Origin: Bacteroidaceae bacterium
Lineage (GTDB): Bacteria; Bacteroidota; Bacteroidia; Bacteroidales; Bacteroidaceae
Direction of reading: 5' to 3'
Length of the DNA stretch: 64,000 bases
Assembly: GCA_017428785.1 (NCBI GenBank)
Contig: JAFRQD010000006.1
Location: 26,098 to 90,097, forward strand
The translations under genes and the position numbers were made by a program. Shown here piece by piece: positions 1 through 64,000 of this stretch. The notes under the pieces were generated by a model. The model saw nothing but the letters and a program-made list of their open reading frames with translations. It made no database searches and was not told the origin of the DNA. Position 1 is the stretch's first letter; every line of letters begins with the position of its first letter.

Positions 1-87
1 AACGCCGCACGCGGGGATTGCCATCGCCGCACGCGGGGATTGCCAACGCCGCACGCGGAAATTGCCAACGCCGCACGCGGGGATTTT
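1..87 (+). repeat. family A 22-bp hairpin array (A1), cut by window edge
   Basis: Four units at exact 22-bp spacing, each built around CGCCGCACGCGG with linkers of the type GGATTGCC or AAATTGCC. The last unit runs into GGATTTT instead of the usual GCGTTTT end, so this copy is atypical. It lies just upstream of the gene at 114 and may continue to the left of the window. Confidence 0.9.
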
Positions 88-113
88 CATCACTCCTAAC
101 CACATTAAATATC

Positions 114-1337
114 ATGGAAACACATGTTCAAATCACCGGGCTGCAATATGCCTGCAAAGAGGCCGAAATACCTGTCGTAATGACTACTTTGGAAAAGCAG
201 AAACCCGAGGTGCTGCTCGTCACGGAACAGACGCACGACTTCGGCATCATTGTCCGCGCATTGATCGGCACAACGTTTCGGGGCGTAGTGAGCCGCTTCG
301 ACCTGGAGAATGTGCTGAGCATGATGCAATGCGGCAACACATCGGTTCTGGTGGGGCAGGTGGCGGACACCGACCCCGAGGGACGCTGCTACAACATCTG
401 CATCAGCGGGGACTACCCCACTCCGGACAAGACAGCCGGCTGTACGCTCTGCCGCTGGGACGAATGGCGCTGGACGGGAACTCCGCTCCTGGACTGCTGC
501 CCCGACGACCGACGACTCGACATCAGCCTCAAGGTGGCGCTGGCAGAACTGCGGCTGGGCAGAAGCATGAACAAGCAGACTCTCCTGGAGCACCTCGACA
601 TCATCCTGCAACTGGCCCGATGGGATGTCAGCCAAGAGACGCAACAACAGCTCAATCACATTCGCCTGCTGGCAGGTCAGCACACAGACAGCGAGGTCCG
701 CTCCTTCGCTCCACGGCTTCGCCACACACTCACCGCCCTGGGCAGCAAGAAACGGATAAAGGAGTTCCAGGACACCTTCCTCCCCATGCTCTGCCAAAGC
801 AAAGAGGCTGAACAGATGTACTGCCTGTGGAGCTCGATGCATAAAGCCGAACTGAGCGACATCAGGCTGTGGCAGCCGACCATCACCAGCCAGCTGGAGG
901 CCATCGAGGACTGCCTGAAGCAGCTGCCCGCCGACCTCTGCTATCAAAAAGACCAGTTCGGAGCACTCATGCACCGCTTGCTCTACCTGAACATACCACG
1001 CTGCAAACTCATGATGCTGCTCTCGGCTCTTGTGATGCGGCGGAAGCTGCAGATGCTTTTGGGCCTGTCGGACGACGAGGCGGAACGGCAGCTCACACTG
1101 CAACTGGCGCCCATCTTCTACGGCGACACAGAAAGGGTGCGCAAATTCCTGCTGCTCGCAAGGGGACAAAAGGGTGCCGACATCACATCCCTCGTCAGCC
1201 GCTGGGTAAGGGACAGCCACATCTGCGCGGCACTCTGCCATCGGCCTCTGTGGACCATCCTGCACGACGCCGGCATCTACAAAGCCACCGAATCCAATTG
1301 GAACATACAGCTGAACATCAGGAAGAGCTGGGGCTAA
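114..1337 (+). CDS. hypothetical protein, possibly HIRAN-like N-terminus
   Basis: I do not recognise a family with certainty. The product has 407 residues. The ATG at 114 was chosen because the longer frame would only translate repeat A1. Residues about 1-90 (VLLVTEQTHDFGIIVRALIG, then FRGVVSRFDLENVLSMM) resemble in layout the HIRAN domain, a small DNA-binding module found with helicases and nucleases; this is inference from pattern only. A cysteine-rich stretch (CTLCRWDEW, then DCC) follows, and the remainder looks helical with no membrane segment. The gene converges on recQ and overlaps its stop by 4 bp, so a role near DNA repair is possible but unproven. Confidence 0.55.
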   Translation: METHVQITGLQYACKEAEIPVVMTTLEKQKPEVLLVTEQTHDFGIIVRALIGTTFRGVVSRFDLENVLSMMQCGNTSVLVGQVADTDPEGRCYNICISGDYPTPDKTAGCTLCRWDEWRWTGTPLLDCCPDDRRLDISLKVALAELRLGRSMNKQTLLEHLDIILQLARWDVSQETQQQLNHIRLLAGQHTDSEVRSFAPRLRHTLTALGSKKRIKEFQDTFLPMLCQSKEAEQMYCLWSSMHKAELSDIRLWQPTITSQLEAIEDCLKQLPADLCYQKDQFGALMHRLLYLNIPRCKLMMLLSALVMRRKLQMLLGLSDDEAERQLTLQLAPIFYGDTERVRKFLLLARGQKGADITSLVSRWVRDSHICAALCHRPLWTILHDAGIYKATESNWNIQLNIRKSWG

Positions 1338-3241
1338 GACCGTGCCGCAAGCTTCAGGAGCATCCCCTCGAGAAGTATCTCCCCGGAGGCTCGCATGTGG
1401 TCGATGACACGCTCTAAAAGCTCAGGATTGAAGCCAGCAAGGTCGAGCTCGTAGGCACTGCGAGGCCCCTCACGAAGCTGCCCGAGGATGTGCTGCCTCA
1501 GAGCCTCCTTCTCATCCGCCGCCACCGCCGTCTCCCTCCTGTGCCGGCAGACATCGCAGATGCCGCAATCGCTGTCCGTCTCCTCACCGAAATACCGCAA
1601 CAGCATACGGCTGCGGCACTGGCTGCTGCCCTCGTCGGCATACTGCAACATCGCCTCGATGCGACGCTCATACTGGCTCCGCCTCTCCTCATAAACGGAC
1701 TGCGGCAGGGTGACCTTCTCCTTGTCTATCCTGCGACGGCGGAAGGTGACACAAGGCAGATGCTTGCGGGGAATGAACGATATGAGATGCAGCTGCGAGA
1801 GCCTCAGGAATATCTGATATATGGCGTCGGCAGACAAAGCGGTCTCCCGCATCAGCAGGTCCTCGTCGATGTAAACGTAGTCCACGAAGATGCCGCCGTA
1901 GCGACGGAGCACCGTCAGCACGAGGCGTTCCTCCGAAGGGAAAAGGGCACGGAACAGTTCGTCGCGAGAGACATTGATGTGCAAGCGGCTGGAAGCATCG
2001 TCCTCGCTTCGGAACTCGATGTATCCGGCTTTGTCCAGCAAGTCGAGGGCGCCTAAAAGTGTGGTCGGGAAATAGCCGTAAGTGCGGCAGAACTTGTCGA
2101 TGTTGAACTCACGCGTCACGAGCATGCCGTCGCCCACAGCAATGCCGAGGAAACACCCCAGCAGCTCATAGACGTCGCGCACATAGTCGATGCTGGGGAA
2201 CTGCTGCGTCATCCGGCGCACCGCCACCTGCCGCTCTCGCCCGTCGGTGAAGAGGATGGCAAAAGCCCGCTCCCCGTCGCGTCCGGCCCGCCCTGCCTCC
2301 TGGAAATAAGCCTCAATGGAATCGGGCATGTCGGCATGCAGCACGAGGCGCACATCCGGCTTGTCGATGCCCATGCCGAAGGCGTTGGTGGCCACCATGA
2401 TGCGCTTCTCTCCACGACGCCAGCGCTCCTGATTCTCATTCTTCTTGAGGCTGGGCAAACCCGCATGGTAGTACGTGGCCGAATACCCCAGCTCCTCAAG
2501 CTGCCCGGCCAGTTCGTAGCACTTCCTCCGGCTGCGTGTGTAGATGATGCAGGAACCCTGTATCGACTGCAGAGCATGGAGCATGCCCTCGAAGATGCTG
2601 TCCTCGCGCCGGACGATGTACGCCAGGTTCTTTCGCTCGAAACTCATCTGCAGCACATTCCTCTCGCGGAAACGCAACTGCTGCTGTATGTCATCGACAG
2701 CCCTGGGCGTCGCCGTGGCCGTAAGCGCCAGCACGGGACAGTCAGGGAAGATGTCGCGGATGTTCGCTACCTGCAGATAGGAAGGACGGAAGTCGTAGCC
2801 CCATTGACAAATGCAGTGTGCCTCATCAACCGTGATGAAACTGACCTGCATGCGACGAAGCTTGTTGAGAAACAACTCGCTCGACAGGCGCTCGGGTGAT
2901 ATGTAGAGGAATTTGTAGGCTCCGAAGATGCTGTTTTCCATGACGGTCAACATCTTCTCGTGCTCCATGTGGCTGTTGATGTAGGCGGCCTTGATGCCAT
3001 GGCGCTTGAGCGCCTCAACCTGATCCTTCATCAGCGAGATGAGCGGCGTGAAGACTATGCAGACGCCCTTCATGGCAAGGGCAGGCACCTGGAACGTTAT
3101 GCTCTTGCCGCCTCCCGTGGGCATCAGGGCAAGCGTGTCGCGCCCCGAGCCGATGCTCTCGATGACCTGCTTCTGGATGCCACGGAATTGGTCGTAGCCC
3201 CAGTACTGACGAAGAAGGGAAAGGTAATCCGTTTCTTTCAT
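1334..3241 (-). CDS. recQ: ATP-dependent DNA helicase RecQ
   Basis: This is a 3'-5' superfamily 2 helicase that unwinds DNA in recombination and fork repair in the cytoplasm. The 635 residues show a Walker A motif (MPTGGGKS, about residues 40-47), a DEAH box (VDEAHCICQWGYDFRPSY), and the arginine-finger motif VI (YFQEAGRAGRDG). A zinc-binding segment has cysteines in CRSRMLLRYFG and CGICDVC. The region after the zinc domain holds winged-helix-like sequence, and I see no clear HRDC domain at the end. recJ lies 42 bp upstream on the same strand, and the two enzymes act together in the RecF pathway, so co-transcription is likely. Confidence 0.93.
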   Translation of the reverse strand: MKETDYLSLLRQYWGYDQFRGIQKQVIESIGSGRDTLALMPTGGGKSITFQVPALAMKGVCIVFTPLISLMKDQVEALKRHGIKAAYINSHMEHEKMLTVMENSIFGAYKFLYISPERLSSELFLNKLRRMQVSFITVDEAHCICQWGYDFRPSYLQVANIRDIFPDCPVLALTATATPRAVDDIQQQLRFRERNVLQMSFERKNLAYIVRREDSIFEGMLHALQSIQGSCIIYTRSRRKCYELAGQLEELGYSATYYHAGLPSLKKNENQERWRRGEKRIMVATNAFGMGIDKPDVRLVLHADMPDSIEAYFQEAGRAGRDGERAFAILFTDGRERQVAVRRMTQQFPSIDYVRDVYELLGCFLGIAVGDGMLVTREFNIDKFCRTYGYFPTTLLGALDLLDKAGYIEFRSEDDASSRLHINVSRDELFRALFPSEERLVLTVLRRYGGIFVDYVYIDEDLLMRETALSADAIYQIFLRLSQLHLISFIPRKHLPCVTFRRRRIDKEKVTLPQSVYEERRSQYERRIEAMLQYADEGSSQCRSRMLLRYFGEETDSDCGICDVCRHRRETAVAADEKEALRQHILGQLREGPRSAYELDLAGFNPELLERVIDHMRASGEILLEGMLLKLAARS

Positions 3242-3248
3242 TATTAAC

Positions 3249-3282
3249 AGGTCCTCCCCTTTTGGAGGAGCAGGAGAGGGGC
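3249..3282. repeat. family E hairpin between recJ and recQ
   Basis: The arms TCCTCC and GGAGGA flank a six-base loop, followed by GGAGAGGGGCTTT. It is one of several C-tract/G-tract hairpins in this window and may attenuate read-through between the two genes. Confidence 0.6.
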
Positions 3283-3283
3283 T

Positions 3284-5005
3284 TTACTCTCTTGGCTTGA
3301 TGTCTTCTATCTGCAGCTGCACCTCGCCACGCTTGTGACTGTTCTCCTCAATATGATAAACGATGTCGAAGGCGCGCTTCGTCTTGATGTAGCGGGCCTG
3401 CGAACTCTGGCCAAAGGCGATGCCGTTCATCACATTGCTGCTCTTCGAATCCACAAGCTCCAGCTTGATGTGCTCCTGGTCGCGACCGACGACCTTGCTT
3501 GTTCCGTAGTCATACACCTGATGCGTGCAGAAGAGCGGCTTATGGTTGTCGGGGCCGTAAGGCGCAAAGCGCTTGATGTCGGACACTATGCGACGGTTGA
3601 TGTCGCGGAAGTCGATGACGGCGTCGATGCGCAGGATGGCATTCACCTGCTCCGGCTGGATATTGTCCCTCACGTATTGCTCGAAGCGGCGGCGGAACTC
3701 CGGAATGTTCTGCGCTGGCAGACTGAGCCCTGCAGCATAGGTGTGCCCGCCAAAGTTCACGAGCAAATCGGCACAGCTCTCTATGGCCTTATACACATCG
3801 AAACCCGGCACGCTGCGGGCCGAACCGGTGGCCATGCCATCGTCGTTGCATGTCAGCACGACGCTCGGCTTGTAAAACACCTCGGTCAGACGGGAGGCAA
3901 CGATGCCGATGATGCCGCGGTGCCATTCTTCGTTGAAGAGGACAATAGACTTGTGTTCGTGCCGGTGCTCGAGGGTCTTGACGATGCGGTTGGCTTCCTC
4001 GGTCATCGCCTTGTCGAGGTCCTTGCGCTGCTCGTTGTATTCATTGATTTGCTCTGCCAGTTCCTTTGCCTTCTCGGGGTCTTTCTCAATGAGGAGCGCC
4101 ACCGCTTCGTTGCCGGTCTGCATTCGGCCCGAGGCATTGATGCGCGGTCCTATCTTGAAGATGATGTCGCCGAGGGATATTTCCTTGTTCCCCAGTCCGC
4201 ATATTTCCATGAGGGCCTTTACGCCTACACTGGGCGAGCTGTTGAGTTGCCGCAGTCCGTGATAGGCGAGGATGCGGTTCTCTCCCATGATGGGGACTAT
4301 GTCGGCGGCAATGCTGATGGCACAGAGATCGAGCAGCGGGATGAGCTGTGAGAACTCGATGCCGTTGCTGATGGCAAAGGCCTGTATCAGTTTAAAGCCT
4401 ACGCCGCAGCCGCAGAGGTGCTCGTAGGGGTAAGTGTTATCAAAGCGCTTGGCATTGAGGACAGCCACGGCAGGTGGCAGCTCATCGCCAGGCACATGAT
4501 GGTCGCAGATGATGAAGTCGATGCCTTTTTCTTTGGCATAGGCGACTTCCTCTGTGGCCTTGATGCCGCAGTCGAGCACTATGACAAGACCGACGCCCGT
4601 CTCTTGGGCATAGTCCACTCCCTTACGCGAGACGCCATAGCCGTCTTCGTTGCGGTCGGGGATGTAGTAGTCGATGTTGCTATAGAACTGCTGAAGGAAT
4701 CGGTACACCAGAGCCACCGCAGTACAACCGTCCACATCGTAGTCGCCATAGACGAGGATGCGTTCCTTTCGTCCAAGCGCTTCGTTGAGGCGGTTCACAG
4801 CCTTCTGCATGTCCTGAAACAGGAAGGGGTCGTGCAGGTCGGGCAGCTGGGGCCGGAAGAACTTGCGTGCTTCCGCCACACTGTCTATGCCTCGTGCTAT
4901 CAGGACACGGGCCAGGACAGGGCTTATCCTCAGCTCCTCTGCCATTTCCCCCGCAAGCTTCAGCTGTGCATCGGAAGGCGGATTATAGCTCCATTCGTAG
5001 TTCAT
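3284..5005 (-). CDS. recJ: single-stranded-DNA-specific exonuclease RecJ
   Basis: This is a 5'-3' exonuclease of the DHH phosphoesterase superfamily, used in RecF-pathway recombination and mismatch repair. The 573 residues match family length. Visible motifs are VYGDYDVDGCTAVAL (motif I, metal-binding aspartates), FIICDHHVPG (the DHH signature) and, in the DHHA1 domain, GGHTYAAGLSL; a C-terminal OB-like region follows. It lies upstream of recQ on the same strand and 26 bp downstream of the CoA-transferase gene, so transcription may come from further upstream. Confidence 0.93.
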   Translation of the reverse strand: MNYEWSYNPPSDAQLKLAGEMAEELRISPVLARVLIARGIDSVAEARKFFRPQLPDLHDPFLFQDMQKAVNRLNEALGRKERILVYGDYDVDGCTAVALVYRFLQQFYSNIDYYIPDRNEDGYGVSRKGVDYAQETGVGLVIVLDCGIKATEEVAYAKEKGIDFIICDHHVPGDELPPAVAVLNAKRFDNTYPYEHLCGCGVGFKLIQAFAISNGIEFSQLIPLLDLCAISIAADIVPIMGENRILAYHGLRQLNSSPSVGVKALMEICGLGNKEISLGDIIFKIGPRINASGRMQTGNEAVALLIEKDPEKAKELAEQINEYNEQRKDLDKAMTEEANRIVKTLEHRHEHKSIVLFNEEWHRGIIGIVASRLTEVFYKPSVVLTCNDDGMATGSARSVPGFDVYKAIESCADLLVNFGGHTYAAGLSLPAQNIPEFRRRFEQYVRDNIQPEQVNAILRIDAVIDFRDINRRIVSDIKRFAPYGPDNHKPLFCTHQVYDYGTSKVVGRDQEHIKLELVDSKSSNVMNGIAFGQSSQARYIKTKRAFDIVYHIEENSHKRGEVQLQIEDIKPRE

Positions 5006-5031
5006 CGTAAAGAAAGGTACGCTGGAGCTCT

Positions 5032-6543
5032 TTACTTTATATACTCTGCAAAGTCTGTGAGGTGCATGTCGCCCTTGCGGAGGAAGGTGTCGTGCATGGC
5101 GAAGGCGGCTGCGAGCTCGTGATGGGTGTGGCCGCCACGTTTCTCTGCGTACTTCAGGTAGTCCTGGAGCATGGGGCGGTAGTCGGGATGTGCCACCTTG
5201 ATGAGTTCCTGTGCCTTCTGCATGTCGCTCTTATGACGGAGGTCAGCAACGCCGTACTCTGTGATGACTGCATCGATGTAGTGGTTGGTGTGGTCGATGT
5301 GGCTGGCGAAGGGCACGATGCTGGAGATGGCGCCGCCCTTTGTCGTTGAGCCGCAGGTGAAGATGGTGAGGTATGCGCTGGAAGCGAAATCGGCCGAGCC
5401 GCCGATGCCGTTCATCATCTTCGTGCCGCATATCTTGGTGCTGTTCACATGTCCGTAGAGGTCGCACTCGATGGCTGTGTTGAGGGCGCAGACGCCGAGA
5501 CGGGCGATGACTTCCGGACAGTTGCTTATCTCCGATGGGCGCAGCACGAGTTTGTCCTTGAAGAAGTCGATGTTGTCGTATATGTCGAGGAGGCATTGGT
5601 TGGTGACGGTCAGGGAGCAGGCCGATGCCGAGAGCACGCGGCCCTGCTTCATCAGGCCGACGGGAGCGTCCTGCAGCACTTCGGTATAGATGTTGAAGTT
5701 AGGTACTTCGGGGCACTGTCCGAGGGCACCGAGCACGGCGTTTGCGCCGCTGCCAACGCCGCTCTGCAGGTTGAGGAAGGTCTTCGGGATGAGGCCCTTC
5801 TTGAGGTTGAGCAAGAGGAAGTCTGCCACGTTCTGGCCGATCTGAGTGGTGATGGGGTCTGGGTCCTTGAAGCTGCGGGCCTCGTCGGGCACATTACACT
5901 CCACCACGCCTTTGATGCGGTCGGCATCCACTTCGACGTAGGGCTTGCCGATGCGGTCGCTTGCCTTCGTTATCATGATGGGCGTGCGGAAGGGATAGTC
6001 CTCTATCTCGTAGACGTCGTGTATGCCCTTGCTGTTGGGGCTGTGGAAAGCGTTGAGCTCGATGATGATGCCCTCCGTGGCGAGTCGGCACACAGTGGGG
6101 CTGATGCCGCCGGCTGCGGTGAGGTAGATGCGGGCCTTGTTGCCCACCTTCTCCAGGGCGCAGGCCTCGATGATGGCCCAGTTCACCTGTCCGAGATAGC
6201 CCTGGCGAATCTGTGTCGCCATGTTGGAGAGGTTGAGGTCGGAGTAGTTGAGGGTGTTTTGGTTGACGTTCTTGCGGAAGTCGGGATTGGTGGTGTAGGG
6301 AGCGCGGAAGTCGATGGCGAGTGCGTTCGAAAGGTCGCCATCGCAACTCTGCCCTGTGCTGGCACCGGTGAAGATACTGATTTTGAAGGGTCGTCCGGCA
6401 GCATGTTCTGCGACTGCCTTCTTGGCAATCTCTGCTGGGGTACACTTTGCGACGCCTGCCGGCGTAAAGCCGCTCAGGCCGATTGTCTGTCCGTTTTGGA
6501 CAAGTGCTGCAGCTTCTGCAGCGGTCATTCTATTGAAGTCCAT
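5032..6543 (-). CDS. acetyl-CoA hydrolase/succinate CoA-transferase family protein
   Basis: This enzyme moves CoA between acyl groups, probably succinyl-CoA and acetate, which in Bacteroidales links the succinate/propionate route to acetate. The 503 residues agree with the AarC/Cat1 group (about 500). Motifs seen are the glycine-rich QSGVGSGANAVLGAL, IYTEVLQD with Glu288 as the probable catalytic glutamate, and ITEYGVADLR near the C-terminus. The frd/sdh operon in this window fits the same fermentation. A pure hydrolase role cannot be excluded from sequence. A TAATTTTG box lies upstream at 6569-6576. Confidence 0.88.
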   Translation of the reverse strand: MDFNRMTAAEAAALVQNGQTIGLSGFTPAGVAKCTPAEIAKKAVAEHAAGRPFKISIFTGASTGQSCDGDLSNALAIDFRAPYTTNPDFRKNVNQNTLNYSDLNLSNMATQIRQGYLGQVNWAIIEACALEKVGNKARIYLTAAGGISPTVCRLATEGIIIELNAFHSPNSKGIHDVYEIEDYPFRTPIMITKASDRIGKPYVEVDADRIKGVVECNVPDEARSFKDPDPITTQIGQNVADFLLLNLKKGLIPKTFLNLQSGVGSGANAVLGALGQCPEVPNFNIYTEVLQDAPVGLMKQGRVLSASACSLTVTNQCLLDIYDNIDFFKDKLVLRPSEISNCPEVIARLGVCALNTAIECDLYGHVNSTKICGTKMMNGIGGSADFASSAYLTIFTCGSTTKGGAISSIVPFASHIDHTNHYIDAVITEYGVADLRHKSDMQKAQELIKVAHPDYRPMLQDYLKYAEKRGGHTHHELAAAFAMHDTFLRKGDMHLTDFAEYIK

Positions 6544-6568
6544 GATTTAAGGTGTTAAATTTTGCGCA

Positions 6569-6576
6569 CAAAATTA
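6569..6576 (-). promoter_or_regulatory. TAnnTTTG -7 box for the CoA-transferase gene
   Basis: TAATTTTG on the minus strand, 26 bp before the start codon at 6543. No good TTG -33 element is visible at the expected distance. Confidence 0.5.
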
Positions 6577-6635
6577 CAAAAAAAAACGGAGAATTGTACC
6601 CTTTGTAAGTCTTTTTAACACACCTGGACGTCGTT

Positions 6636-7268
6636 TTATGCCAGAAGAGGCACTTTTTGGAAGAAAGCACGGTAGTTTTCGGCCATTACTTTGCACAAAG
6701 CGGCCACATCGAGGCCTCGTTTTTCCGCTACATTATTATATATTTCTGCGATAGTGTGCTCTGTCTGGTCATCTGTCTCAAGCATAAGCCGTTCCGCAGG
6801 ACAGAGCCGGATGCTCTCTGCGTTGTGGCTGTGGCCGAAGCTGACGAAGAGGCCTGCGTCGAGGAGCGAGCGCAGCTGCTGGGGCTTGCCCCGGAAACCG
6901 TGGAGCATCCAGGGCATCGACGGACGCAGCGCTTTTCGCAGGCGCAGCAGACGGTCGAGGGCTTTGACGCAGTGGATGATGAGGGGCTTCCCTGTCTTCT
7001 CGCTCAAAGCAATGTGCTGGACAAACACTTCCTCCTGCCTCTCCAGCGATGGTCCGCGCAGGGCATCGAGGCCGCACTCGCCGATGGCGAGGAAGCCTCC
7101 CTCCACTAAATCCTTCTCTGAAGGGAAGGACAGCCTTTCTCCCCTCCCTTGGAGGGGTTGGGGGAGGCTGTCCCAGGGATGGACGCCCCAGGTGTCGCGG
7201 CCCGCCACAACGGCCACAACATCCTGGCTCACAGGAACTTGATGTGTATGGAAGTCAATGTAAATCAT
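6636..7268 (-). CDS. TatD family metal-dependent hydrolase
   Basis: TatD enzymes are cytoplasmic metal-dependent phosphoesterases of the amidohydrolase fold, with DNase activity reported for several. Seen here: IDFHTHQ at the N-terminus, GECGLD, LIIHCVKA, HGFRGKPQQL and LMLETDDQ, which carry the expected metal ligands. The start MIYIDFH at 7268 was chosen because the longer frame would translate array A2. At 210 residues it is short for the family, and residues about 34-58 (PLQGRGERLSFPSEKD) replace native sequence with translated family E repeat. It is the last gene of the metK-to-tatD run. Confidence 0.85.
   Translation of the reverse strand: MIYIDFHTHQVPVSQDVVAVVAGRDTWGVHPWDSLPQPLQGRGERLSFPSEKDLVEGGFLAIGECGLDALRGPSLERQEEVFVQHIALSEKTGKPLIIHCVKALDRLLRLRKALRPSMPWMLHGFRGKPQQLRSLLDAGLFVSFGHSHNAESIRLCPAERLMLETDDQTEHTIAEIYNNVAEKRGLDVAALCKVMAENYRAFFQKVPLLA
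7095..7166. repeat. family E hairpin inside tatD
   Basis: The sequence contains CTCCCTTGGAGGGGTTGGG together with CCTTCTCTGAAGGGAAGG. It is read in frame by tatD on the minus strand. Confidence 0.65.
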
Positions 7269-7287
7269 CTTCGTATAGAGCCCTTTC

Positions 7288-7373
7288 AAACGCCGCGTGC
7301 GGCGATGGCAATCCCCGCGTGCGGCGTTGGCCATTTCCGCGTGCGGCGTTGGCCATCCCCGCACGCGGCGTTT
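7288..7373 (-). repeat. family A array (A2)
   Basis: Four cores, oriented on the minus strand. It is bounded by AAACGCCGC and GCGGCGTTT, with the outer hairpin CCCCTCTGAGGGG to its right at about 7380-7392. It lies between yidD and tatD. Confidence 0.92.
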
Positions 7374-7409
7374 GGAAGCCCCTCTGAGGGGGGTATTTTG
7401 CAGGGCGTT

Positions 7410-7640
7410 TCAGGGCACCGGATCATACCCGCTGCCTCCCCACGGATGGCACCTGAGCAGCCGTCTCAAGGCGAGCCACGAACCCTTCAGCGGGCCGTAC
7501 TTCCGCAAAGCCTCGATGGCATACTGGCTGCATGTGGGCGTGAAGCGGCACGAGGGAGGCGTCAGCGGAGAAATGAAGCGCTGGTAAAAGCGTATCGGCA
7601 GGATGAGCAGAGTGGTCAGTAATCGCCTCACGATTTTCAA
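7410..7640 (-). CDS. yidD: membrane protein insertion efficiency factor YidD
   Basis: A small peripheral inner-membrane protein that helps YidC insert membrane proteins. The 76 residues match the family. The N-terminus is basic and amphipathic ([20 protein letters not shown]), followed by the diagnostic [20 protein letters not shown] and ending [12 protein letters not shown]. It sits next to rnpA as in most bacteria, but a 212-bp tandem-repeat spacer separates them here instead of a few bases. Confidence 0.95.
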
Positions 7641-7862
7641 TATTCAATATTCATTTTTCAATCTCCAATTACCTTATTCACACGCCTGCAGCAGACTCCT
7701 CTCAATTTTCAATATTCAATTTTCAATCTCCAATTACCTTATTCACACGCCTGCAGCAGACTCCTCTCAATTTTCAATATTCAATTTTCAATCTCCAATT
7801 ACCTTATTCACACGCCTGCAGCAGACTCCTTTCAATTTTCAATATTCAATTTTCAATCTCCA
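7629..7862. repeat. 65-bp tandem repeat between rnpA and yidD
   Basis: Units start at CACGCCTGCAGCAG at 7681, 7746 and 7811, exactly 65 bp apart, with a partial copy before the first. Each unit contains TCAATTTTCAATATTCAATT and ends in CTCCAATTACCTTATT. The copies differ by about one base, so the expansion looks recent. Confidence 0.93.
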
Positions 7863-8233
7863 GCCATCGCCTCATGGATGCGCTGCAGCAAGTTCTGCAT
7901 CTTGTGGCACACGGTTTCGGTGGACATCATCTCGTCGGAAGTCCAGAGGAACGCGATGTCGAGCCCGCCCCCGAGTGGCAGAAGCTTCTCCTTCTGCAGG
8001 CGGTAGGCCTCGCGCAACTGCCGCTTGATGCGGTTCCGCTTCACCGCACGCTTGAAGTAGCGTTTGCTGACAGAGACCATGACGCGCACCGTCTCCAATC
8101 CGTTCGGCATGAAAACGGCACGGATCGGGAAGGCAGTGACCGACTGGTGGCCGCCGCCGAAGAGTTCCTCCATAGCCTTCCGGCTGCAGAGATGCTCGTC
8201 TTTGGAAAAGGAGTGTGTGCCGACGCTATCCAT
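7853..8233 (-). CDS. rnpA: ribonuclease P protein component
   Basis: The protein subunit of RNase P, which matures the 5' ends of tRNAs. The 126 residues contain the RNA-binding signature RYFKRAVKRNRIKRQLREAY. I chose the start MDSVGTHSFSKDEHL at 8233 because the family begins this way; a longer frame to 8350 would extend deep into hemD. The chosen start overlaps the hemD stop by 8 bp, suggesting translational coupling. The 3' end abuts the 65-bp tandem repeats. Confidence 0.93.
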   Translation of the reverse strand: MDSVGTHSFSKDEHLCSRKAMEELFGGGHQSVTAFPIRAVFMPNGLETVRVMVSVSKRYFKRAVKRNRIKRQLREAYRLQKEKLLPLGGGLDIAFLWTSDEMMSTETVCHKMQNLLQRIHEAMAGD

Positions 8234-8969
8234 TTGCCTTGCGCAGATGGTCGTCGATGGCAGAGGAAATACTGGGATACTGGGGAGAGGGAGCCTCGAT
8301 GTCGAGACGCAGACCGGCATCGCGCACGGCCTTGGCTGTCGTGGGGCCAAGCGTGCCTATTACTATGTCGCCTTGCTCGAAATCGGGGAAGTTCTTCTTG
8401 AGCGACTGCACACCGCTGGGACTGAAGAATATCAGCATGTCATAGTCGAAAGGCTCGCCATCCTTGAAGTCGTTGCTGACGGTGCGGTACATGACGGCGT
8501 CGGAGTGCATGATGCCCTTGCTGTCGAGCAACTCGCTGAAGACAGGGTTGTGCACGTCGCTCAGGGGAATGAAGTAACGCTCCGACTTGTGCTTTATCAT
8601 GAGAGGCAGCAGGTCGTCCACCTTGCCGGTCGTCCCGAAAAAGACCTTGCGCTTGCGGTATTGCACGTACTTCTGTATGTATTGAGCCACAGTCTCCGTG
8701 ATGCAGAAATATTTCATCTCCTCGGGAATGGGAATCCGCATCTCCTTGGCAAGCAGGAAGAAGTTGTCAATGGAAAGGCGCGATGTGAAAACGACTGCCG
8801 TATGCTCCAGGATGGAGATTTTCTGTGCCCTGAACTCCTTAGGCGTCAACGGCTCAACCTTGATGAAGGGACGGAAAACAATCTCCACATTGTGCCGCTT
8901 GGCTATGTCGAAATAAGGGGAATTGGCCGAAGTGGGTTCGGGCTGCGAAATCAGTATCTTCTTAATCAT
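8226..8969 (-). CDS. hemD: uroporphyrinogen-III synthase
   Basis: Cyclises hydroxymethylbilane to uroporphyrinogen III in tetrapyrrole synthesis. The 247 residues fit the family, which is weakly conserved. Recognisable parts are KKILISQPEPT at the start, VVFTSRLSIDNFF in the middle, and the C-terminal signature MLIFFSPSGVQSLKKNF followed by GTLGPTTAKAVRDAGLR. The position between the DUF4271 gene and rnpA is the usual Bacteroidetes order and supports the call. Confidence 0.88.
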   Translation of the reverse strand: MIKKILISQPEPTSANSPYFDIAKRHNVEIVFRPFIKVEPLTPKEFRAQKISILEHTAVVFTSRLSIDNFFLLAKEMRIPIPEEMKYFCITETVAQYIQKYVQYRKRKVFFGTTGKVDDLLPLMIKHKSERYFIPLSDVHNPVFSELLDSKGIMHSDAVMYRTVSNDFKDGEPFDYDMLIFFSPSGVQSLKKNFPDFEQGDIVIGTLGPTTAKAVRDAGLRLDIEAPSPQYPSISSAIDDHLRKANG

Positions 8970-8990
8970 CGTCTGTCGTAATTTTTCCTG

Positions 8991-9854
8991 CTAAATCTTT
9001 ATCGCCCAAAGATACCCCGCATATGTCAAAATCTGCTGCATGACAAGCAGAGGCATCAATTCGAGTGTGCAAAAGTACACAATTAAATGCAAAGTGCCAT
9101 AAATTTTCGGAAAAAATATCTTATAAGTCTTGAAAAGGAGCACTATCTTGACCAAAACGACAAGACAAAACGCCAAAAACGGAACTTTTTCGTGCGGAAC
9201 AGGAAGATACATCACCGCCAAGGCAAAAACCAAAAGGAACATGGCCTCCATCACATAAAGAAACGTGTAGGAACGCTGCCATGTAAAGATTTTTTCCTGT
9301 CTGAAGAACACCCAATTCACAAAGCCCGACATCAGCCTCTTCAACAGGAAATAGCAGAGCCAGACCACGAAGAAGGCGGCGAAAAGAAGGTAGGGCGTCT
9401 CGGAGAACAGGTAGAACTCGGTGTCGTGCTGGACATAGGCAAAGGTGATGATGGCTGCCGTGAGCGAAAGCAGCACGACGGCAACGAGGCGAGTGGAATA
9501 GCGGAGCGGGTCGTCCACAAGCGGCTCGTCGGCCTTGCCCGGTATGGGCAGGAAGACGCTTCGCAGCAGCTCGCTGAATTTCTTCCTGAGGCGCATCACA
9601 AGATTCGCCGCAAGCAACAGGCACACTAACAACAGCAGCCCGCTCCAGGCATTGTTGCGGAAGCTGAAGGGTGTGGCCGCCGCTCCGAAGCCGAAGGGAC
9701 GGTAGGGCACTTCCGTGTGCACCAGGCTGTCGCCGCTGAAGTAGCCGCAGTCGTCAAAGGATATCAAGTCCTCGGCAAGCGTGTCCTGCGGCTCCGGCTG
9801 GCAAAGCGTGTCGGCACAAAGTGTGTCGTTGCATAGCGAATCAGGCAGGATCAT
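8991..9854 (-). CDS. DUF4271 domain membrane protein
   Basis: An integral membrane protein of unknown function found in Bacteroidetes next to hemD. About 287 residues: a soluble N-terminal stretch of roughly 70, then about six hydrophobic segments (for example WSGLLLLVCLLLAANLVM, LVAVVLLSLTAAIITFAYV, LLFAAFFVVWLCYFLL). I chose the ATG at 9854 because it overlaps the stop of the upstream LOG gene as ATGA, a common coupling arrangement; an in-frame ATG at 9887 is the alternative. No catalytic motif is visible. Confidence 0.8.
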   Translation of the reverse strand: MILPDSLCNDTLCADTLCQPEPQDTLAEDLISFDDCGYFSGDSLVHTEVPYRPFGFGAAATPFSFRNNAWSGLLLLVCLLLAANLVMRLRKKFSELLRSVFLPIPGKADEPLVDDPLRYSTRLVAVVLLSLTAAIITFAYVQHDTEFYLFSETPYLLFAAFFVVWLCYFLLKRLMSGFVNWVFFRQEKIFTWQRSYTFLYVMEAMFLLVFALAVMYLPVPHEKVPFLAFCLVVLVKIVLLFKTYKIFFPKIYGTLHLIVYFCTLELMPLLVMQQILTYAGYLWAIKI

Positions 9855-10444
9855 ATCTTGGCAAAGCGACGGATGCTTGTGTCCCAAAGCGGCGTCTCGA
9901 GCGCCATCTTCAGCGCAGCCTCAGGCGTCGGGGCAATCTGCCAGATGTCGGCATGCACGGGGCGCATGAAATTCTCCTTGATGGCCAGGTGAAGGGTGTT
10001 GAGCATCGAGTCGAAATAGCCATTTGTGTTGAGGAGGACGATGGGTTTGAGGTAGAGGCCGAGCTGTTTCCACACAATGAGTTCCATGAGTTCGGCAAAG
10101 GTGCCGCATCCGCCAGGCAGGAAGATGCCGGCATTGCTTAGCTCAGCCATCTTGGCCTGGCGCTCGTGCATGTCGGGCGTCTCTATGATCTCGGTCATCC
10201 CCTCGTGGCACCAACCCTCTTTTATCATAAAGGTCGGGATGACGCCGATGGCTTTGCCGCCTTTTTCGAGGCAGCCGTTTGCGCTTGCTGCCATGAGGCC
10301 CATGTTTCCTGCGCCGTTAATCAATGTTATGCCTTGCTCGGCCATCAGCTGGCCAAGCTTCTGTGCATCCTGAAAGTACCTTTCGTCTATCTGCGTACTG
10401 CTGGCGCAATAGACAGCTATCTTCTTGTTTGTTTCGCTATTCAT
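9851..10444 (-). CDS. LOG family protein (TIGR00730-type)
   Basis: A Rossmann-fold protein of the family annotated as cytokinin riboside 5'-monophosphate phosphoribohydrolase, which releases a base from a nucleoside monophosphate; the physiological substrate in bacteria is often unknown. The 197 residues carry the hallmark LPGGCGTFAELMELIVWKQ (PGGxGTxxE) and an N-terminal IAVYCASST with INGAGNMGLM. It lies 16 bp downstream of metK and overlaps the DUF4271 gene by 4 bp, so it is probably in the metK operon. Confidence 0.9.
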   Translation of the reverse strand: MNSETNKKIAVYCASSTQIDERYFQDAQKLGQLMAEQGITLINGAGNMGLMAASANGCLEKGGKAIGVIPTFMIKEGWCHEGMTEIIETPDMHERQAKMAELSNAGIFLPGGCGTFAELMELIVWKQLGLYLKPIVLLNTNGYFDSMLNTLHLAIKENFMRPVHADIWQIAPTPEAALKMALETPLWDTSIRRFAKI

Positions 10445-10460
10445 AATGTTTCATTCATAA

Positions 10461-11723
10461 TTATAGGCCGAAAGCCTGCTTAATCTTCTCCACATAGTCG
10501 AGTTTCTCCCATGTGAAGAGTTCGACCGTCACTTCCTTCGTATCCTGATAGAGCGACTCGAAACGCTTTTTTACGATGCGTGGTTCTCGCCCCATGTGGC
10601 CGTAGGCAGCCGTTTCCTCGTAGATGGGGTTGCGGAGCTTGAGGCGCTGTTCGATGGCGTAGGGTGTGAGGCTGAATATTTCCTTTATCTTCTTGGCAAT
10701 CTCTCCGTCGCTCATGCTGACATGGCTCTTGCCGTATGTATCGACGAAGATGCTGACGGGCTCCGCGACGCCTATGGCGTAGCTGAGTTGCACGAGCATT
10801 TCGTCGGCCACACCAGCCGCCACCATGTTCTTTGCGATGTGGCGAGCGGCGTATGCGGCAGAGCGGTCCACCTTCGAGGGGTCCTTGCCGCTGAATGCCC
10901 CGCCGCCGTGAGCGCCCTTGCCGCCGTAGGTGTCGACGATGATCTTGCGCCCCGTCAGTCCGGTGTCGCCGTGGGGACCGCCGATGACGAACTTGCCGGT
11001 GGGGTTGACATAGTAGGTAATCGAGTCCGACGCGTCGAAGAGTTTGCGGACGCGCTCCGAGCGAATGCCTTCGAGCATGCGGGGCACGAGGATTTCCTTG
11101 ACGTCCGTCGCAATGCGCTGCTGCATGGCCTCGTCGGTGTCGAACTCGTCGTGCTGCGTGCTCACCACGATGGTGTCGATGCGCTGCGGCACGCCCTGGT
11201 CGCTATACTCAATGGTGACCTGGCTCTTGGCATCCGGCCTGAGGTATGTCATCACCTTGCCTTCGCGACGGATGGCGGCGAGCGTCCACAGCAGACGGTG
11301 CGCCAGGTCGAGGCTCAGCGGCATGAAGTTCTCGGTCTCGTTGGTGGCGTAGCCGAACATCATGCCCTGGTCGCCGGCTCCCTGCATAGAGCGGTCGCTA
11401 CGGTCCACGCCGCGGTTGATGTCCGCACTCTGCTCGTGTATGGCAGAGAGCACGCCGCAGCTGTTGCCCTCGAACATGTATTCGCTCTTGGTGTAGCCGA
11501 TGCGGTTGATGACCTCACGTGCTATGCGCTGCAGGTCAACGTAGGCCTTTGTCTTTATTTCGCCGGCAAGCACAACCTGCCCTGTCGTGACGAGAGTTTC
11601 GCACGCCACCTTCGAGTCGGGGTCGAAGGCAAGAAGTTTGTCGAGCACAGCATCGCTGATTTGATCGGCCACCTTATCGGGATGGCCTTCGGAGACAGAC
11701 TCCGATGTAAACAAGTAACCCAT
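10461..11723 (-). CDS. metK: S-adenosylmethionine synthetase
   Basis: Makes S-adenosylmethionine from methionine and ATP in the cytoplasm. The product has 420 residues. Signatures seen are [20 protein letters not shown] at the N-terminus, [12 protein letters not shown], and [19 protein letters not shown]. The start at 11723 (MGYLFTSES) was chosen by family homology; the longer frame runs through the leader. It is the first gene of the leftward run and has a roughly 190-nt structured leader behind a TACCTTTG box. Confidence 0.96.
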
Positions 11724-11915
11724 AGTAGAATTAATCCTATTAATATAATTAATAATGTATGGGGAAAGATTCGCGACTGTTATCGCGCCTTGCTGCCGAA
11801 GCATGCAAGAAGTCGGGCACAAATGCGTGAGGAGTCCCGCGGTATCCTCGTTTTAGCATTTTTTACTGTGGTTGCAAGCAGCCCAAATCTATCCACATTT
11901 CGTTTTTCGCGGGTG
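11724..11915 (-). promoter_or_regulatory. structured metK leader, candidate cis-regulatory RNA
   Basis: Read in the metK direction the leader shows three hairpins: GAGGA/TCCTC (11829-11849), a stem TTGC-TGC closed by a TTCG tetraloop (about 11790-11808), and CGCGA/TCGCG (11772-11787). The arms CGGG and CCCG offer an alternative fold that competes with the first hairpin. I do not recognise a named riboswitch class. Confidence 0.4.
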
Positions 11916-11923
11916 CAAAGGTA
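11916..11923 (-). promoter_or_regulatory. TAnnTTTG -7 box for metK
   Basis: TACCTTTG on the minus strand, about 190 bp upstream of the metK start. It lies back to back with the promoter of the U32 gene. Confidence 0.65.
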
Positions 11924-11966
11924 CGACAAATTATTGAAAATTGAAGATTGATAATTGAAAAAAATA

Positions 11967-11996
11967 TTGGATAATGCGAGAAAAGTAGTAACTTTG
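11967..11996 (+). promoter_or_regulatory. promoter of the U32 gene
   Basis: TTG at 11967-11969 and TAACTTTG at 11989-11996, 19 bp apart, fit the Bacteroidetes -33/-7 pattern well. The start codon lies only 8 bp after the box. Confidence 0.75.
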
Positions 11997-12004
11997 CACC
12001 CGAA

Positions 12005-13258
12005 ATGAGGAAACAAGACATAGAGATCATGGCGCCCGTGGGCTCGCCGGAGTGTTTGGCGGCTGCCATCAGGGCTGGTGCCGACAGCATCTATTTCGGC
12101 ATCGAGAACCTGAACATGCGTGCCCACTCGGCCAGCACGTTCAGCATCGACGACCTCCGGCGCATTGCCGAGGAGACAAGGCGCTTCGGCATCAAGAGCT
12201 ATCTGACTGTCAACACCATCATCTACGGGGAGGACCTCGAGCTGATGCGCACCATCCTCGACGCCGCAAAAGCCGCAGGCATCAGTGCGGTCATTGCCAG
12301 CGATGTGGCCGTGATGCTGTATTGCAAGGAGATAGGACAGGAAGTGCACCTGAGCACACAGCTCAACATCAGCAACATCGAGGCGCTCCGCTTCTACGCA
12401 CAGTTCGCCGACGTGGTGGTGCTGGCACGCGAGCTGAACATGGAGCAGGTGGCAGAAATAAGCCATTCCATCGAGAAATATGGCATCTGCGGACCTTCCG
12501 GCAACCCTGTGCGCATCGAGATGTTCTGCCACGGAGCGCTCTGCATGGCCATCAGCGGAAAATGCTACTTGAGCCAGAGCAACTGGGGACGCTCCGCCAA
12601 CAGGGGCGAGTGCATGCAACTCTGTCGCCGCCGTTACACGGTGCAAGATGTGGAGACGGGTACCGAACTCGACATCGAGAACAAGTACATCATGTCGCCA
12701 AAAGACCTCAAAACCATCCATTTCATCGATAAAATGCTCGACGCGGGGGTGCGTGTGTTCAAGATAGAAGGACGTGCACGCGGGCCTGAGTATGTCGATA
12801 CGGTCGTGCGCTGCTATCGTGAGGCTATCGACACGCTATTGTCTCCCGAAGGAGGGCAGGAGGTGTTCCTCGAAAGGCTCGACGAATGGGACGAGCGGCT
12901 GGCGAAGGTGTTCAACCGCGGCTTCTGGGACGGTTACTACCTGGGGCGGACCATAGCGGAGTGGAACGACTGCCACGGTTCGAAGGCCACGGAGCGCAAG
13001 GTCTATTGCGGACGCACGGTGCGCTACTACTCGAAGCTACAGGTTGCCGAGTTCAAGATTGAGGCATGCGAGCTGAGTGTGGGGGACGAGATACTTGTGA
13101 CAGGCCCCACCACAGGCGCCCTGCGAGCCACAGTCAGCGAGATACGCTACGACCTGAAGCCCGTCCAGACGGCTCAGCAGGGTTGGCACATCAGCATACC
13201 CCTCCCGACGAAAGTGCGCCGCAACGACAAGCTGTTTGTCATCAAGCCAACCTCCTGA
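12005..13258 (+). CDS. peptidase U32 family protein
   Basis: U32 proteins were named as peptidases, but characterised members (RlhA, TrhP) take part in RNA hydroxylation, so the exact role here is open. The 417 residues show the N-terminal IEIMAPVGSPECLAAAIRAG with YFGIENLNMRA and the family signature EMFCHGALCMAISGKCYLS followed by CMQLCRRRY, giving the cysteine-rich cluster of the family. The product is cytoplasmic. The gene has its own promoter and ends in array A3 and a strong terminator. The predicted mRNA leader is only a few bases. Confidence 0.88.
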   Translation: MRKQDIEIMAPVGSPECLAAAIRAGADSIYFGIENLNMRAHSASTFSIDDLRRIAEETRRFGIKSYLTVNTIIYGEDLELMRTILDAAKAAGISAVIASDVAVMLYCKEIGQEVHLSTQLNISNIEALRFYAQFADVVVLARELNMEQVAEISHSIEKYGICGPSGNPVRIEMFCHGALCMAISGKCYLSQSNWGRSANRGECMQLCRRRYTVQDVETGTELDIENKYIMSPKDLKTIHFIDKMLDAGVRVFKIEGRARGPEYVDTVVRCYREAIDTLLSPEGGQEVFLERLDEWDERLAKVFNRGFWDGYYLGRTIAEWNDCHGSKATERKVYCGRTVRYYSKLQVAEFKIEACELSVGDEILVTGPTTGALRATVSEIRYDLKPVQTAQQGWHISIPLPTKVRRNDKLFVIKPTS

Positions 13259-13281
13259 TTCTCAGCCCCTCAGCGGACCTC

Positions 13282-13371
13282 AAAAACGCCGCCTGCGGGG
13301 ATTGCCAACGCCGCACGCGGAATTGCCCATCGCCGCACGCGGAAATTGCAATCGCCGCACGCGGCGTTTTT
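13282..13371 (+). repeat. family A array (A3)
   Basis: Four cores bounded by AAAAACGCCGCCTGCGG and CCGCACGCGGCGTTTTT. It lies directly after the U32 gene and is followed at once by an intrinsic terminator. Confidence 0.93.
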
Positions 13372-13375
13372 CATG

Positions 13376-13397
13376 CCCCCACAGGGGGATTTTTTTG
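13376..13397 (+). terminator. intrinsic terminator after the U32 gene
   Basis: CCCCC-ACA-GGGGG followed by ATTTTTTT. This hairpin is also the outer flank of array A3; other arrays carry the same CCCC/GGGG flank. Confidence 0.85.
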
Positions 13398-13414
13398 CCC
13401 CAACTGAGGGCTGT

Positions 13415-13502
13415 TAAGCCTGGAAGGTTATACTATGAGTAACCGAGGGCAGAAACACTAAGCCTGGAAGGCTATACTATGAGTAGCCGAGGGCAGAAGC
13501 AC
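13415..13502 (+). repeat. 44-bp tandem repeat of family B arm
   Basis: Two 44-bp copies (13415, 13459) starting TAAGCCTGGAAGG and ending CGAGGGCAGAA. They are duplications of the left arm of the adjacent family B element, which starts exactly 44 bp further on at 13503. Confidence 0.9.
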
Positions 13503-13697
13503 TAAGCCTGGAAGGCTATACTATGAGTAACCGAGGGCAGAGCCCTCGGACAGAACACGGAGAGCTACGCACCTATCCTGCCTGGAGGGCAGTACATCGG
13601 CATTTCATCGTACTGCCCTCCAGGCAGCAGAGAGCATCTTATCCGCTGATTCCGGAGGCTGAGCCCCCGGTTACTCATAGTGAAGCCCTCCAGGCTT
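13503..13697. repeat. family B long palindromic element (B1)
   Basis: An element of about 195 bp. The left end AAGCCTGGAAGGC is mirrored by GCCCTCCAGGCTT at the right end, GAGTAACCGAGGGC is mirrored by CCCCCGGTTACTC, and an inner pair CTGCCTGGAGGGCAGTAC / GTACTGCCCTCCAGGCAG is perfect. No ORF inside is convincing. Confidence 0.88.
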
Positions 13698-13825
13698 TCT
13701 GTCTTTGGGGTGTTTCAAAGCCAATCCGGGCATGCGGGATTTGTATTTCCCCTGTGCCGGGTTTGTAAACGCTTTGTATTTATTTGTAAAATTTGCATTC
13801 TCATCCGGCTTCTTTCCTTTTGCCG

Positions 13826-13833
13826 TACCTTTG
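13826..13833 (+). promoter_or_regulatory. TAnnTTTG -7 box for the sigma factor gene
   Basis: TACCTTTG, 69 bp before the ATG at 13903. No -33 TTG is seen at standard spacing. Confidence 0.5.
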
Positions 13834-13902
13834 CCTTCGAATTCAAAAGTAACGGACAGCCGGCTGTCTCATTTTCAAAAACAACCCATTTCATCGAGAA
13901 AA

Positions 13903-14517
13903 ATGAGACACAATGTTCAGAAGAACGAGGTGGCAGCCCTCGAGAACCAACTGCCGAAAAGAGGCTATCAACGCTTGAGTGAACTGACGGACGACATGCG
14001 CCTGCTCGTGGTGAGCCACTTGCCGCTTGCCTACGCGGCGGCTTGGCGACTGAGAGACTGCGGCATCGGTCTGGACGACCTGCGGCAGGAGGGTTGCCTC
14101 GGGCTGTGCGAAGCTGCCATGCGCTACAACGAGAATGTGGATTGCACCTTCGCGACATATGCCAGCCATTGGTGCCGGAAGATGATGTTCCTGGCCATCA
14201 AACGCCACAAGAGGGGCGACGACAGTCCGTGCGACGAGTCGCGCCATGAGGATGACGACGAGGACCTGCTGCGCACAGGGCAGATGAACCGCATCCACGA
14301 TGCATTGGGATGCCTCTCTCTCCAGGAGCAGCAAATCATCGACCAGTACTACGGGCTCGACTCCGAACGCCTCAGCATCACGGAGATAGCCGACGGGATG
14401 GGCGTCAGCAAAGCCAGAGCCTCAACCCTCCACCGGCAAGCCCTCCAGAAACTCGAGAAGGCACTCATGAAGCGACCGCTCGTGGACTACCTCGGCCTGT
14501 GGCTCGAGAAAGGCTGA
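13903..14517 (+). CDS. sigma-70 family RNA polymerase sigma factor
   Basis: A sigma factor that directs RNA polymerase to a promoter set. The 204 residues start at MRHNVQKNEV; the longer frame upstream is not protein-like. Region 2 is clear (LAYAAAWRLRDCGIGLDDLR, then FATYASHWCRKMMFLAIKRH), as is region 4 with its helix-turn-helix (LSLQEQQIIDQYYGL, then SITEIADGMGVSKARASTLH). Region 1 is absent, and the linker between regions 2 and 4 is short and acidic (DESRHEDDDEDLL). It is therefore an alternative factor rather than the housekeeping one. No anti-sigma gene is adjacent. Confidence 0.85.
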   Translation: MRHNVQKNEVAALENQLPKRGYQRLSELTDDMRLLVVSHLPLAYAAAWRLRDCGIGLDDLRQEGCLGLCEAAMRYNENVDCTFATYASHWCRKMMFLAIKRHKRGDDSPCDESRHEDDDEDLLRTGQMNRIHDALGCLSLQEQQIIDQYYGLDSERLSITEIADGMGVSKARASTLHRQALQKLEKALMKRPLVDYLGLWLEKG

Positions 14518-14535
14518 GCGACTACCCCACCCCTG

Positions 14536-14558
14536 CCCCTCCCCTTAGAAGGGAGGGG
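14536..14558 (+). terminator. family E hairpin/terminator after the sigma factor gene
   Basis: CCCCTCCC and GGGAGGGG around a seven-base loop, followed by ATTATTT. The weak T-run makes terminator function likely but not certain. Confidence 0.6.
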
Positions 14559-14631
14559 ATTATTTGCATCTATTTCCGTGGATTGGGCAAAATTCTTTGC
14601 TGTTCTGGCCGGTATTCTCGGAAATTATGCC

Positions 14632-14639
14632 TATCTTTG
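14632..14639 (+). promoter_or_regulatory. TAnnTTTG -7 box for the acyltransferase gene
   Basis: TATCTTTG, 18 bp before the ATG at 14658, giving a short leader. Confidence 0.5.
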
Positions 14640-14657
14640 TGGCGCAAAACCATTGGG

Positions 14658-15542
14658 ATGAACAAGAACGGGACGAAGAAGCGACATCACTTCATGCGGC
14701 TCCTGGCGGGGCTGCCTCTGGGCATATTGTATTTGCTGAGCGACATCGCGTATCCCATCGTATATTATATAATAAGGTATAGGCGGCGCCTGGTCCGCGA
14801 GAACCTCCGATGTTCCTTTCCGCAGAAGAGCGAAGCGGAAATCATTAGCATCGAGAAGAAGTTCTACCGCAACCTGTGCGACGTCTTCATCGAGGCCTTC
14901 AAGTGCCTCAACATCACGGACGAGGAGATGCGCCGCCGTGTGGACATCCGCAACTGCGAGCTGCCGGAGCGGCTGGCCGCCGAGGGCAAGAACATCTTCA
15001 TGCTCTTGGGCCACTGCGGCTGCTGGGAGTGGTATCAGGAAGTCAGCGTGCGCTACCGGAACCCCAAGAAGGGCGCCGAGATCTACAAGCACATCGAGAA
15101 CCGATACTTCGCCTCGCTGATGCATGAGATACGCAGCCGCTGGGACACCGAGCAGATAGAGATGCAGCAGACCGTGCGCACGCTGCTCAAATGGCACGCT
15201 GAGGGCGAACCCTTCCTCTGCGGCTTCATACAGGATCAGAGGCCCGACGCTAAGATAAAAGACAAGGTGACCTTCCTCAACCAGGACACCTACCTCTCCC
15301 CCGGAGCGGAGGAAGTTGCCAAGAAGGTCAATGCGGAACTCGTCTATCTCGACGTGGAGAAGACTGCCCGAGGACATTACAGGCTGACATTCACCGAGAT
15401 GCACCCCAACGAGGAGGAAGCCAACAGCCGCTTCCCCCTATCCAGATGCTTCTGGCGACTCATGGAAAGAACCATTCAGAGACAGCCCGAGATATGGCTC
15501 TGGTCGCACAACAGATGGTATAAGTACGAGCTGACAAAATAA
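14658..15542 (+). CDS. lipid A biosynthesis acyltransferase (LpxL/HtrB family)
   Basis: Adds a secondary acyl chain to the lipid A precursor at the inner membrane. The 294 residues start at MNKNGTKKRHHF. A hydrophobic N-terminal segment (LLAGLPLGILYLLSDIAYPI) is followed by the acyltransferase motif GHCGCWEWYQ (H-x4-E) and, further on, PFLCGFIQDQRPDAK. It opens a rightward group with two GT2 genes (13 and 3 bp spacing), consistent with one operon for lipopolysaccharide assembly. The exact acyl position cannot be read from sequence. Confidence 0.9.
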   Translation: MNKNGTKKRHHFMRLLAGLPLGILYLLSDIAYPIVYYIIRYRRRLVRENLRCSFPQKSEAEIISIEKKFYRNLCDVFIEAFKCLNITDEEMRRRVDIRNCELPERLAAEGKNIFMLLGHCGCWEWYQEVSVRYRNPKKGAEIYKHIENRYFASLMHEIRSRWDTEQIEMQQTVRTLLKWHAEGEPFLCGFIQDQRPDAKIKDKVTFLNQDTYLSPGAEEVAKKVNAELVYLDVEKTARGHYRLTFTEMHPNEEEANSRFPLSRCFWRLMERTIQRQPEIWLWSHNRWYKYELTK

Positions 15543-15554
15543 ACGCTACGCATC

Positions 15555-16412
15555 ATGGTCTCAGTCATCGTACCTATTTATAACGCAGAGCGGTACCTGC
15601 GTCGCGCTCTCGACAGCATCCTCAGCCAGACCTGCAAGGACTGGGAAGCCATCCTCGTGGACGACGGCAGCACAGACAGCAGCGGACGCATCGCAGAGGA
15701 ATATGCTGAGTGTGACAGCCGCTTCAAGGTCGTTCACAAATCAAACGGCGGACAGTCAGAAGCCCGGAATGTGGCGTTGGAACACATCAGCGGCGAGTTC
15801 CTCATCTTCCTCGATGCCGACGACTTCCTGCACCCGCAGCTGATGACGCTCTGCCTTGAGGCAATGCAAAGGGACGGCTCCGACATTGTCTGCTTCACCT
15901 ACGACCGCAACTACCGTGCGCTGGCCGTCGTCAAGCATTTCCTGCACCTCGACGACCCGAGGCCGCACTACGAGTTCTACAAGCAGCCACCCTACATCGT
16001 CACAGACAACATCTTCGACTACGCCACCGAGTATTCCAGCCCGAGCGACATCGACAGGCGCTGGGCCGTGAAGCACTGCCAGGCGTGGCGCTGCATGTAT
16101 AAGACATATTCCGTGAGGGACATAAAGTTCCCTACCGGCATCATCTACGAGGACTTCCCCTGGTGGAGCGAAGTGTTGCTCCGAATCAGGCGTTGCACCA
16201 TCCTGAACCTCCCGCTCTATTTCTACTACCCTAACCAACAGAGCGACATACTCTCCACCGACCAAGCCCACAAGATAGAAAGCCTCAGGAAGGGCATCGA
16301 ACTTGCAAAGAACGCCTATGCAAATGCACCGGAAGCAAAGCGAAAAGCATGGGAACGGCACTTCCTGACGCCCTTCGAGGAAAAGCTGAAGAAGAAAGAA
16401 GCGACGCAATAA
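15555..16412 (+). CDS. glycosyltransferase family 2 protein
   Basis: A GT-A fold enzyme that transfers a sugar from a nucleotide sugar. The 285 residues begin with VSVIVPIYNAERYLRRALDS, then VDDGSTDSSG and the metal-binding DADD in LIFLDADDFLHPQ. The C-terminal half carries DNIFDYATEYSSPSDIDRRW and EDFPWWSEVLLRIRRC, which are nearly repeated in the next gene, so the two are tandem paralogues. Probably adds a lipopolysaccharide core or surface glycan residue. Sugar specificity is unknown. Confidence 0.9.
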   Translation: MVSVIVPIYNAERYLRRALDSILSQTCKDWEAILVDDGSTDSSGRIAEEYAECDSRFKVVHKSNGGQSEARNVALEHISGEFLIFLDADDFLHPQLMTLCLEAMQRDGSDIVCFTYDRNYRALAVVKHFLHLDDPRPHYEFYKQPPYIVTDNIFDYATEYSSPSDIDRRWAVKHCQAWRCMYKTYSVRDIKFPTGIIYEDFPWWSEVLLRIRRCTILNLPLYFYYPNQQSDILSTDQAHKIESLRKGIELAKNAYANAPEAKRKAWERHFLTPFEEKLKKKEATQ

Positions 16413-16415
16413 CGT

Positions 16416-17297
16416 ATGGCATACGACATCTCGGTAATCATCCCCATCTACAACGTCGAGCAATACCTGAGAAGGGCTTTGGACAGCCTCTTGGCTCAGA
16501 CACACGACAGCTGGGAAGCCATCCTTGTCGACGACGGCAGCCCCGATGCCTGCGGCGTCATCGCCGACGAATATGCGAACAAGGACAGACGCTTCAAGGT
16601 GATTCATAAGACAAACGGAGGGCTGTCGGATGCCAGGAATGCGGGCATGGAAGCAGCAAGCGGGACGTACCTCCTCTTCCTTGACCCCGACGACTTCTTC
16701 CATCCCCAACTCATGGAGCTGTGCTTCAAGGCAGCAGAGAAAGAGGATGCCGATGCCGTTGTCTTCACATACCACCACTACTATCGCACGATAAACAGAG
16801 TCAGGCATTTCCTCCATCTGCCCGACAGCAAGCCCTCTTTCAAGAAGTATCGCGACATCAAGTATCTTACGACAGACAACATCTTCGCCTACGCCACCGA
16901 ATACTCCCACCCGAAAGACATCGACCGGCGATGGGCAGTGAGGCACTGCCAAGCCTGCTTCAAGATGTATCGGACGAGGCTCGTCAAAGGCATCCCTTTC
17001 GTGAAGGGCATTTATCTTGAAGATTTTCCGTGGTGGAGCGAAGTGCTGCTGCACATCAGGCGGTGCACGATACTCAATCTGCCACTCTATTACTACTACC
17101 CCAACCCGAAGAGCTTCCTCCTGTCGTCCGACACACGCCGCATCGCCGACAACCTGGAGCAAAGCATCCTTGCGGCACAAAAGGTTTACGAGAATGCGCC
17201 AGCCGACAAGAAGGCACTCTGGGAGAAACGCTTCCTTACGCCTTTCCAGCATTATCTGGAGAAGAAGAGGCGCAAGATGAAAGGCTCGAACGGCTGA
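16416..17297 (+). CDS. glycosyltransferase family 2 protein, paralogue of its neighbour
   Basis: The 293 residues share the layout of the preceding gene: ISVIIPIYNVEQYLRRALDS, VDDGSPDACG, and DPDD instead of DADD in LLFLDPDDFFHPQ. The C-terminal EDFPWWSEVLLHIRRCTILN is almost identical to the neighbour. The spacing of 3 bp means one transcript. A recent tandem duplication with divergence in the N-terminal half is the simplest reading; the partners probably add successive or alternative sugars. Confidence 0.9.
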   Translation: MAYDISVIIPIYNVEQYLRRALDSLLAQTHDSWEAILVDDGSPDACGVIADEYANKDRRFKVIHKTNGGLSDARNAGMEAASGTYLLFLDPDDFFHPQLMELCFKAAEKEDADAVVFTYHHYYRTINRVRHFLHLPDSKPSFKKYRDIKYLTTDNIFAYATEYSHPKDIDRRWAVRHCQACFKMYRTRLVKGIPFVKGIYLEDFPWWSEVLLHIRRCTILNLPLYYYYPNPKSFLLSSDTRRIADNLEQSILAAQKVYENAPADKKALWEKRFLTPFQHYLEKKRRKMKGSNG

Positions 17298-17307
17298 CAG
17301 CCAAGCC

Positions 17308-18291
17308 TCAGACAGAGAGTATGCACTTCAAATAATACTTGGCATAGTTGAAGCGACGCACGATTCGATAGGCCAAGTCTTCAGGCAATCCGCAAAAGGC
17401 ACGGGACACCAACTGCTGCGAAGCGACATAAAGGGACAGGTACTTGCGAGGATAGCGTCCCTTGGTAACAAGAAACGTTGCCTCCTGTTCAGAAAGTCGC
17501 GTTCCGAAAGCCTCGCTATGGGCATTCGTCACAATCTGTATCTTTTCCCTGACTTCCAGTTCCCTGTTCTCGTCCTGTGTGGAAAAGCCGCCCGTCACAA
17601 AGGTTGCGAAACACCGGCTTACAAAACGTCCCTTATGGCCTGCTGCCACTAAGCGCAGCGTCATGTCATAGTCCGCAGCAAGCCTGTATGCCTGGTCATA
17701 GCCGCCTATCTCGATGAGGGCTGCCCGACGATACAACATCGATGGGTGCGGGATGACGCTGGTGACGAAGAGTTTGTGCAGACGGCGTTGGGGATGATGG
17801 TAATGCGTGAAGCGTGTGTGCGGTCCTTGGGGAAGGACTGGGGCAAAGGTGAAGCTGCAGCCGCTCTCCTCCAACGCCTTCACCGAGAGGGCAAGCCCGT
17901 CGGAGAGATGATAGCAATCGTCTGAGTTAAGAAAGATGACATACCTGCCTCGTGCCAAGGCTATGCCTCTGTTCATCGCCTCGTATATGCTGGAGTCGGA
18001 CTTGCTCAGGATGCGTATGTCATGACGCACATTACAATACTGTTGCAGGAATCGGAGCGTGCCATCGTCCGAGCCGCCGTCGACAATCAGATGCTCCAAC
18101 GCCACGCCTTTCTGCTGCTGCACGGACTCGAGGTTCTTGAGGAAGAGGGCTTCCCTTCCTTCTCGCAAAGGATTGAAGCAGACGGTCACTACCGTCACCA
18201 CAGGGTCTGCCTGTGTGGCTCTGCCGGAGGCTTCCTTAAGTATCACCTCTTCGCGGAACGCTTCTGGTGATGGAATGTCAGAGCACATCAT
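17308..18291 (-). CDS. glycosyltransferase family 2 protein
   Basis: The 327 residues have a GT-A domain beginning VVTVVTVCFNPLREGREALF, then LIVDGGSDDGT and the metal site NSDD in YVIFLNSDDCYHLS. A C-terminal region of about 110 residues is basic and lacks an obvious membrane segment. It overlaps the upstream glycosyltransferase gene by 14 bp on the same strand, so they are co-translated. It converges on the previous gene with 10 bp between the stops and no clear terminator there. Confidence 0.88.
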   Translation of the reverse strand: MMCSDIPSPEAFREEVILKEASGRATQADPVVTVVTVCFNPLREGREALFLKNLESVQQQKGVALEHLIVDGGSDDGTLRFLQQYCNVRHDIRILSKSDSSIYEAMNRGIALARGRYVIFLNSDDCYHLSDGLALSVKALEESGCSFTFAPVLPQGPHTRFTHYHHPQRRLHKLFVTSVIPHPSMLYRRAALIEIGGYDQAYRLAADYDMTLRLVAAGHKGRFVSRCFATFVTGGFSTQDENRELEVREKIQIVTNAHSEAFGTRLSEQEATFLVTKGRYPRKYLSLYVASQQLVSRAFCGLPEDLAYRIVRRFNYAKYYLKCILSV

Positions 18292-19117
18292 TGAACCTTT
18301 CAGGTATCTTTACGACAAGTCTCAACTCGAACATGGCGGGCTTGTTGAGTGCATAGGGCGGACGGCACCAAGTCTGGCAGATGCGTGCCAGGCGCGTCCA
18401 GCGGTCGAAGTCGCGAGCCTTCTTCTCCGTGGCGTACTTGATGGTGCGGCTTCGCTTGTAGATGTGTTTCTTCCATCCTTGTGCCACACGGTCGGCATCG
18501 CCGAGCCGCTCCTCGAGTATCCTGCTGTCGGCATAGCCGAAGTGCATGAGATAGAGCCCCGAGGCAATGTGGAAGTTGTGCCCTTTGACACGATGGAAGC
18601 CGCTGCCCCACCGGCAAGGCTGCGAGATGATGGAGGGCTTTGTGTAGCGAGTGCCTATCTGGGCATAATGCCGTTGGCTAAGGAATGTCTTCTCCACAGA
18701 CAGGTCGCCCTCCTCGTCCAGTTTCTGGCCGAAGTCAAGCCCGAGGGGGGAGAGGCTGACATCTATTTCCTGCTGCGACAGGAACTCTCTGAGGCCGAGG
18801 CCCAGCTTGGGATCGACTACGATATATTCATCCGCATCAACACCGATGACCAGGTCATAGCCCTCCGAGAAGAGCCGCGCCGCCTGCTCCGAGAGAAACT
18901 TCAGCCTTCCCTTCTCGGCAGCCACTACCTGCTGCCCTATTTTGGGATGGAGGAAAGCGTTTGTCCCCTGGCAGACATCGCCCACAGCCTGGTCCTCTCC
19001 ATCATAATAGATGTAGAGGTTCTCCTTGCCCAGTTCACGCCCGTAATATTCCACCCACTTGCGCAGGAAGAATTCGTCGTTGCGGACCATCGTCAGTGCT
19101 GCTATTCGTTTCATCAT
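18278..19117 (-). CDS. glycosyltransferase, GT92/GT2-like
   Basis: About 279 residues. The N-terminus RIAALTMVRNDEFFLRKWVE and YYGRELGKENLYIYYDGED, then LVIGVDADEYIVVDP, match the group of bacterial glycosyltransferase-2-like proteins that resemble GT92. I chose the MM start at 19117 because a TACCTTTG box at 19133-19140 would place the transcription start inside the longer frame that begins at 19135. First gene of a two-gene leftward unit. Confidence 0.8.
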   Translation of the reverse strand: MMKRIAALTMVRNDEFFLRKWVEYYGRELGKENLYIYYDGEDQAVGDVCQGTNAFLHPKIGQQVVAAEKGRLKFLSEQAARLFSEGYDLVIGVDADEYIVVDPKLGLGLREFLSQQEIDVSLSPLGLDFGQKLDEEGDLSVEKTFLSQRHYAQIGTRYTKPSIISQPCRWGSGFHRVKGHNFHIASGLYLMHFGYADSRILEERLGDADRVAQGWKKHIYKRSRTIKYATEKKARDFDRWTRLARICQTWCRPPYALNKPAMFELRLVVKIPERFNDVL

Positions 19118-19132
19118 ATTATGTACGATGTA

Positions 19133-19140
19133 CAAAGGTA
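19133..19140 (-). promoter_or_regulatory. TAnnTTTG -7 box for the GT92-like gene
   Basis: TACCTTTG on the minus strand, 15 bp before the chosen start, so the leader would be very short. Confidence 0.55.
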
Positions 19141-19289
19141 CGATAAAAAAATTGAATTTTTAAAATTAAGAATTAAAAATTAACACATGCACTGGCAATT
19201 TCTTCTTTCTGTGCCGACTTCATCGGGCTAAAGCCTCTTCATTCTCATAATATTTCCTGTTTCTTAACGCTTTATTCTCAATTTCTTTG

Positions 19290-19297
19290 TATCTTTG
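19290..19297 (+). promoter_or_regulatory. TAnnTTTG -7 box for the hexapeptide acyltransferase gene
   Basis: TATCTTTG, 20 bp before the ATG at 19318. A purine-rich AGAGGGGAAG lies just before the start. Confidence 0.55.
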
Positions 19298-19317
19298 CAC
19301 ACAGAAAGAGGGGAAGA

Positions 19318-20034
19318 ATGTCATTTCGACTTTTCCGCCTTTTATTTTTAATTCTCTCGAGTGCTATGGGATTGAGAACTTATTTCAGAAACAAGAGAAG
19401 GAAATGGCTAATGAAGATGCTACCCGAGCTTGGGGGCCTGATTGAGCAGGGAGCATATTACTTCAACGACAGCAAGTCCACCCGACTGTCGCCTAAGTGC
19501 AAGATATATCCGCCGTATCATCTGTACGACTGCAAAGTGGGCGACTACACATATATCTCGATGAATTCGAGGATTTCGATGGCCAGGATTGGCAAGTTCT
19601 GCTCCATCGGCCCAGGCTTCGTATGTGGGCACGGCGTGCATCCCATCGACGGTGTCAGCACTTCGCCGATGTTCTATTCCACCATGAAGCAGAACGGCAC
19701 GACGCTCTCCTGCAAAGACAAATTCGAGGAGCGCAAGCTCATCCGCATCGGCAACGATGTGTTCATCGGCATGGGTGTGACGGTATTGGATGGTGTGACG
19801 ATTGGCGACGGTGCCATCATCGGTGCCGGAGCAGTGGTGTCGAAGGACATCCCGCCATACGCCATAGCCGTGGGCTGCCCCATCCGCATCATCAAATACC
19901 GGTTCGACGAGGACACAATCCAACAGTTCCTCGACCTCAAATGGTGGGACAAGGGGGAAGACTGCCTGAAGCTTGTGGAGAAGCATTTCCTCGACCCTGC
20001 CGAGTTCCTGAACGCCGCACGAAAACTCCCCTAA
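19318..20034 (+). CDS. hexapeptide-repeat acyltransferase (CatB/LbH type)
   Basis: A left-handed beta-helix acyltransferase, probably O-acetylating a glycan sugar. The 238 residues show hexapeptide turns from about residue 65 (CKVGDYTYISMNSRISMARI, then GKFCSIGPGFVCG), the catalytic-type histidine region GHGVHPIDG, and IRIGNDVFIGMGVTVLDGVT ending AVVSKDIPPYAIAVGCP. An N-terminal hydrophobic stretch is a possible membrane anchor. It is a single rightward gene inside the glycan locus, followed by repeats. Confidence 0.88.
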   Translation: MSFRLFRLLFLILSSAMGLRTYFRNKRRKWLMKMLPELGGLIEQGAYYFNDSKSTRLSPKCKIYPPYHLYDCKVGDYTYISMNSRISMARIGKFCSIGPGFVCGHGVHPIDGVSTSPMFYSTMKQNGTTLSCKDKFEERKLIRIGNDVFIGMGVTVLDGVTIGDGAIIGAGAVVSKDIPPYAIAVGCPIRIIKYRFDEDTIQQFLDLKWWDKGEDCLKLVEKHFLDPAEFLNAARKLP

Positions 20035-20067
20035 GCCTCATACACCAGACCCCATCTTATTCGCCCA

Positions 20068-20100
20068 GGGAGCCCCCTCCCGTAAGTGGCAGGGGCGAGG
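20068..20100. repeat. degenerate family E hairpin
   Basis: GAGCCCCCTCCCGTAAGTGG followed by CAGGGGCGAGG. It is an imperfect C-tract/G-tract hairpin after the acyltransferase gene and a possible weak terminator. Confidence 0.45.
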
Positions 20101-20120
20101 AAATGCAGTGATGTAAAAAA

Positions 20121-20313
20121 AGCCTGGAAGGCTTCACTGTTAGTAACCGGGGGCGAAGCCCTCGGACAGAACATAGAGAGCACCTCCCCGCTCCTGCCTG
20201 GAAGGCAATACACTGGCCTCTCATAGTACTGCCCTCCAGGCAGTGAGGAGCAAGTTATCCGCTGATTCCGAGGGCTTCGCCCACGGTTACTCATAGTATA
20301 GCCCTACAGGCTT
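20121..20313. repeat. family B long palindromic element (B2)
   Basis: About 193 bp, with the same plan as B1: AGCCTGGAAGGC at the left, GCCCTACAGGCTT at the right, AGTAACCGGGGGCGAAGCCC mirrored by GGGCTTCGCCCACGGTTACT, and the inner CTGCCTGGAAGGCA / TGCCCTCCAGGCAG pair. Confidence 0.88.
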
Positions 20314-20377
20314 AATATGCAACCTGACTTTACTCAGTAGCAAAGCTGTCAGCACGATTTCCCCGGACAGCAATAAA

Positions 20378-20425
20378 AAGAAATGGGTAAATGGTTAAAT
20401 GCTAACTGGTTAAATGGTAAATAAA
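20378..20425. repeat. low-complexity TAAATGGT spacer
   Basis: Repeated GGTAAATGGTTAAATG-type words. Similar spacers occur near 42315, 45190 and 54060. Confidence 0.5.
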
Positions 20426-20444
20426 ACTCCCTCTTGAGGGGCTT

Positions 20445-20533
20445 AAAAACGCCGCGTGCGGCGATTGCAATCCCCGCGTGCGGCGTTGGTCATTTCCGCG
20501 TGCGGCGTTGGCAATCCCCGCACGCGGCGTTTT
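20445..20533 (-). repeat. family A array (A4)
   Basis: Four cores with interior units in minus orientation (CCGCGTGCGGCGTTGG). The outer hairpin CCCTCTTGAGGG is at its left. The stop codon of the adjacent glycosyltransferase begins 9 bp beyond its right end. Confidence 0.93.
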
Positions 20534-20541
20534 CTACCCCC

Positions 20542-21399
20542 CTATGGCACCTCCGGACTCTGCCCCGGAAGGCGGTGCGAGAGCAGCCGCCCACGGTCGA
20601 TGTGGAGGCAGAGGAAGTTTATCATTTTCAACAGATTATGGACAAGCGAGCGCAGCAATCCGCCGCGTTGGCGGATGTGGAGCAGATGGATGTGGTCGGG
20701 TGTGCTTTCATACCCGTCGAGCCTTTGCATGACTGGCCTCAGCCACTCGGGTACGATTTCGCGGCGGATGCGCAGGCAGTCCTCCCATCCCGCGTTGCCC
20801 TGGCTGCTCACGCCGGTCATATCGTAGCAGCACACCACCGTATCCACCTTCTGGAAAGTGGCTCCGGCAAACAGCATCTCCATCCATCGGGCATAGTCGG
20901 CGCAGACGCTGTAGGTAGGGTCGAATCCCTTCTCCTGCAAGGCTTTGGTGCGCACGAACATGGCCTGGTGGCAGATGTTGTGGTAATAGAAGATGTAGAG
21001 GTCCATCGGGTATGGCATCCTGCAAAGCACGCGCCGGTCGGGATAGACCTTGTACCAGTCGCCATAGACGATGTCGGCCGTGAGCGGATGGGCAAAGACG
21101 CTGCTGAGCGTATCGCTCGAGAAATACTCGTCGCCCGAGTTCATGCACGAGATGTACTGTCCGCCGGCATGGGCGATGCCCTTGTTGATGGCATCGTATA
21201 TGCCCCCGTCCGACTCGGAGCACCAATAGGCGAACAGCTCTTTGTTTGCCTCTATGAGGTCGCGGCTGCCGTCGGTGCTGCCCCCGTCGATGACTATCCA
21301 CTCGTAGTCGGCAAAGGTCTGGCTCTTCACCGACGCTATGGTGCGGGCCAGCCCATCGCGGTTGTTGTAGTTGATGGTGATGATGGATAGACTCACCAT
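20542..21399 (-). CDS. glycosyltransferase family 2 protein
   Basis: About 285 residues. The GT-A motifs are LSIITINYNNRDGLARTIAS, VIDGGSTDGSRD and the metal site NSGD in YISCMNSGDEYFSS. The group with CMNSGD/YGDWYKVYPD belongs to WcaA-type polysaccharide glycosyltransferases. The ATG at 21399 was chosen; a TTG further upstream is unlikely. The C-terminus ends just before array A4, and its last residues (LPGQSPEVP) may have been altered by the array. Confidence 0.87.
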   Translation of the reverse strand: MVSLSIITINYNNRDGLARTIASVKSQTFADYEWIVIDGGSTDGSRDLIEANKELFAYWCSESDGGIYDAINKGIAHAGGQYISCMNSGDEYFSSDTLSSVFAHPLTADIVYGDWYKVYPDRRVLCRMPYPMDLYIFYYHNICHQAMFVRTKALQEKGFDPTYSVCADYARWMEMLFAGATFQKVDTVVCCYDMTGVSSQGNAGWEDCLRIRREIVPEWLRPVMQRLDGYESTPDHIHLLHIRQRGGLLRSLVHNLLKMINFLCLHIDRGRLLSHRLPGQSPEVP

Positions 21400-21441
21400 A
21401 GTTCTCAATTCTTAATTCTTCTTTTCTTAATTCTTAATCCC

Positions 21442-23385
21442 CTACCTGTATCTTATCCCCTTCCACAGTTTGAGCAAGGGGAACTTTATGTTGCGGAAAC
21501 CTTTGCCTTTGTAGAGGCTTTTCATGTCGCGGGGATAGAGTTTGAGCCCCTGGCGGTATAGTTGCCATAGGGCGAACTGCTCCCACAGGCTCTTTCCCTT
21601 CAGCGAGAGGTGGCCTATGAAGTCCTGACTGACATCGGGGCAGACATTGCTGGCGCTGCAGCTTTCCTGGTTGTAGATCATGGCAGGGTGTGTCGTGGTC
21701 CAGATGCGGGCTGTGCGCATGATGCCGAAGAGGCTCTCGGCATCCTCATAGCGTCGCAAGTCCTCGCGGAAAGGATGCTGGAGGAGCAGGCTGCGCAGCA
21801 TGATGCACGAACCGGCCACGGGCATGAAGCGGCCCGTTGACCAGGCTCGGAAATTGTTGCTGAGCACACCTTCCCTGTACTTGGTGGAGTATGGGATGAG
21901 CTGCCCGTCAGTGCGAAGCTGATGCGTGCCGCAGAAGAAATGACAGTCGGGATGCTCGTGAATCAGGGCTGCAAAGTGCTCGAGTATGCCAGGCGCAAGT
22001 TCGTCGTCGGCATCGAGTATCATCACCCATCGCCCGCTGGCATTGCGGACGCCAAGGTTGCGAGCCGAAGCCGGCCCGCCGTTGGGTTTCGTGAAGAACC
22101 TGAGGCGCTCGCTGCTTACCTCCTTGGCACGTGCAAGGCTGCCGTCCGTCGAGCCGTCGTCCACGACAAGAACCTCGTAGTCTGTGAACGTCTGCGAGAG
22201 AACCGACTGGAGCGTGCGGCAGATATACTTCTCCTTATTATATAAAGGTACCACGATGGAGATGAGCGGAGCGCTGTGCACGGACTTCGGCTGTGCCGCC
22301 TGTCCTGTGGCACAGAACACCCGTCCCGTCGCCTCGATGTATTGCTTGCCCCATCGTCTGTCCGGCTCAAGGTAGTTGCCCTCGCCCCATTCATTCCAAG
22401 CCTTGATGAAGACGAGGCGCTCCTGTTCAGGCCTGCCTGCCACATGCTCCGAAGCGAAACAGCAAAGCCGGGCCCACTTGTCGGGCGTGGAGTCGGCAAG
22501 GATATGGGCAACGACACCGCTGCGTGGCGAATGGTCGAAGTCGGGGTCGATGCAGGGCAGCACCTCGGGATGCTGAGAGAAGATGTCGCATGTCTTGCTG
22601 ACATAGTCCTCGTATCTCACCGTATAAGGTATGCCCGAAGCGATGAGGCTGTCGCGCAACCGACGCTCGCTCTTGCTGCATTGCCATGCATCCACGCTGT
22701 CGAGCAAGGGGTCGAGGACAAGCGAGTCGTAATGGTGCCCCTTGTCGCTCCACCTGAGGGAAACAGAACCTATGCAAAGCGCAAAGAAATGGAAGCCCTC
22801 CAGCCCATGTTCGTGCGCCAAGCGGTCCCAAATCTCGTGCATGCGACCGATGTCTATCTTCGAAGGGTCGAACACGCCAAAGAGAAGCCTGCCGTTCACC
22901 TTCATATAGCGCTCGTCCTTGAAAGCGGGAAGCATGGCATTGAAATGCGCCACGATGTCTTCATCCCCAGGATACGTCTGCTCCATGAGAAGCTTGTCGG
23001 GCAAATCGGGATCCCAGGTCTTGGAATACCACGAGTGGTTTGCCCAGCAAAGGCAGAACGGGAAGTCGGGTTTGCCACTGCGGACCACGTCGTCGAACAC
23101 CTCATGCAGCAGGCGCTTGCCTCCCCCGAACCAATAATGCCAATAGCAGAAGCCCTCGATGCCAGCCTCGCGTGCCAACTGAGCCTGCTTCTCTCTGGTC
23201 TCCGGCACACGAAGGTCGTAGAAACCCAAGTCGCGGGGGATGCGAGGCTGATAGTGCCCGGGGAAAAGCGGGACGGCACGAGCCACGTTGGTCCATTCCG
23301 TGAAGCCTGGCTCCCACCACTCGTCGTTCTCCGGCGTAGGATAGAACTGCGGCAGATAGAATGCTATGGGGCGAACGTTATTCAT
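21442..23385 (-). CDS. WbsX-type (GH99-like) and GT2 fusion glycosyltransferase
   Basis: A two-domain protein of 647 residues. Residues 1 to about 345 match the WbsX/GH99-like group: RPIAFYLPQFYPTPENDEWW, GFTEWTNVARA, FCYWHYWFGGGKRL, LCWANHSWYSKTWD. Residues about 370-600 are a GT2 domain (LISIVVPLYNKEKYICRTLQ, VVDDGSTDGS, and the metal site DADD in WVMILDADDELAP). Such fusions are seen in O-antigen and capsule loci, where both halves probably build the same repeat unit. The order with neighbouring GT2/GT4 genes (15-43 bp gaps) indicates one leftward operon with the exporter gene at 27 kb. Confidence 0.9.
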   Translation of the reverse strand: MNNVRPIAFYLPQFYPTPENDEWWEPGFTEWTNVARAVPLFPGHYQPRIPRDLGFYDLRVPETREKQAQLAREAGIEGFCYWHYWFGGGKRLLHEVFDDVVRSGKPDFPFCLCWANHSWYSKTWDPDLPDKLLMEQTYPGDEDIVAHFNAMLPAFKDERYMKVNGRLLFGVFDPSKIDIGRMHEIWDRLAHEHGLEGFHFFALCIGSVSLRWSDKGHHYDSLVLDPLLDSVDAWQCSKSERRLRDSLIASGIPYTVRYEDYVSKTCDIFSQHPEVLPCIDPDFDHSPRSGVVAHILADSTPDKWARLCCFASEHVAGRPEQERLVFIKAWNEWGEGNYLEPDRRWGKQYIEATGRVFCATGQAAQPKSVHSAPLISIVVPLYNKEKYICRTLQSVLSQTFTDYEVLVVDDGSTDGSLARAKEVSSERLRFFTKPNGGPASARNLGVRNASGRWVMILDADDELAPGILEHFAALIHEHPDCHFFCGTHQLRTDGQLIPYSTKYREGVLSNNFRAWSTGRFMPVAGSCIMLRSLLLQHPFREDLRRYEDAESLFGIMRTARIWTTTHPAMIYNQESCSASNVCPDVSQDFIGHLSLKGKSLWEQFALWQLYRQGLKLYPRDMKSLYKGKGFRNIKFPLLKLWKGIRYR

Positions 23386-23400
23386 CTTTATACGGGGAAC

Positions 23401-24306
23401 TCATTTACACAACATGCAGAGCAGAGTCAGGATGTTCGTGACGAGCAACACGACGCAAGCATAGATGAGAATCCTGATAATCTTGTTGTGCTGCCTCCGC
23501 TTTTTCAACAGGAAATTCCGCTCGTAGAAAGCCATAGCCAGGGACTCGGAATCCTCCGCGTCGGTCAGGTTCTTTAGCGTTTTAACGGCCAGAAGAATCG
23601 GCGACACCCTGTTCATCGCGTCTCGCCAAAGCTCGGAATAGTATCTCTCCTGAATGCGCTTTATCTCCGCCTTACGCTCCTTTTTCACGGCCTCAGTGGC
23701 ATTGTCGCCCGTGCTGATGCCGCCAACCATAAAGTTGCAGACGGTCAAGTCTCTTCTCTCGAACTTCATGCCCTGCAAGAGGAGCGCAAGCCACTCTTCC
23801 CAGTCGCCATAGATGCGGAAGCTCTCGTCGTAGGGACGGTTCTTCACAGCCTCTGTGCGTATCAGCATCGACTGGTGACACATGTTGTCGGCAAAGAAAT
23901 AAGCCAGGTCGATTGCCTCGGGAGCAAGTGCGAGCTGCTTCTTGCCGTCTTCGAAGACAAGCATCCAGTTGCCGTAGATGATGTCGGCATCCGTTTCCTG
24001 CTCGAAGACTTTCTCCAGCACATCGGGGGCAAAGAAAGAGTCGCCGGAGTTCATGTAGATGCAGTACTCGCCTCGGGCATGCTCCGTGCCCTTGTTCTGG
24101 GCATTATAGACGCCTTTGTCCCGCTCGCTGCACCACCAGGCAATCTCCTCTTGATGCGCTTCGAGGAACTGCTTCGTGCCGTCCGTGCTACCTCCGTCAA
24201 CGACAATCCATTCGAAGTCGCGGAACGTCTGCTGATGGATGCTGCGGTATGTGTCCTTCAAACCTCCAAGGTTGTTATATGAGATGGTAATGATACTGAC
24301 CTTCAT
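23401..24306 (-). CDS. glycosyltransferase family 2 protein with C-terminal membrane anchor
   Basis: About 301 residues from the MKVSIITISY start at 24306. GT-A motifs: SIITISYNNLGGLKDTYRSI, VDGGSTDGTKQF, and NSGD in YCIYMNSGDSFFAP. After the catalytic domain there is a charged helical stretch and a terminal hydrophobic segment (ILIYACVVLLVTNILTLLC) with only a few residues behind it, so the enzyme is probably tail-anchored to the inner membrane. The neighbouring GT4 gene ends the same way. Confidence 0.88.
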   Translation of the reverse strand: MKVSIITISYNNLGGLKDTYRSIHQQTFRDFEWIVVDGGSTDGTKQFLEAHQEEIAWWCSERDKGVYNAQNKGTEHARGEYCIYMNSGDSFFAPDVLEKVFEQETDADIIYGNWMLVFEDGKKQLALAPEAIDLAYFFADNMCHQSMLIRTEAVKNRPYDESFRIYGDWEEWLALLLQGMKFERRDLTVCNFMVGGISTGDNATEAVKKERKAEIKRIQERYYSELWRDAMNRVSPILLAVKTLKNLTDAEDSESLAMAFYERNFLLKKRRQHNKIIRILIYACVVLLVTNILTLLCMLCK

Positions 24307-24343
24307 GTCTCTTGTGTGATTAGCTAATGGTTCTTCTTTTGTA

Positions 24344-25483
24344 TTATATTGTATAGAACGCGAACACCGCAATGGCGAGCAGCAACACTATGCTGAGCCA
24401 CAGCAGGGCGCGAATAGCCCGGAGATGCTTCTGCCCTTTTGCCAGGAAGTAGTTCTCCATGTCTTGCATCTGATGTTGCATGCCGGCCAGTTGTTCCCGC
24501 AGCTGCTCATTCTCGCTTTTCGCTGCCGCTATCTTCCGACTGTCTTCCTCTTGCAATCTCTTCAGAAACCCCTTGCATGGGCTGCCGTTTTGCCTGTCTT
24601 TGGTATGCTCATAGATGTCGAGGTATTTCCTGACAGCTACCTCGATGTTGAGGTGCTCGAGGGCATACTCACGCCCCCATGCAGCCAGCTCGGGGCTGTA
24701 CTTCTGCATTTCTCTTTTGAAAGCCTGCTCGTCATACTTCAGGCGGCTGGCCCTGCCCGAGCAGTTGCAGAGCATGCTGTGTCCGATGCTGTCGGGTGTG
24801 AGCATGCCGTCACCGAGGAACTCGCCCATGTACTCCCGGAAGTCATAGACCAGGACGCAGCGCCCGCAAGCCATCGCGTCGTAGGCCGAGCGCCCCAGAC
24901 CCACCACGAGGTCGCTCTGGTTGATGAGGTCCTCGATGGCCCACACGTTGTCGGTGAACTTGTTGCTCTGCAGGAAGCGTATGCCCTCCTGCTGGCAGCA
25001 GCGGCGGATGAAGTCGTTGGCGATGTCGGACTGGCAGAGGGAGAGCACCGTCTGCAATGTCGGTGAAATGGGCCTTTTTGGACAAAAACGGTTGCAGTCG
25101 ATGCCGTTGGCGATGACTGCCGCTGCCTTGTAGCCTTTGCTCTGCAAGTGCTCGCTCACCTCTTCCGAGACGCCGACATAGGCATCGGCGTAGGGCGACG
25201 GCTGCTCCAGCTCGGCGATTGTCCCGTGGCAGGTCTGGATGACATAGCCATAGGGCCACAGCTGCTCCACCACCGTCGTGTGGTTGGCGAGGATGAGGTC
25301 ATAGTGGTCGGCGGACATGAAAGGCACGCCCTTCTCCTCCAGCATCGATGAGACGCCGCCCCGGATGATAGCGAAGTGCTCCACCTCGTGTCCCAGCCGC
25401 TTCAGCTCCATGGCCAGGGCATAGGTGTAGCTCTCGGTGCCGCCGGTCTTGGCAAGATAATGTGTGCCTAACAGTATCTTCAT
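24344..25483 (-). CDS. GT-B fold glycosyltransferase (GT4-like) with coiled coil and tail anchor
   Basis: The 379 residues start MKILLGTHYLAKTGGTESYT, the usual GT4 N-terminus. The nucleotide-sugar half includes VIANGIDCNRFCPKRP and VVGLGRSAYDAMACGRCVLV, a form of the E-x7-E region. Residues about 310-355 are a coiled coil (EDSRKIAAAKSENEQLREQL), followed by a terminal hydrophobic helix (LLWLSIVLLLAIAVFAFYTI). It lies 37 bp upstream of the tail-anchored GT2 gene and 16 bp downstream of the exporter gene. The sugar is unknown. Confidence 0.85.
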   Translation of the reverse strand: MKILLGTHYLAKTGGTESYTYALAMELKRLGHEVEHFAIIRGGVSSMLEEKGVPFMSADHYDLILANHTTVVEQLWPYGYVIQTCHGTIAELEQPSPYADAYVGVSEEVSEHLQSKGYKAAAVIANGIDCNRFCPKRPISPTLQTVLSLCQSDIANDFIRRCCQQEGIRFLQSNKFTDNVWAIEDLINQSDLVVGLGRSAYDAMACGRCVLVYDFREYMGEFLGDGMLTPDSIGHSMLCNCSGRASRLKYDEQAFKREMQKYSPELAAWGREYALEHLNIEVAVRKYLDIYEHTKDRQNGSPCKGFLKRLQEEDSRKIAAAKSENEQLREQLAGMQHQMQDMENYFLAKGQKHLRAIRALLWLSIVLLLAIAVFAFYTI

Positions 25484-25499
25484 CGTCTGCTTTTGTCTG

Positions 25500-27335
25500 T
25501 TAGAGTTGCTGCATGTCGTAGAGGCGTTTGTAGTAGCCGTTCTTGGCGATGAGCTCGTCGTGGAGGCCGCTTTCCACTATCTCGCCTTCGTAGATGACGT
25601 GTATGATGTCGGCGTTCTTGATGGTGGAGAGGCGGTGTGCGATGGCTATTGTGGTGCGACTCTTCATGAGGCGGTCGAGTGCCTCCTGCACGAGGTGTTC
25701 GCTTTCGGTGTCGAGGGCGGATGTCGCCTCGTCGAGTATGAGGATCGGGGGGTTCTTGAGGATGGCTCGGGCGATGCTGACGCGCTGCCTCTGGCCACCT
25801 GAGAGCCTTCCGCCTCTGTCGCCGATGACGGTATTGTACCCGTTCTCTGTCTCCATGATGAAGTCGTGGGCGTTGGCTATCTTTGCCGCCTCGATGACTT
25901 GCTCCATTGTGGCGTTCTCCACACCGAAGGTGATGTTGTTGTAGAAGGTGTCGTTGAAGAGGATGGCTTCCTGGTTGACGTTGCCGATGAGGGCGCGCAG
26001 GTCGTGAATCCTCACGTCGCGGATGTCCTTGCCGTCGATGAGGATTTGTCCCTGCCTGACGTCGTGGTAGCGTGGTATCAGGTCCACGAGTGTGGATTTT
26101 CCCGAGCCGGACTGTCCGACGAGGGCTACGGTCTTGCCTTTCGGCACACGGAGGTTGATGTGTTTCAGCACGTCGCGGCCTTCGTTGTAGCAGAAGGAGA
26201 CGTCCCTCAGCTCCACCTCGTGTTCGAAGCTGTCCAGTGGCTCGGGCTCTGCCTTCTCCTTTATGGGGTTCTCCGCTTTCAGGATGTAGTCGATACGGTC
26301 CATGGAGGCGAGGCCGAGCGGAATCATGTAGGCCTGTCGTGTCAAGTCCTTGATGGGGTTGATGACGCTGTAGAGGATGACCATATAGAAGATGAAGGTG
26401 GAGGCGTCGATGAAGCCTTCTCCCTCCAGGATGAGCCAGCCTCCGAAGAGCAGCACGATGACGATGATGAGCGTGCCCATCGACTCCGACACCGGATGCG
26501 CCGCGTTGATGCGCATCATCATGCCTATCATGCCTTTGCGGAACTCGTTGTTGATATAGTTGAAGCGCCTGGCCATCTTGTCCTCGGCGATGAACGCCTT
26601 GACGATGCGCAGGCCGCTGAGTGTCTCCTCTATCTGCGCCATTATCTCGGAGAGCCCTGCCTGCACACTGGCCGACTGGTTCTTGAGTCTTTTCGTGACG
26701 GTGCCCATGAGCCAGGCTGCCGGAGGGGTGACGATGAGCACGAAGACGGTGAGCTGCCAACTGACGGTGAAGAGTGTGACGAAGCAGATGATGATGGCGA
26801 TGGGCTGCTGGATGAGGGTGGAGATGGCGGAGGTGACGGAGTTCTCCACGATCTGTATGTCGGTGCTCATGCGGACGATGATGTCGCCCTTCCTCTCTGC
26901 AGAGAAGAAGCTGAGCGGCAGCCTCATCACTTTGTTATACATATCCATGCGGATGTCGCGCACCACGCCTGTACTCAGCGGCATCATGATGTTGGATGCT
27001 CCCCAATAGCCGATACACTTCAGGCAGGTCATGAAGACCAGTATGCCGCCCATCAGGCACAGCGTCAGGAACGCCCCGTTCTGGGCTATCTGCTCCTGAA
27101 CCCAGGCGTAGGCATTGTTGACGATGAGGTCCTTGTTGAGCGTGCCCCAAGTCCACTCTTTGTAGGAATAGACGTTCTGGTCTATCTTGAAGAGGATGTT
27201 GAGGATGGGGATGAGCACTACGAAGGAGAACACGTTGAGCCACTGTGCCACGAAGTTGAGCACGATGGACCAGACGATATACATCTTGTAGGGCCGGAAG
27301 TATCTTTTTACTATGTCGAGAAATTGCTTTATCAT
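25500..27335 (-). CDS. MsbA-like ABC transporter, ATP-binding and permease
   Basis: A half-transporter with fused membrane and ATPase domains, 611 residues, probably flipping lipid A-core or a lipid-linked glycan across the inner membrane as a homodimer. About six transmembrane helices lie in residues 20-320. The ATPase shows Walker A (ALVGQSGSGKSTLVDLIPRY), the ABC signature (GGRLSGGQRQRVSIARAI), Walker B (ILILDEATSALD) and the switch histidine (IAIAHRLSTI). Its place at the head of the glycosyltransferase operon supports glycolipid export; drug export by the same fold is the alternative. Confidence 0.9.
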   Translation of the reverse strand: MIKQFLDIVKRYFRPYKMYIVWSIVLNFVAQWLNVFSFVVLIPILNILFKIDQNVYSYKEWTWGTLNKDLIVNNAYAWVQEQIAQNGAFLTLCLMGGILVFMTCLKCIGYWGASNIMMPLSTGVVRDIRMDMYNKVMRLPLSFFSAERKGDIIVRMSTDIQIVENSVTSAISTLIQQPIAIIICFVTLFTVSWQLTVFVLIVTPPAAWLMGTVTKRLKNQSASVQAGLSEIMAQIEETLSGLRIVKAFIAEDKMARRFNYINNEFRKGMIGMMMRINAAHPVSESMGTLIIVIVLLFGGWLILEGEGFIDASTFIFYMVILYSVINPIKDLTRQAYMIPLGLASMDRIDYILKAENPIKEKAEPEPLDSFEHEVELRDVSFCYNEGRDVLKHINLRVPKGKTVALVGQSGSGKSTLVDLIPRYHDVRQGQILIDGKDIRDVRIHDLRALIGNVNQEAILFNDTFYNNITFGVENATMEQVIEAAKIANAHDFIMETENGYNTVIGDRGGRLSGGQRQRVSIARAILKNPPILILDEATSALDTESEHLVQEALDRLMKSRTTIAIAHRLSTIKNADIIHVIYEGEIVESGLHDELIAKNGYYKRLYDMQQL

Positions 27336-27387
27336 GCTGATTTCTAATACTCTGTACTGTCTTCATTTTTGCCTGCAAGGGGCGTTG

Positions 27388-27475
27388 AAAACGCCGGCTG
27401 CGGCGTTGGCAATCGCCGCGTGCGGCGTTGGTCATTTCCGCGTGCGGCGTTGGCCATCCCCGCACGCGGCGTTTT
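27388..27475 (-). repeat. family A array (A5), overlapping the LtaS-like gene
   Basis: Four cores, minus orientation, bounded by AAAACGCCGG and GCGGCGTTTT. The LtaS-like reading frame ends inside it at 27432. Confidence 0.92.
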
Positions 27476-29351
27476 CAAGCATCTCTGGCAGCTGGTCGTA
27501 ACTGCTTTGCAAGAGGGCTTTGGCACGCATGATGCGAAGGCCGCCGTCGGCCGGCTGCTCCATCATCACCGCATCGCCGTCGATGTCGTATATGCTGGTG
27601 CCAGTGCTGTCGGCAAACAGTATGCCGGCAGGCCAGTTGCAATAGACGAAGGGATATGTGTAGGTGCGGCTCAGCACATTGCGGCTCCAGCGGTATTCTT
27701 CGTGACGGATGCCCATCTGGGAGAGCAAGGTGGCCGCTATGTCGCTCTGATTCATGAGGACCTGCATCCTGCGCGGCTCGCGTATGGCTCCGCCGGTCCA
27801 GAGCATCGGGGCACGGAAGAAACCCGGGTCTTTGTAACTCTGCCTGTAGAGGAACCCGTGGTCGGGAATCATGATGACGAGCAGGCTGTCCCATTGCGGC
27901 AGCTGCCGCAGGGTGTCTATCATGCAGGAGATGCTGTAGTCGGTATAGGCGAAGGCATTGAGCTTCTCGTCGTCCAGGCGGTGATAGGGCACGTCCCACG
28001 GCTCGTGGCTGGACAGCGTCTGCGCCACCAGGAAGTGGTGCCCCTCGTCCCAGCCTTTTATAAGTTGGCAGGCCTTCTGCAGGACGATGCTGTCCGGCAT
28101 ACCCCAGGCGCCACCCTCGGACTCCCCTCCACTCCCACTTGCAGGGGAAGGGTCTATACTCGTCTCCTTGGAAGAGAGAAATTGGGAGAGGGTCTGTAGG
28201 GCCTTGTCGTCGTAGAGGTTCTGGAACTCCACATCCTCCAGGAACTGGCGCTTGCCCATGTTCGTCATCGCTCCGCCGTAGATGTAGCCCGTCTCATAGC
28301 CCTCTCTGCCTAAGCTTCGGGCAAGGGAAGGCAGTGCGCCGTGCATCTCGGTTTGCCGCATCAGTCCGATGTCGGCATAGCTCAGCCAGCCGCAGAAAGC
28401 CGAGACGGTGCCGCGGTCGGTCCGGAAAGAGTTGCTGAAATAGTTCTCCCAGAAGATGCCTTGGGGGATGAGGCGGCTCCAGCCTGGCGCCACATCAGGC
28501 AATCCGCCCAGCTCCCGCACGAAGCGACTGCCGAAACTCTCGATGAAAACGACCAGAATGTCGGGCCGCGAGGTCAGGAGAAGGGTGTCCTGTATGTCGT
28601 CGGCCGGCTCGGGATAGAGCCCTCGGAACAGGTCGGAACGTTCCGCCTCAGGCAGTAATTCGTATCGCCCCGCGTAATCATCCGACAGGCGAACGCTGCG
28701 GACAAAAGCATAGACGGGATTGACGGCAGCATGGTCGGCCAGCTGTGTGGGATGAGGCTTGCGGGTATAGACGTCGCCCTGATGCATGAAGCACAGCCCC
28801 GAGACAAGCAGGAAGATCCAGATGATGCTGATGTTGCGCATCCAGAGGCGCTCGGTATGTCCGTTCGGAAGCGTCTTCGGCGTAAGCAGGAAGCAGGGAA
28901 TAATCGTCCACAAGGCAAGCAAAAGGAAGAGCCCTGCGCGTATCAGGATGTAAGAGAGGCTGACGCTATTGGTGGCGCCTTCGGGCGAAGCGGCATAACT
29001 CAGCACGACCATTCCCAGCTTGAACTGCCAGTACTCATACATCACGGCATCTGCCACAATGATGGCTGCCACAGCCAGTCCCATCACGATATAGTAGGGA
29101 GAGAGCCACGCCCTGAGCCTCAACCCGGGACGACGCAAGGCAAGCAATCCGACCAGCCAAGGCACGACGAGCAACCAGGCGGCAACCATGAGGTCGTGCC
29201 CCACGAAGCCTCGCCAGCAAGCACCCGCCGCATCGGCCAAAGAGAGCGGCTCCACACACCTGTTGTTCAAGATGAACCCCACCCTGCCTATCAGGAAAAC
29301 GATAAGCAGATGACAGTAGAGGTACTCCAGAAAGTGTATGCTTCGCTTCAT
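27432..29351 (-). CDS. LtaS/phosphoethanolamine-transferase-like membrane sulfatase-fold protein
   Basis: The 639 residues have an N-terminal membrane part (about five helices up to residue 190) and a periplasmic alkaline-phosphatase-fold domain: LVVFIESFGSRFVRE, the nucleophile region NSFRTDRGTVSAF (Thr), AQTLSSHEPWDVPYH and VIMIPDHGFLY. Family members transfer phosphoglycerol or phosphoethanolamine to surface polymers, which fits the locus. Two oddities: residues about 393-425 (ETSIDPSPASGSGGESEGGA) look like translated family E repeat, and the last residues (ENAACGDGQRRTRK) are translated array A5, so the native C-terminus has been overwritten. Confidence 0.85.
   Translation of the reverse strand: MKRSIHFLEYLYCHLLIVFLIGRVGFILNNRCVEPLSLADAAGACWRGFVGHDLMVAAWLLVVPWLVGLLALRRPGLRLRAWLSPYYIVMGLAVAAIIVADAVMYEYWQFKLGMVVLSYAASPEGATNSVSLSYILIRAGLFLLLALWTIIPCFLLTPKTLPNGHTERLWMRNISIIWIFLLVSGLCFMHQGDVYTRKPHPTQLADHAAVNPVYAFVRSVRLSDDYAGRYELLPEAERSDLFRGLYPEPADDIQDTLLLTSRPDILVVFIESFGSRFVRELGGLPDVAPGWSRLIPQGIFWENYFSNSFRTDRGTVSAFCGWLSYADIGLMRQTEMHGALPSLARSLGREGYETGYIYGGAMTNMGKRQFLEDVEFQNLYDDKALQTLSQFLSSKETSIDPSPASGSGGESEGGAWGMPDSIVLQKACQLIKGWDEGHHFLVAQTLSSHEPWDVPYHRLDDEKLNAFAYTDYSISCMIDTLRQLPQWDSLLVIMIPDHGFLYRQSYKDPGFFRAPMLWTGGAIREPRRMQVLMNQSDIAATLLSQMGIRHEEYRWSRNVLSRTYTYPFVYCNWPAGILFADSTGTSIYDIDGDAVMMEQPADGGLRIMRAKALLQSSYDQLPEMLENAACGDGQRRTRK
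28113..28155. repeat. family E repeat inside the LtaS-like gene
   Basis: GACTCCCCTCCACTCCCACT followed by TGCAGGGGAAGGG, read in frame by the minus-strand gene as a Ser/Gly-rich insert. Confidence 0.55.
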
Positions 29352-29368
29352 GTCATTTGTTCTTTTTT

Positions 29369-29445
29369 TCCTAGGGCTTCCTAGGGTTTCCTAGGGCTTC
29401 CTAGGGTTTCCTAGGCTTTCCTGGGATATTCTAGGGCTTTCCTCG
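29369..29445. repeat. 10-bp tandem repeat containing CCTAGG
   Basis: About seven copies of TTCCTAGGG(C/T), alternating CTTCCTAGGG and TTTCCTAGGG and decaying towards the right. It fills the gap between the start of the LtaS-like gene and the end of the RNase H gene. Confidence 0.9.
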
Positions 29446-29446
29446 G

Positions 29447-29908
29447 TTATTTTCTCCCAAAGTCGGCGGGTATCTCGCCCCACTCTTCGGTGTTCCACTT
29501 CACGACCTCCGCGTGCCTGGGGTTCTGCCAGAGCCAGTTCTCGGCGCGTATGACGAGGTCGAGCACCTGCGCCGTCTGGGCATCGCGCTTCAGCGTGGTC
29601 TTTGCTTTCTTGTTCCTCACCCAGGCCATTCCGCTGATGCTGTCGCTATATACCTTCATCTGCCAGCCGTTCTTCTTGATGAGGGCGAGGGCATGGACGA
29701 TGGCAAGGAACTCGCCTATGTTGTTCGTGCCGGGTATCGGCCCAAAGTGGAAGAGGCGCTGCTCGTTGCCGAGATAGACGCCCTGATACTCCATCGCCCC
29801 CGGATTCCCGCTGCAGCCTGCATCGACTGCTATGGCGTTGAAGTCAACCTTGCCCTTCAGAAGTTCATAGTCCATAGTCCATAGTTCATAGTTATCAGCC
29901 TTGCACAT
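29447..29908 (-). CDS. RNase H family protein
   Basis: Cleaves RNA in RNA-DNA hybrids. The catalytic carboxylates are in AIAVDAGCSGNPGAM (Asp), NNIGEFLAIVHAL (Glu), VYSDSISGMAWV (Asp) and the C-terminal EIPADFGRK (Asp). Bacteroidetes homologues commonly carry an N-terminal viroplasmin-type hybrid-binding domain; here the domain is missing and the 20 residues before VDFNAIAVD come from simple repeats (TATGGACTATGAAC). The ATG at 29908 is the best available start, 37 bp after argS; a start at 29875 is possible. Confidence 0.8.
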   Translation of the reverse strand: MCKADNYELWTMDYELLKGKVDFNAIAVDAGCSGNPGAMEYQGVYLGNEQRLFHFGPIPGTNNIGEFLAIVHALALIKKNGWQMKVYSDSISGMAWVRNKKAKTTLKRDAQTAQVLDLVIRAENWLWQNPRHAEVVKWNTEEWGEIPADFGRK

Positions 29909-29942
29909 TCCTCTCTCTTCGGGGGAGGGATGTGGAGGGGGC
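29906..29942. repeat. family E hairpin between argS and the RNase H gene
   Basis: CCTCTCTCTTCGGGGGAGGG followed by ATGTGGAGGGGGC. It is an imperfect C-tract/G-tract hairpin. Confidence 0.5.
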
Positions 29943-29945
29943 TTC

Positions 29946-31739
29946 CTACATCCGCTCGGGCACCTCGATGCCAAGCAAGCCCATGCCGTTCTTGACGACT
30001 TGTCCGACGGCTGCCGAGAGGACGATGCGCAAGTGGCGCTTCTTCTCGTCTTCTTCGTGGAGGACGCTGAAGTCGTGGTAGAATTGGTTATACTCCTTGA
30101 CGAGGTCGTAACAATAGTTGGCGATGCAGCTCGGGTTATAGTCCTGTCCTGCCTGACGCACCGCGGTCTCGAAGCCTTGCAGGCGCTGGATGAGGCTGAT
30201 TTCCTTCTCGGCAAGTTCTGTTTGTTGCGTTGACAACGCAACAGACGGGACGCCGCCTGCCTTGCGGAGGATGCTTCTGATGCGGGCGTAGGTGTACTGG
30301 ATGAACGGTCCCGTATTGCCGTTGAAGTCGATGCTCTCTTCGGGATTGAAGAGCATGTTCTTGCGTGCATCCACTTTGAGGATGAAGTATTTGAGAGCGC
30401 CCATGCCGACGATGCGTGCTATCTCCTGCGCTTCCTGCTCGCTTATGCCTTCGAGCTTGTTGACTTTGTCGGCCGAGAGTTCCTTCGCGTCCTGTATCAT
30501 GGTGGCTATCAGGTCGTCGGCATCGACTACGGTGCCTTCCCTGCTCTTCATCTTGCCGTTCGGCAGTTCCACCATTCCGTAGGAGAAGTGCACGAGGTCC
30601 TTGCCCCACTTGAAGCCCAGCTTGTCGAGCAGTATGGAGAGCACCTGGAAGTGGTAGTTCTGCTCGTTGCCCACGACGTATATCATCTTGTCGATGGGAT
30701 AGTCCTGGAAGCGCAGCTTGGCTGTTCCTATGTCTTGGGTCATATAGACGCTGGTGCCGTCGGAGCGGAGCAGTAGCTTCTCGTCGAGGCCTTCCTTCGT
30801 GAGGTCTGCCCAGACGCTCCCGTCGTCGCGACGATAGAAGAGGCCCTTGGCGAGTCCTTCCTCCACTTTCTCCTTGCCTTCGAGGTATGTCTCGCTTTCA
30901 TAGTATATCTTGTCGAAGGAGACGCCCAGCGCCTTGTATGTCTCGTCGAAGCCAGCATAGACCCATTCGTTCATCTGCCTCCAGAGGCCGCGCACCTCGG
31001 GGTCGTTCTGCTCCCACTTGACGAGCATCTCGTGGGCCTCCTTGATGAGCGGTGCCTCCTGCTTGGCCTGTTCCTCGTCCATGCCTTGAGCCATCAGCTC
31101 CTTCACTTCCTCGCGATAGTGTTTGTCGAAGGCCACATAGTAGTCGCCGATGAGGTGGTCGCCCTTCTTGCCGGAGGTCTCGGGCGTCTCGCCGTTGCCC
31201 CACTTGAGCCAGGCCAGCATGGACTTGCAGATGTGTATGCCGCGGTCGTTCACGATGTTGGTCTTGACCACTTTGTTGCCGTTGGCCTCCATCACTTGCG
31301 CCAGCGCCCAGCCCAGCAGATTGTTGCGGACATGGCCGAGATGGAGGGGTTTGTTGGTGTTCGGCGAAGAGTATTCTATCATGACGAGCGGGCTGTGGTC
31401 GGTGACGGGGGTGAAGCCGAACTTCGGGTTCGCGTAGATGTCCTGCAGCATCTCAATCCACTGGCGGGAACTGATGCTGAGGTTGAGGAAGCCCTTCACG
31501 GCATTGAACTTGCTGACCACCTCGGGAAGTCGCTCCACGAGGCGCTCGCCTATTTCCATCGCCGTAGCGTCGGGAGCCTTGTGGCTCATCCTGGTAAAGG
31601 GAAAGACGACAATGGTGATTTGTCCTTCAAACTCGGGCCTGGTCTGCTGCAGCTGCACCATGCTGTCGGGCACCTGCTGCCCGTAGAGCTCCTCCACAAT
31701 GGCCTTCACGGCCTCGGTTATCTTGCTTTCTATTTTCAT
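29946..31739 (-). CDS. argS: arginyl-tRNA synthetase
   Basis: Class I aminoacyl-tRNA synthetase that charges tRNA-Arg. The 597 residues show the HIGH-type motif in NTNKPLHLGHVRNNLLGWAL and the KMSK-type region in GKMKSREGTVVDADDL, typical for the enzyme, and the C-terminal DALR domain with YARIRSILRKAG. The length agrees with the family. A TACCTTTG box lies 35 bp upstream at 31774-31781, so it starts the transcript that may run on into the RNase H gene. Confidence 0.95.
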   Translation of the reverse strand: MKIESKITEAVKAIVEELYGQQVPDSMVQLQQTRPEFEGQITIVVFPFTRMSHKAPDATAMEIGERLVERLPEVVSKFNAVKGFLNLSISSRQWIEMLQDIYANPKFGFTPVTDHSPLVMIEYSSPNTNKPLHLGHVRNNLLGWALAQVMEANGNKVVKTNIVNDRGIHICKSMLAWLKWGNGETPETSGKKGDHLIGDYYVAFDKHYREEVKELMAQGMDEEQAKQEAPLIKEAHEMLVKWEQNDPEVRGLWRQMNEWVYAGFDETYKALGVSFDKIYYESETYLEGKEKVEEGLAKGLFYRRDDGSVWADLTKEGLDEKLLLRSDGTSVYMTQDIGTAKLRFQDYPIDKMIYVVGNEQNYHFQVLSILLDKLGFKWGKDLVHFSYGMVELPNGKMKSREGTVVDADDLIATMIQDAKELSADKVNKLEGISEQEAQEIARIVGMGALKYFILKVDARKNMLFNPEESIDFNGNTGPFIQYTYARIRSILRKAGGVPSVALSTQQTELAEKEISLIQRLQGFETAVRQAGQDYNPSCIANYCYDLVKEYNQFYHDFSVLHEEDEKKRHLRIVLSAAVGQVVKNGMGLLGIEVPERM

Positions 31740-31773
31740 ACGCTATTCCTTATTATTATATAATATGCGGGTG

Positions 31774-31781
31774 CAAAGGTA
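31774..31781 (-). promoter_or_regulatory. TAnnTTTG -7 box for argS
   Basis: TACCTTTG on the minus strand, 35 bp before the argS start codon. Confidence 0.6.
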
Positions 31782-31969
31782 CGAATAAGCGAGCGAAATA
31801 CAAAAGGAAAAGCTAAGTTTTTTCCTTTTTATTCCCGAGCGAGAGTACTTTCGACGAAGTCAAAGATACGAAATAAAGTTGAAAGATGAAAGACGAAAGA
31901 TGAAAGTTTTTCGCTTGCCGCCCTAAAATCGTTGACTTATAGCAACTTATCATTCTCTGTAAAGCGCAC

Positions 31970-32058
31970 AAAAACGCCGCACGCGGCGATGCCCAACGCC
32001 GCACGCGGGGATTGCCAACGCCGCACGCGGAATTTGCCATCGCCGCACGCGGCGTTTT
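31970..32058 (+). repeat. family A array (A6)
   Basis: Four cores bounded by AAAAACGCCGC and GCGGCGTTTT. The outer hairpin CCCCTACAGGGG lies to the right at 32064-32075. It lies downstream of bcp. The rest of the 31.74-32.16 kb gap shows nothing beyond the argS promoter and AT-rich sequence. Confidence 0.93.
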
Positions 32059-32158
32059 CAAGGCCCCTACAGGGGGGTAAAAACCAGGGCTCGCTCCCAA
32101 CCTTTTCGTCACCAAGTAGAAGAGGCAGAGAGGCTCGGTCCGGCGGGCCAAGAAGGCT

Positions 32159-32608
32159 TCAGCCGAGTATCTGGGCGGCGTGCTCCTTTGTGTTGACCTG
32201 CTTGCCGGAGAAGATTTTCTCGATGACGCCCTCCTCGTTGATGATGAATGTGGTGCGTATGGTGCCCATCGATTTCCGGCCGCACATCACCTTCTCTCCC
32301 CAAGCGCCCATCGCCTCGAGGAGCGTCTTGTCCACATCGGCTATCAACGGGAAAGGCAGCGCGTGCTTCTCCTTGAACTTCTGATGCGAAGCGGCGGAGT
32401 CCTTGCTCACGCCCACCACCTCGTAGCCGGCACCTTGCAGCTCGCCGTAGCGGTCGCGCAGGCTGCAAGCCTCGGCCGTGCAGCCGCTCGTGTTGTCCTT
32501 CGGATAGAAATAGAGCACCAGTTTCCTGCCCTTATAGTCACTCAGACGGATGTCCCGTCCCTGTTCGTCCTTGCCCAGAACCTCTGGAGCACGCTCTCCA
32601 ATCTTCAT
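32159..32608 (-). CDS. bcp: thioredoxin-dependent peroxiredoxin (BCP type)
   Basis: Reduces hydrogen and organic peroxides in the cytoplasm using thioredoxin. The 149 residues match the family: LYFYPKDNTSGCTAEACSLR holds the peroxidatic cysteine with the resolving cysteine five residues later, then GVSKDSAASHQKFKEKHALP and RTTFIINEEGVIEK. A TATCTTTG box sits 29 bp upstream. The gene ends in the region of array A6. Confidence 0.94.
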   Translation of the reverse strand: MKIGERAPEVLGKDEQGRDIRLSDYKGRKLVLYFYPKDNTSGCTAEACSLRDRYGELQGAGYEVVGVSKDSAASHQKFKEKHALPFPLIADVDKTLLEAMGAWGEKVMCGRKSMGTIRTTFIINEEGVIEKIFSGKQVNTKEHAAQILG

Positions 32609-32636
32609 AATTATGCCTTTATATGTTAATATGCCG

Positions 32637-32644
32637 CAAAGATA
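32637..32644 (-). promoter_or_regulatory. TAnnTTTG -7 box for bcp
   Basis: TATCTTTG on the minus strand, 29 bp before the start codon. It is about 54 bp from the divergent box at 32698. Confidence 0.55.
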
Positions 32645-32697
32645 CTAAATAAAGTTGAAAGATTAAAGATGAAAGGCGAAATATAGGAGTTTTTTCA

Positions 32698-32705
32698 TAT
32701 CTTTG
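32698..32705 (+). promoter_or_regulatory. TAnnTTTG -7 box for the secreted protein gene
   Basis: TATCTTTG, 33 bp before the ATG at 32738. Confidence 0.55.
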
Positions 32706-32737
32706 CATCCGAAAAGCAATACCTAAAACGAAACGCG

Positions 32738-33610
32738 ATGAAAAGGTTCTTTTTGATGAGCACCCTGCTGCTCGCCGCAATGCTGGTCTGCGCTCAGACC
32801 AAGATTGCGCCCAACATGAAGAAGGGCATGAAGAAGGTGTATGTGACGGAAGCCACCATAGGCGCTCCCTCGAATCCGTCAACGACAATCACTGCTGAGA
32901 CGGTCTACGAGGTGGTGGATGCCACGCCCGACGGCTACATCCTGGACGTCTATGTGACCGATGTGAAGACCAATGCGAAGGATGCCGAAAGCCGCATCTA
33001 TTCCCTCGCCACAGAGATGCTGAAGGATGTCCACACCAAATACTTGACCGACAAAGACGGCAAAGTGACACAGATACTGAATGCCGAGGAAGGGAAGAAG
33101 CACATAAGCGAGATGCTCGACAACGTGCTCGCCGAAGTGCCTCAGCTGGACAAGGCAAAAGCCGATGAAATAAAAAAGCAACTGACAGGCGAGGTGAATG
33201 ACAAGTCGCTCCTGGAAAGCATGCACATCAGCACAAGTCCGCTGACGCTGAACGGCAAGACCATCAGCACAGGCACCGAGGAGGAATACAACACCGAGCA
33301 GGGCATCAAGATGAAGCGCACATACACGGTGGTCGACAAGAGCAAAATCCAAAGCTCTGCCACCATCAACATGAACGCCGACGACATGAAGAAGATGGTG
33401 TCGGGACTCGTGGAGAAACTCCTCCCCAACCAGTCCGGCAATCTCATGGACATGTTCGGCTCGCTGATAGGCAACCTGAAGATAGACGCCTCGGAAAGCG
33501 CCGACTATACCTTCCAGAAGGACGGCTGGATAAAGAGCATCACGTCGGAAATGAGCTATAGCGTAATGGGCACTTCCTTCAAGATGAACCAAAAGGTCTC
33601 CCTCAAATGA
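32738..33610 (+). CDS. secreted protein of unknown function
   Basis: I do not recognise a family with confidence. The 290 residues begin with a signal peptide (MKRFFLMSTLLLAAMLVCAQ) cleaved probably after CAQ. The mature part is polar and lysine-rich, without cysteine or membrane segments, and reads like the beta-rich periplasmic or outer-surface proteins common in Bacteroidetes. The stop overlaps the start of the next gene as ATGA, so the two secreted proteins are made together and may work together. Confidence 0.7.
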   Translation: MKRFFLMSTLLLAAMLVCAQTKIAPNMKKGMKKVYVTEATIGAPSNPSTTITAETVYEVVDATPDGYILDVYVTDVKTNAKDAESRIYSLATEMLKDVHTKYLTDKDGKVTQILNAEEGKKHISEMLDNVLAEVPQLDKAKADEIKKQLTGEVNDKSLLESMHISTSPLTLNGKTISTGTEEEYNTEQGIKMKRTYTVVDKSKIQSSATINMNADDMKKMVSGLVEKLLPNQSGNLMDMFGSLIGNLKIDASESADYTFQKDGWIKSITSEMSYSVMGTSFKMNQKVSLK

Positions 33611-34092
33611 AACATTTGCTCATAGCCCTGCTGACGGCGCTCTCGCTGCAGGCCGTCGCACAGGTGGAGGCGCCAAAGCAGACGCCACAGCTGGAATTCG
33701 CCATGCAGCTGAAGGTCACCACAGGCGAAGCCTACTCTTGTGGGGAAACCCAGCACGGCCAGCGCATCGTCATCCCTATTACGGGCGGCACATTCGAAGG
33801 GCCGAAGCTGAAGGGCACCATCCTGAACGGCGGAGCGGACTACCAGCTGGTCAACAAAGCCCTGGGCCGCACGGAGCTGGAGGCCATATACTGTATCCGG
33901 ACGGACGACGGCATCTGCATCCACGTCCGCAACCGCGGCATCATCGCCGAAGGCTATTTCAAGTGCGCCCCTCAGTTCGAAGCGCCTGCCGACAGCAAGT
34001 ACGCCTGGCTCAACAACGCCCTGTTCGTCTGCTCTCCCGACTGGACACAACAGTTCCAGGGCATCGTCCTGAACGTCTGGCTGGTGAAGTGA
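33607..34092 (+). CDS. DUF3237 family secreted protein
   Basis: The 161 residues start with a signal peptide (MKHLLIALLTALSLQAVAQ). The rest matches DUF3237: IVIPITGGTFEGPKLKGTIL, then GGADYQLVNKALGRTELEAI, and the closing FVCSPDWTQQFQGIVLNVW. Function is unknown; the family is a small beta-barrel fold. The start overlaps the stop of the gene before it by 4 bp. Array A7 begins on the last base of the stop codon. Confidence 0.85.
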   Translation: MKHLLIALLTALSLQAVAQVEAPKQTPQLEFAMQLKVTTGEAYSCGETQHGQRIVIPITGGTFEGPKLKGTILNGGADYQLVNKALGRTELEAIYCIRTDDGICIHVRNRGIIAEGYFKCAPQFEAPADSKYAWLNNALFVCSPDWTQQFQGIVLNVWLVK

Positions 34093-34181
34093 AAAAACGC
34101 CGCGTGCGGGGATTGCCAACGCCGCACGCGGAAATGACCAACGCCGCACGCGGAAATTGCAATCCCCGCACGCGGCGTTTT
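34092..34181 (+). repeat. family A array (A7)
   Basis: Four cores bounded by AAAAAACGCCGCGTGCGG and CCGCACGCGGCGTTTT. It sits between the convergent DUF3237 and murQ genes. Confidence 0.93.
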
Positions 34182-34209
34182 ATGATGCCGCCAGGGGAAT
34201 CGTATCTCT

Positions 34210-35016
34210 CTATCTTTCAAGCACTTTGTCCACGCTACCCTCTTCGAGCAGACGCTCCTGCGCCTCGTCGTAGCTCAGGCCGAGCGATTCCTGAATCATG
34301 CGGGTGCCGCGGTCCACGAGCTTGGCGTTCGTCAGCTGCATCTTCACCATGCGATTGCCCTTCACGCGCCCCATGCGAATCATCAGCGAGGTGGAAATCA
34401 TGTTCAGCACCATCTTCTGAGCCGTGCCGCTCTTCATGCGGCTGGAGCCCGTAACGAACTCGGGGCCAACGATTGTCTCGATGGGATGCTCGCAGGCCGC
34501 AGCCAGAGGCGTATGCGGGTTGCTCGTGATGCAGCCCGTCAGCAGGCCGCGCTTTCTTGCCTCCGTGACGGCACCGACCACATAGGGCGTTGTGCCGGAA
34601 GCCGCGATGCCGAGCACGGTGTCGACGGCAGCAGGCGAGAACTCCTGCAGGTCCCGCCAACCCATCTCCGGGAAGTCCTCGGCCTTCTCCACAGCATGCC
34701 GCAGCGCCTTGTCGCCTCCGGCAATAAGACCTATCACACAGCCTTCCGACACACCGAAGGTGGGGGGCAGTTCGCTCGCATCGAGCACTCCGAGCCGTCC
34801 GCTCGTGCCGGCTCCCACATAGAAGAGCCTGCCCCCACGCTTCATCCTCGGCTCTACAGCCTCCACAAATGCCTCTATCTCAGGCAGAACCTTCCGGACA
34901 GCCTCGGCCACCAGCGCATCTTCGTCGCTGATGTGCCGCAGGATTTCGCCGACGGACATCTGCTCGAGATGGTCATAGTGCGACGGTTGCTCTGTTATCT
35001 TGTCTTTTGCTTCCAC
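34210..35016 (-). CDS. murQ: N-acetylmuramic acid 6-phosphate etherase
   Basis: Splits the lactyl ether of MurNAc-6-phosphate in cell-wall recycling. The 268 residues carry the SIS-fold signatures ITEQPSHYDHLEQMSVGEIL, LFYVGAGTSGRLGVLDASEL, GIAASGTTPYVVGAV and TGSSRMKSGTAQKMVLNMIS, as in known MurQ. The start is a GTG at 35016, the only start codon that keeps the conserved N-terminus without translating the AT-rich upstream sequence. The TATCTTTG box lies only 4 bp before it, so the mRNA would be almost leaderless. Confidence 0.9.
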   Translation of the reverse strand: MEAKDKITEQPSHYDHLEQMSVGEILRHISDEDALVAEAVRKVLPEIEAFVEAVEPRMKRGGRLFYVGAGTSGRLGVLDASELPPTFGVSEGCVIGLIAGGDKALRHAVEKAEDFPEMGWRDLQEFSPAAVDTVLGIAASGTTPYVVGAVTEARKRGLLTGCITSNPHTPLAAACEHPIETIVGPEFVTGSSRMKSGTAQKMVLNMISTSLMIRMGRVKGNRMVKMQLTNAKLVDRGTRMIQESLGLSYDEAQERLLEEGSVDKVLER

Positions 35017-35020
35017 GCTG

Positions 35021-35028
35021 CAAAGATA
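35021..35028 (-). promoter_or_regulatory. TAnnTTTG -7 box for murQ
   Basis: TATCTTTG on the minus strand, ending 4 bp before the GTG start. Confidence 0.55.
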
Positions 35029-35143
35029 TGAAATAAAAATGAAAGAATGAAGAAATGAAAGAATGAAATAAGCCGAAAAATGCCTTTCTTGCAAACATTT
35101 GCAAACTGCTCGGCCAACTGCAAATAATTGCAAACAAAAAAGC

Positions 35144-35174
35144 TTGCAGCATTCGGCATTTTATCTTAACTTTG
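35144..35174 (+). promoter_or_regulatory. promoter of the membrane-anchored regulator gene
   Basis: TTG at 35144-35146 and TAACTTTG at 35167-35174, 20 bp apart; the ATG is at 35194. Confidence 0.7.
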
Positions 35175-35193
35175 CAATCGAAAGCTAACGAAA

Positions 35194-35856
35194 ATGAACG
35201 AACTGTTGACCATAATGACCTCTCGAGAGTGGTTCCTCATCATCCTCGGCACAGCCATCTACATCGTGCTCTTCATCGTGACGGTGCAGAACAGCCGCCG
35301 CAAAATCCTCTCCTTGCAAGAACGATTGGATAAGGTACGCGCGATGCAGGAGCAGTACGACCTGAAGGCGAACGAGCAGAAGATGGCGGAACTGGAAAGC
35401 CTCATCAAGAAACTGGGCGACGAGAACTCGATGCTCCGCCTGGAGCTGGAGGAGAAAAAGGCCACGCTCGACTATAATAATAAGGTAGCCATCATCGAAA
35501 ACGCCAAGCGCGAACAGGCCGAGACGGTCATCTTCTCGTCGGAAGTGTATCGCCGCCTGCAGGAATGCCTCAACTCGGGCAAGAGCCTGAACTATCAGGA
35601 CTGGGGCGAACTGACCAGGCTGCTGAACAGCATCTACACGGGCTTCACGGAGAAGCTCTACAGCCTCTTCCCCATGAGCGAGCACGAACTGCACGTCAGC
35701 CTGCTCATCAAGATGCGTCAGCAGCCCAAGGACATCGCCATGCTGACCGCCCACTCCAAGGAAAGCATAGCCACAACACGCAGCCGCCTCTATTCGAAGG
35801 TGTTCGGAAGGAAAGGCTCGTCGAAGGATTGGGACGACTTCATTCTCACCTTATGA
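35194..35856 (+). CDS. membrane-anchored coiled-coil protein with LuxR-like C-terminus
   Basis: The 220 residues start with a short stretch and one transmembrane helix (WFLIILGTAIYIVLFIVTV). Residues about 35-105 form a coiled coil (ILSLQERLDKVRAMQEQYDL onwards). The C-terminus reads SEHELHVSLLIKMRQQPKDI then SKESIATTRSRLYSKVFGRK, which has the pattern of the helix-turn-helix at the end of Bacteroidetes TPR/LuxR-type regulators. A membrane-tethered DNA-binding regulator is the inference; its signal and targets are unknown. Confidence 0.65.
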   Translation: MNELLTIMTSREWFLIILGTAIYIVLFIVTVQNSRRKILSLQERLDKVRAMQEQYDLKANEQKMAELESLIKKLGDENSMLRLELEEKKATLDYNNKVAIIENAKREQAETVIFSSEVYRRLQECLNSGKSLNYQDWGELTRLLNSIYTGFTEKLYSLFPMSEHELHVSLLIKMRQQPKDIAMLTAHSKESIATTRSRLYSKVFGRKGSSKDWDDFILTL

Positions 35857-35857
35857 G

Positions 35858-35900
35858 AAAAGGTGAAAGGGTGAAAAAGTGAAAAGGTGAAAAGGTGAAT
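35858..35900 (+). repeat. GGTGAAAA simple repeat
   Basis: Five near copies of AAAAGGTGAA between the regulator gene and nfeD. Confidence 0.7.
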
Positions 35901-35934
35901 AATAAATAGTAAATCCTTAAAATAGTAAATTATC

Positions 35935-36477
35935 ATGCTTGATTACTTTGCATTACACATGTGGCAGGTATGGGCCATTCTTTCTGTAGTCTGCCTGATT
36001 CTGGAACTCACGGCAGGTGACTTCTTCATCATCTGTTTCTCTATCGGTGCGGCATTTGCCTGCCTGACGGATGCCCTTGGCGGCGGCATCGTCCTGCAGC
36101 TGATCGTGTTTGCCGTCTTCACGCTGGCCAGCCTTTTCTTCGTAAGGCCCTTTGCCGTTCGCTTCCTCCACAGAGGAGAGTCGAACCGCGTCAGCAATGC
36201 CGATGCCCTGCTGGGCCGCAGAGGCCGAGTTGTCGAGACGGTAAAGGCCGACAGCTTCGGTCGCGTACAGATCGACGGAGACATCTGGAAAGCGGTGACG
36301 AACGAACCGAACGACATTCCCGAGGGCACCAACGTCCGCGTCGTCTCCAGGGAAAGCACCATCATCACGGTGGAGGAAATCCCGACCCCCTCTGACTCCC
36401 CCTCTAAGGGGAAAAGCAATTGCTCGACGAAGTCAACTCCAGGCGAGGAAAGCCTCCCCATAGAAGGGAAGGTTTGA
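35935..36477 (+). CDS. NfeD-like membrane protein
   Basis: The 180 residues hold three membrane helices (VWAILSVVCLILELTAGDFF, IICFSIGAAFACLTDALGGG, LQLIVFAVFTLASLFFVR) and an OB-fold domain (DALLGRRGRVVETVKADSFG to about residue 145). NfeD proteins accompany SPFH proteins in membrane microdomains, and the SPFH gene follows 47 bp downstream. The last 30 residues (TPSDSPSKGKSNCSTKSTPG and onward) are translated family E repeat, not family sequence. Confidence 0.87.
   Translation: MLDYFALHMWQVWAILSVVCLILELTAGDFFIICFSIGAAFACLTDALGGGIVLQLIVFAVFTLASLFFVRPFAVRFLHRGESNRVSNADALLGRRGRVVETVKADSFGRVQIDGDIWKAVTNEPNDIPEGTNVRVVSRESTIITVEEIPTPSDSPSKGKSNCSTKSTPGEESLPIEGKV
36383..36474. repeat. family E repeat forming the NfeD C-terminus
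   Basis: ACCCCCTCTGACTCCCCCTC with TAAGGGGAAAAGC and CCTCCCCATAGAAGGGAAGG, all read in frame up to the nfeD stop. Confidence 0.6.
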
Positions 36478-36524
36478 AGAGGGCCAGTAAATAGTAAATA
36501 AATTGTAAAACATAACTAAAAAAC

Positions 36525-37478
36525 ATGGACATTATGACTTACTTCCTTATCGCCATCGTAGTTCTGGTGGTACTCTTTGCCAAGATGGCACTGGTGATTA
36601 TCCCTCAGTCGGAAACCAAGATCGTGGAGCGCCTCGGCCGTTACTATGCAACGCTTCAGCCGGGCATCAACATCATCATTCCCTTCATCGACCGCGCCAA
36701 GTCGATCGTCGTGCTCAATCACGGCCGATATCAGTACTCCACGACCATCGACCTGCGCGAACAAGTCTATGACTTCCCCAAGCAGAACGTCATCACGAAG
36801 GACAACGTGCAGACGGAAATAAACGCGCTGTTGTATTTCCAGATAGTGGACCCGTTCAAGGCCACCTACGAAATCAACAATCTCCCCAATGCCATCGAGA
36901 AGCTGACGCAGACCACGCTGCGTAACATCATCGGCGAACTGGAGCTGGACGAGACGCTGACCTCGCGCGACACCATCAACAAGAAGCTCTCCGCCGTGCT
37001 CGACGACGCCACCGACAAGTGGGGCGTGAAGGTGAATCGCGTTGAGCTGCAGGACATCACGCCTCCCGACAGCGTCTTGACGGCTATGGAGAAGCAGATG
37101 CAGGCCGAGCGTAACAAGCGTGCCCAGATTCTGACATCAGAAGGTCAGAAGGCGGCCGAGATTCTTGCCTCAGAAGGCGAGCGCACAGCCATCGTGAACA
37201 AAGCGGAGGCAGCCAAGCAGGAAGCCATCCTGCAGGCCGAGGGTGAGGCACAGGCCCGCATCCGAGTGGCAGAGGCAGAGGCAAAGGCCATCGAACTCAT
37301 CACAGAGGCCGTCGGCAAGTCCACCAACCCCGCCAACTACCTGCTGGCTCAGAAGTACATCCAGATGATGCAGGAACTGGCCGAGGGCGACAAGACGAAG
37401 ACCGTCTATCTGCCTTACGAAGCCACCAACCTGCTGGGCTCCATCGGCGGCATCAAGGACCTGTTCAAGGCTGAATAG
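36525..37478 (+). CDS. SPFH/band 7 protein (QmcA/stomatin type)
   Basis: A membrane-anchored scaffold that forms rings or cages in membrane microdomains, often linked to protease control. The 317 residues have one N-terminal helix (YFLIAIVVLVVLFAKMALVI), the SPFH core (VERLGRYYATLQPGINIIIP, TKDNVQTEINALLYFQIVDP), and an Ala/Glu-rich coiled coil (EAAKQEAILQAEGEAQARIR) before the tail. It follows nfeD, the usual pairing. ATG at 36525, with MTYFL four codons in as an alternative. Confidence 0.93.
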   Translation: MDIMTYFLIAIVVLVVLFAKMALVIIPQSETKIVERLGRYYATLQPGINIIIPFIDRAKSIVVLNHGRYQYSTTIDLREQVYDFPKQNVITKDNVQTEINALLYFQIVDPFKATYEINNLPNAIEKLTQTTLRNIIGELELDETLTSRDTINKKLSAVLDDATDKWGVKVNRVELQDITPPDSVLTAMEKQMQAERNKRAQILTSEGQKAAEILASEGERTAIVNKAEAAKQEAILQAEGEAQARIRVAEAEAKAIELITEAVGKSTNPANYLLAQKYIQMMQELAEGDKTKTVYLPYEATNLLGSIGGIKDLFKAE

Positions 37479-37550
37479 GAGCAGGGAAGCTCAAGTTCCT
37501 GAGATTGCGGCATACAATCTCACATACGGCCAGACAGGCCATAACATATC

Positions 37551-37582
37551 AGCCCAGGGCGCACCCCGGGCTGATTTCTTTA
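37551..37582. terminator. hairpin/terminator after the SPFH gene (family C core)
   Basis: CAGCCCAGGG and CCCCGGGCTG around a CGCA loop, followed by ATTTCTTT. The core CAGCCCAGGGC recurs in element C1 at 39.3 kb. On the other strand it cuts off the M15 peptidase frame. Confidence 0.7.
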
Positions 37583-38044
37583 TGCCCACTCGAAGCCTTC
37601 CTCGATGAAGAGCTTGTAGCAGAGGTCGTCGTGGTCTATCTTATATGGGAAGGACTTGGTGCGGTCGCAATACTCCACGGCTGTGGCGGGCTGCACATAG
37701 CGGGTGCCGTCTTCACGGTCTTTGTAGTAGGGGTTGTAGAGCGTGTTAATGTCCACAGCCAGTCCGCGAGCGTGCTTCGAGAGCTTGTTGGTGCCGCTGA
37801 TGGGTCGGTAGCAGAAGCACGATGAGTTGTTGTCGCGCATCTGTGCCTCGTCGTCGGCGTCATAGACGTCGGGCAGGAGCATGCGCTGGATGGGGTATTT
37901 GGCATCGAAGAGCTTGCGCATGATGCCGACGACGATATAAGCTATCTGGTCGTTGCAGATCATCTCGCCGATGTGCATCTCTTCGTCGTAGTCCCAATGG
38001 AGCACCTTCACGTGCCGCAGGTCGTTGCGCCCGATGTAGCGAAG
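37580..38044 (-). pseudogene. M15 (VanY-like) peptidase remnant
   Basis: The recognisable part runs from LRYIGRNDLRHVKVLHWDYD through HIGEMICNDQIAYIVVGIMR to SKHARGLAVDINTLYNPYYK, with two of the zinc ligands (His and Asp in KHARGLAVDIN). It stops at EEGFEWA, where family members continue with GGDW and then a DYQHFE-type segment carrying the third zinc ligand. Upstream of residue LRYIG the frame translates repeat B3, with no signal peptide and no native start. Both ends therefore seem lost at repeat junctions, and the product, if any, should be inactive. Confidence 0.65.
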
Positions 38045-38101
38045 CGAGGGGTGGGGTTGGAATAGAGGCTGAACATGAAAAAACCGAAGGCCTGCGCTTC
38101 G

Positions 38102-38290
38102 AGCCTGAAAGGCTCTACTTTGAGTAACCGGGGGCAACGCCCTCGGACAAAAGGAGCTCCTCGCCGGTCCTGCCTGGAAGGCAGTACCCATAGCCAAACA
38201 TCGTACTGCCTTCCAGGCAGCAAGGTGCAGCCGATTCGCTGATACCGGGGGCGTTGCCCTCGGTTACTCAAAGTAAAGCCTTCCAGGCTT
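38102..38290. repeat. family B long palindromic element (B3)
   Basis: About 189 bp, same plan as B1 and B2: AGCCTGAAAGGCTC at the left, AAGCCTTCCAGGCTT at the right, GAGTAACCGGGGGCAACGCC mirrored by GGCGTTGCCCTCGGTTACTC, and the inner CTGCCTGGAAGGCAGTAC / GTACTGCCTTCCAGGCAG pair. Confidence 0.9.
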
Positions 38291-38343
38291 TCAGCCCTCG
38301 GACAAAAGGAGCTCCTCTCCGATTCTGCCTGGAGGGCAGTACC
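38291..38343. repeat. partial second family B copy
   Basis: CAGCCCTCGGACAAAAGGAG onwards repeats the left half of B3 up to GCCTGGAGGGCAGTACC, then stops. It indicates tandem or internal duplication, as at B1. Confidence 0.8.
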
Positions 38344-38428
38344 ATCCGGGCGCCTCAGAGGAAAATCCTGTAGTGCCCTGATTTCGTGCGTGTTATGGCA
38401 GGTATTCAATTCCCCTATAGGGGACTTC

Positions 38429-38518
38429 AAAACGCCGCACGCGGCGATGCCCAACGCCGCACGCGGGGATTGCCATCGCCGCACGCGGAATTTGCCATCG
38501 CCGCACGCGGCGTTTTTT
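38429..38518 (+). repeat. family A array (A8)
   Basis: Four cores bounded by AAAACGCCGC and GCGGCGTTTTTT, with the outer hairpin CCCCTATAGGGG at 38412-38423. It lies 3' of the DKNYY gene. Confidence 0.93.
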
Positions 38519-38539
38519 GGGCCTCCCAGAGGCACTCCC

Positions 38540-39064
38540 CTACTCTATCTTCTTGCCCCTGAAATAGGCGTCGAAGGCGTCCTGTCCGTAGCCGCCGCCC
38601 ATGTACTTGAAGGACGAGGCCATCGCACCTTTCACCTTCTCGCCGCAGTAATAGACATCGAAGGCATCGCGTGCATAGCCGCCGCCCAGCTCCTCGAACG
38701 AACTGGCCATGGCGCTGAGCTTGCGGTTGCCGTAATAGACGTTCATGTTCGTCTTGAAGTAGCCTCTCATGGCGGCCGGCTCCTCCTCTACCCTGCCGTG
38801 TCCGCGCCTGCCGCTCCTCACCTTCAGGCGGAAGCCCGAGGGATCGACGTTCTCCAGCACGCGGCCGTTCACATAGACATTGTTCTGGTCCTTGGCGTAG
38901 CCCATGCCCATATCCACGAAGCTCCGCGCATCGGCATGCATCATGAGCTCGTTTCCGAAATAGACCCTGCCGCGCTCCACCTCGTAGCGCTGAGCGTGGC
39001 ACATCGCTGCCCAGCCCATCAAAGCTGCCAGCAGGAGAGATCTGTGTAAAGCATTCCTTTTCAT
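38540..39064 (-). CDS. secreted DKNYY-domain protein
   Basis: About 174 residues from MKRNALHRSLLLAALMGWAA, a signal peptide ending CHAQ. The mature part is a series of repeats of the type GxGYAKDQNNVYVNGRVL, ARDAFDVYYCGEKVKG and GQDAFDAYFRGKKIE, each about 25 residues, which is the DKNYY pattern. Function is unknown; such proteins are exported and may bind surface ligands. The start at 39064 was preferred because a TACCTTTG box at 39096-39103 lies inside the longer frame. Confidence 0.8.
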   Translation of the reverse strand: MKRNALHRSLLLAALMGWAAMCHAQRYEVERGRVYFGNELMMHADARSFVDMGMGYAKDQNNVYVNGRVLENVDPSGFRLKVRSGRRGHGRVEEEPAAMRGYFKTNMNVYYGNRKLSAMASSFEELGGGYARDAFDVYYCGEKVKGAMASSFKYMGGGYGQDAFDAYFRGKKIE

Positions 39065-39095
39065 AGTCGTAAGCATTAAAAGGTTTATCTGACTG

Positions 39096-39103
39096 CAAAG
39101 GTA
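39096..39103 (-). promoter_or_regulatory. TAnnTTTG -7 box for the DKNYY gene
   Basis: TACCTTTG on the minus strand, 31 bp before the chosen start. Confidence 0.55.
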
Positions 39104-39280
39104 CGGCTTCCTGCGCACTAAAGAAAAAGGGAATCCCTATACTTTCGTAGGAATTCCCCTATTGTATTTCATTTATTGGTGTCCGGTAAAATTATTTCAT
39201 CATCACCTGCACCCTCCTAACCATCGGCATTTAGAGCAAAATGTGATTGGCAGGGGCTTGGGACGCCCCAAAGGGGCAGA

Positions 39281-39435
39281 AAGATGTCAGCCCAGGGCAG
39301 CGCCCTGGGTAAAGGTTTGTGTGGGAATATTTCGCCCTAAAGGGGCAACAGCCTAAAACACAAATCTTTTGCCCCTTTAGGGCGCATTCTACCGTTGCAC
39401 CATAAACCCAGGGCGCTGCCCTGGGCTGACATCTT
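39281..39435. repeat. family C nested palindrome (C1)
   Basis: A perfect 30-bp inverted repeat (39281-39310 with 39406-39435, core CAGCCCAGGGCAGCGCCCTG) encloses a perfect 16-bp inverted repeat (39333-39348 with 39369-39384, CGCCCTAAAGGGGCAA). No convincing ORF lies in the surrounding gap of 39.07-39.56 kb. Confidence 0.92.
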
Positions 39436-39564
39436 AATGGCCTTTCAGACCGAATAAACCGGACAGCAATATTTTTTTATAATCAAAAAGGCGACAGACT
39501 TTCATCTGCCGCCCTCCCCCCTACCCTCGTGAGAGAGTAAGGTGGGAGAATTCTTAATGCTTCT

Positions 39565-40323
39565 TTAGTCTGCGAGCTTTGCGCAGATGAACTCGCGGTT
39601 CAGGCGGGCGATGTTCGAGATGGTCTCGCACTTCGGGCAGACGGCTTCGCAGGCACGTGTGTTGGTGCAGTTGCCGAAGCCCAGTTCGTCCATCTTCGCC
39701 ACCATTGCCTTCGCACGCTTGGCAGCCTCTACCCTACCCTGAGGCAGCAGGGCAAGCTGGCTCACCTTCGAGCTGACGAAGAGCATGGCAGAGCCGTTCT
39801 TGCAGGCTGCCACGCAGGCGCCGCAACCGATGCAGCTGGCGCAGTCCATAGCCTCGTCGGCGTCTTCCTTCGGGATGAGGATGGCGTTGGCATCCTGAGC
39901 CTGACCTGTGCGGACACTGGTGTAGCCGCCGGCCTGCATAATCTTGTCGAAGGCGTTGCGGTCCACCATGCAGTCCTTGATGACGGGGAAGCCGGCCGAG
40001 CGCCACGGCTCTACGGTGATGGTCTCGCCGTCCTTGAACCTACGCATGTAGAGCTGGCAGGTAGTGGCGCCGCGCTCCGTCTTGCCGTGGGGCGTGCCGT
40101 TGATGTAGAGCGAGCACATGCCGCAGATGCCTTCGCGGCAGTCGTGGTCGAACACGAAAGGCTCCTTGCCCTCGTTGATAAGCTCCTCGTTCATGATGTC
40201 GAGCGCCTCGAGGAACGAGGTGTCGTCGGGTATGTTCTTCAACTCATGCGTGTCGAAGTGACCCTTGTCCTTAGGACCGTTCTGCTTCCAGAACTTTATC
40301 GTAACACTTATATTCTTAGCCAT
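39565..40323 (-). CDS. frdB: fumarate reductase/succinate dehydrogenase iron-sulfur subunit
   Basis: Carries electrons between the flavoprotein and the membrane subunit. The 252 residues show the plant-type [2Fe-2S] ligands ([16 protein letters not shown], then TTCQLY) and the bacterial-type cluster ligands ([17 protein letters not shown], then [14 protein letters not shown]). Located at the membrane on the cytoplasmic side, in the order C-A-B with 5 bp to the flavoprotein gene. In Bacteroidales the complex mainly works as fumarate reductase in anaerobic succinate formation; direction cannot be proven from sequence. Confidence 0.94.
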
Positions 40324-40328
40324 GATTG

Positions 40329-42311
40329 TTAATTCTTATAGTTACGTGTCTGTACCTTGATTATCTCGTAGTTGAGGGGCTCTTTGACGAGTTCGGGAGC
40401 CTTGTCGTCGCTACCCTGATAGTCCCAGCAGCCGACGTAGAAGAAGTTCTCATCGTCGCGCTTTGCCTCGCCTTCCTCGGTCTGATGCTCTTCGCGGAAG
40501 TGGCCGCCGCAGCTCTCTTCGCGATGCAGGGCGTCGTAAGCCACGAGCTCGCCCATGAGGATGAAGTCGCGCAGGTGGATGGCCTTGTCGAGCTCGACGT
40601 TGAGGCCTTCCTTCGAGCCGGGGATGAAGAGGTTGGTGTCGAACTCCTTGCGCAGCGCCTTGAGCAGCTTGAGGCCTTCCTCGAGGCCTTCCTTGGTGCG
40701 ACCCATGCCGACGTGTTCCCACATGATGTGGCCGAGCTCCTTGTGGATGGAGTCGACGGAGCGCTTGCCCTTGATGTTCATCAGGCGGTCAATCTCCTTC
40801 TCGACGGCCTTCTCCGTAGCAGCGAATTCGGGCAGGTCGGTGGAGAGACGCGGCCAGATGGCCTGGTCTGCGAGGTAGTTCTGGATGGTGTAAGGCAGCA
40901 CGAAGTAGCCGTCGGCCAAGCCCTGCATGAGGGCAGATGCACCGAGGCGGTTGGCTCCGTGGTCGGAGAAGTTGCACTCGCCGATGGCAAAGAGGCCGGG
41001 AATCGTGGTCTGCAGCTCGTAGTCCACCCAAACGCCGCCCATCGTGTAGTGGATGGCGGGGAAGATCATCATGGGATAGTAGTAGTCGACGCCGTTCTTT
41101 GTGCAAGCCTTCTCGCCTGGGTTGACGTCGGTTATCTCCTCATACATATCGAAGAGGTTGCCGTAGCGCTGACGAATCTCGTCGATGCCGAGGCGCTGGA
41201 TGCTTTCGGAGAAGTCGAGGAAGACGGCGAGGCCTGTGTTGTTGACGCCGAAGCCCTTGTCGCAACGCTCCTTGGCTGCGCGGCTGGCTACGTCGCGGGG
41301 CACGAGGTTACCGAATGCCGGGTAGCGGCGCTCCAGGTAATAGTCGCGGTCCTCTTCGGGTATCTCATAGCCCTGCTTGGTTCCTGCCTGCAATGCCTTT
41401 GCGTCCTCGAGCTTCTTGGGAACCCAGATGCGGCCGTCGTTACGCAACGACTCGGACATGAGGGTGAGCTTCGACTGCTTGTCGCCATGCACGGGGATGC
41501 AGGTCGGGTGAATCTGCACATACGATGGGTTCGCCATCATGGCTCCCTTGCGGAAGCACTGAACGGCGGCCGTGCAGTTACAGCCCATGGCGTTGGTCGA
41601 GAGGAAGTAGGTGTTGCCGTAGCCGCCGGTAGCGATGACGACAGCGTTTGCGCTGAAGCGTTCCAGCTTGCCGGTGACAAGGTTCTTGGCGATGATGCCA
41701 CGAGCACGACCATCGACGATGACTACATCCTCCATCTCGTAGCGAGTGAAGAGCTTCACCTTACCTCTTTGAACTTCCTTCGAGAGTGAAGAGTATGCGC
41801 CGAGCAGGAGCTGCTGTCCGGTCTGTCCCTTTGCATAGAAGGTACGGCTCACCTGTGCGCCGCCGAAGCTGCGGTTGGCCAGCATGCCGCCGTACTCGCG
41901 AGCGAAGGGCACGCCCTGTGCCACGCACTGGTCGATGATGTTGTTGCTGACCTCGGCCAGACGATAGACGTTGGCTTCGCGAGCACGATAGTCGCCGCCC
42001 TTGACGGTATCGTAGAAGAGGCGATAGACGGAGTCGCCGTCGTTCTGATAGTTCTTGGCTGCATTGATGCCGCCCTGCGCAGCGATGGAGTGTGCGCGAC
42101 GGGGCGAGTCCTGGATGCAGAAGTTATATACATTGAAGCCCATCTCGGCGAGGGAGGCGGCAGCGCTGGCGCCGGCCAGACCTGTGCCGACCACGATGAC
42201 GTCGAGCTTCAGCTTGTTCTTCGGGTTCACCAGACGTTGGTGAGCTTTATATTCTTTCCATTTTTCAGGCACTGGACCTGCGGGAATCTTGGAATCTAAT
42301 ACTTTTGCCAT
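40329..42311 (-). CDS. frdA: fumarate reductase/succinate dehydrogenase flavoprotein subunit
   Basis: The catalytic subunit interconverting fumarate and succinate. The 660 residues show the FAD-binding [20 protein letters not shown], the covalent-FAD histidine region [20 protein letters not shown], and the active-site [10 protein letters not shown], followed by [20 protein letters not shown] at the C-terminal domain. [10 protein letters not shown] at 42311 was taken as start; a start at 42326 is possible. The gap of 37 bp to frdC contains the simple TTTACCATTTAA repeat. Confidence 0.95.
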
Positions 42312-42314
42312 AAT

Positions 42315-42346
42315 ATCATTTACCATTTAATGATTTACCATTTACC
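42315..42346. repeat. low-complexity TTTACCAT spacer
   Basis: Repeats of ATTTACCATTTA between frdC and frdA. Related to the TAAATGGT spacers elsewhere in the window. Confidence 0.5.
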
Positions 42347-42348
42347 AT

Positions 42349-43044
42349 TTAACCGATGCCACAGCTGCTGCCGCAGGAACCACAGCCTTGGATAGCAAAC
42401 ACAACAACTACAGCGGCAAACATCAGCACGACGATGGTGGCGTAGATATTGCCGATGCAGCGCCAGCGGTTGAACCACACCTTACCGCTCCAACCGAGGG
42501 TCTGCATAGCGCTCCAGATGCCGTGCGTCAGGTGGAACCACAATGCGGCGAGCCACACGAGATAGAGGCCTGCATAGACGGGGCAACCGAAGGTCTTCTT
42601 GATCCAGTACACGCCGTCGGCTGCATGCTGGGCGTACTCGCCTTCGATGAGCTCAGCAGCCATCATGTGCCACCAGAAGTTGTAGAGGTGGAGGCACAGG
42701 CCGAGGCAGATGATGATGCCCAGGGCAAGCATGTTCTGGCTCGCCCACTCCACCTTCTCGGGCTTGTCGGTCACAGCATACTTGTTGTTGCCGCGAGCCT
42801 TCCAGTTCTGGAAAGTCAGCCAGAAGGCGTAGATGAAGTGAATGAGCACAAGGCCGGCCAAGGCCACTGTCGCCGCTACGGCATACCAGTTGGCTCCCAG
42901 CATCTCACAAATCCAGTTGTAGCCGTCCTCACTGATGAGCGCCACAACATTCATTGACGCATGGAACGTCAGAAACAGGACAAGCGCGACGCCGGTGACC
43001 GACATCACTACTTTCCTGCCAATCGATGAATTAATTAACCACAT
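42349..43044 (-). CDS. frdC: fumarate reductase/succinate dehydrogenase cytochrome b subunit
   Basis: The membrane anchor that exchanges electrons with menaquinone, probably with two b hemes. The 231 residues start MWLINSSIGRKVVMSVTGVA and have five hydrophobic helices with histidines in place for heme (LTFHASMNVV, VLIHFIYAFW, LCLHLYNFWWH, ALWFHLTHGIW). A glycine/cysteine-rich tail (GCGSCGSSCGIG) is unusual and might bind metal. First gene of the operon. Confidence 0.93.
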   Translation of the reverse strand: MWLINSSIGRKVVMSVTGVALVLFLTFHASMNVVALISEDGYNWICEMLGANWYAVAATVALAGLVLIHFIYAFWLTFQNWKARGNNKYAVTDKPEKVEWASQNMLALGIIICLGLCLHLYNFWWHMMAAELIEGEYAQHAADGVYWIKKTFGCPVYAGLYLVWLAALWFHLTHGIWSAMQTLGWSGKVWFNRWRCIGNIYATIVVLMFAAVVVVFAIQGCGSCGSSCGIG

Positions 43045-43118
43045 AGATAATTTAATTTAGTTATAATTTGTTGTTGGTTTATGTGCGCGTGTACCTTAAT
43101 TTAAGTATAATACGAAGG

Positions 43119-43149
43119 CAAAAGTACACAAAAAAGGTTAATTGTGCAA
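43119..43149 (-). promoter_or_regulatory. promoter of the frdCAB operon
   Basis: TACTTTTG at 43126-43119 and TTG at 43149-43147 on the minus strand, 20 bp apart. It gives a leader of about 70 nt before frdC. Confidence 0.75.
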
Positions 43150-43179
43150 CTTTTTCGAGGAAATGTTGCAGGAATTGAC

Positions 43180-43187
43180 TACTTTTG
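43180..43187 (+). promoter_or_regulatory. TAnnTTTG -7 box for mnmG
   Basis: TACTTTTG, 28 bp before the mnmG start and divergent from the frd promoter about 50 bp away. Confidence 0.6.
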
Positions 43188-43215
43188 TACCTAAATTAGA
43201 TGTAAGACAGAACAG

Positions 43216-45159
43216 ATGGAGTTCAAATATGACGTCGTAGTTGTCGGTGCTGGCCATGCTGGATGCGAGGCTGCAACGGCTGCCGCAAAACTCGGAGCTA
43301 AGACTTGCCTCATTACGATGGACATGAACAAGATTGCGCAAATGTCGTGCAACCCAGCCATCGGAGGCATTGCCAAAGGACAGATTGTCAGGGAAATAGA
43401 CGCACTGGGAGGTCACACAGGCGAGGTGACGGACCAGACGGCCATACAGTTCCGCATGCTCAACCGCTCGAAAGGGCCAGCCATGTGGAGCCCCAGGGCA
43501 CAATGCGACAGGGCAAAATTCATCTGGAAATGGCGGGAAATACTGGAAAACACACCGGGACTCTCCATCTGGCAAGACCAGGTTGTGGAACTCCTCACGG
43601 AGGACTTCAAAACGCCGCAGGCGGAAAATAAATCGCCGCACGCGGCGATGACCAACGCCGCACGCGGGGATTGCCAACGCCGCGTGCGGGGATTGAGGAC
43701 TCTGCAAGGTGTTGATTTTCAGGCCTCTTGCGTCATCATAACGGCGGGCACTTTCCTCAACGGACTGATGCACATCGGACGCACACAGATTCCAGGCGGA
43801 CGATGCGCAGAACTGCCGAGCCTCCATCTCTCGGAGAGCATCGCGGCACAAGGCATCACCGTAGGGCGCATGAAGACCGGAACACCGGTTCGCATCGACG
43901 GACGCTCGGTGGACTTCTCCCTGCTACAGAGGCAGGACGGAGAACAGGACTTCCACAAATTCTCCTATATAGGCGAACCGCGTCAGCTGCCACAGCTGCC
44001 GTGCTGGATCACCTACACGAGCGAGGCGGTGCACGAGCGGCTGAGGGCTGCCCTACCCGACTCGCCGCTCTACAACGGGCAAATTCAAAGCATCGGCCCG
44101 CGATACTGCCCAAGCATCGAGACGAAGCTCGTCACATTCTCTGAACGCACTGAACATCAGCTGTTTCTGGAGCCGGAAGGGACTTCCACGAACGAGTATT
44201 ATCTGAATGGCTTCTCGAGTTCGCTGCCTATCGATGCTCAGATTGAGGCCTTGAAACTGATTCCGGCCTTCCGCGACCTGCAGGTGTATCGACCTGGGTA
44301 TGCGATAGAATACGATTTTTTCGACCCGACACAGCTGCGGCACTCGCTGGAGTCCAAGATTGTGGACGGGCTCTTCATGGCCGGACAAGTGAACGGCACG
44401 ACGGGCTACGAAGAGGCTGCGGGACAGGGACTGGTGGCGGGCGTCAACGCGGCGCGCAAGATTGCCGGACTCGAGCCGTTCGTCATGCGAAGGGACGAGT
44501 CCTACATCGGCGTCCTCATTGACGATCTGGTCACAAAAGGCGTTGATGAACCTTACCGCATGTTCACGTCGAGGGCCGAGTATCGCATCTTGCTTCGGCA
44601 AGACGACGCGGATGCACGACTCACGGAACGCAGCTACGAAATGGGCCTCGCCACACGCGAACGCTACGACCACTGGCTGCGTAAGAAGCAGGCTATCAAG
44701 GAGATAGAAGACTTCTGCAGTTCCTACAGTGTGAAAGCCGCGTATATAAACAAAGGCCTGAAAGCGCTGGGAAGCGAGGAGCTGCAGAGAGGTTGCAAAC
44801 TCATCGACCTGGTGATGCGGCCGCAGCTCTCCCTCTCAAACCTCGCTCCGTTCATCCCTGCCCTATCCGACAAGCTGAACTGCATCACCGACCGTCGCGA
44901 AGAAATCATGGAGGCTGCCGAGGTGCGCATGAAGTACAGCGGCTACATCCGCAGGGAGAAGGAGATAGCCGAGAAGATACACCGCCTGGAGAACATCCGC
45001 ATCAAGGGACGATTCAACTACCAGGACATACAATCACTCAGCACAGAAGCCCGTCAGAAACTCGCCAAAATAGACCCCGAAACGATGGCACAGGCCAGCC
45101 GTATCCCCGGCGTCAGTCCCAGCGACATAAACGTCCTGCTGGTCTTGCTGAATCGATAA
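43216..45159 (+). CDS. mnmG: tRNA uridine-5-carboxymethylaminomethyl modification enzyme MnmG (GidA)
   Basis: With MnmE it modifies the wobble uridine of several tRNAs in an FAD- and folate-dependent reaction. The 647 residues show the FAD site VVVGAGHAGCEAATAAAKLG, the cysteine region CNPAIGGIAKGQIVREIDAL, VIITAGTFLNGLMHIG, GRMKTGTPVRIDGRS and GYEEAAGQGLVAGVNAARKI. It is about 20 residues longer than usual because array A9 is read in frame at residues about 132-159 (KTPQAENKSPHAAMTNAARG and on) in a loop between two conserved strands. All flanking motifs are intact, so the enzyme probably still works. A parS-like site overlaps the stop codon. Confidence 0.95.
   Translation: MEFKYDVVVVGAGHAGCEAATAAAKLGAKTCLITMDMNKIAQMSCNPAIGGIAKGQIVREIDALGGHTGEVTDQTAIQFRMLNRSKGPAMWSPRAQCDRAKFIWKWREILENTPGLSIWQDQVVELLTEDFKTPQAENKSPHAAMTNAARGDCQRRVRGLRTLQGVDFQASCVIITAGTFLNGLMHIGRTQIPGGRCAELPSLHLSESIAAQGITVGRMKTGTPVRIDGRSVDFSLLQRQDGEQDFHKFSYIGEPRQLPQLPCWITYTSEAVHERLRAALPDSPLYNGQIQSIGPRYCPSIETKLVTFSERTEHQLFLEPEGTSTNEYYLNGFSSSLPIDAQIEALKLIPAFRDLQVYRPGYAIEYDFFDPTQLRHSLESKIVDGLFMAGQVNGTTGYEEAAGQGLVAGVNAARKIAGLEPFVMRRDESYIGVLIDDLVTKGVDEPYRMFTSRAEYRILLRQDDADARLTERSYEMGLATRERYDHWLRKKQAIKEIEDFCSSYSVKAAYINKGLKALGSEELQRGCKLIDLVMRPQLSLSNLAPFIPALSDKLNCITDRREEIMEAAEVRMKYSGYIRREKEIAEKIHRLENIRIKGRFNYQDIQSLSTEARQKLAKIDPETMAQASRIPGVSPSDINVLLVLLNR
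43609..43692 (+). repeat. family A array (A9) inside mnmG
   Basis: Four cores at 22-bp spacing, starting AAAACGCCGC and ending CGCGTGCGGGGATTGA, without the usual GCGTTTT end. It is preceded by CTCC-TCAC-GGAG and GACTTC, the same flank as array A8. Confidence 0.92.
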
Positions 45160-45174
45160 GTTTCACGTGGAACA
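45159..45174. promoter_or_regulatory. parS-like centromere site
   Basis: AGTTTCACGTGGAACA differs at one of 16 positions from the form TGTTTCACGTGGAACA of the widely conserved ParB site. It begins on the last base of the mnmG stop codon. A weaker match with two differences, CGTTCCGCGTGGAACA, lies within uvrC near 46855. Confidence 0.75.
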
Positions 45175-45182
45175 ATTGGCAG

Positions 45183-45244
45183 TAGTAACAAATGATAAAT
45201 GGTAAATGATTAAATGGTAAATGGAAAATGATTAAATGATAAAT
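45183..45244. repeat. low-complexity AAATGATAAATGG spacer
   Basis: Repeated AAATGGTAAATGATTAAATG-type words fill the gap between mnmG and apt. Confidence 0.6.
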
Positions 45245-45249
45245 GCAAG

Positions 45250-45780
45250 ATGAATAATGAATATCTACTGAAGAACTTGCGAAATGTGCCGGACTTTCCT
45301 GTGCCTGGCATACAGTTCAAGGATGTGAGCACGCTGTATAAGAACCCCAAATGCCTGAAGATAATGGTCAACGAGCTCTACGAACTCTACAAGGACAAAG
45401 GCATAACAAAGGTGGTGGGCATCGAGAGCCGTGGCTTCGTCGTTGGCGCCGCACTGGCTGTCAAGCTGGGAGCTGGGTTCGTGATGTGTCGCAAACCAGG
45501 CAAACTCCCCGCAGAAACACGCAAGGAAAGCTATATGAAGGAATACGGCAAGGATACCATCGAGATTCATACGGATGCTATCGAGGAGAAAGATGTGGTC
45601 CTTCTCCACGATGACCTCCTCGCCACAGGAGGCAGCATGAAGGCCGCCTACAACCTCGTCAAGCAGTTCAATCCTAAGAAGATCTACATAAACTTCATCA
45701 TCGAGCTGACCATAGAAGGGCTCAACGGCCGCGCTGTCTTCGACAAAGATGTGGAAATGACCACCCTTCTCAAGATATAA
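45250..45780 (+). CDS. apt: adenine phosphoribosyltransferase
   Basis: Salvages adenine to AMP using PRPP in the cytoplasm. The 176 residues show the N-terminal NLRNVPDFPVPGIQFKDVST, VVGIESRGFVVGAALAVKLG, RKPGKLPAETRKESYMKEYG and the PRPP-binding VVLLHDDLLATGGSMKAAYN. Length and motifs agree with the family. Probably transcribed with mnmG and uvrC. Confidence 0.95.
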   Translation: MNNEYLLKNLRNVPDFPVPGIQFKDVSTLYKNPKCLKIMVNELYELYKDKGITKVVGIESRGFVVGAALAVKLGAGFVMCRKPGKLPAETRKESYMKEYGKDTIEIHTDAIEEKDVVLLHDDLLATGGSMKAAYNLVKQFNPKKIYINFIIELTIEGLNGRAVFDKDVEMTTLLKI

Positions 45781-45870
45781 CAGTCCTTCATCCCTAATAA
45801 TATCCCCAATAGGTGTCCCGTATGTTGCGTTGCCAACGCAACATCAAAACCCCTCCACACAACCAAAGAA

Positions 45871-47706
45871 ATGGAAAAGGCGGAAAAAGACAAGCTAAGG
45901 GCTTACTTGATGGGCATTGTCAGCAACCTGCCTGAATGTCCGGGATGCTACCAGTACCTCGACGACACTGGCACCATCATTTATGTCGGCAAGGCAAAGA
46001 ACCTGAAGCGCCGCGTCTATTCCTATTTTTCCAAGGAGCACGAAAACAGAAAGACCGCAATACTCGTCTCTAAGATTCGCGATATCAAATACATAGTGGT
46101 CAATACGGAGGAAGATGCTTTGCTGTTGGAAAACAATCTTATCAAGCAATGGTCTCCCCGATACAACATCCTTCTCAAGGACGGCAAGACATATCCGAGC
46201 ATCGTTATTACCAACGAATACCTGCCTCGCATCTTCCAAACTCGAAAGATAGACAAGCGTCTGGGCACTTACTTCGGCCCCTACAGCCACGTTCCCACGA
46301 TGTATCTGCTCCTTGAACTCATCAAAAAACTCTATCCCCTGCGTCGGTGCAGAGAAACAATAACGGCCGATTCCATCGAAAAAGGCAAGCATAAAGAGTG
46401 CCTGGAATACCATATAAAGAATTGCAAAGCACCCTGCTCGCTCCGCCAAAGCCATGAAGAATACATGGAATACATCGCTGAAGCAAAGGAAATACTGAAG
46501 GGAAACACAGCACAACTGGAGCGACAAATGCTGCAACGCATGCAAGAACATGCGGCGAAGCTGGAGTTCGAAGAGGCCGAAGCAATAAAGCAAAAGTACT
46601 TGCTGCTGGAAAACTACCGCAGCAAGAGCGAGGTGGTAAGCAGCACCCTGCACAATATCGATGTCTTCAACATAGAGAACAATGAAAAGGTGGCGTACAT
46701 CAATTACCTGCACGTCACGAATGGTTGCATAACGCAGGCTTTTACATTTGAGTACGCCAAGCGCCTCGATGAGTCAGACGAAGAGCTTCTTGCCGAAGGA
46801 ATCATTGAGATGCGACAACGCTACTGCAGTGAAAGTAAGGAGGTTATCGTGCCGTTCCGCGTGGAACACTTGGGTGAGATTGTGGTTACCGTTCCACAAA
46901 AAGGGGACAAGAAAAAGCTGCTTGAGCTATCAAAGCTGAATGTCCTGCAATACAAAAAAGACAGAATCAGCCAAAGCGACAAACTGAACCCGGAACAAAA
47001 GCAGGTGAGACTTATGAAGGAACTGCAGGAAGCTTTGCAACTCCCTACCCTTCCGATGCAGATTGAGTGTTTTGACAACTCAAACATCAGCGGGACGGAT
47101 GCCGTTGCAGGCTGTGTCGTCTTCAAAAAGTGCAAGCCGAGCAAACAGGATTACCGTAAATACATCATTAAGACAGTCAGCGGACCTGACGATTATGCCA
47201 GCATGCAAGAGGTTGTGCGGCGGCGTTACAGCCGTATGATAGAAGAAGGGACTGCCCTACCCGACCTGATCATTACGGATGGCGGGCGTGGGCAAATGGA
47301 GGTTGTAAGAGAGGTCGTTGAGGATGAACTGCAGCTATCTATTCCAATTGCGGGTCTAGCAAAGGACGACAAGCATCGCACTAACGAGCTGCTTTACGGC
47401 TTCCCTCCTCAAGTAATTGCCATGAAAACGGAATCCCCCTTGTTCCGCTTGCTGACACAAATACAGGAGGAGGTGCACAGATACGCTATCACGTTCCATC
47501 GCGACAAGCGCAGCAAGCACCAGGTTGCCAGCGCACTGGACAACATTCCAGGCATCGGACCGAAGACAAAGGCATTGCTGCTTAGGAAATGGCATAGCGT
47601 GAAGCGCATAAGAGAGGCTGAAGAAAGCGAACTTGCCGCACTCGTTGGAGCCACAAAGGCAAAGATTCTGAAGGAAATGCTTGCAGAAACGAACGAAAAG
47701 TCGTAG
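45871..47706 (+). CDS. uvrC: excinuclease ABC subunit C
   Basis: Makes both incisions in nucleotide excision repair. The 611 residues have the GIY-YIG domain (GCYQYLDDTGTIIYVGKAKN), the UVR motif (KLEFEEAEAIKQKYLLLENY), the RNase H-like nuclease (IECFDNSNISGTDAVAGCVV, LIITDGGRGQMEVV) and the C-terminal helix-hairpin-helix (LDNIPGIGPKTKALLLRKW). Codon and base usage match its neighbours. It lies in the rightward run 90 bp after apt. Confidence 0.96.
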   Translation: MEKAEKDKLRAYLMGIVSNLPECPGCYQYLDDTGTIIYVGKAKNLKRRVYSYFSKEHENRKTAILVSKIRDIKYIVVNTEEDALLLENNLIKQWSPRYNILLKDGKTYPSIVITNEYLPRIFQTRKIDKRLGTYFGPYSHVPTMYLLLELIKKLYPLRRCRETITADSIEKGKHKECLEYHIKNCKAPCSLRQSHEEYMEYIAEAKEILKGNTAQLERQMLQRMQEHAAKLEFEEAEAIKQKYLLLENYRSKSEVVSSTLHNIDVFNIENNEKVAYINYLHVTNGCITQAFTFEYAKRLDESDEELLAEGIIEMRQRYCSESKEVIVPFRVEHLGEIVVTVPQKGDKKKLLELSKLNVLQYKKDRISQSDKLNPEQKQVRLMKELQEALQLPTLPMQIECFDNSNISGTDAVAGCVVFKKCKPSKQDYRKYIIKTVSGPDDYASMQEVVRRRYSRMIEEGTALPDLIITDGGRGQMEVVREVVEDELQLSIPIAGLAKDDKHRTNELLYGFPPQVIAMKTESPLFRLLTQIQEEVHRYAITFHRDKRSKHQVASALDNIPGIGPKTKALLLRKWHSVKRIREAEESELAALVGATKAKILKEMLAETNEKS

Positions 47707-47711
47707 CTTTG
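47681..47711 (+). promoter_or_regulatory. promoter before dtd
   Basis: TTG at 47681-47683 and TAGCTTTG at 47704-47711, 20 bp apart, straddling the end of uvrC. The dtd ATG is 40 bp downstream. Confidence 0.65.
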
Positions 47712-47750
47712 CACATTATATATAATATAAAGGAAAGAGAAATAAAGGAG

Positions 47751-48203
47751 ATGAGAACTGTCATCCAGAGAGTGAAACGAGCGAGCGTTAGGGTAGGGGA
47801 CACTACCGTCTCAGCGATAGGACAAGGACTGTTGCTGCTGCTCGGCATAGAAGCCGCAGACACGGAGGAAGACATCCAGTGGCTGTGCCATAAAGTTCTG
47901 GGGCTAAGAATATTCGACGACGAGGAAGGCGTTATGAATCGCAGCATCATGGATGTTGGCGGGGACGCTATAGTGGTGAGCCAGTTCACGCTTCACGCGA
48001 GCTATAAGAAAGGCAATCGTCCCAGCTGGATACGCGCAGCTGGCCATGAGCATGCTGTTCCGATGTACGAGAGGTTCGTAGAGGTGCTCAGCGAAGGGCT
48101 CGGCAAGCCTGTGGGTACCGGCGTGTTTGGTGCTGAGATGCAAGTCGAGCTCATCAACGACGGACCCGTTACGATCTGCATGGATACAAAGAATAAAGAA
48201 TAA
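47751..48203 (+). CDS. dtd: D-aminoacyl-tRNA deacylase
   Basis: Removes D-amino acids (and glycine) mischarged onto tRNAs. The 150 residues start MRTVIQRVKRASVRVGDTTV and contain the active-site motifs VVSQFTLHASYKKGNRPSW and ELINDGPVTICMD, the latter with the cross-subunit Gly-cisPro. The start at 47751 follows the family; the frame open to 47709 overlaps the promoter. A short gap of 6 bp leads to mazG. Confidence 0.94.
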   Translation: MRTVIQRVKRASVRVGDTTVSAIGQGLLLLLGIEAADTEEDIQWLCHKVLGLRIFDDEEGVMNRSIMDVGGDAIVVSQFTLHASYKKGNRPSWIRAAGHEHAVPMYERFVEVLSEGLGKPVGTGVFGAEMQVELINDGPVTICMDTKNKE

Positions 48204-48209
48204 CAGAAT

Positions 48210-48533
48210 ATGACAATCAGAGAAGCACAGGAGCGCGTGGACCAATGGATCAAGAGGTATGGCGTGCGATACTTCAACGAACTGACCAATATGGCTTGCC
48301 TGACGGAGGAGGTAGGGGAGCTGGCACGCGTGATGGCCCGTAAATACGGGGAGCAGTCGTTCAAAGAGGGCGAGAGCCAAGACCTTAGCGAGGAGATGGC
48401 TGACGTGCTGTGGGTGCTGATATGCCTGGCGAACCAGACGGGCGTCGATTTGACGACGGCACTGGAGGCCAGCATCGAGAAGAAGACTCTGCGAGATAAA
48501 GACAGACACTTGAACAACATAAAACTAAAATAA
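48210..48533 (+). CDS. MazG-like nucleotide pyrophosphohydrolase
   Basis: Hydrolyses nucleoside triphosphates to monophosphates, probably housecleaning of non-canonical dNTPs. The 107 residues form a single MazG domain with the metal-binding pattern LTEEVGELARVMARKYGEQS and SEEMADVLWVLICLANQTGV (EExxE and ExxD). It sits 6 bp after dtd and 2 bp before deoC, so the three are one operon. Confidence 0.9.
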   Translation: MTIREAQERVDQWIKRYGVRYFNELTNMACLTEEVGELARVMARKYGEQSFKEGESQDLSEEMADVLWVLICLANQTGVDLTTALEASIEKKTLRDKDRHLNNIKLK

Positions 48534-48535
48534 AC

Positions 48536-49432
48536 ATGGAAACATTCGAGAAAAGTAAGTACGAACAAATGTTTTCGCAGTACGATACTGCACTGAAAGA
48601 CAGCGAGGTAGCGGCAAAGGTGGCTGACATCATCGAGAAGAAGGTGCCGGAGAACGACACTCTCGCGGTCAAGAAGTTCCTGATGGGCAGCGTGGAGCTG
48701 ACAACCCTCAAGACGACCGACAGCGAAGAGAGTGTGCTGGCCTTCACGGAGAAGGTCAATAAGTTCGAGGACGCATACCCCGAACTGCCGCACGTTGCCA
48801 CTATCTGCGTCTATCCGTGCTTTGCGAAGATAGTAAGCCAAAGCCTTGAGGTAGAGGGTGTTGAGGTGGCCTGTGTAAGCGGGAGCTTCCCGTCGTCGCA
48901 GGCTTTGATAGAGATAAAGACGGTGGAGACAGCGCTGGCCTTGAAGGACGGTGCTACGGAGATTGACATCGTGATGAGCGTGGGCAAGTACCTGAGCGGC
49001 GACTATGAGACGCTCTGCGACGAGATAAGCGAGCTGAAGGCCATATGCGGGGACAGGAAGATGAAGGTGATCCTGGAAACGGGCCTGCTGCCAAGCGCCT
49101 CGGACATCAAGAAGGCGAGCCTGCTGGCGATGTATGCGGGCGCTGACTATATCAAGACAAGCACAGGGAAGGAGAAGCCGGCAGCAACACCGGAGGCTGC
49201 CTATGTCATGTGCCAGGCGATAAAGGAGTACTACAACAAGACGGGCATCCAGATCGGGTTCAAGCCGGCGGGCGGGCTCAACACGGTGCACGACGCACTC
49301 ATCTATTATACAATAGTGAAGGAGGTGCTTGGGGAGAAGTGGCTCACCAACCAGTGGCTCCGCCTCGGCACAAGCAGACTGGCAAACCTGCTGCTGAGCG
49401 AGGTGCTCGGGAAAGAGACGAAGTTCTTTTAG
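48536..49432 (+). CDS. deoC: deoxyribose-phosphate aldolase
   Basis: Cleaves 2-deoxyribose-5-phosphate to glyceraldehyde-3-phosphate and acetaldehyde. The 298 residues have the TIM-barrel motifs VATICVYPCFAKIVSQSLEV, GATEIDIVMSVGKYLSGDYE, KVILETGLL and the Schiff-base lysine region GADYIKTSTGKEKPAATPEA. The length suits the longer Bacteroidetes type of DeoC. The repeat cluster of family D begins right behind it. Confidence 0.93.
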   Translation: METFEKSKYEQMFSQYDTALKDSEVAAKVADIIEKKVPENDTLAVKKFLMGSVELTTLKTTDSEESVLAFTEKVNKFEDAYPELPHVATICVYPCFAKIVSQSLEVEGVEVACVSGSFPSSQALIEIKTVETALALKDGATEIDIVMSVGKYLSGDYETLCDEISELKAICGDRKMKVILETGLLPSASDIKKASLLAMYAGADYIKTSTGKEKPAATPEAAYVMCQAIKEYYNKTGIQIGFKPAGGLNTVHDALIYYTIVKEVLGEKWLTNQWLRLGTSRLANLLLSEVLGKETKFF

Positions 49433-49439
49433 AAACAAA

Positions 49440-49665
49440 GAGGAAGACCCGATGGTGACCCCTCGGGCACAGTGGCTGGGAGAACCGAGGACGGAGACCC
49501 GCGGGCACGACCGCAGAGAGGCCCGCGGGAAAAGCCGCGGGCACAACAGCAGAGGAGAACCGAAGGGGAACCGAAGGCGAGGAGACCCGCGGGAAAAGCC
49601 GCGGGCACAGCGGCAGAGGGGAACCGAAGACGGCGGCGGCCGGTTAACCCGCCGGCGGCGGCCTA
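49440..49665. repeat. family D hairpin cluster after deoC
   Basis: Two close copies of a CCCGCGG-GAAAAG-CCGCGGG hairpin (49521-49542, 49586-49606) sit among GGGCACAGCGGCAGAGG and GAACCGAAGG words, closing with a GGCGGCGGCCGG block. A purine-rich ORF across it is repeat translation. The remainder of the gap to 49844 shows nothing I can support as a gene. Confidence 0.88.
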
Positions 49666-49844
49666 GTAGGATGGTGCGAATGTGCGGAACATTTTCCTTC
49701 GCGAGAAGCGATTATTTGAAGCCTTGGGGTAGGGCGGAGGAAAAGAAACGATTCTCAGAGGCCGGTTTTGAGGATAAGCATTTGAATGAATGGATTTTAT
49801 AACATAAAAAGAGGAATCAGAAAACTAACAAAATAGAAAGAGAC

Positions 49845-50714
<870 letters not shown>

Positions 50715-50735
50715 AAAACGCCCTCAGGGGCACTG

Positions 50736-50825
50736 AAAAACGCCGCCTGCGGCGATGGCAATCCCCGCGTGCGGCGTTGACCATTTCCGCGTGCGGCGTT
50801 GCCAATCCCCGCACGCGGCGTTTTT
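50736..50825 (-). repeat. family A array (A10)
   Basis: Four cores, interior in minus orientation, bounded by AAAAACGCCGCCTGCGG and CCGCACGCGGCGTTTTT, with GCCCTCAGGGGC at its left. It probably terminates the OmpA transcript. Confidence 0.93.
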
Positions 50826-50883
50826 ATACCCCTCTTTTTGCGTACTTTTTCGCCTCGTGCATCGGTATGTCGAAAAAAAAGTG

Positions 50884-50891
50884 TAACTTTG
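50884..50891 (+). promoter_or_regulatory. TAnnTTTG -7 box for the S41 protease gene
   Basis: TAACTTTG, 31 bp before the ATG at 50923. Confidence 0.6.
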
Positions 50892-50922
50892 CCGCCATAA
50901 AAGCTAACATACATTATATATT

Positions 50923-52527
50923 ATGAAGAGATTCACCATTGCCATTGCCGCGTTGCTCATGGGCATGAGCCTGCCGGCTCAAATACTTTTCGGCAATTCG
51001 CCTGTTAACAAGAAAGCACAAAGCGACCTGGAGCAGAACATGCAAAAGCTCCTGATGGCAAGCGTCATGATAAACAACTTCTATGTGGACAGCGTGGACA
51101 GCAAGAAGCTGACGGAGGACGCCATCAACGGCATCCTCTCCAAGCTCGACCCGCACTCGGCTTACACGAATGCTGATGATACCAAGAAGTTTACGGAGCC
51201 CCTGACAGGTTCCTTCGAAGGCATCGGCGTGCAGTTCAACATGCTCGAGGACACGCTGCTCGTCATCCAGCCCGTGCCGAAAGGCCCCAGCGAACGCGTG
51301 GGCATCCTGGCCGGCGACCGCATCGTCAGCGTGGCCGACACAGCGATAGCAGGCGTGAAGATGAGCCGCGAAGAGATCATGCACCGCCTGCGCGGCCCGA
51401 AAGGCACCATCGCCCATCTCGGCATCGTGCGCCGAGGCATCAGGGACACCCTCTATTTCGACGTGAAGCGCGACAAGATACCCGTCAACTCGGTGGACGC
51501 AGCCTACATGGTCACCCCGACAATCGGCCTCGTGCGCTTCAACAACTTTGCCCAGACGACCCACGACGAAGTCGTCAGCGCCATCAAGAAACTCAAGGGC
51601 GAGGGCATGAAGGACCTCATCATCGACCTCCAGCAGAACTCGGGAGGCTTCCTGCAAGCCGCTGCCGACCTGGCCAGCGAGTTCCTCCCAAAAGGCGACA
51701 TGATAGTCTATACGAAGGGTAGGAGCGTGCCCAACCAGGAGTTCCGCAGCACAGGCGGCAGCGCCTTCCAGGAAGGCAAAGTGGCGGTACTCATCGACGA
51801 ATACAGCGCCTCGGCAGCCGAGATACTCTCCGGCGCCATACAGGACCAGGACCGCGGCATCGTGGTCGGTCGTCGCTCCTTCGGCAAAGGCCTCGTGCAG
51901 CGCCCCTTCGACATGCCCGACGGCTCGATGATACGCCTCACCACAGCCCGCTACTACACCCCCAGCGGACGCAGCATACAGAAACCCTACGAAAAGGGAA
52001 AAGGACTCGACTACGCCAAGGACGTCATCAACCGCTACAACAAAGGCGAGCTGACCAACGAGGACAGCATCCACTTCCCCGACTCCCTGCGCTATCAGAC
52101 ACTCCGCAAAGGCCGCACAGTCTATGGCGGAGGAGGCATCATGCCCGACTGCTTCGTGCCCCTCGACACCACACGCTACGCCAAATGCTACCGCGAGATG
52201 TCGGCCAAGAGCATCGTCATAAATGCCAACCTCAAGTACATGGACAAGAACCGCAAGAAGCTCGCCAAGGCATATCCCAGCTTCGAGAAGTTCAAAGCCG
52301 AGTATGAAGTGCCGCAGGAACTCATCGACGAAATATTCGCAGAAGGCGAGAAGCAGAACATCAAGCCCAAGGACGACGAGGAACGCCAAAAGGCAGCCGA
52401 CAACATACGCTTCATCGTAAAAGGCCTCGTGGCACGCGACCTCTGGGACATGAGCGAGTACTTCGCCATCATCTATGCCGACGACGAAGTGGTCAAGAAA
52501 GCCGTCGAACTGCTTAGCCAGGAGTAA
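50923..52527 (+). CDS. S41 family C-terminal processing protease
   Basis: A periplasmic serine/lysine protease with a PDZ domain. The 534 residues have a signal peptide (MKRFTIAIAALLMGMSLPAQ), the PDZ domain about residues 90-170 (IVSVADTAIAGVKMSREEIM), and the catalytic core with Ser297 in IDEYSASAAEILSGAI and Lys322 in RRSFGKGLVQRPFD. The C-terminal helical region of about 150 residues is usual in Bacteroidetes members. Probable substrates are envelope proteins. It has its own promoter and a downstream family E hairpin. Confidence 0.93.
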   Translation: MKRFTIAIAALLMGMSLPAQILFGNSPVNKKAQSDLEQNMQKLLMASVMINNFYVDSVDSKKLTEDAINGILSKLDPHSAYTNADDTKKFTEPLTGSFEGIGVQFNMLEDTLLVIQPVPKGPSERVGILAGDRIVSVADTAIAGVKMSREEIMHRLRGPKGTIAHLGIVRRGIRDTLYFDVKRDKIPVNSVDAAYMVTPTIGLVRFNNFAQTTHDEVVSAIKKLKGEGMKDLIIDLQQNSGGFLQAAADLASEFLPKGDMIVYTKGRSVPNQEFRSTGGSAFQEGKVAVLIDEYSASAAEILSGAIQDQDRGIVVGRRSFGKGLVQRPFDMPDGSMIRLTTARYYTPSGRSIQKPYEKGKGLDYAKDVINRYNKGELTNEDSIHFPDSLRYQTLRKGRTVYGGGGIMPDCFVPLDTTRYAKCYREMSAKSIVINANLKYMDKNRKKLAKAYPSFEKFKAEYEVPQELIDEIFAEGEKQNIKPKDDEERQKAADNIRFIVKGLVARDLWDMSEYFAIIYADDEVVKKAVELLSQE

Positions 52528-52534
52528 CCATTCC

Positions 52535-52553
52535 CCCTCTCCTTGGGAGAGGG
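52535..52553 (+). terminator. family E hairpin after the S41 protease gene
   Basis: CCCTCTC and GAGAGGG around CTTGG. There is no T-run, so it may act as an attenuator rather than a full terminator; ybeY starts 15 bp later. Confidence 0.45.
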
Positions 52554-52567
52554 TAGGGGAGAGGCCT

Positions 52568-52975
52568 ATGATAACCTACAACACACAAGGAACCGCCATG
52601 CCCGACATCACCGAGGCAGAGGTCTCGGCATGGGTCAGGCAAGTGGCCAAGAGCTACGGCAAGACAGTGGGCGACATCAACTACATCTTCGTCGACGACG
52701 AGACAATACTCGACATCAACCGCCGCTTCATCGGACACGACTACTACACCGACCACATCGGCTTCGACTACAGCAGCGACGGCGCACTGAGCGGCGACAT
52801 CTACATCAGCCTCGACACCGTCAGGACAAACGCCGAACTCTACGGCGCCACCTTCGACCAGGAGCTCCGACGCATCATCATCCACGGCCTCCTGCACCTC
52901 TGCGGACTGCGCGACAAGACAGAAGAGGAGCGAGCCCAGATGCAACAAGCCGAGGACCGCGCCCTCGCATTATGA
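52568..52975 (+). CDS. ybeY: endoribonuclease YbeY (rRNA maturation factor)
   Basis: A zinc-dependent endoribonuclease in 16S rRNA 3'-end maturation and ribosome quality control. The product has 135 residues. The metal site reads IIIHGLLHLCGLRDKTEEER: the first two histidines are present, but the third usual histidine of the HGxLHLxGYDH motif is replaced (LRDK). Similar changes occur in other Bacteroidetes to my knowledge, so this is not proof of inactivity. The ATG at 52568 excludes translated family E sequence upstream. Confidence 0.88.
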   Translation: MITYNTQGTAMPDITEAEVSAWVRQVAKSYGKTVGDINYIFVDDETILDINRRFIGHDYYTDHIGFDYSSDGALSGDIYISLDTVRTNAELYGATFDQELRRIIIHGLLHLCGLRDKTEEERAQMQQAEDRALAL

Positions 52976-53006
52976 ATTATGAACTACTAATCATGAATTA
53001 AACAAG

Positions 53007-54035
53007 GTGGAAGAATTCGACATAAGACAAGAAGGACGACAGAAGGAAAAGGACTTCGAGAACGCGCTGCGGCCCCTGCAGTTCGACGACTTCAGCGGAC
53101 AACAGAAAGTCGTCGAGAACCTCCGCATCTTCGTCGAAGCGGCGAAATATCGCGGCGAACCCCTCGACCACACTCTCCTGCACGGACCTCCGGGATTGGG
53201 CAAGACCACACTCTCCAACATCATAGCCAACGAGCTCGGAGTCGGCTTCAAGCTCACCAGCGGGCCGGTGCTCGACAAACCAGGCGACCTGGCCGGCATC
53301 CTCACTTCCCTCGAGCCGAACGACGTGCTCTTCATCGACGAGATACACCGCCTCTCGCCCATCGTGGAGGAATACCTCTACTCGGCCATGGAGGACTACC
53401 GTATCGACATCATGATCGACAAAGGCCCCTCGGCACGAAGCATACAGATAGACCTGGCGCCGTTCACCTTGGTGGGAGCCACCACACGCAGCGGCCTGCT
53501 CACGGCTCCCCTGCGAGCACGCTTCGGCATCAACATGCACCTCGAATACTACGATGCCGACACACTGCAGAAGATCGTGATGCGCTCGTCCAGCATCCTG
53601 GGCGTGCCTATCGACTTCGAAGCCGCCGGCGAGATAGCCAGCCGCAGCCGAGGCACACCGCGTATCGCCAACGCACTGCTCCGACGCGTCCGCGACTTCG
53701 CACAAGTCAAGGGAAACGGACGCATCGACCTGCAGATAGCACGCATCGCCCTTGAGGCCCTCAACATAGACCGCTACGGCCTCGACGAGATAGACAACAA
53801 GATACTGACCACCATCATCAACAAGTTCCAGGGAGGCCCCGTGGGAATCAACACGATAGCCACTGCCATCGGCGAAGACGCAGGCACCGTGGAGGAGGTC
53901 TACGAGCCGTTCCTCATCAAAGAAGGCTTCATCAAACGCACCCCCAGAGGCCGCGAAGTGACAGAACTCGCCTACCGGCATCTGCACATTTCACCCCACA
54001 AAGACGGCTACATACAGGGCGACCTCTTTGGATGA
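53007..54035 (+). CDS. ruvB: Holliday junction branch migration helicase RuvB
   Basis: The AAA+ motor that drives branch migration with RuvA. The 342 residues show Walker A ([20 protein letters not shown]), Walker B ([20 protein letters not shown]), the sensor region [20 protein letters not shown] and the C-terminal winged helix ([20 protein letters not shown]). The start is GTG at 53007; no ATG is suitably placed. ruvA and ruvC are not in this window, as is common in Bacteroidetes. Confidence 0.96.
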
Positions 54036-54059
54036 GGTGTACTTCTGGAGTTTGTGTAA

Positions 54060-54097
54060 TAAATAGTAAATGGTTAAATGATTAAATGTAAATTGTA
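54060..54097. repeat. low-complexity TAAATGGTTAAATG spacer
   Basis: Simple AT-rich repeat between ruvB and the SpmA/B-like gene. Confidence 0.5.
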
Positions 54098-54099
54098 AG

Positions 54100-55329
54100 A
54101 TGGTACTCAATTACATTTGGATTGGCTTTTTCTTCATTGCGTTTCTCATCGCTTTGATACAGCTTTTGACGGGCAATACCGACGTTTTCCCTACTATAAT
54201 GAACAGCACGTTCGACAGTGCGAAGACCGCTTTCGAGATTTCCATCGGCCTGACTGGCGTGCTGTCTTTGTGGATGGGCATCATGAAAATAGGCGAGAAA
54301 GGCGGTTTGGTTGACATACTTGCCCGCTGGCTGTCGCCGCTCATGGTGCGCCTCTTCCCCGAGATTCCCGCCGGGCATCCCGTCTTCGGGCATATCTTCA
54401 TGAACTTCAGCGCCAACATGCTTGGCCTCGACAACGCGGCTACTCCGCTGGGCCTCAAGGCGATGGAAGGAATGCAGGAACTCAACAAGCAGAAAGACAC
54501 CGCTACGAATGCGATGATTATGTTCCTCGTGCTGAACACCAGCGGCTTGACCATCATCCCTGTTGGCGTGCTGACGTATCGCGCTGTGGCAGGAGCGGCA
54601 CAGCCCACCGACGTCTTCTGTCCCATTCTCATCGCGACGGCCGTTGCCACACTCGCGGGCATGGTCATCACCAGCCTGTACCAGCGCATCAATCTCTTCA
54701 ACAAGGCCATCATGTCGTTTGTCATTGGCATTTGTGCCTTGGTGAGCGGTGTGATATGGCTCGGCACACAGGTGGACCAGGAGACGATGAACAAGTGGAG
54801 CACCGTGGTTGCCAATGTCCTGCTTTTCAGCATCATAATAGCCTTCATCTGGGCAGGCATGAGGAAGAAGATCAATGTCTATGAGGCCTTTATTGAAGGG
54901 GCGAAAGGCGGCTTTGAGACGGCCGTACGCATCATCCCCTACTTGGTGGCCATCCTTGTTGCCATAGGCGTTTTCCGTGCTTCGGGAGCGATGGACTTCA
55001 TCGTGGGCGGCCTGGGCAGGTTCGTCGAATGGTGCGGCGGCAACGCCGACTATGTGGCGGCTCTCCCCACAGCCATCATGAAACCCCTCAGCGGCAGCGG
55101 AGCCCGAGGCATGATGGTCGATGCGATGCAGCAGTACGGCCCCGATTCCTTCATCGGACGCCTGTCGTGCATCTTCCAGGGGGCAACGGACACAACCTTC
55201 TACATACTGGCCGTCTATTTCGGCTCCGTAGGGGTTCACAAGACGCGCCACGCCGTTGCAGCAGGCCTCCTGACCGACATCTGCGGCGTAATAGCGGCCA
55301 TTATCGTCGCCGCCATCTTCTTCGGATAA
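54100..55329 (+). CDS. SpmA/SpmB-like nucleoside recognition domain membrane protein
   Basis: A polytopic membrane protein of 409 residues in which both spore maturation protein halves are fused. The first half (about 1-195) holds GHIFMNFSANMLGLDNAATP and MIMFLVLNTSGLTIIPVGVL, and the second half holds IRIIPYLVAILVAIGVFRAS-type sequence and MKPLSGSGARGMMVDAMQQY with IFQGATDTTFYILAVYFGSV. About ten helices. The organism does not sporulate as far as known, so the role is probably transport or membrane maintenance. Function remains open. Confidence 0.88.
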   Translation: MVLNYIWIGFFFIAFLIALIQLLTGNTDVFPTIMNSTFDSAKTAFEISIGLTGVLSLWMGIMKIGEKGGLVDILARWLSPLMVRLFPEIPAGHPVFGHIFMNFSANMLGLDNAATPLGLKAMEGMQELNKQKDTATNAMIMFLVLNTSGLTIIPVGVLTYRAVAGAAQPTDVFCPILIATAVATLAGMVITSLYQRINLFNKAIMSFVIGICALVSGVIWLGTQVDQETMNKWSTVVANVLLFSIIIAFIWAGMRKKINVYEAFIEGAKGGFETAVRIIPYLVAILVAIGVFRASGAMDFIVGGLGRFVEWCGGNADYVAALPTAIMKPLSGSGARGMMVDAMQQYGPDSFIGRLSCIFQGATDTTFYILAVYFGSVGVHKTRHAVAAGLLTDICGVIAAIIVAAIFFG

Positions 55330-56448
55330 GTGATACGCGAGACGATACACCATCAGCACCGACGGGCGTTCTCTCACGACTATCGGGAACGGGGGACGTA
55401 CATGGTGACGCTTGTGGTGGCAGGTCGGCATCCTGTCTTCGGCCATATAGAAGGCCATGCGAAAGGGAAGCCCGGCACAGACGAGGCGCCGCACATGGTG
55501 CTCTCCGAACTGGGGAGACAAGTGATGGAAGAGGAGGCGAGGAAGATCAGCCGCTTCTATCCCATGGCGGAGGTATGGCGCATCTGCATCATGCCCGACC
55601 ACATTCACCTGCTCATAAGGATAAGCGAGCCCCTGCCGGAAGGCAAGCACCTGGGCTCGATAGTGCGCGGCTTCAAGACCGGCTGCAGCCGCGCCTGGTG
55701 GGCACTAAGCCCGGGAGAGCCCGGGGGAAAAGCCCCGGGCACAGCGGCAGGAAAAGCCCCGCGCACAGCAACACCGGCCGCCGTGCCCGAGGCTTCTCCC
55801 TCGGGCTCTCTCCGCCCTGTCCTCTTCGAGAAGGGCTACCACGACCGCATCATCAACCGCCCGGGCATGCTTGAGAACATCAAGCGCTACATGGCCGAGA
55901 ACCCGCTCCGTGCCCGCATTCGCCAGGAATGTCCAAAGCTCATGGAGCGACAGTTGCACCTGTGGATAGGCGGACGCGAATATGCTGCCTTCGGTAATCT
56001 CTTCCTGCTAAAGTATCCGCAGAAGGAGCAAGTGTTCTTCCACCGCAGAGATGCCGCGACTGGCCTGCCCACGGAAGCCACCGAGGCTTATCAGCAGGAA
56101 CGTCAGCGCCTCTTGCTGATGGCTGAAGAGGGAACGGTGCTCGTCACGCCTGGCATATCGAAGGGCGAGAGCCTCATTGTCAGCGCGGCTCCCGATGCGC
56201 AACTGCCCCTTATCCTCCTTCAGAAGGAACCCATCGGCGAATATTGGAAGCCTTCGCAGCACCGCTTCTATGCTTGTGCGGCTGGCCACTTACTCATCCT
56301 CGCCCCCTGGCAAAACGAAGGGCATTCCGATTATGCCCGCTTCCATCACCTCAACGACCTCGCCAAGGAAATCTGTGCTGCCAACGAAATGCGGATTGTG
56401 GACTACGACCGGCTGAAGGAGCTAACGCACAGTCATTCAGCAGAATAG
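55330..56448 (+). CDS. RAYT-type (REP-associated) Y1 HUH transposase
   Basis: A relative of the IS200 TnpA single-strand transposases that act on REP hairpins. The 372 residues have the HUH motif in RICIMPDHIHLLIRI (His91, His93), the start FSHDYRERGTYMVTLVVAGR and the likely catalytic tyrosine Tyr170 in EKGYHDRIINRPGMLENIKR. Between them, residues about 125-160 (GEPGGKAPGTAAGKAPRTAT and on) are translated family D hairpins, an insert not expected in the family. The C-terminal part (about 215-372) is an extension seen in Bacteroidetes members. It starts with GTG directly on the upstream stop codon, and array A11 follows by 33 bp. No flanking target duplications are visible. Confidence 0.85.
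   Translation: MIRETIHHQHRRAFSHDYRERGTYMVTLVVAGRHPVFGHIEGHAKGKPGTDEAPHMVLSELGRQVMEEEARKISRFYPMAEVWRICIMPDHIHLLIRISEPLPEGKHLGSIVRGFKTGCSRAWWALSPGEPGGKAPGTAAGKAPRTATPAAVPEASPSGSLRPVLFEKGYHDRIINRPGMLENIKRYMAENPLRARIRQECPKLMERQLHLWIGGREYAAFGNLFLLKYPQKEQVFFHRRDAATGLPTEATEAYQQERQRLLLMAEEGTVLVTPGISKGESLIVSAAPDAQLPLILLQKEPIGEYWKPSQHRFYACAAGHLLILAPWQNEGHSDYARFHHLNDLAKEICAANEMRIVDYDRLKELTHSHSAE
55702..55810 (+). repeat. family D hairpins inside the RAYT gene
   Basis: Perfect 8-bp-arm hairpins GCCCGGGG/CCCCGGGC (about 55718-55739) and GCCCGAGG/CCTCGGGC (about 55784-55805), with the words GGGCACAGCGGCAG and GAAAAGCCCCGCGCACAGC shared with the cluster at 49.5 kb. Confidence 0.85.
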
Positions 56449-56481
56449 CCCAACTTACAAATCCCCCTGTGCGAGGCCTGC

Positions 56482-56568
56482 AAACGCCGCCTGCGGAATT
56501 TGCAATCGCCGCACGCGGAAATGGCAAACGCCGCACGCGGAAATGGCAATCCCCGCACGCGGCGTTTT
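56482..56568 (+). repeat. family A array (A11)
   Basis: Four cores bounded by AAACGCCGCCTGCGG and CCGCACGCGGCGTTTT, followed by CCTC-A-GAGG and ACTTTTTT. It lies between the convergent RAYT and carbohydrate-binding protein genes. Confidence 0.93.
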
Positions 56569-56591
56569 CTGTCCCCCCTCAGAGGACTTTT

Positions 56592-59474
56592 TTATTGGGC
56601 TGTGAAGCTGGTTGCTTGCGTTGTGCCGACGGCGGAACTGCCGAGGTAGAAGCCGTGCCATTCCGTTGTGGCGTCGGTCGGTTTTGTTGTGCTGTATTTG
56701 ACGGTGTAGCTGCTGCCCTTCTTCATGCCGGTGGCTGTGAAGAGCGACAGGCTGCTGCTGAAGCTGGCCTCCACCGAGTAGGTGACGAGGTTGTTGCCGC
56801 TTGCGTCAGCAAGTGTGTAGTAGCGGTTCGGCGCATAGCTGATGCTGGAAGTGCTGAGGCAGTAGCCCTGTACGGCGCTTCCTATGCTGCTCGAGGAGCC
56901 TCCTCCTCCCCAGCCGCCACCACCGCCTTGGTTGGCGCCGCCGCTGATGCCGATGCCGGTGCCCGTTATCTGGATGTAGGAATTGTTGTCGCAGTCGAAG
57001 CCTTCCTCAGGAGCGCCTTTCGAGGAATAAGCCAGCACAGCCCCGTTGCCTATTTGTATGGCGCCGGCCTGTCCGTAGTTGCTGTCGATGGCATCGTTGC
57101 CGTAGCCATGGCAGACCACGATGCCGCCGTCGAACTTGATTGCCCCCGCCGTGTTGATGCAGTCGTCGTAGCACTTGAAGTAGTGCTTGCCGCCGTTGAA
57201 GACAATCGATGCGTTCGACTTCAGTTTGCTCTCCAGGCCTTCACCGCCGGTAGTGCTGGTGGTGACGACCGTCTCTCCACCGTTCACGGTGATTTTCCCA
57301 ACGGCCTTGATGGCTTTTGCCGACGATGTGCTGAGGTACTTGGCTCCCGTCGTGCTGACGGTCAGCACAGGGCCTTCCTCGTCGCTCTTGCCGATGGTGA
57401 GTGTGCCGTCGCTCTTGATGCCCTTGCCGCCCTGGCCGGACATCGTGATGCTGACGGTGCCGCCTTGCAAGTCGATACTGCCGTCCGAGGTAAGGCCCTT
57501 GGCGGTAGAGTAGTTGCTGGTCGTGCCGGTGCCTGTTCCGCTATTGGTTATGGTGAGAGAGCCGCCGGTGGTGGTGAGCACTTTGTCGCAGGAGATGCCC
57601 TTCGAGGCTGCCCCCGTGCTCGATATCGTAATGGTGCCACCGCCGATGCTGATGTTGCTGTCGCCCTTTATGCCAGCCGCCGTGGCGAACTTCCCGCCGG
57701 AGGGCGTGACGGAGCCGCTGTCCGTGATGGTGCCGTCCTTGTAGCGCGACGTGTAGTCCGTCACGGTGAAAGTATAGACGGAGCCGCTTCTCTGCGGGTT
57801 CGACGTATTGATATAATAGTAAACCGACGGGTTGTCTTCGGTGGGTCCGCTGACGGCAGAAGTCCGGATGGTGTAGGTCTGTCCTCCTCCGAAACCGCCT
57901 GGGCCGCCGCCGCCCTGACGTGTGTAGTCGTCGCTCGCGAAGTAGAACTGCCCGTCCGGCACATCGTCGAAGTCATAATAGTAGAAGGTACGCGTCGTCT
58001 GGCCTGTGGCAGAGACGGAGATGGTATTGGTCAGCTGGTCGAGCCGCGTGCCGTCCGAGCTGTAGAGGTACACCACATTCTTCCAGTACTGACTGCTCGA
58101 TGAGCTCAGCGCCACGCAGATGCGATAGACCGGGTCTTGGTCATCGCCATCGTCGCCGCCTTCGCCACCGCCTTCCTCATCCACTTCCACGTTTCGCGAC
58201 AGGTCGAGAGCGGCACCGGAGCCGTTGGCCTTGATGTTGATGACGGGCGCGCCGTCATCCGTCGCAGGCGATTCCTCATCCTCCGAGGTCGAAGCATCTC
58301 CTTCGCCAATGCTGAGATTGCCGTCGGCACTGATGCCCTTGCCTGCCTCAGCAGTGTTGTCGATGATGATTGTGCCGCCGCTGATGTCGAGGTCGCCGCT
58401 TGCCTTAATGGCCACCACATAGCCCGGGTCGTTGTTCTCCACGATGTACTTACCGCTTTGGGTGACGGTGATTTCTCCTCCGCTGATTTCCATGTCCGTT
58501 TTGCTCTTGAGGCCTTTGTTGCCGTCGCCCGTCGTATTGATGGTTATCGTGCCCCCTGCTATGCTGAGCAGGCTGTCGCTCTTGATGGCGGCCACATCTC
58601 TGCCAGTGACCGAGACATCGACGGTGCCGTCGCGCAGGATGACCTGACCGTCATAGACGTCGTCCTCCTGAGTCGCTTCCGCCTGTATGCCGTCGCCTTT
58701 CACGCCGCTGACCGTGACCGAGCCGCCGTTCATCTTGAAATACTGGCCAGCATGTATGCCGTCGCCCTCAGCGCCGATGACGCTGATGCCGCCAGTGGTC
58801 TTCTTCACCAGCATATACTCCTTCGTCTTGATGGCATGGGTGTAGTTGCCCTTCACGGTAAGGGTACCGCCCTTGCTGACCTCCAGATGTCCCTTACAGT
58901 AGAGGGCGGCTTTCTGTCCGAGGCTGTCGGCAGTGTCTTCCAGATAGTTCTGCGTTTCTTCGAGGAGCTCGAGGGCGATGCGTTTGCCGCACAGGATGTT
59001 GAGAGCCGCACCAGTCGTGCTCTTCAGACTCAGGCCGGCCAGACGGATGCAGGCCTTGTAGGTGCCGTTGTACGTGAAGCTCCCCTCCGAACTTTCCCCG
59101 CTGAGGATGAAGCACATCTCGCGGTCGGTATTGGCGTTTGTCAAAGTGACATCTGCCCCGTTCACCACGCTGGTGATGCCGGCCACATTCTCGGGAGTGA
59201 CGGATGCCGCATTGCCCGAATAACTGACATACAGGGTGTCCGTCACAATGCCGCCGGTCTCGGCAGGTTTCCTGAAAGTGATGCTGTCCAGATTCGACAC
59301 ATTGAAAGTGTTTTCGCCGACGGTCACTTGACCGTGTTCAAAGACGAGGTCGCTCACATCGAACCGCGTGTAAGTGCCGTTCTTCCAAAAGTAGAGGCCG
59401 TCTATCTCTGCAGCCGACAGGGCAAGCAGCCCGATGGCCATGCAGGAAGCAAGAATGATTCTAAAGATTTTCAT
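56592..59474 (-). CDS. secreted carbohydrate-binding protein, Cthe_2159/DUF4353-like
   Basis: A 960-residue exported protein. A signal peptide (MKIFRIILASCMAIGLLALS) is followed by a series of about 20-30-residue repeats of the type GDLDISGGTIIIDNT, DGIHAGQYFKMNGGSVTVSG and GKITVNGGETVVTTS, as in parallel beta-helix proteins that bind acidic polysaccharides such as pectin. Two glycine/acidic linkers (EVDEEGGGEGGDDGDDQDP about residue 425 and GGGGPGGFGGG about 525) separate the helix blocks from a beta-sandwich-like middle part. The closing region (residues about 870-960) is different and may be a surface attachment or binding module. Polysaccharide capture is the best inference. Confidence 0.8.
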   Translation of the reverse strand: MKIFRIILASCMAIGLLALSAAEIDGLYFWKNGTYTRFDVSDLVFEHGQVTVGENTFNVSNLDSITFRKPAETGGIVTDTLYVSYSGNAASVTPENVAGITSVVNGADVTLTNANTDREMCFILSGESSEGSFTYNGTYKACIRLAGLSLKSTTGAALNILCGKRIALELLEETQNYLEDTADSLGQKAALYCKGHLEVSKGGTLTVKGNYTHAIKTKEYMLVKKTTGGISVIGAEGDGIHAGQYFKMNGGSVTVSGVKGDGIQAEATQEDDVYDGQVILRDGTVDVSVTGRDVAAIKSDSLLSIAGGTITINTTGDGNKGLKSKTDMEISGGEITVTQSGKYIVENNDPGYVVAIKASGDLDISGGTIIIDNTAEAGKGISADGNLSIGEGDASTSEDEESPATDDGAPVINIKANGSGAALDLSRNVEVDEEGGGEGGDDGDDQDPVYRICVALSSSSSQYWKNVVYLYSSDGTRLDQLTNTISVSATGQTTRTFYYYDFDDVPDGQFYFASDDYTRQGGGGPGGFGGGQTYTIRTSAVSGPTEDNPSVYYYINTSNPQRSGSVYTFTVTDYTSRYKDGTITDSGSVTPSGGKFATAAGIKGDSNISIGGGTITISSTGAASKGISCDKVLTTTGGSLTITNSGTGTGTTSNYSTAKGLTSDGSIDLQGGTVSITMSGQGGKGIKSDGTLTIGKSDEEGPVLTVSTTGAKYLSTSSAKAIKAVGKITVNGGETVVTTSTTGGEGLESKLKSNASIVFNGGKHYFKCYDDCINTAGAIKFDGGIVVCHGYGNDAIDSNYGQAGAIQIGNGAVLAYSSKGAPEEGFDCDNNSYIQITGTGIGISGGANQGGGGGWGGGGSSSSIGSAVQGYCLSTSSISYAPNRYYTLADASGNNLVTYSVEASFSSSLSLFTATGMKKGSSYTVKYSTTKPTDATTEWHGFYLGSSAVGTTQATSFTAQ

Positions 59475-59619
59475 ATATTATAATAATGTATATAAGCGTT
59501 GCTGATGGCAAAATTAGGAAGTTTTGTTCAAGTGGCAAGCATATTAAAGAATTATTTTTAAACAATTTCGACTTTTGGTACAATATGAGGCAAAAAAACA
59601 CGCCGCAAAAGGGCCTTGC

Positions 59620-59706
59620 AAACGCCGCGTGCGGCGTTGCCAATCCCCGCGTGCGGCGTTGGGCATTTCCGCGTGCGGCGTTTGCCATCCCCGCACGCGG
59701 CGTTTT
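59620..59706 (-). repeat. family A array (A12)
   Basis: Four cores, interior in minus orientation, bounded by AAACGCCGCGTGCGG and CCGCACGCGGCGTTTT. Unlike most copies it lies between divergent genes, upstream of both. The remainder of the 59.48-59.81 kb gap holds the dacB promoter and AT-rich sequence. Confidence 0.92.
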
Positions 59707-59783
59707 CGAGTCTCGCGAAAGGGCATTTTCTCCATAACGCAATATTTTTTATTGTTCGATATTCAATATTCAATTATTTGTCG

Positions 59784-59791
59784 TAACTTTG
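59784..59791 (+). promoter_or_regulatory. TAnnTTTG -7 box for dacB
   Basis: TAACTTTG, 21 bp before the ATG at 59813. Confidence 0.6.
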
Positions 59792-59812
59792 CGGCAAGAT
59801 TAGCACAGAGCG

Positions 59813-61186
59813 ATGAAATACACAAAGTACCTGCTGCTGCTGCTCCTGCTGGCATCCTGTGCCACGAAGCGCACCATACGGCATCACACCTATCAGGCTG
59901 ATGTGCGTCCGGCCGTGCCTGCTGTGGTGCAGGCGCCCGTGGCGGTGGCTGAGGAGGAAGAGCCCGAGGCGGAAGAGCCTGTGGTGAGCGCACGGCCGCT
60001 CGTCTCGCAGGTGCGCAGAGCCGCCGAAGGAACCTGGCAATACGAAAAGCAGCAGGCGCTCGACCTGCTCTGTCAGGCACCGCTCTTCGAGACCACACAG
60101 CTCGGACTCTATGTGTACGACCTGACCGACAGTGAGCCGCTCTATGCCGTCAATGCCGCCCACAGGATGCGTCCCGCCTCGTGCCAGAAACTGGTGACGG
60201 CCATCACGGCGCTCCACTATCTGAAGAGCGACTTCCGGCTCCACACCGACTTCCGCATCAAGGGAAAGGTGGTGAATGGTGTCCTGCAAGGCGACCTCAT
60301 CGTGGTTGGCGGGATGGACCCGATGGTCACGGCCGACGAGTTGTTCCAGGCCGCTGCCACCATCAAGCAACAGCAAGGCATAGGAAGCATTGCGGGCAAC
60401 ATCATCTACGACCGCTCGATGCGCGAAGATGCTCCGTACGGCTGGGGCTGGTGCTGGGACGACGACTATGGGCCGCTCTCCGCTCTGCTCGTGGATGGCA
60501 AGGACCAGTTTGAGCAGAAATGGACGGAGGCGCTCGAGAAGGTCGGCATCAAAGCCCCCAACCTCAACCCCTCTCCCAAGGAGGAGGGGAGAAACGGGCG
60601 GAAAGGAAGCAATAGCCTCTCTCCTCGGGGGGAGGCAGGAGGGGCGCTTGTCTATTCCATCCGTCACGACCTCGACTTGCTGCTCGAGAAGATGATGAAG
60701 GAGAGCAACAACATCTACGCCGAATGCCTGTTCTATCAGACGGCAGCCACTACGGGAAAGAAAGGCGGCGGACACAAAGAAGTAGCGGCAAGGACGGAGG
60801 AACTGCTGCAACGCATCGGTCTGCAGCCGGACCGCTACAAGATTGCCGACGGCAGCGGGCTGTCGCTCTACAACTATGCCTCTGCGGAAATGCTCGTCGC
60901 CCTGCTCGGCTATGCCTGGCGCACCGAACGGATCCGCGAACACCTGCTGCCCTCGCTGCCCATCGCAGGCTACGACGGCACCCTCAAGAACAGGATGATA
61001 GGCACAACGGCCGAGGGCAATGTGAAGGCCAAGACAGGCACCGTGACCGGCATCTCATCGCTGGCCGGATACCTCACGGCTGCGAACGGACACATCCTCG
61101 CCTTCGCCATCATCAACCAAGGCGTCAGTTCCATGGCATTGGGGCGCGCCTTCCAGGACAAGATATGCCAGGAACTCTGCAGATAA
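59813..61186 (+). CDS. dacB: D-alanyl-D-alanine carboxypeptidase/endopeptidase, PBP4 type
   Basis: A class C penicillin-binding protein that trims peptidoglycan peptides in the periplasm. The 457 residues start with a lipoprotein signal (YLLLLLLLASCATKR). The catalytic motifs are SCQK in HRMRPASCQKLVTAITAL, SNN in MKESNNIYAECLF and KTG in GNVKAKTGTVTGISSLAGYL. Residues about 252-279 (NPSPKEEGRNGRKGSNSLSP and on) are a translated family E repeat sitting in a loop. It is shorter than E. coli PBP4 and may lack part of its insert domains. Confidence 0.92.
   Translation: MKYTKYLLLLLLLASCATKRTIRHHTYQADVRPAVPAVVQAPVAVAEEEEPEAEEPVVSARPLVSQVRRAAEGTWQYEKQQALDLLCQAPLFETTQLGLYVYDLTDSEPLYAVNAAHRMRPASCQKLVTAITALHYLKSDFRLHTDFRIKGKVVNGVLQGDLIVVGGMDPMVTADELFQAAATIKQQQGIGSIAGNIIYDRSMREDAPYGWGWCWDDDYGPLSALLVDGKDQFEQKWTEALEKVGIKAPNLNPSPKEEGRNGRKGSNSLSPRGEAGGALVYSIRHDLDLLLEKMMKESNNIYAECLFYQTAATTGKKGGGHKEVAARTEELLQRIGLQPDRYKIADGSGLSLYNYASAEMLVALLGYAWRTERIREHLLPSLPIAGYDGTLKNRMIGTTAEGNVKAKTGTVTGISSLAGYLTAANGHILAFAIINQGVSSMALGRAFQDKICQELCR
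60563..60650. repeat. family E repeat inside dacB
   Basis: CCCCTCTCCCAAGGAGGAGG and CTCTCTCCTCGGGGGGAGGC, two C-tract/G-tract hairpins read in frame. Confidence 0.65.
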
Positions 61187-61238
61187 ACCATCCGAAAGTA
61201 ACAAATATCTAACCGTAATAACTTAAATTTTAGCAATT

Positions 61239-61817
61239 ATGAAAAAGTTTTTAGCAATGGTGGCATTTGCCATCTCACTGCCCACAATGGCACAGACAAT
61301 GTACGACGGCAAGACTTGCGCTCAGTGGCAAGCCGACTTCAACAACGAAGTGACCAGACTGAAGATGGAGCTGAAGACCCTGAAGCAGAACGCAAAACTG
61401 GCCGGCGCATCGACAAGTGTATCCGAAATCACCGAGAAAGCCGCACAGCTGAAGAAGGCAGAGAACAACCTCAAGGTGGCTAAGAAAGCCGCTGCACTCG
61501 AGAAGAAGGCCGACAGCTCGCACGAAAAGGCAGAGAACAAGTCGCTAAAACTGCAGTCGCAACACGCCAAGAGCACAGAAAAACTGTCTAAGATGCAAAG
61601 CAAGGAGACAAAGGCAGAACAGGCTGTGGCCAAGGCTGAGCAGAACCTGCAGAAGGCTCAGCAAAAGCTGGAGAGCCTCCGCACAGAGATGGAGAACACA
61701 AAGAAGAACATGGAAAACCTGAAGGAGGAAGACGAGCTGACAAAGGGTGACATCAACAAGGCCAAGAGCATGAAAGAGCAGGCTAAGAAGATGCTCATCG
61801 AAGGCGTCTCAAGATAA
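61239..61817 (+). CDS. secreted coiled-coil protein
   Basis: I recognise no named family. The 192 residues begin with a signal peptide (MKKFLAMVAFAISLPTMAQ). Nearly the whole mature part, residues about 35-185, is Lys/Glu/Ala-rich with heptad spacing (KAEQAVAKAEQNLQKAQQKL), so a long periplasmic coiled coil is expected. One cysteine (GKTCAQW) is near the start of the mature protein. It follows dacB by 52 bp and may be co-transcribed; a structural role near the cell wall is speculative. Confidence 0.7.
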   Translation: MKKFLAMVAFAISLPTMAQTMYDGKTCAQWQADFNNEVTRLKMELKTLKQNAKLAGASTSVSEITEKAAQLKKAENNLKVAKKAAALEKKADSSHEKAENKSLKLQSQHAKSTEKLSKMQSKETKAEQAVAKAEQNLQKAQQKLESLRTEMENTKKNMENLKEEDELTKGDINKAKSMKEQAKKMLIEGVSR

Positions 61818-61833
61818 CCCCTTTGCCAACCTT

Positions 61834-61944
61834 AAAAAACGCCGCCTGTGGCGTTGCCAATCGCCGCACGTGGAAATGACAATCTCCGCCTGCGGCGATT
61901 CCCATCCCCGCACGCGGCGTTTCCCATCCCCGCACGCGGCGTTT
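61834..61944 (+). repeat. family A array (A13), longest and most divergent
   Basis: Five cores, with irregular members (GCCTGTGGCG, CACGTGGAAAT, CTCCGCCTGCGG) and a duplicated last core CCATCCCCGCACGCGGCG. The flank ACCCTCCACAGGGT lies to its right. It separates the convergent coiled-coil gene and trmH. Confidence 0.9.
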
Positions 61945-61961
61945 CCCAACCCTCCACAGGG

Positions 61962-62486
61962 TCATTCCTTCTCCGAAAGATGCCAGAGGACAATGCCCGC
62001 AGCCACGCTGACATTCAGACTGTGCTTCGTGCCGTACTGAGGGATTTCGAGGCACCCGTCGCACATATCGACAACCTGCTGCTGGACGCCCTTCACCTCG
62101 TTGCCCAGCACAACGGCATACTTCTGGCCGGCCTTTCTGCGGAAATGCTGAAGCATCGTGCTTCCCTCACATTGCTCAACGGCAAGAACGGTATAGCCCT
62201 GATTCTTGAGCCACACCACAGCATCCTCCGTCTTCTCGAAGAAGCGCCAGTCCACACTCTCCTCCGCCCCCAAAGCCGTCTTGTGGATTTCGGGATGAGG
62301 AGGTCGGGCTGTGATACCACACAACAGCACACCCTCTATGCGGAAAGCATCACTACTGCGGAACACACTGCCCACATTGTAAAGACTTCGCACATGGTCC
62401 AACACCACCACCAGAGGCTGCTTCTCAGAGTCCCTGAACTCAGCCACACTCATGCGGCCCATCTCCGTCACTTTCAGCTTTCTCAT
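61962..62486 (-). CDS. TrmH/SpoU family RNA methyltransferase
   Basis: A knotted SAM-dependent enzyme that methylates a ribose 2'-OH in tRNA or rRNA. The 174 residues hold the three SPOUT motifs: DHVRSLYNVGSVFRSSDAFR, YAVVLGNEVKGVQQQVVD, and EIPQYGTKHSLNVSVAAGIV. No extra RNA-binding domain is present, so it is a minimal member. It is transcribed away from the putative origin region, and its start lies about 40 bp from the first DnaA box. Confidence 0.9.
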   Translation of the reverse strand: MRKLKVTEMGRMSVAEFRDSEKQPLVVVLDHVRSLYNVGSVFRSSDAFRIEGVLLCGITARPPHPEIHKTALGAEESVDWRFFEKTEDAVVWLKNQGYTVLAVEQCEGSTMLQHFRRKAGQKYAVVLGNEVKGVQQQVVDMCDGCLEIPQYGTKHSLNVSVAAGIVLWHLSEKE

Positions 62487-62923
62487 AACGCGAAGGTTGA
62501 TAATCCACTTGCAAAGTTAACAATTTCTGTGGATAACCTGGTTAATAACCCTGCACTTATTCACACTAAAAGCAACAAAAAGCACCTGTCCGACCCTTTA
62601 TCCACATCAACCAAAAGTTATAAAATTTGTTTCAACACAAAAAAAGAGACTTATCAAAGCAGCATGTCAGGGAAAATTATTAACTTTGCATGTTATTAGT
62701 TGGTGTGGATAACCTCAGCACCTCGGCAAGAGGCAAATGGCGACAGGCAGGAAATAGGAAGAAATATCTGGAGGTGGATAACTCCTCACGAAATGTTGAG
62801 CTGAGGTTCATAACATAAAAAGCGATGAAATGGGGCAAAAAGTTATAAACATATCAACAGCCCATCATCATCATCATAGAGTATTAAAAAATAAAATATA
62901 AAAAGGTATATAATAATATAAAG
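62487..62923. other. candidate chromosomal replication origin (oriC)
   Basis: This AT-rich gap lies between the divergent trmH and nadA genes. Exact DnaA boxes are TGTGGATAA at 62528-62536, TTATCCACA at 62598-62606 and TGTGGATAA at 62704-62712. TTATTCACA at 62557-62565 fits the relaxed consensus, and GGTGGATAA at 62773-62781 has one mismatch. The last 45 bp before nadA are almost pure A/T (TTAAAAAATAAAATATAAAA), a possible unwinding element. A stray TAACTTTG box lies at 62681-62688. No gene is seen in this gap. Confidence 0.6.
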
Positions 62924-63907
62924 ATGGTTGACAAGAGTTGGAAAGCAGCCGGCTATGTGACGGAAAGCGTGCCGGAAGGTGTGGATATGAAGGCTGAAAT
63001 ACGCCGTATGTGCAAGGAGAAGAATGCGGTCATCATGGCGCATTACTACACGCAGGGTGAGATACAGGACATAGCCGACTTTGTGGGCGACAGTCTGGCG
63101 CTGGCTCAGCAGGCGGCCAAGACGGATGCGGATGTCATCGTGATGTGCGGCGTCCACTTCATGGGCGAGACGAACAAGATACTCTGCCCCGACAAGAAGG
63201 TGCTCGTGCCCGACCTTAACGCCACTTGCTCGCTGGCGGAAAGCTGTCCGCCGAAGGAGTTCGGCGAGTTTGTGAAAGCCCATCCCGGACATACCGTCAT
63301 AAGCTATGTGAACACGACGGCTGCCATAAAGGCGCTCACCGACATCGTGGTGACCAGCGGCAACGCGCTGAAGATAGTGAACTCGCTGCCGAAGGATGAG
63401 AAGATAGTGTTCGGCCCCGACCGGAACCTCGGCAATTACATCAACTCTCTTACCGGAAGGCAGATGGTTTTGTGGGACGGAGCCTGTCATGTCCACGAGA
63501 AGTTCAGCCTGGAGAGGATACTCGAATTGAAGGACGCCCATCCCCAGGCCAAGATACTTGTCCATCCGGAATGCAAAGGGCCCATCGTCAAAGTGGCCGA
63601 CAAGGTGGGCAGCACCGCCGCTCTCCTCAAGTTCAGTCAGGAAGACGATGCCAGGGAATATATCGTGGCAACAGAGAGCGGCATCCTCCACAAGATGCAG
63701 CAAGCCTGTCCGCAGAAGGTCTTCCTGCCTGCTCCTCCAGAGGACAGCACCTGTGCCTGCAATGAGTGCAACTACATGAAGCTCATCACGATGGAGAAGC
63801 TCTACAACTGTCTCAAGTATGAATGGCCGGAGATAAAGGTGAGCAAGACAGTGGCAAGCAAAGCCGTGAAGTGCATCAACCGCATGCTCGACCTCTCAGC
63901 CTCCTAA
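62924..63907 (+). CDS. nadA: quinolinate synthase A
   Basis: A [4Fe-4S] enzyme that condenses iminoaspartate with dihydroxyacetone phosphate to quinolinate, the precursor of NAD. The 327 residues show AVIMAHYYTQGEIQDIADFV, MCGVHFMGETNKILCPDKKV, and the cluster cysteines at about 102 (LNATCSLAESC), 188 (LWDGACHVHEKF) and 277 (EDSTCACNECNYMKL). The length is usual. nadB and nadC do not follow within the window; the 93 bp after the stop are AT-rich. Confidence 0.95.
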   Translation: MVDKSWKAAGYVTESVPEGVDMKAEIRRMCKEKNAVIMAHYYTQGEIQDIADFVGDSLALAQQAAKTDADVIVMCGVHFMGETNKILCPDKKVLVPDLNATCSLAESCPPKEFGEFVKAHPGHTVISYVNTTAAIKALTDIVVTSGNALKIVNSLPKDEKIVFGPDRNLGNYINSLTGRQMVLWDGACHVHEKFSLERILELKDAHPQAKILVHPECKGPIVKVADKVGSTAALLKFSQEDDAREYIVATESGILHKMQQACPQKVFLPAPPEDSTCACNECNYMKLITMEKLYNCLKYEWPEIKVSKTVASKAVKCINRMLDLSAS

Positions 63908-64000
63908 ATCTCTAATTATCAATTGTTATTATTTCAATATACAATTATCAAAATTCAAGATTCAAAATTAAATTTTAAATATAATAATTGTCAACCTTTA

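What the first reader, a model, noticed from the sequence alone, without database searches (positions are those of the whole stretch)
1..61944. A dispersed family of 22-bp hairpin arrays, thirteen copies in 64 kb
Arrays at 1, 7288, 13282, 20445, 27388, 31970, 34092, 38429, 43609, 50736, 56482, 59620 and 61834 share a core CGCCGC-RY-GCGG repeated every 22 bp, usually four times. They have outer ends AAAACGCCGC and GCGGCGTTTT that are inverted repeats of each other. The spacing is about one array per 5 kb, mostly at gene 3' ends. Copy number, fixed unit number and conserved ends go beyond chance GC-rich sequence. They resemble REP/BIME elements, but I know of no described family with this unit.
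Basis: partly seen in the sequence, partly recalled or inferred. Interest (0 to 1): 0.85.

Follow-up and report, generated by a model that had tools for sequence, protein, structure and literature searches.

The report
Site-fixed 22-bp hairpin arrays, changing letters
Short DNA hairpins repeated every 22 bases are scattered through this gut-type bacterium, and related species carry arrays of the same 22-base design, sometimes at exactly the same place (even inside one protein gene) but spelled with different letters, which suggests that such repeats are rewritten in place by a process not yet described.

Summary
In detail: 13 arrays, core CCGC-NN-GCGG every 22 bp, usually four units, mostly at gene 3' ends. 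They are one "dialect" of something wider. Other species of the genus carry arrays of the same 22-bp period with other letters; many units share the skeleton CAAAC-N4-CACG-N4'-GTTTG, and the N4 arms covary. Period-22 arrays also occur in Bacteroides, Hoylesella and Parabacteroides loci, but none in 20 stretches from other families of the order, 20 from the class/phylum, or 100 kb of E. coli. Letters go with the genome more than with the site. One array lies in frame inside mnmG: among the 25 closest readable species, 22 have a period-22 array at that spot, in 10-15 letter groups; 0 of 20 more distant same-genus species do. Two species with 98.7% identical flanks carry unrelated letters there. 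Arrays therefore look replaced in place rather than drifted. No dedicated transposase was found: 8 of 13 genomes matching the family I model lack a match to the RAYT (REP-associated transposase) model. Best reading: recombinogenic palindromic satellites that overwrite older arrays. Mechanism and function are inferred.

The parts
1..86 (+). family I array, four units seen, cut by the window start
7287..7374 (-). family I array, four units
13282..13371 (+). family I array, four units
20445..20534 (-). family I array, four units
27387..27476 (-). family I array, four units
31970..32059 (+). family I array, four units
34093..34181 (+). family I array, four units plus a degenerate fifth core at 34188
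38428..38517 (+). family I array, four units
43609..43695 (+). family I array, four units, in frame inside mnmG
43216..45159 (+). mnmG, the gene that carries the in-frame array
   Evidence: TIGR00136, 768 bits, cut-off 525
50736..50825 (-). family I array, four units; the same intergenic region holds other letters in several relatives
56480..56569 (+). family I array, four units, about 30 bp after the RAYT-like gene 55330-56448
59619..59707 (-). family I array, four units, between divergent genes
61836..61945 (.). degenerate family I array, five cores

Best explanation
These are palindromic satellite elements. A 22-bp unit (a constant frame around two complementary, variable arms) is repeated about 3 to 6 times, and a four-unit array can fold as one long hairpin. 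SHOWN by sequence comparison: the unit, the period, the copy number, genome-specific letters, shared sites, in-frame persistence inside mnmG, abrupt letter differences between close relatives, unit-number differences and covarying arms. INFERRED: (1) hairpin-prone arrays break or slip, so units are gained, lost and homogenised within an array; (2) one successful array type spreads through a genome, copied as a block of about four units; (3) copies land preferentially on or in existing arrays, or short tracts are exchanged with other strains, so the site stays while the letters change; (4) 3' ends are favoured because insertions there are tolerated, and some copies may double as bidirectional terminators. 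No dedicated enzyme has been identified.
For: Period 22 stands out in a letter-blind scan (periods 13-40, low-complexity arrays removed): own sample 78 at 22 vs 17 at all other periods together; 20 same-genus stretches 27 vs 18; mnmG neighbourhoods of ten relatives 36 vs 11; 80 named Bacteroidales loci 37 vs 48. Outside: 0 in 20 stretches of other families of the order (391 kb), 0 in 20 of the class/phylum (400 kb), 0 in 100 kb of E. coli. Letters follow the genome: shared 8-mers same genome/other site 0.231 (n=104), other genome/same site 0.067 (n=125), other/other 0.022 (n=852). mnmG: 22 of 25 closest readable species with period-22 identity of 0.6 or more against 0 of 20 more distant same-genus species, as for one ancestral array; the 21 longest arrays form 10-15 letter groups. 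G005/G109: flanks 98.7% identical, array sharing 0.02. At site C of the same pair letters agree in part and unit number differs. Arms pair in 2.43 of 4 positions vs 1.37 shuffled, 0 of 2000 shuffles. Folding: 49 of 49 arrays z below -2 against mononucleotide shuffles. Unit order is preserved among copies (first-unit centre GT in 26 or CT in 15 of 52, later units mostly AC), as expected of a copied block.
Against: No enzyme or intermediate was found. No target-site duplication: longest flanking direct repeat 2.50 observed vs 2.28 in shuffled pairs, n=52. Other-style units are enriched 22 bp outside family I arrays (dyad 3.21 vs 2.35, sd 0.10; 21% of 104 ends vs 3-9% at control distances), but left and right are not paired (12 left, 10 right, 1 both of 52), so nesting in older arrays is not shown. 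The mnmG array resembles its own genome best in only 5 of 10 genomes. Unit palindromy is weak in many families (mean fold z about -1; own minor families -0.41), and 33 of 76 non-family-I genus units lack CACG/CGTG. Sharing of intergenic sites may partly reflect the small number of suitable 3' ends. Differences at the G005/G109 array edges (6 of 48 bases, chosen by eye) hint at ordinary horizontal exchange.
Confidence: 0.5

Rival explanations
1. REP/MITE-like transposition: a RAYT or other transposase inserts arrays at preferred 3'-end hot spots, and old copies are lost, so the same site is hit again by other families.
For: High copy number, TIR-like ends and block-like copies; a RAYT-like gene at 55330-56448 lies next to array 56480; PMC3733652 (passages) reports different REPs at about the same site in recB of two Xanthomonas species.
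Against: No TSD signal; 8 of 13 genomes that match the family I model have no RAYT-model match, and RAYT matches are commoner in the other 48 (30); 1 of 14 testable RAYT-like loci has an array within 400 bp. Genomes are incomplete, so absence is uncertain. Repeated exact in-frame loss and gain at one mnmG codon position in 21-22 species is unlikely.
Confidence: 0.2
2. Horizontal exchange alone: homologous recombination between strains swaps short tracts that happen to contain arrays, and nothing special rewrites them.
For: Six differences in 48 edge bases between G005 and G109, against 1.3% in the rest of the flanks; the G109 right edge equals that of G008 and G089.
Against: Does not explain why all spellings share the 22-bp design or why letters are shared across sites of one genome.
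Confidence: 0.12
3. Binding sites of a fast-evolving dimeric DNA-binding protein: the 22-bp register places sites on one face of the helix, and the letters change as the protein changes.
For: Dyad symmetry, fixed register of two helical turns, constant frame with covarying arms, orientation roughly random relative to genes (16 same, 21 other in tandem context; 6:6 convergent).
Against: Several letter families coexist in one genome; letters are unrelated between species with 98.7% identical flanks, too abrupt for change of hundreds of sites by selection; no candidate protein.
Confidence: 0.1
4. Bidirectional intrinsic terminators or 3'-end RNA hairpins, kept for structure, not letters.
For: 3'-end location, strong hairpins (49 of 49) and T runs of 4 or more at the 3' edge in 26 of 49.
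Against: 23 of 49 lack such a T run; one array sits in mid-gene in mnmG in 22 of 25 close species; single hairpins would suffice, so the fixed 22-bp register stays unexplained.
Confidence: 0.08

Closest known systems
BrickBuilt MITE / 23-nt minisatellite of Porphyromonas gingivalis (PMC4596501: outline with abstract, passages and section 8 seen)
   Same: Bacteroidales; tandem units of nearly the same length; predicted long stem-loops; dispersed; unit number varies between strains
   Different: 23 nt, 19 copies in one strain, reported as always intergenic, leader and tail with IS5-type TIRs; here 22 bp, 160 reported matches, usually four units, gene 3' ends, one copy in frame in mnmG, species-specific letters
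REP/BIME elements mobilised by RAYT (PMC3733652: passages seen)
   Same: short palindromes, high copy, mostly downstream of genes, differing between species; different REPs at one site in recB are reported there
   Different: no GTAG or CGTC tag, strict 22-bp tandem register, no consistent RAYT association
Rickettsia palindromic elements (PMC10969869: passages seen)
   Same: palindromic element kept in frame inside a protein gene
   Different: RPEs are about 150 bp, code a conserved peptide and hit many genes; here one confirmed gene, a tandem array, and letters and peptide differ between species

Membership tests
REP/BIME (RAYT-mobilised) | GTAG (or CGTC) tag at one end of the palindrome | tested here: not met
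   absent from the ends of the family I consensus AAAACGCCGC...GCGGCGTTTT; other letter families not checked for the tag
REP/BIME (RAYT-mobilised) | RAYT gene flanked by the repeat | tested here: not met
   1 of 14 testable RAYT-like loci (of 30 fetched) has a period-22 array within 400 bp, the window's own; 8 of 13 genomes matching the family I model have no RAYT-model match
REP/BIME (RAYT-mobilised) | high copy, mostly extragenic, near gene 3' ends | tested here: met
MITE | terminal inverted repeats | tested here: met
   16-bp inverted ends in the family I consensus
MITE | target-site duplication | tested here: not met
   longest flanking direct repeat 2.50 vs 2.28 in shuffled pairs, n=52
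MITE | parent transposon with the same ends | not tested
   no systematic search for a gene bounded by these ends
BrickBuilt | 23-nt unit with leader and tail subunits | tested here: not met
   22-bp spacing in 175 of 178 steps in the own sample; leader and tail were not searched for by sequence
Rickettsia palindromic element | conserved peptide encoded in frame | tested here: not met
   peptides at the mnmG site differ between species
Intrinsic terminator | stable hairpin followed by a U run | tested here: inconclusive
   hairpin in 49 of 49, T run of 4 or more in 26 of 49; no transcript data
Rfam RNA families | covariance-model match | tested here: not met
   two matches in the window at E up to 0.1, neither on an array

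The most novel reading that the evidence does not exclude
A 22-bp ruler system: an unidentified enzyme builds and rebuilds palindromic arrays at fixed chromosomal addresses in this genus and related Bacteroidales, renewing the variable arms with compensation and, inside mnmG, keeping the reading frame, so that every lineage carries its own repeat dialect.
Probability: 0.2. Interest if true: 0.92.

Novelty: new variant of a known kind. Interest (0 to 1): 0.72.

Why it matters
Repeat families are usually defined and found by their letters. Here the letters are what changes, while the period, the frame and sometimes the exact site stay. Such elements escape letter-based repeat searches, which may be why ten searches of an open-access library gave no description. 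The mnmG site is a natural experiment: one codon position, many species, many spellings, always in frame. It makes rewriting of bacterial repeats in place directly testable, and it bears on annotation, strain typing and assembly of gut and rumen Bacteroidales.

Tried and rejected
RAYT as mobiliser: the window's RAYT-like gene beside array 56480 looked decisive (notebook) but failed the wider test. In one search, 16 of 30 loci were not tested because my HUH expression found no ORF there. The Y1_Tnp search of the own genome found one IS200-type gene and missed the divergent RAYT-like genes.

New arrays nested in the centre of old ones: suggested by pooled flanks, not supported as left-right pairs.

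Period scans without the low-complexity filter also raise periods 15, 16 and 21, so the filtered scan is used; period 12 (29, 32, 17 and 83 arrays in the four sets) was left out because its test window is only 24 bases. Of the 20 same-genus stretches, 12 were taken where the family I model matched and 8 from genomes without a match; 4 of these 8 (G001, G016, G021, G053) still have a period-22 array. One hit in the window at 45173 is an AT-rich 7-mer repeat and was not counted.

mnmG: 5 of the 30 closest loci (G020, G050, G071, G079, G101) were not read by my expression. In one search I aligned 30 of the 80 named mnmG loci; only L091 has such an array, several others have short inserts and L102 a long unrelated one. 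A second mnmG loop in other species holds inserts of another kind.

Literature. Opened: PMC5771137, PMC3733652, PMC10969869, PMC8040213 (passages only) and PMC4596501 (outline, passages, section 8). All others were seen as listings. Searches were badly framed and uninformative. No bioRxiv preprints and few subscription papers are in that library.

Full report
The thing itself. The window lies in an unnamed 2.98-Mb, 71-contig genome, 84% complete. All 13 arrays are present. The family I consensus is about 90 bp, from AAAACGCCGCGTGCGG to CCGCACGCGGCGTTTT, so its ends are 16-bp inverted repeats. The genome has 540 unit sites within one mismatch of AACGCCGCACGCGG and none of the reversed control. 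A sequence-only model of ten window copies reports 160 matches, a lower bound because only 150 candidates were scored. In 440 kb (the window plus 19 stretches, most chosen around known hits), 53 of 62 chains have four units and 175 of 178 steps are 22 bp. Four-unit copies keep an order: the first-unit centre is GT in 26 and CT in 15 of 52, later units mostly AC. This points to copying of a block.

Context. Of 57 arrays of three or more units, 12 are convergent, 37 tandem, 5 divergent, 2 inside predicted genes and 1 at an edge; intergenic bases are about 9% convergent, 71% tandem and 20% divergent. The median distance is 29 bp to a stop codon (49 arrays) and 199 bp to a start (42). Orientation relative to the neighbouring gene is near random (tandem 16 same, 21 other; convergent 6:6). 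All 49 arrays folded give z below -2 against mononucleotide shuffles (mean -6.2); the four printed structures are single long hairpins. A T run of 4 or more stands at the 3' edge in 26 of 49.

Not one family but a class. The family I model matched 13 of 61 genus genomes, own included, but many fetched loci showed other letters with the same design. A letter-blind scan for tandem period, low-complexity arrays removed, found at period 22: 78 arrays in the own sample, 27 in 20 same-genus stretches, 36 around mnmG in ten relatives and 37 in 80 named Bacteroidales loci (24 of the 80 loci). All other periods from 13 to 40 together gave 17, 18, 11 and 48. Period 12 was left out. The own and same-genus stretches were partly picked at known hits; the mnmG neighbourhoods and the 80 loci were picked by a gene. 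The same scan gave no period-22 array in 20 stretches from other families of the order, 20 from the class or phylum, or 100 kb of E. coli K-12; this is one stretch per genome, so rare arrays could be missed. Named loci with hits include Bacteroides, Hoylesella and Parabacteroides. In the own sample at least three other letter families coexist with family I.

Unit anatomy. In the genus, 43 of 76 non-family-I units contain CACG/CGTG (chance 0.12); aligned on it they share CAAAC-N4-CACG-N4'-GTTTG. In the Bacteroidales loci without L091 only 7 of 33 do (chance 0.15), so the skeleton belongs to the genus while the period is wider. Among 37 distinct arm pairs the arms pair in 2.43 of 4 positions against 1.37 when shuffled, 0 of 2000 shuffles reaching it. 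This keeps no account of relatedness, and units were placed by the CACG and frame. Palindromy of whole units is moderate (mean fold z about -1) and weak in the own minor families (-0.41).

Sites stay, letters change. Across 12 genomes around mnmG the shared 8-mer fraction is 0.231 for the same genome at other sites, 0.067 for other genomes at the same site and 0.022 for both different. The strongest site is inside mnmG (TIGR00136). The array at 43609 is read in frame in a loop that is mostly short in other Bacteroidales. Of the 30 best same-genus loci, own included, 25 could be read. Period 22 is the best period in 23 of 25, and 22 of 25 reach 0.6 identity. In 20 more distant same-genus species none reaches 0.6, which fits one origin in this clade. 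Site lengths are 159, 162, 180, 201 or 225 nt, all multiples of three although 22 is not. The 21 sites of at least 180 nt fall into 10, 12 or 15 letter groups, depending on threshold. Letters do not simply follow the flanks: G005/G109 are 98.7% identical with sharing 0.02 and G075/G080 90% with 0.00, but G005/G034 are 89.5% with 0.90 and G012/G024 95% with 1.00. At the G005/G109 array edges 6 of 48 bases differ, and the G109 right edge equals that of G008 and G089, which suggests a short exchanged tract. At four other sites of this pair, A and B have different letters, while C and D share letters in part and differ in unit number.

Mechanism. Shown: period, copy number, genome dialects, site sharing, abrupt switches, unit-number differences, covarying arms. 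Inferred: hairpin-prone arrays slip and recombine, a successful block spreads in the genome, and spreading or exchanged copies overwrite older arrays. Units of another spelling (CCCC..GGGG-like) are enriched 22 bp outside family I arrays (dyad 3.21 vs 2.35, sd 0.10), which would fit leftovers of older arrays, but they are not paired left and right (1 both of 52). No TSD signal was found. The mnmG array resembles the other arrays of its own genome (0.169 vs 0.035), though its own genome ranks first in only 5 of 10.

Transposase test. A RAYT-like gene at 55330-56448 ends about 30 bp before array 56480. In the genus 35 of 61 genomes have RAYT-model matches, but only 5 of the 13 that match the family I model, against 30 of the 48 others; some of those 48 have arrays of other letters. 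Only 1 of 14 testable RAYT-like loci has an array nearby. With 57 arrays among 301 predicted genes in the sample, one such neighbourhood is unremarkable.

Novelty. No array matched Rfam. Ten searches of an open-access library gave no description. The nearest published element seen is BrickBuilt of P. gingivalis. I rate this a new variant of a known kind, dispersed palindromic repeats, with an unusual mode of change.

Noticed in passing
window 55330-56448 (+): RAYT-like HUH transposase gene with a long C-terminal extension, 43 bits to NF047646 (curated cut-off 80); long RAYT-like ORFs occur in many same-genus genomes, often several per genome.
   Followed up: partly
window 11843-11902 (-): SAM-II riboswitch (Rfam RF01726, 56.7 bits, gathering score 44).
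   Followed up: no
L263-L282 (mnmG of other same-genus species): A second mnmG loop (query residues about 255-260) carries other in-frame inserts, some with PPVREG or PSLTGR-type peptides that suggest another palindromic repeat.
   Followed up: partly
window 13415-13541: 44-bp tandem repeat, about 2.9 copies, 95% matches, shortly after the array at 13282.
   Followed up: no
window 7637-7862: 65-bp tandem repeat, 3.5 copies, built of TTTCAAT-like 7-mers; an AT-rich repeat of 22-bp period lies at 45190-45257.
   Followed up: no
L031 1405-1857 (-): IS200/IS605-type transposase gene (NF033573, 61 bits, cut-off 55) without a family I array in its 3.3-kb locus.
   Followed up: yes
L106, L108, L110, L121, L138 and other named loci: Period-22 arrays with yet other letters in Bacteroides, Hoylesella and Parabacteroides; seven period-23 arrays also occur in the 80 loci.
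   Followed up: partly
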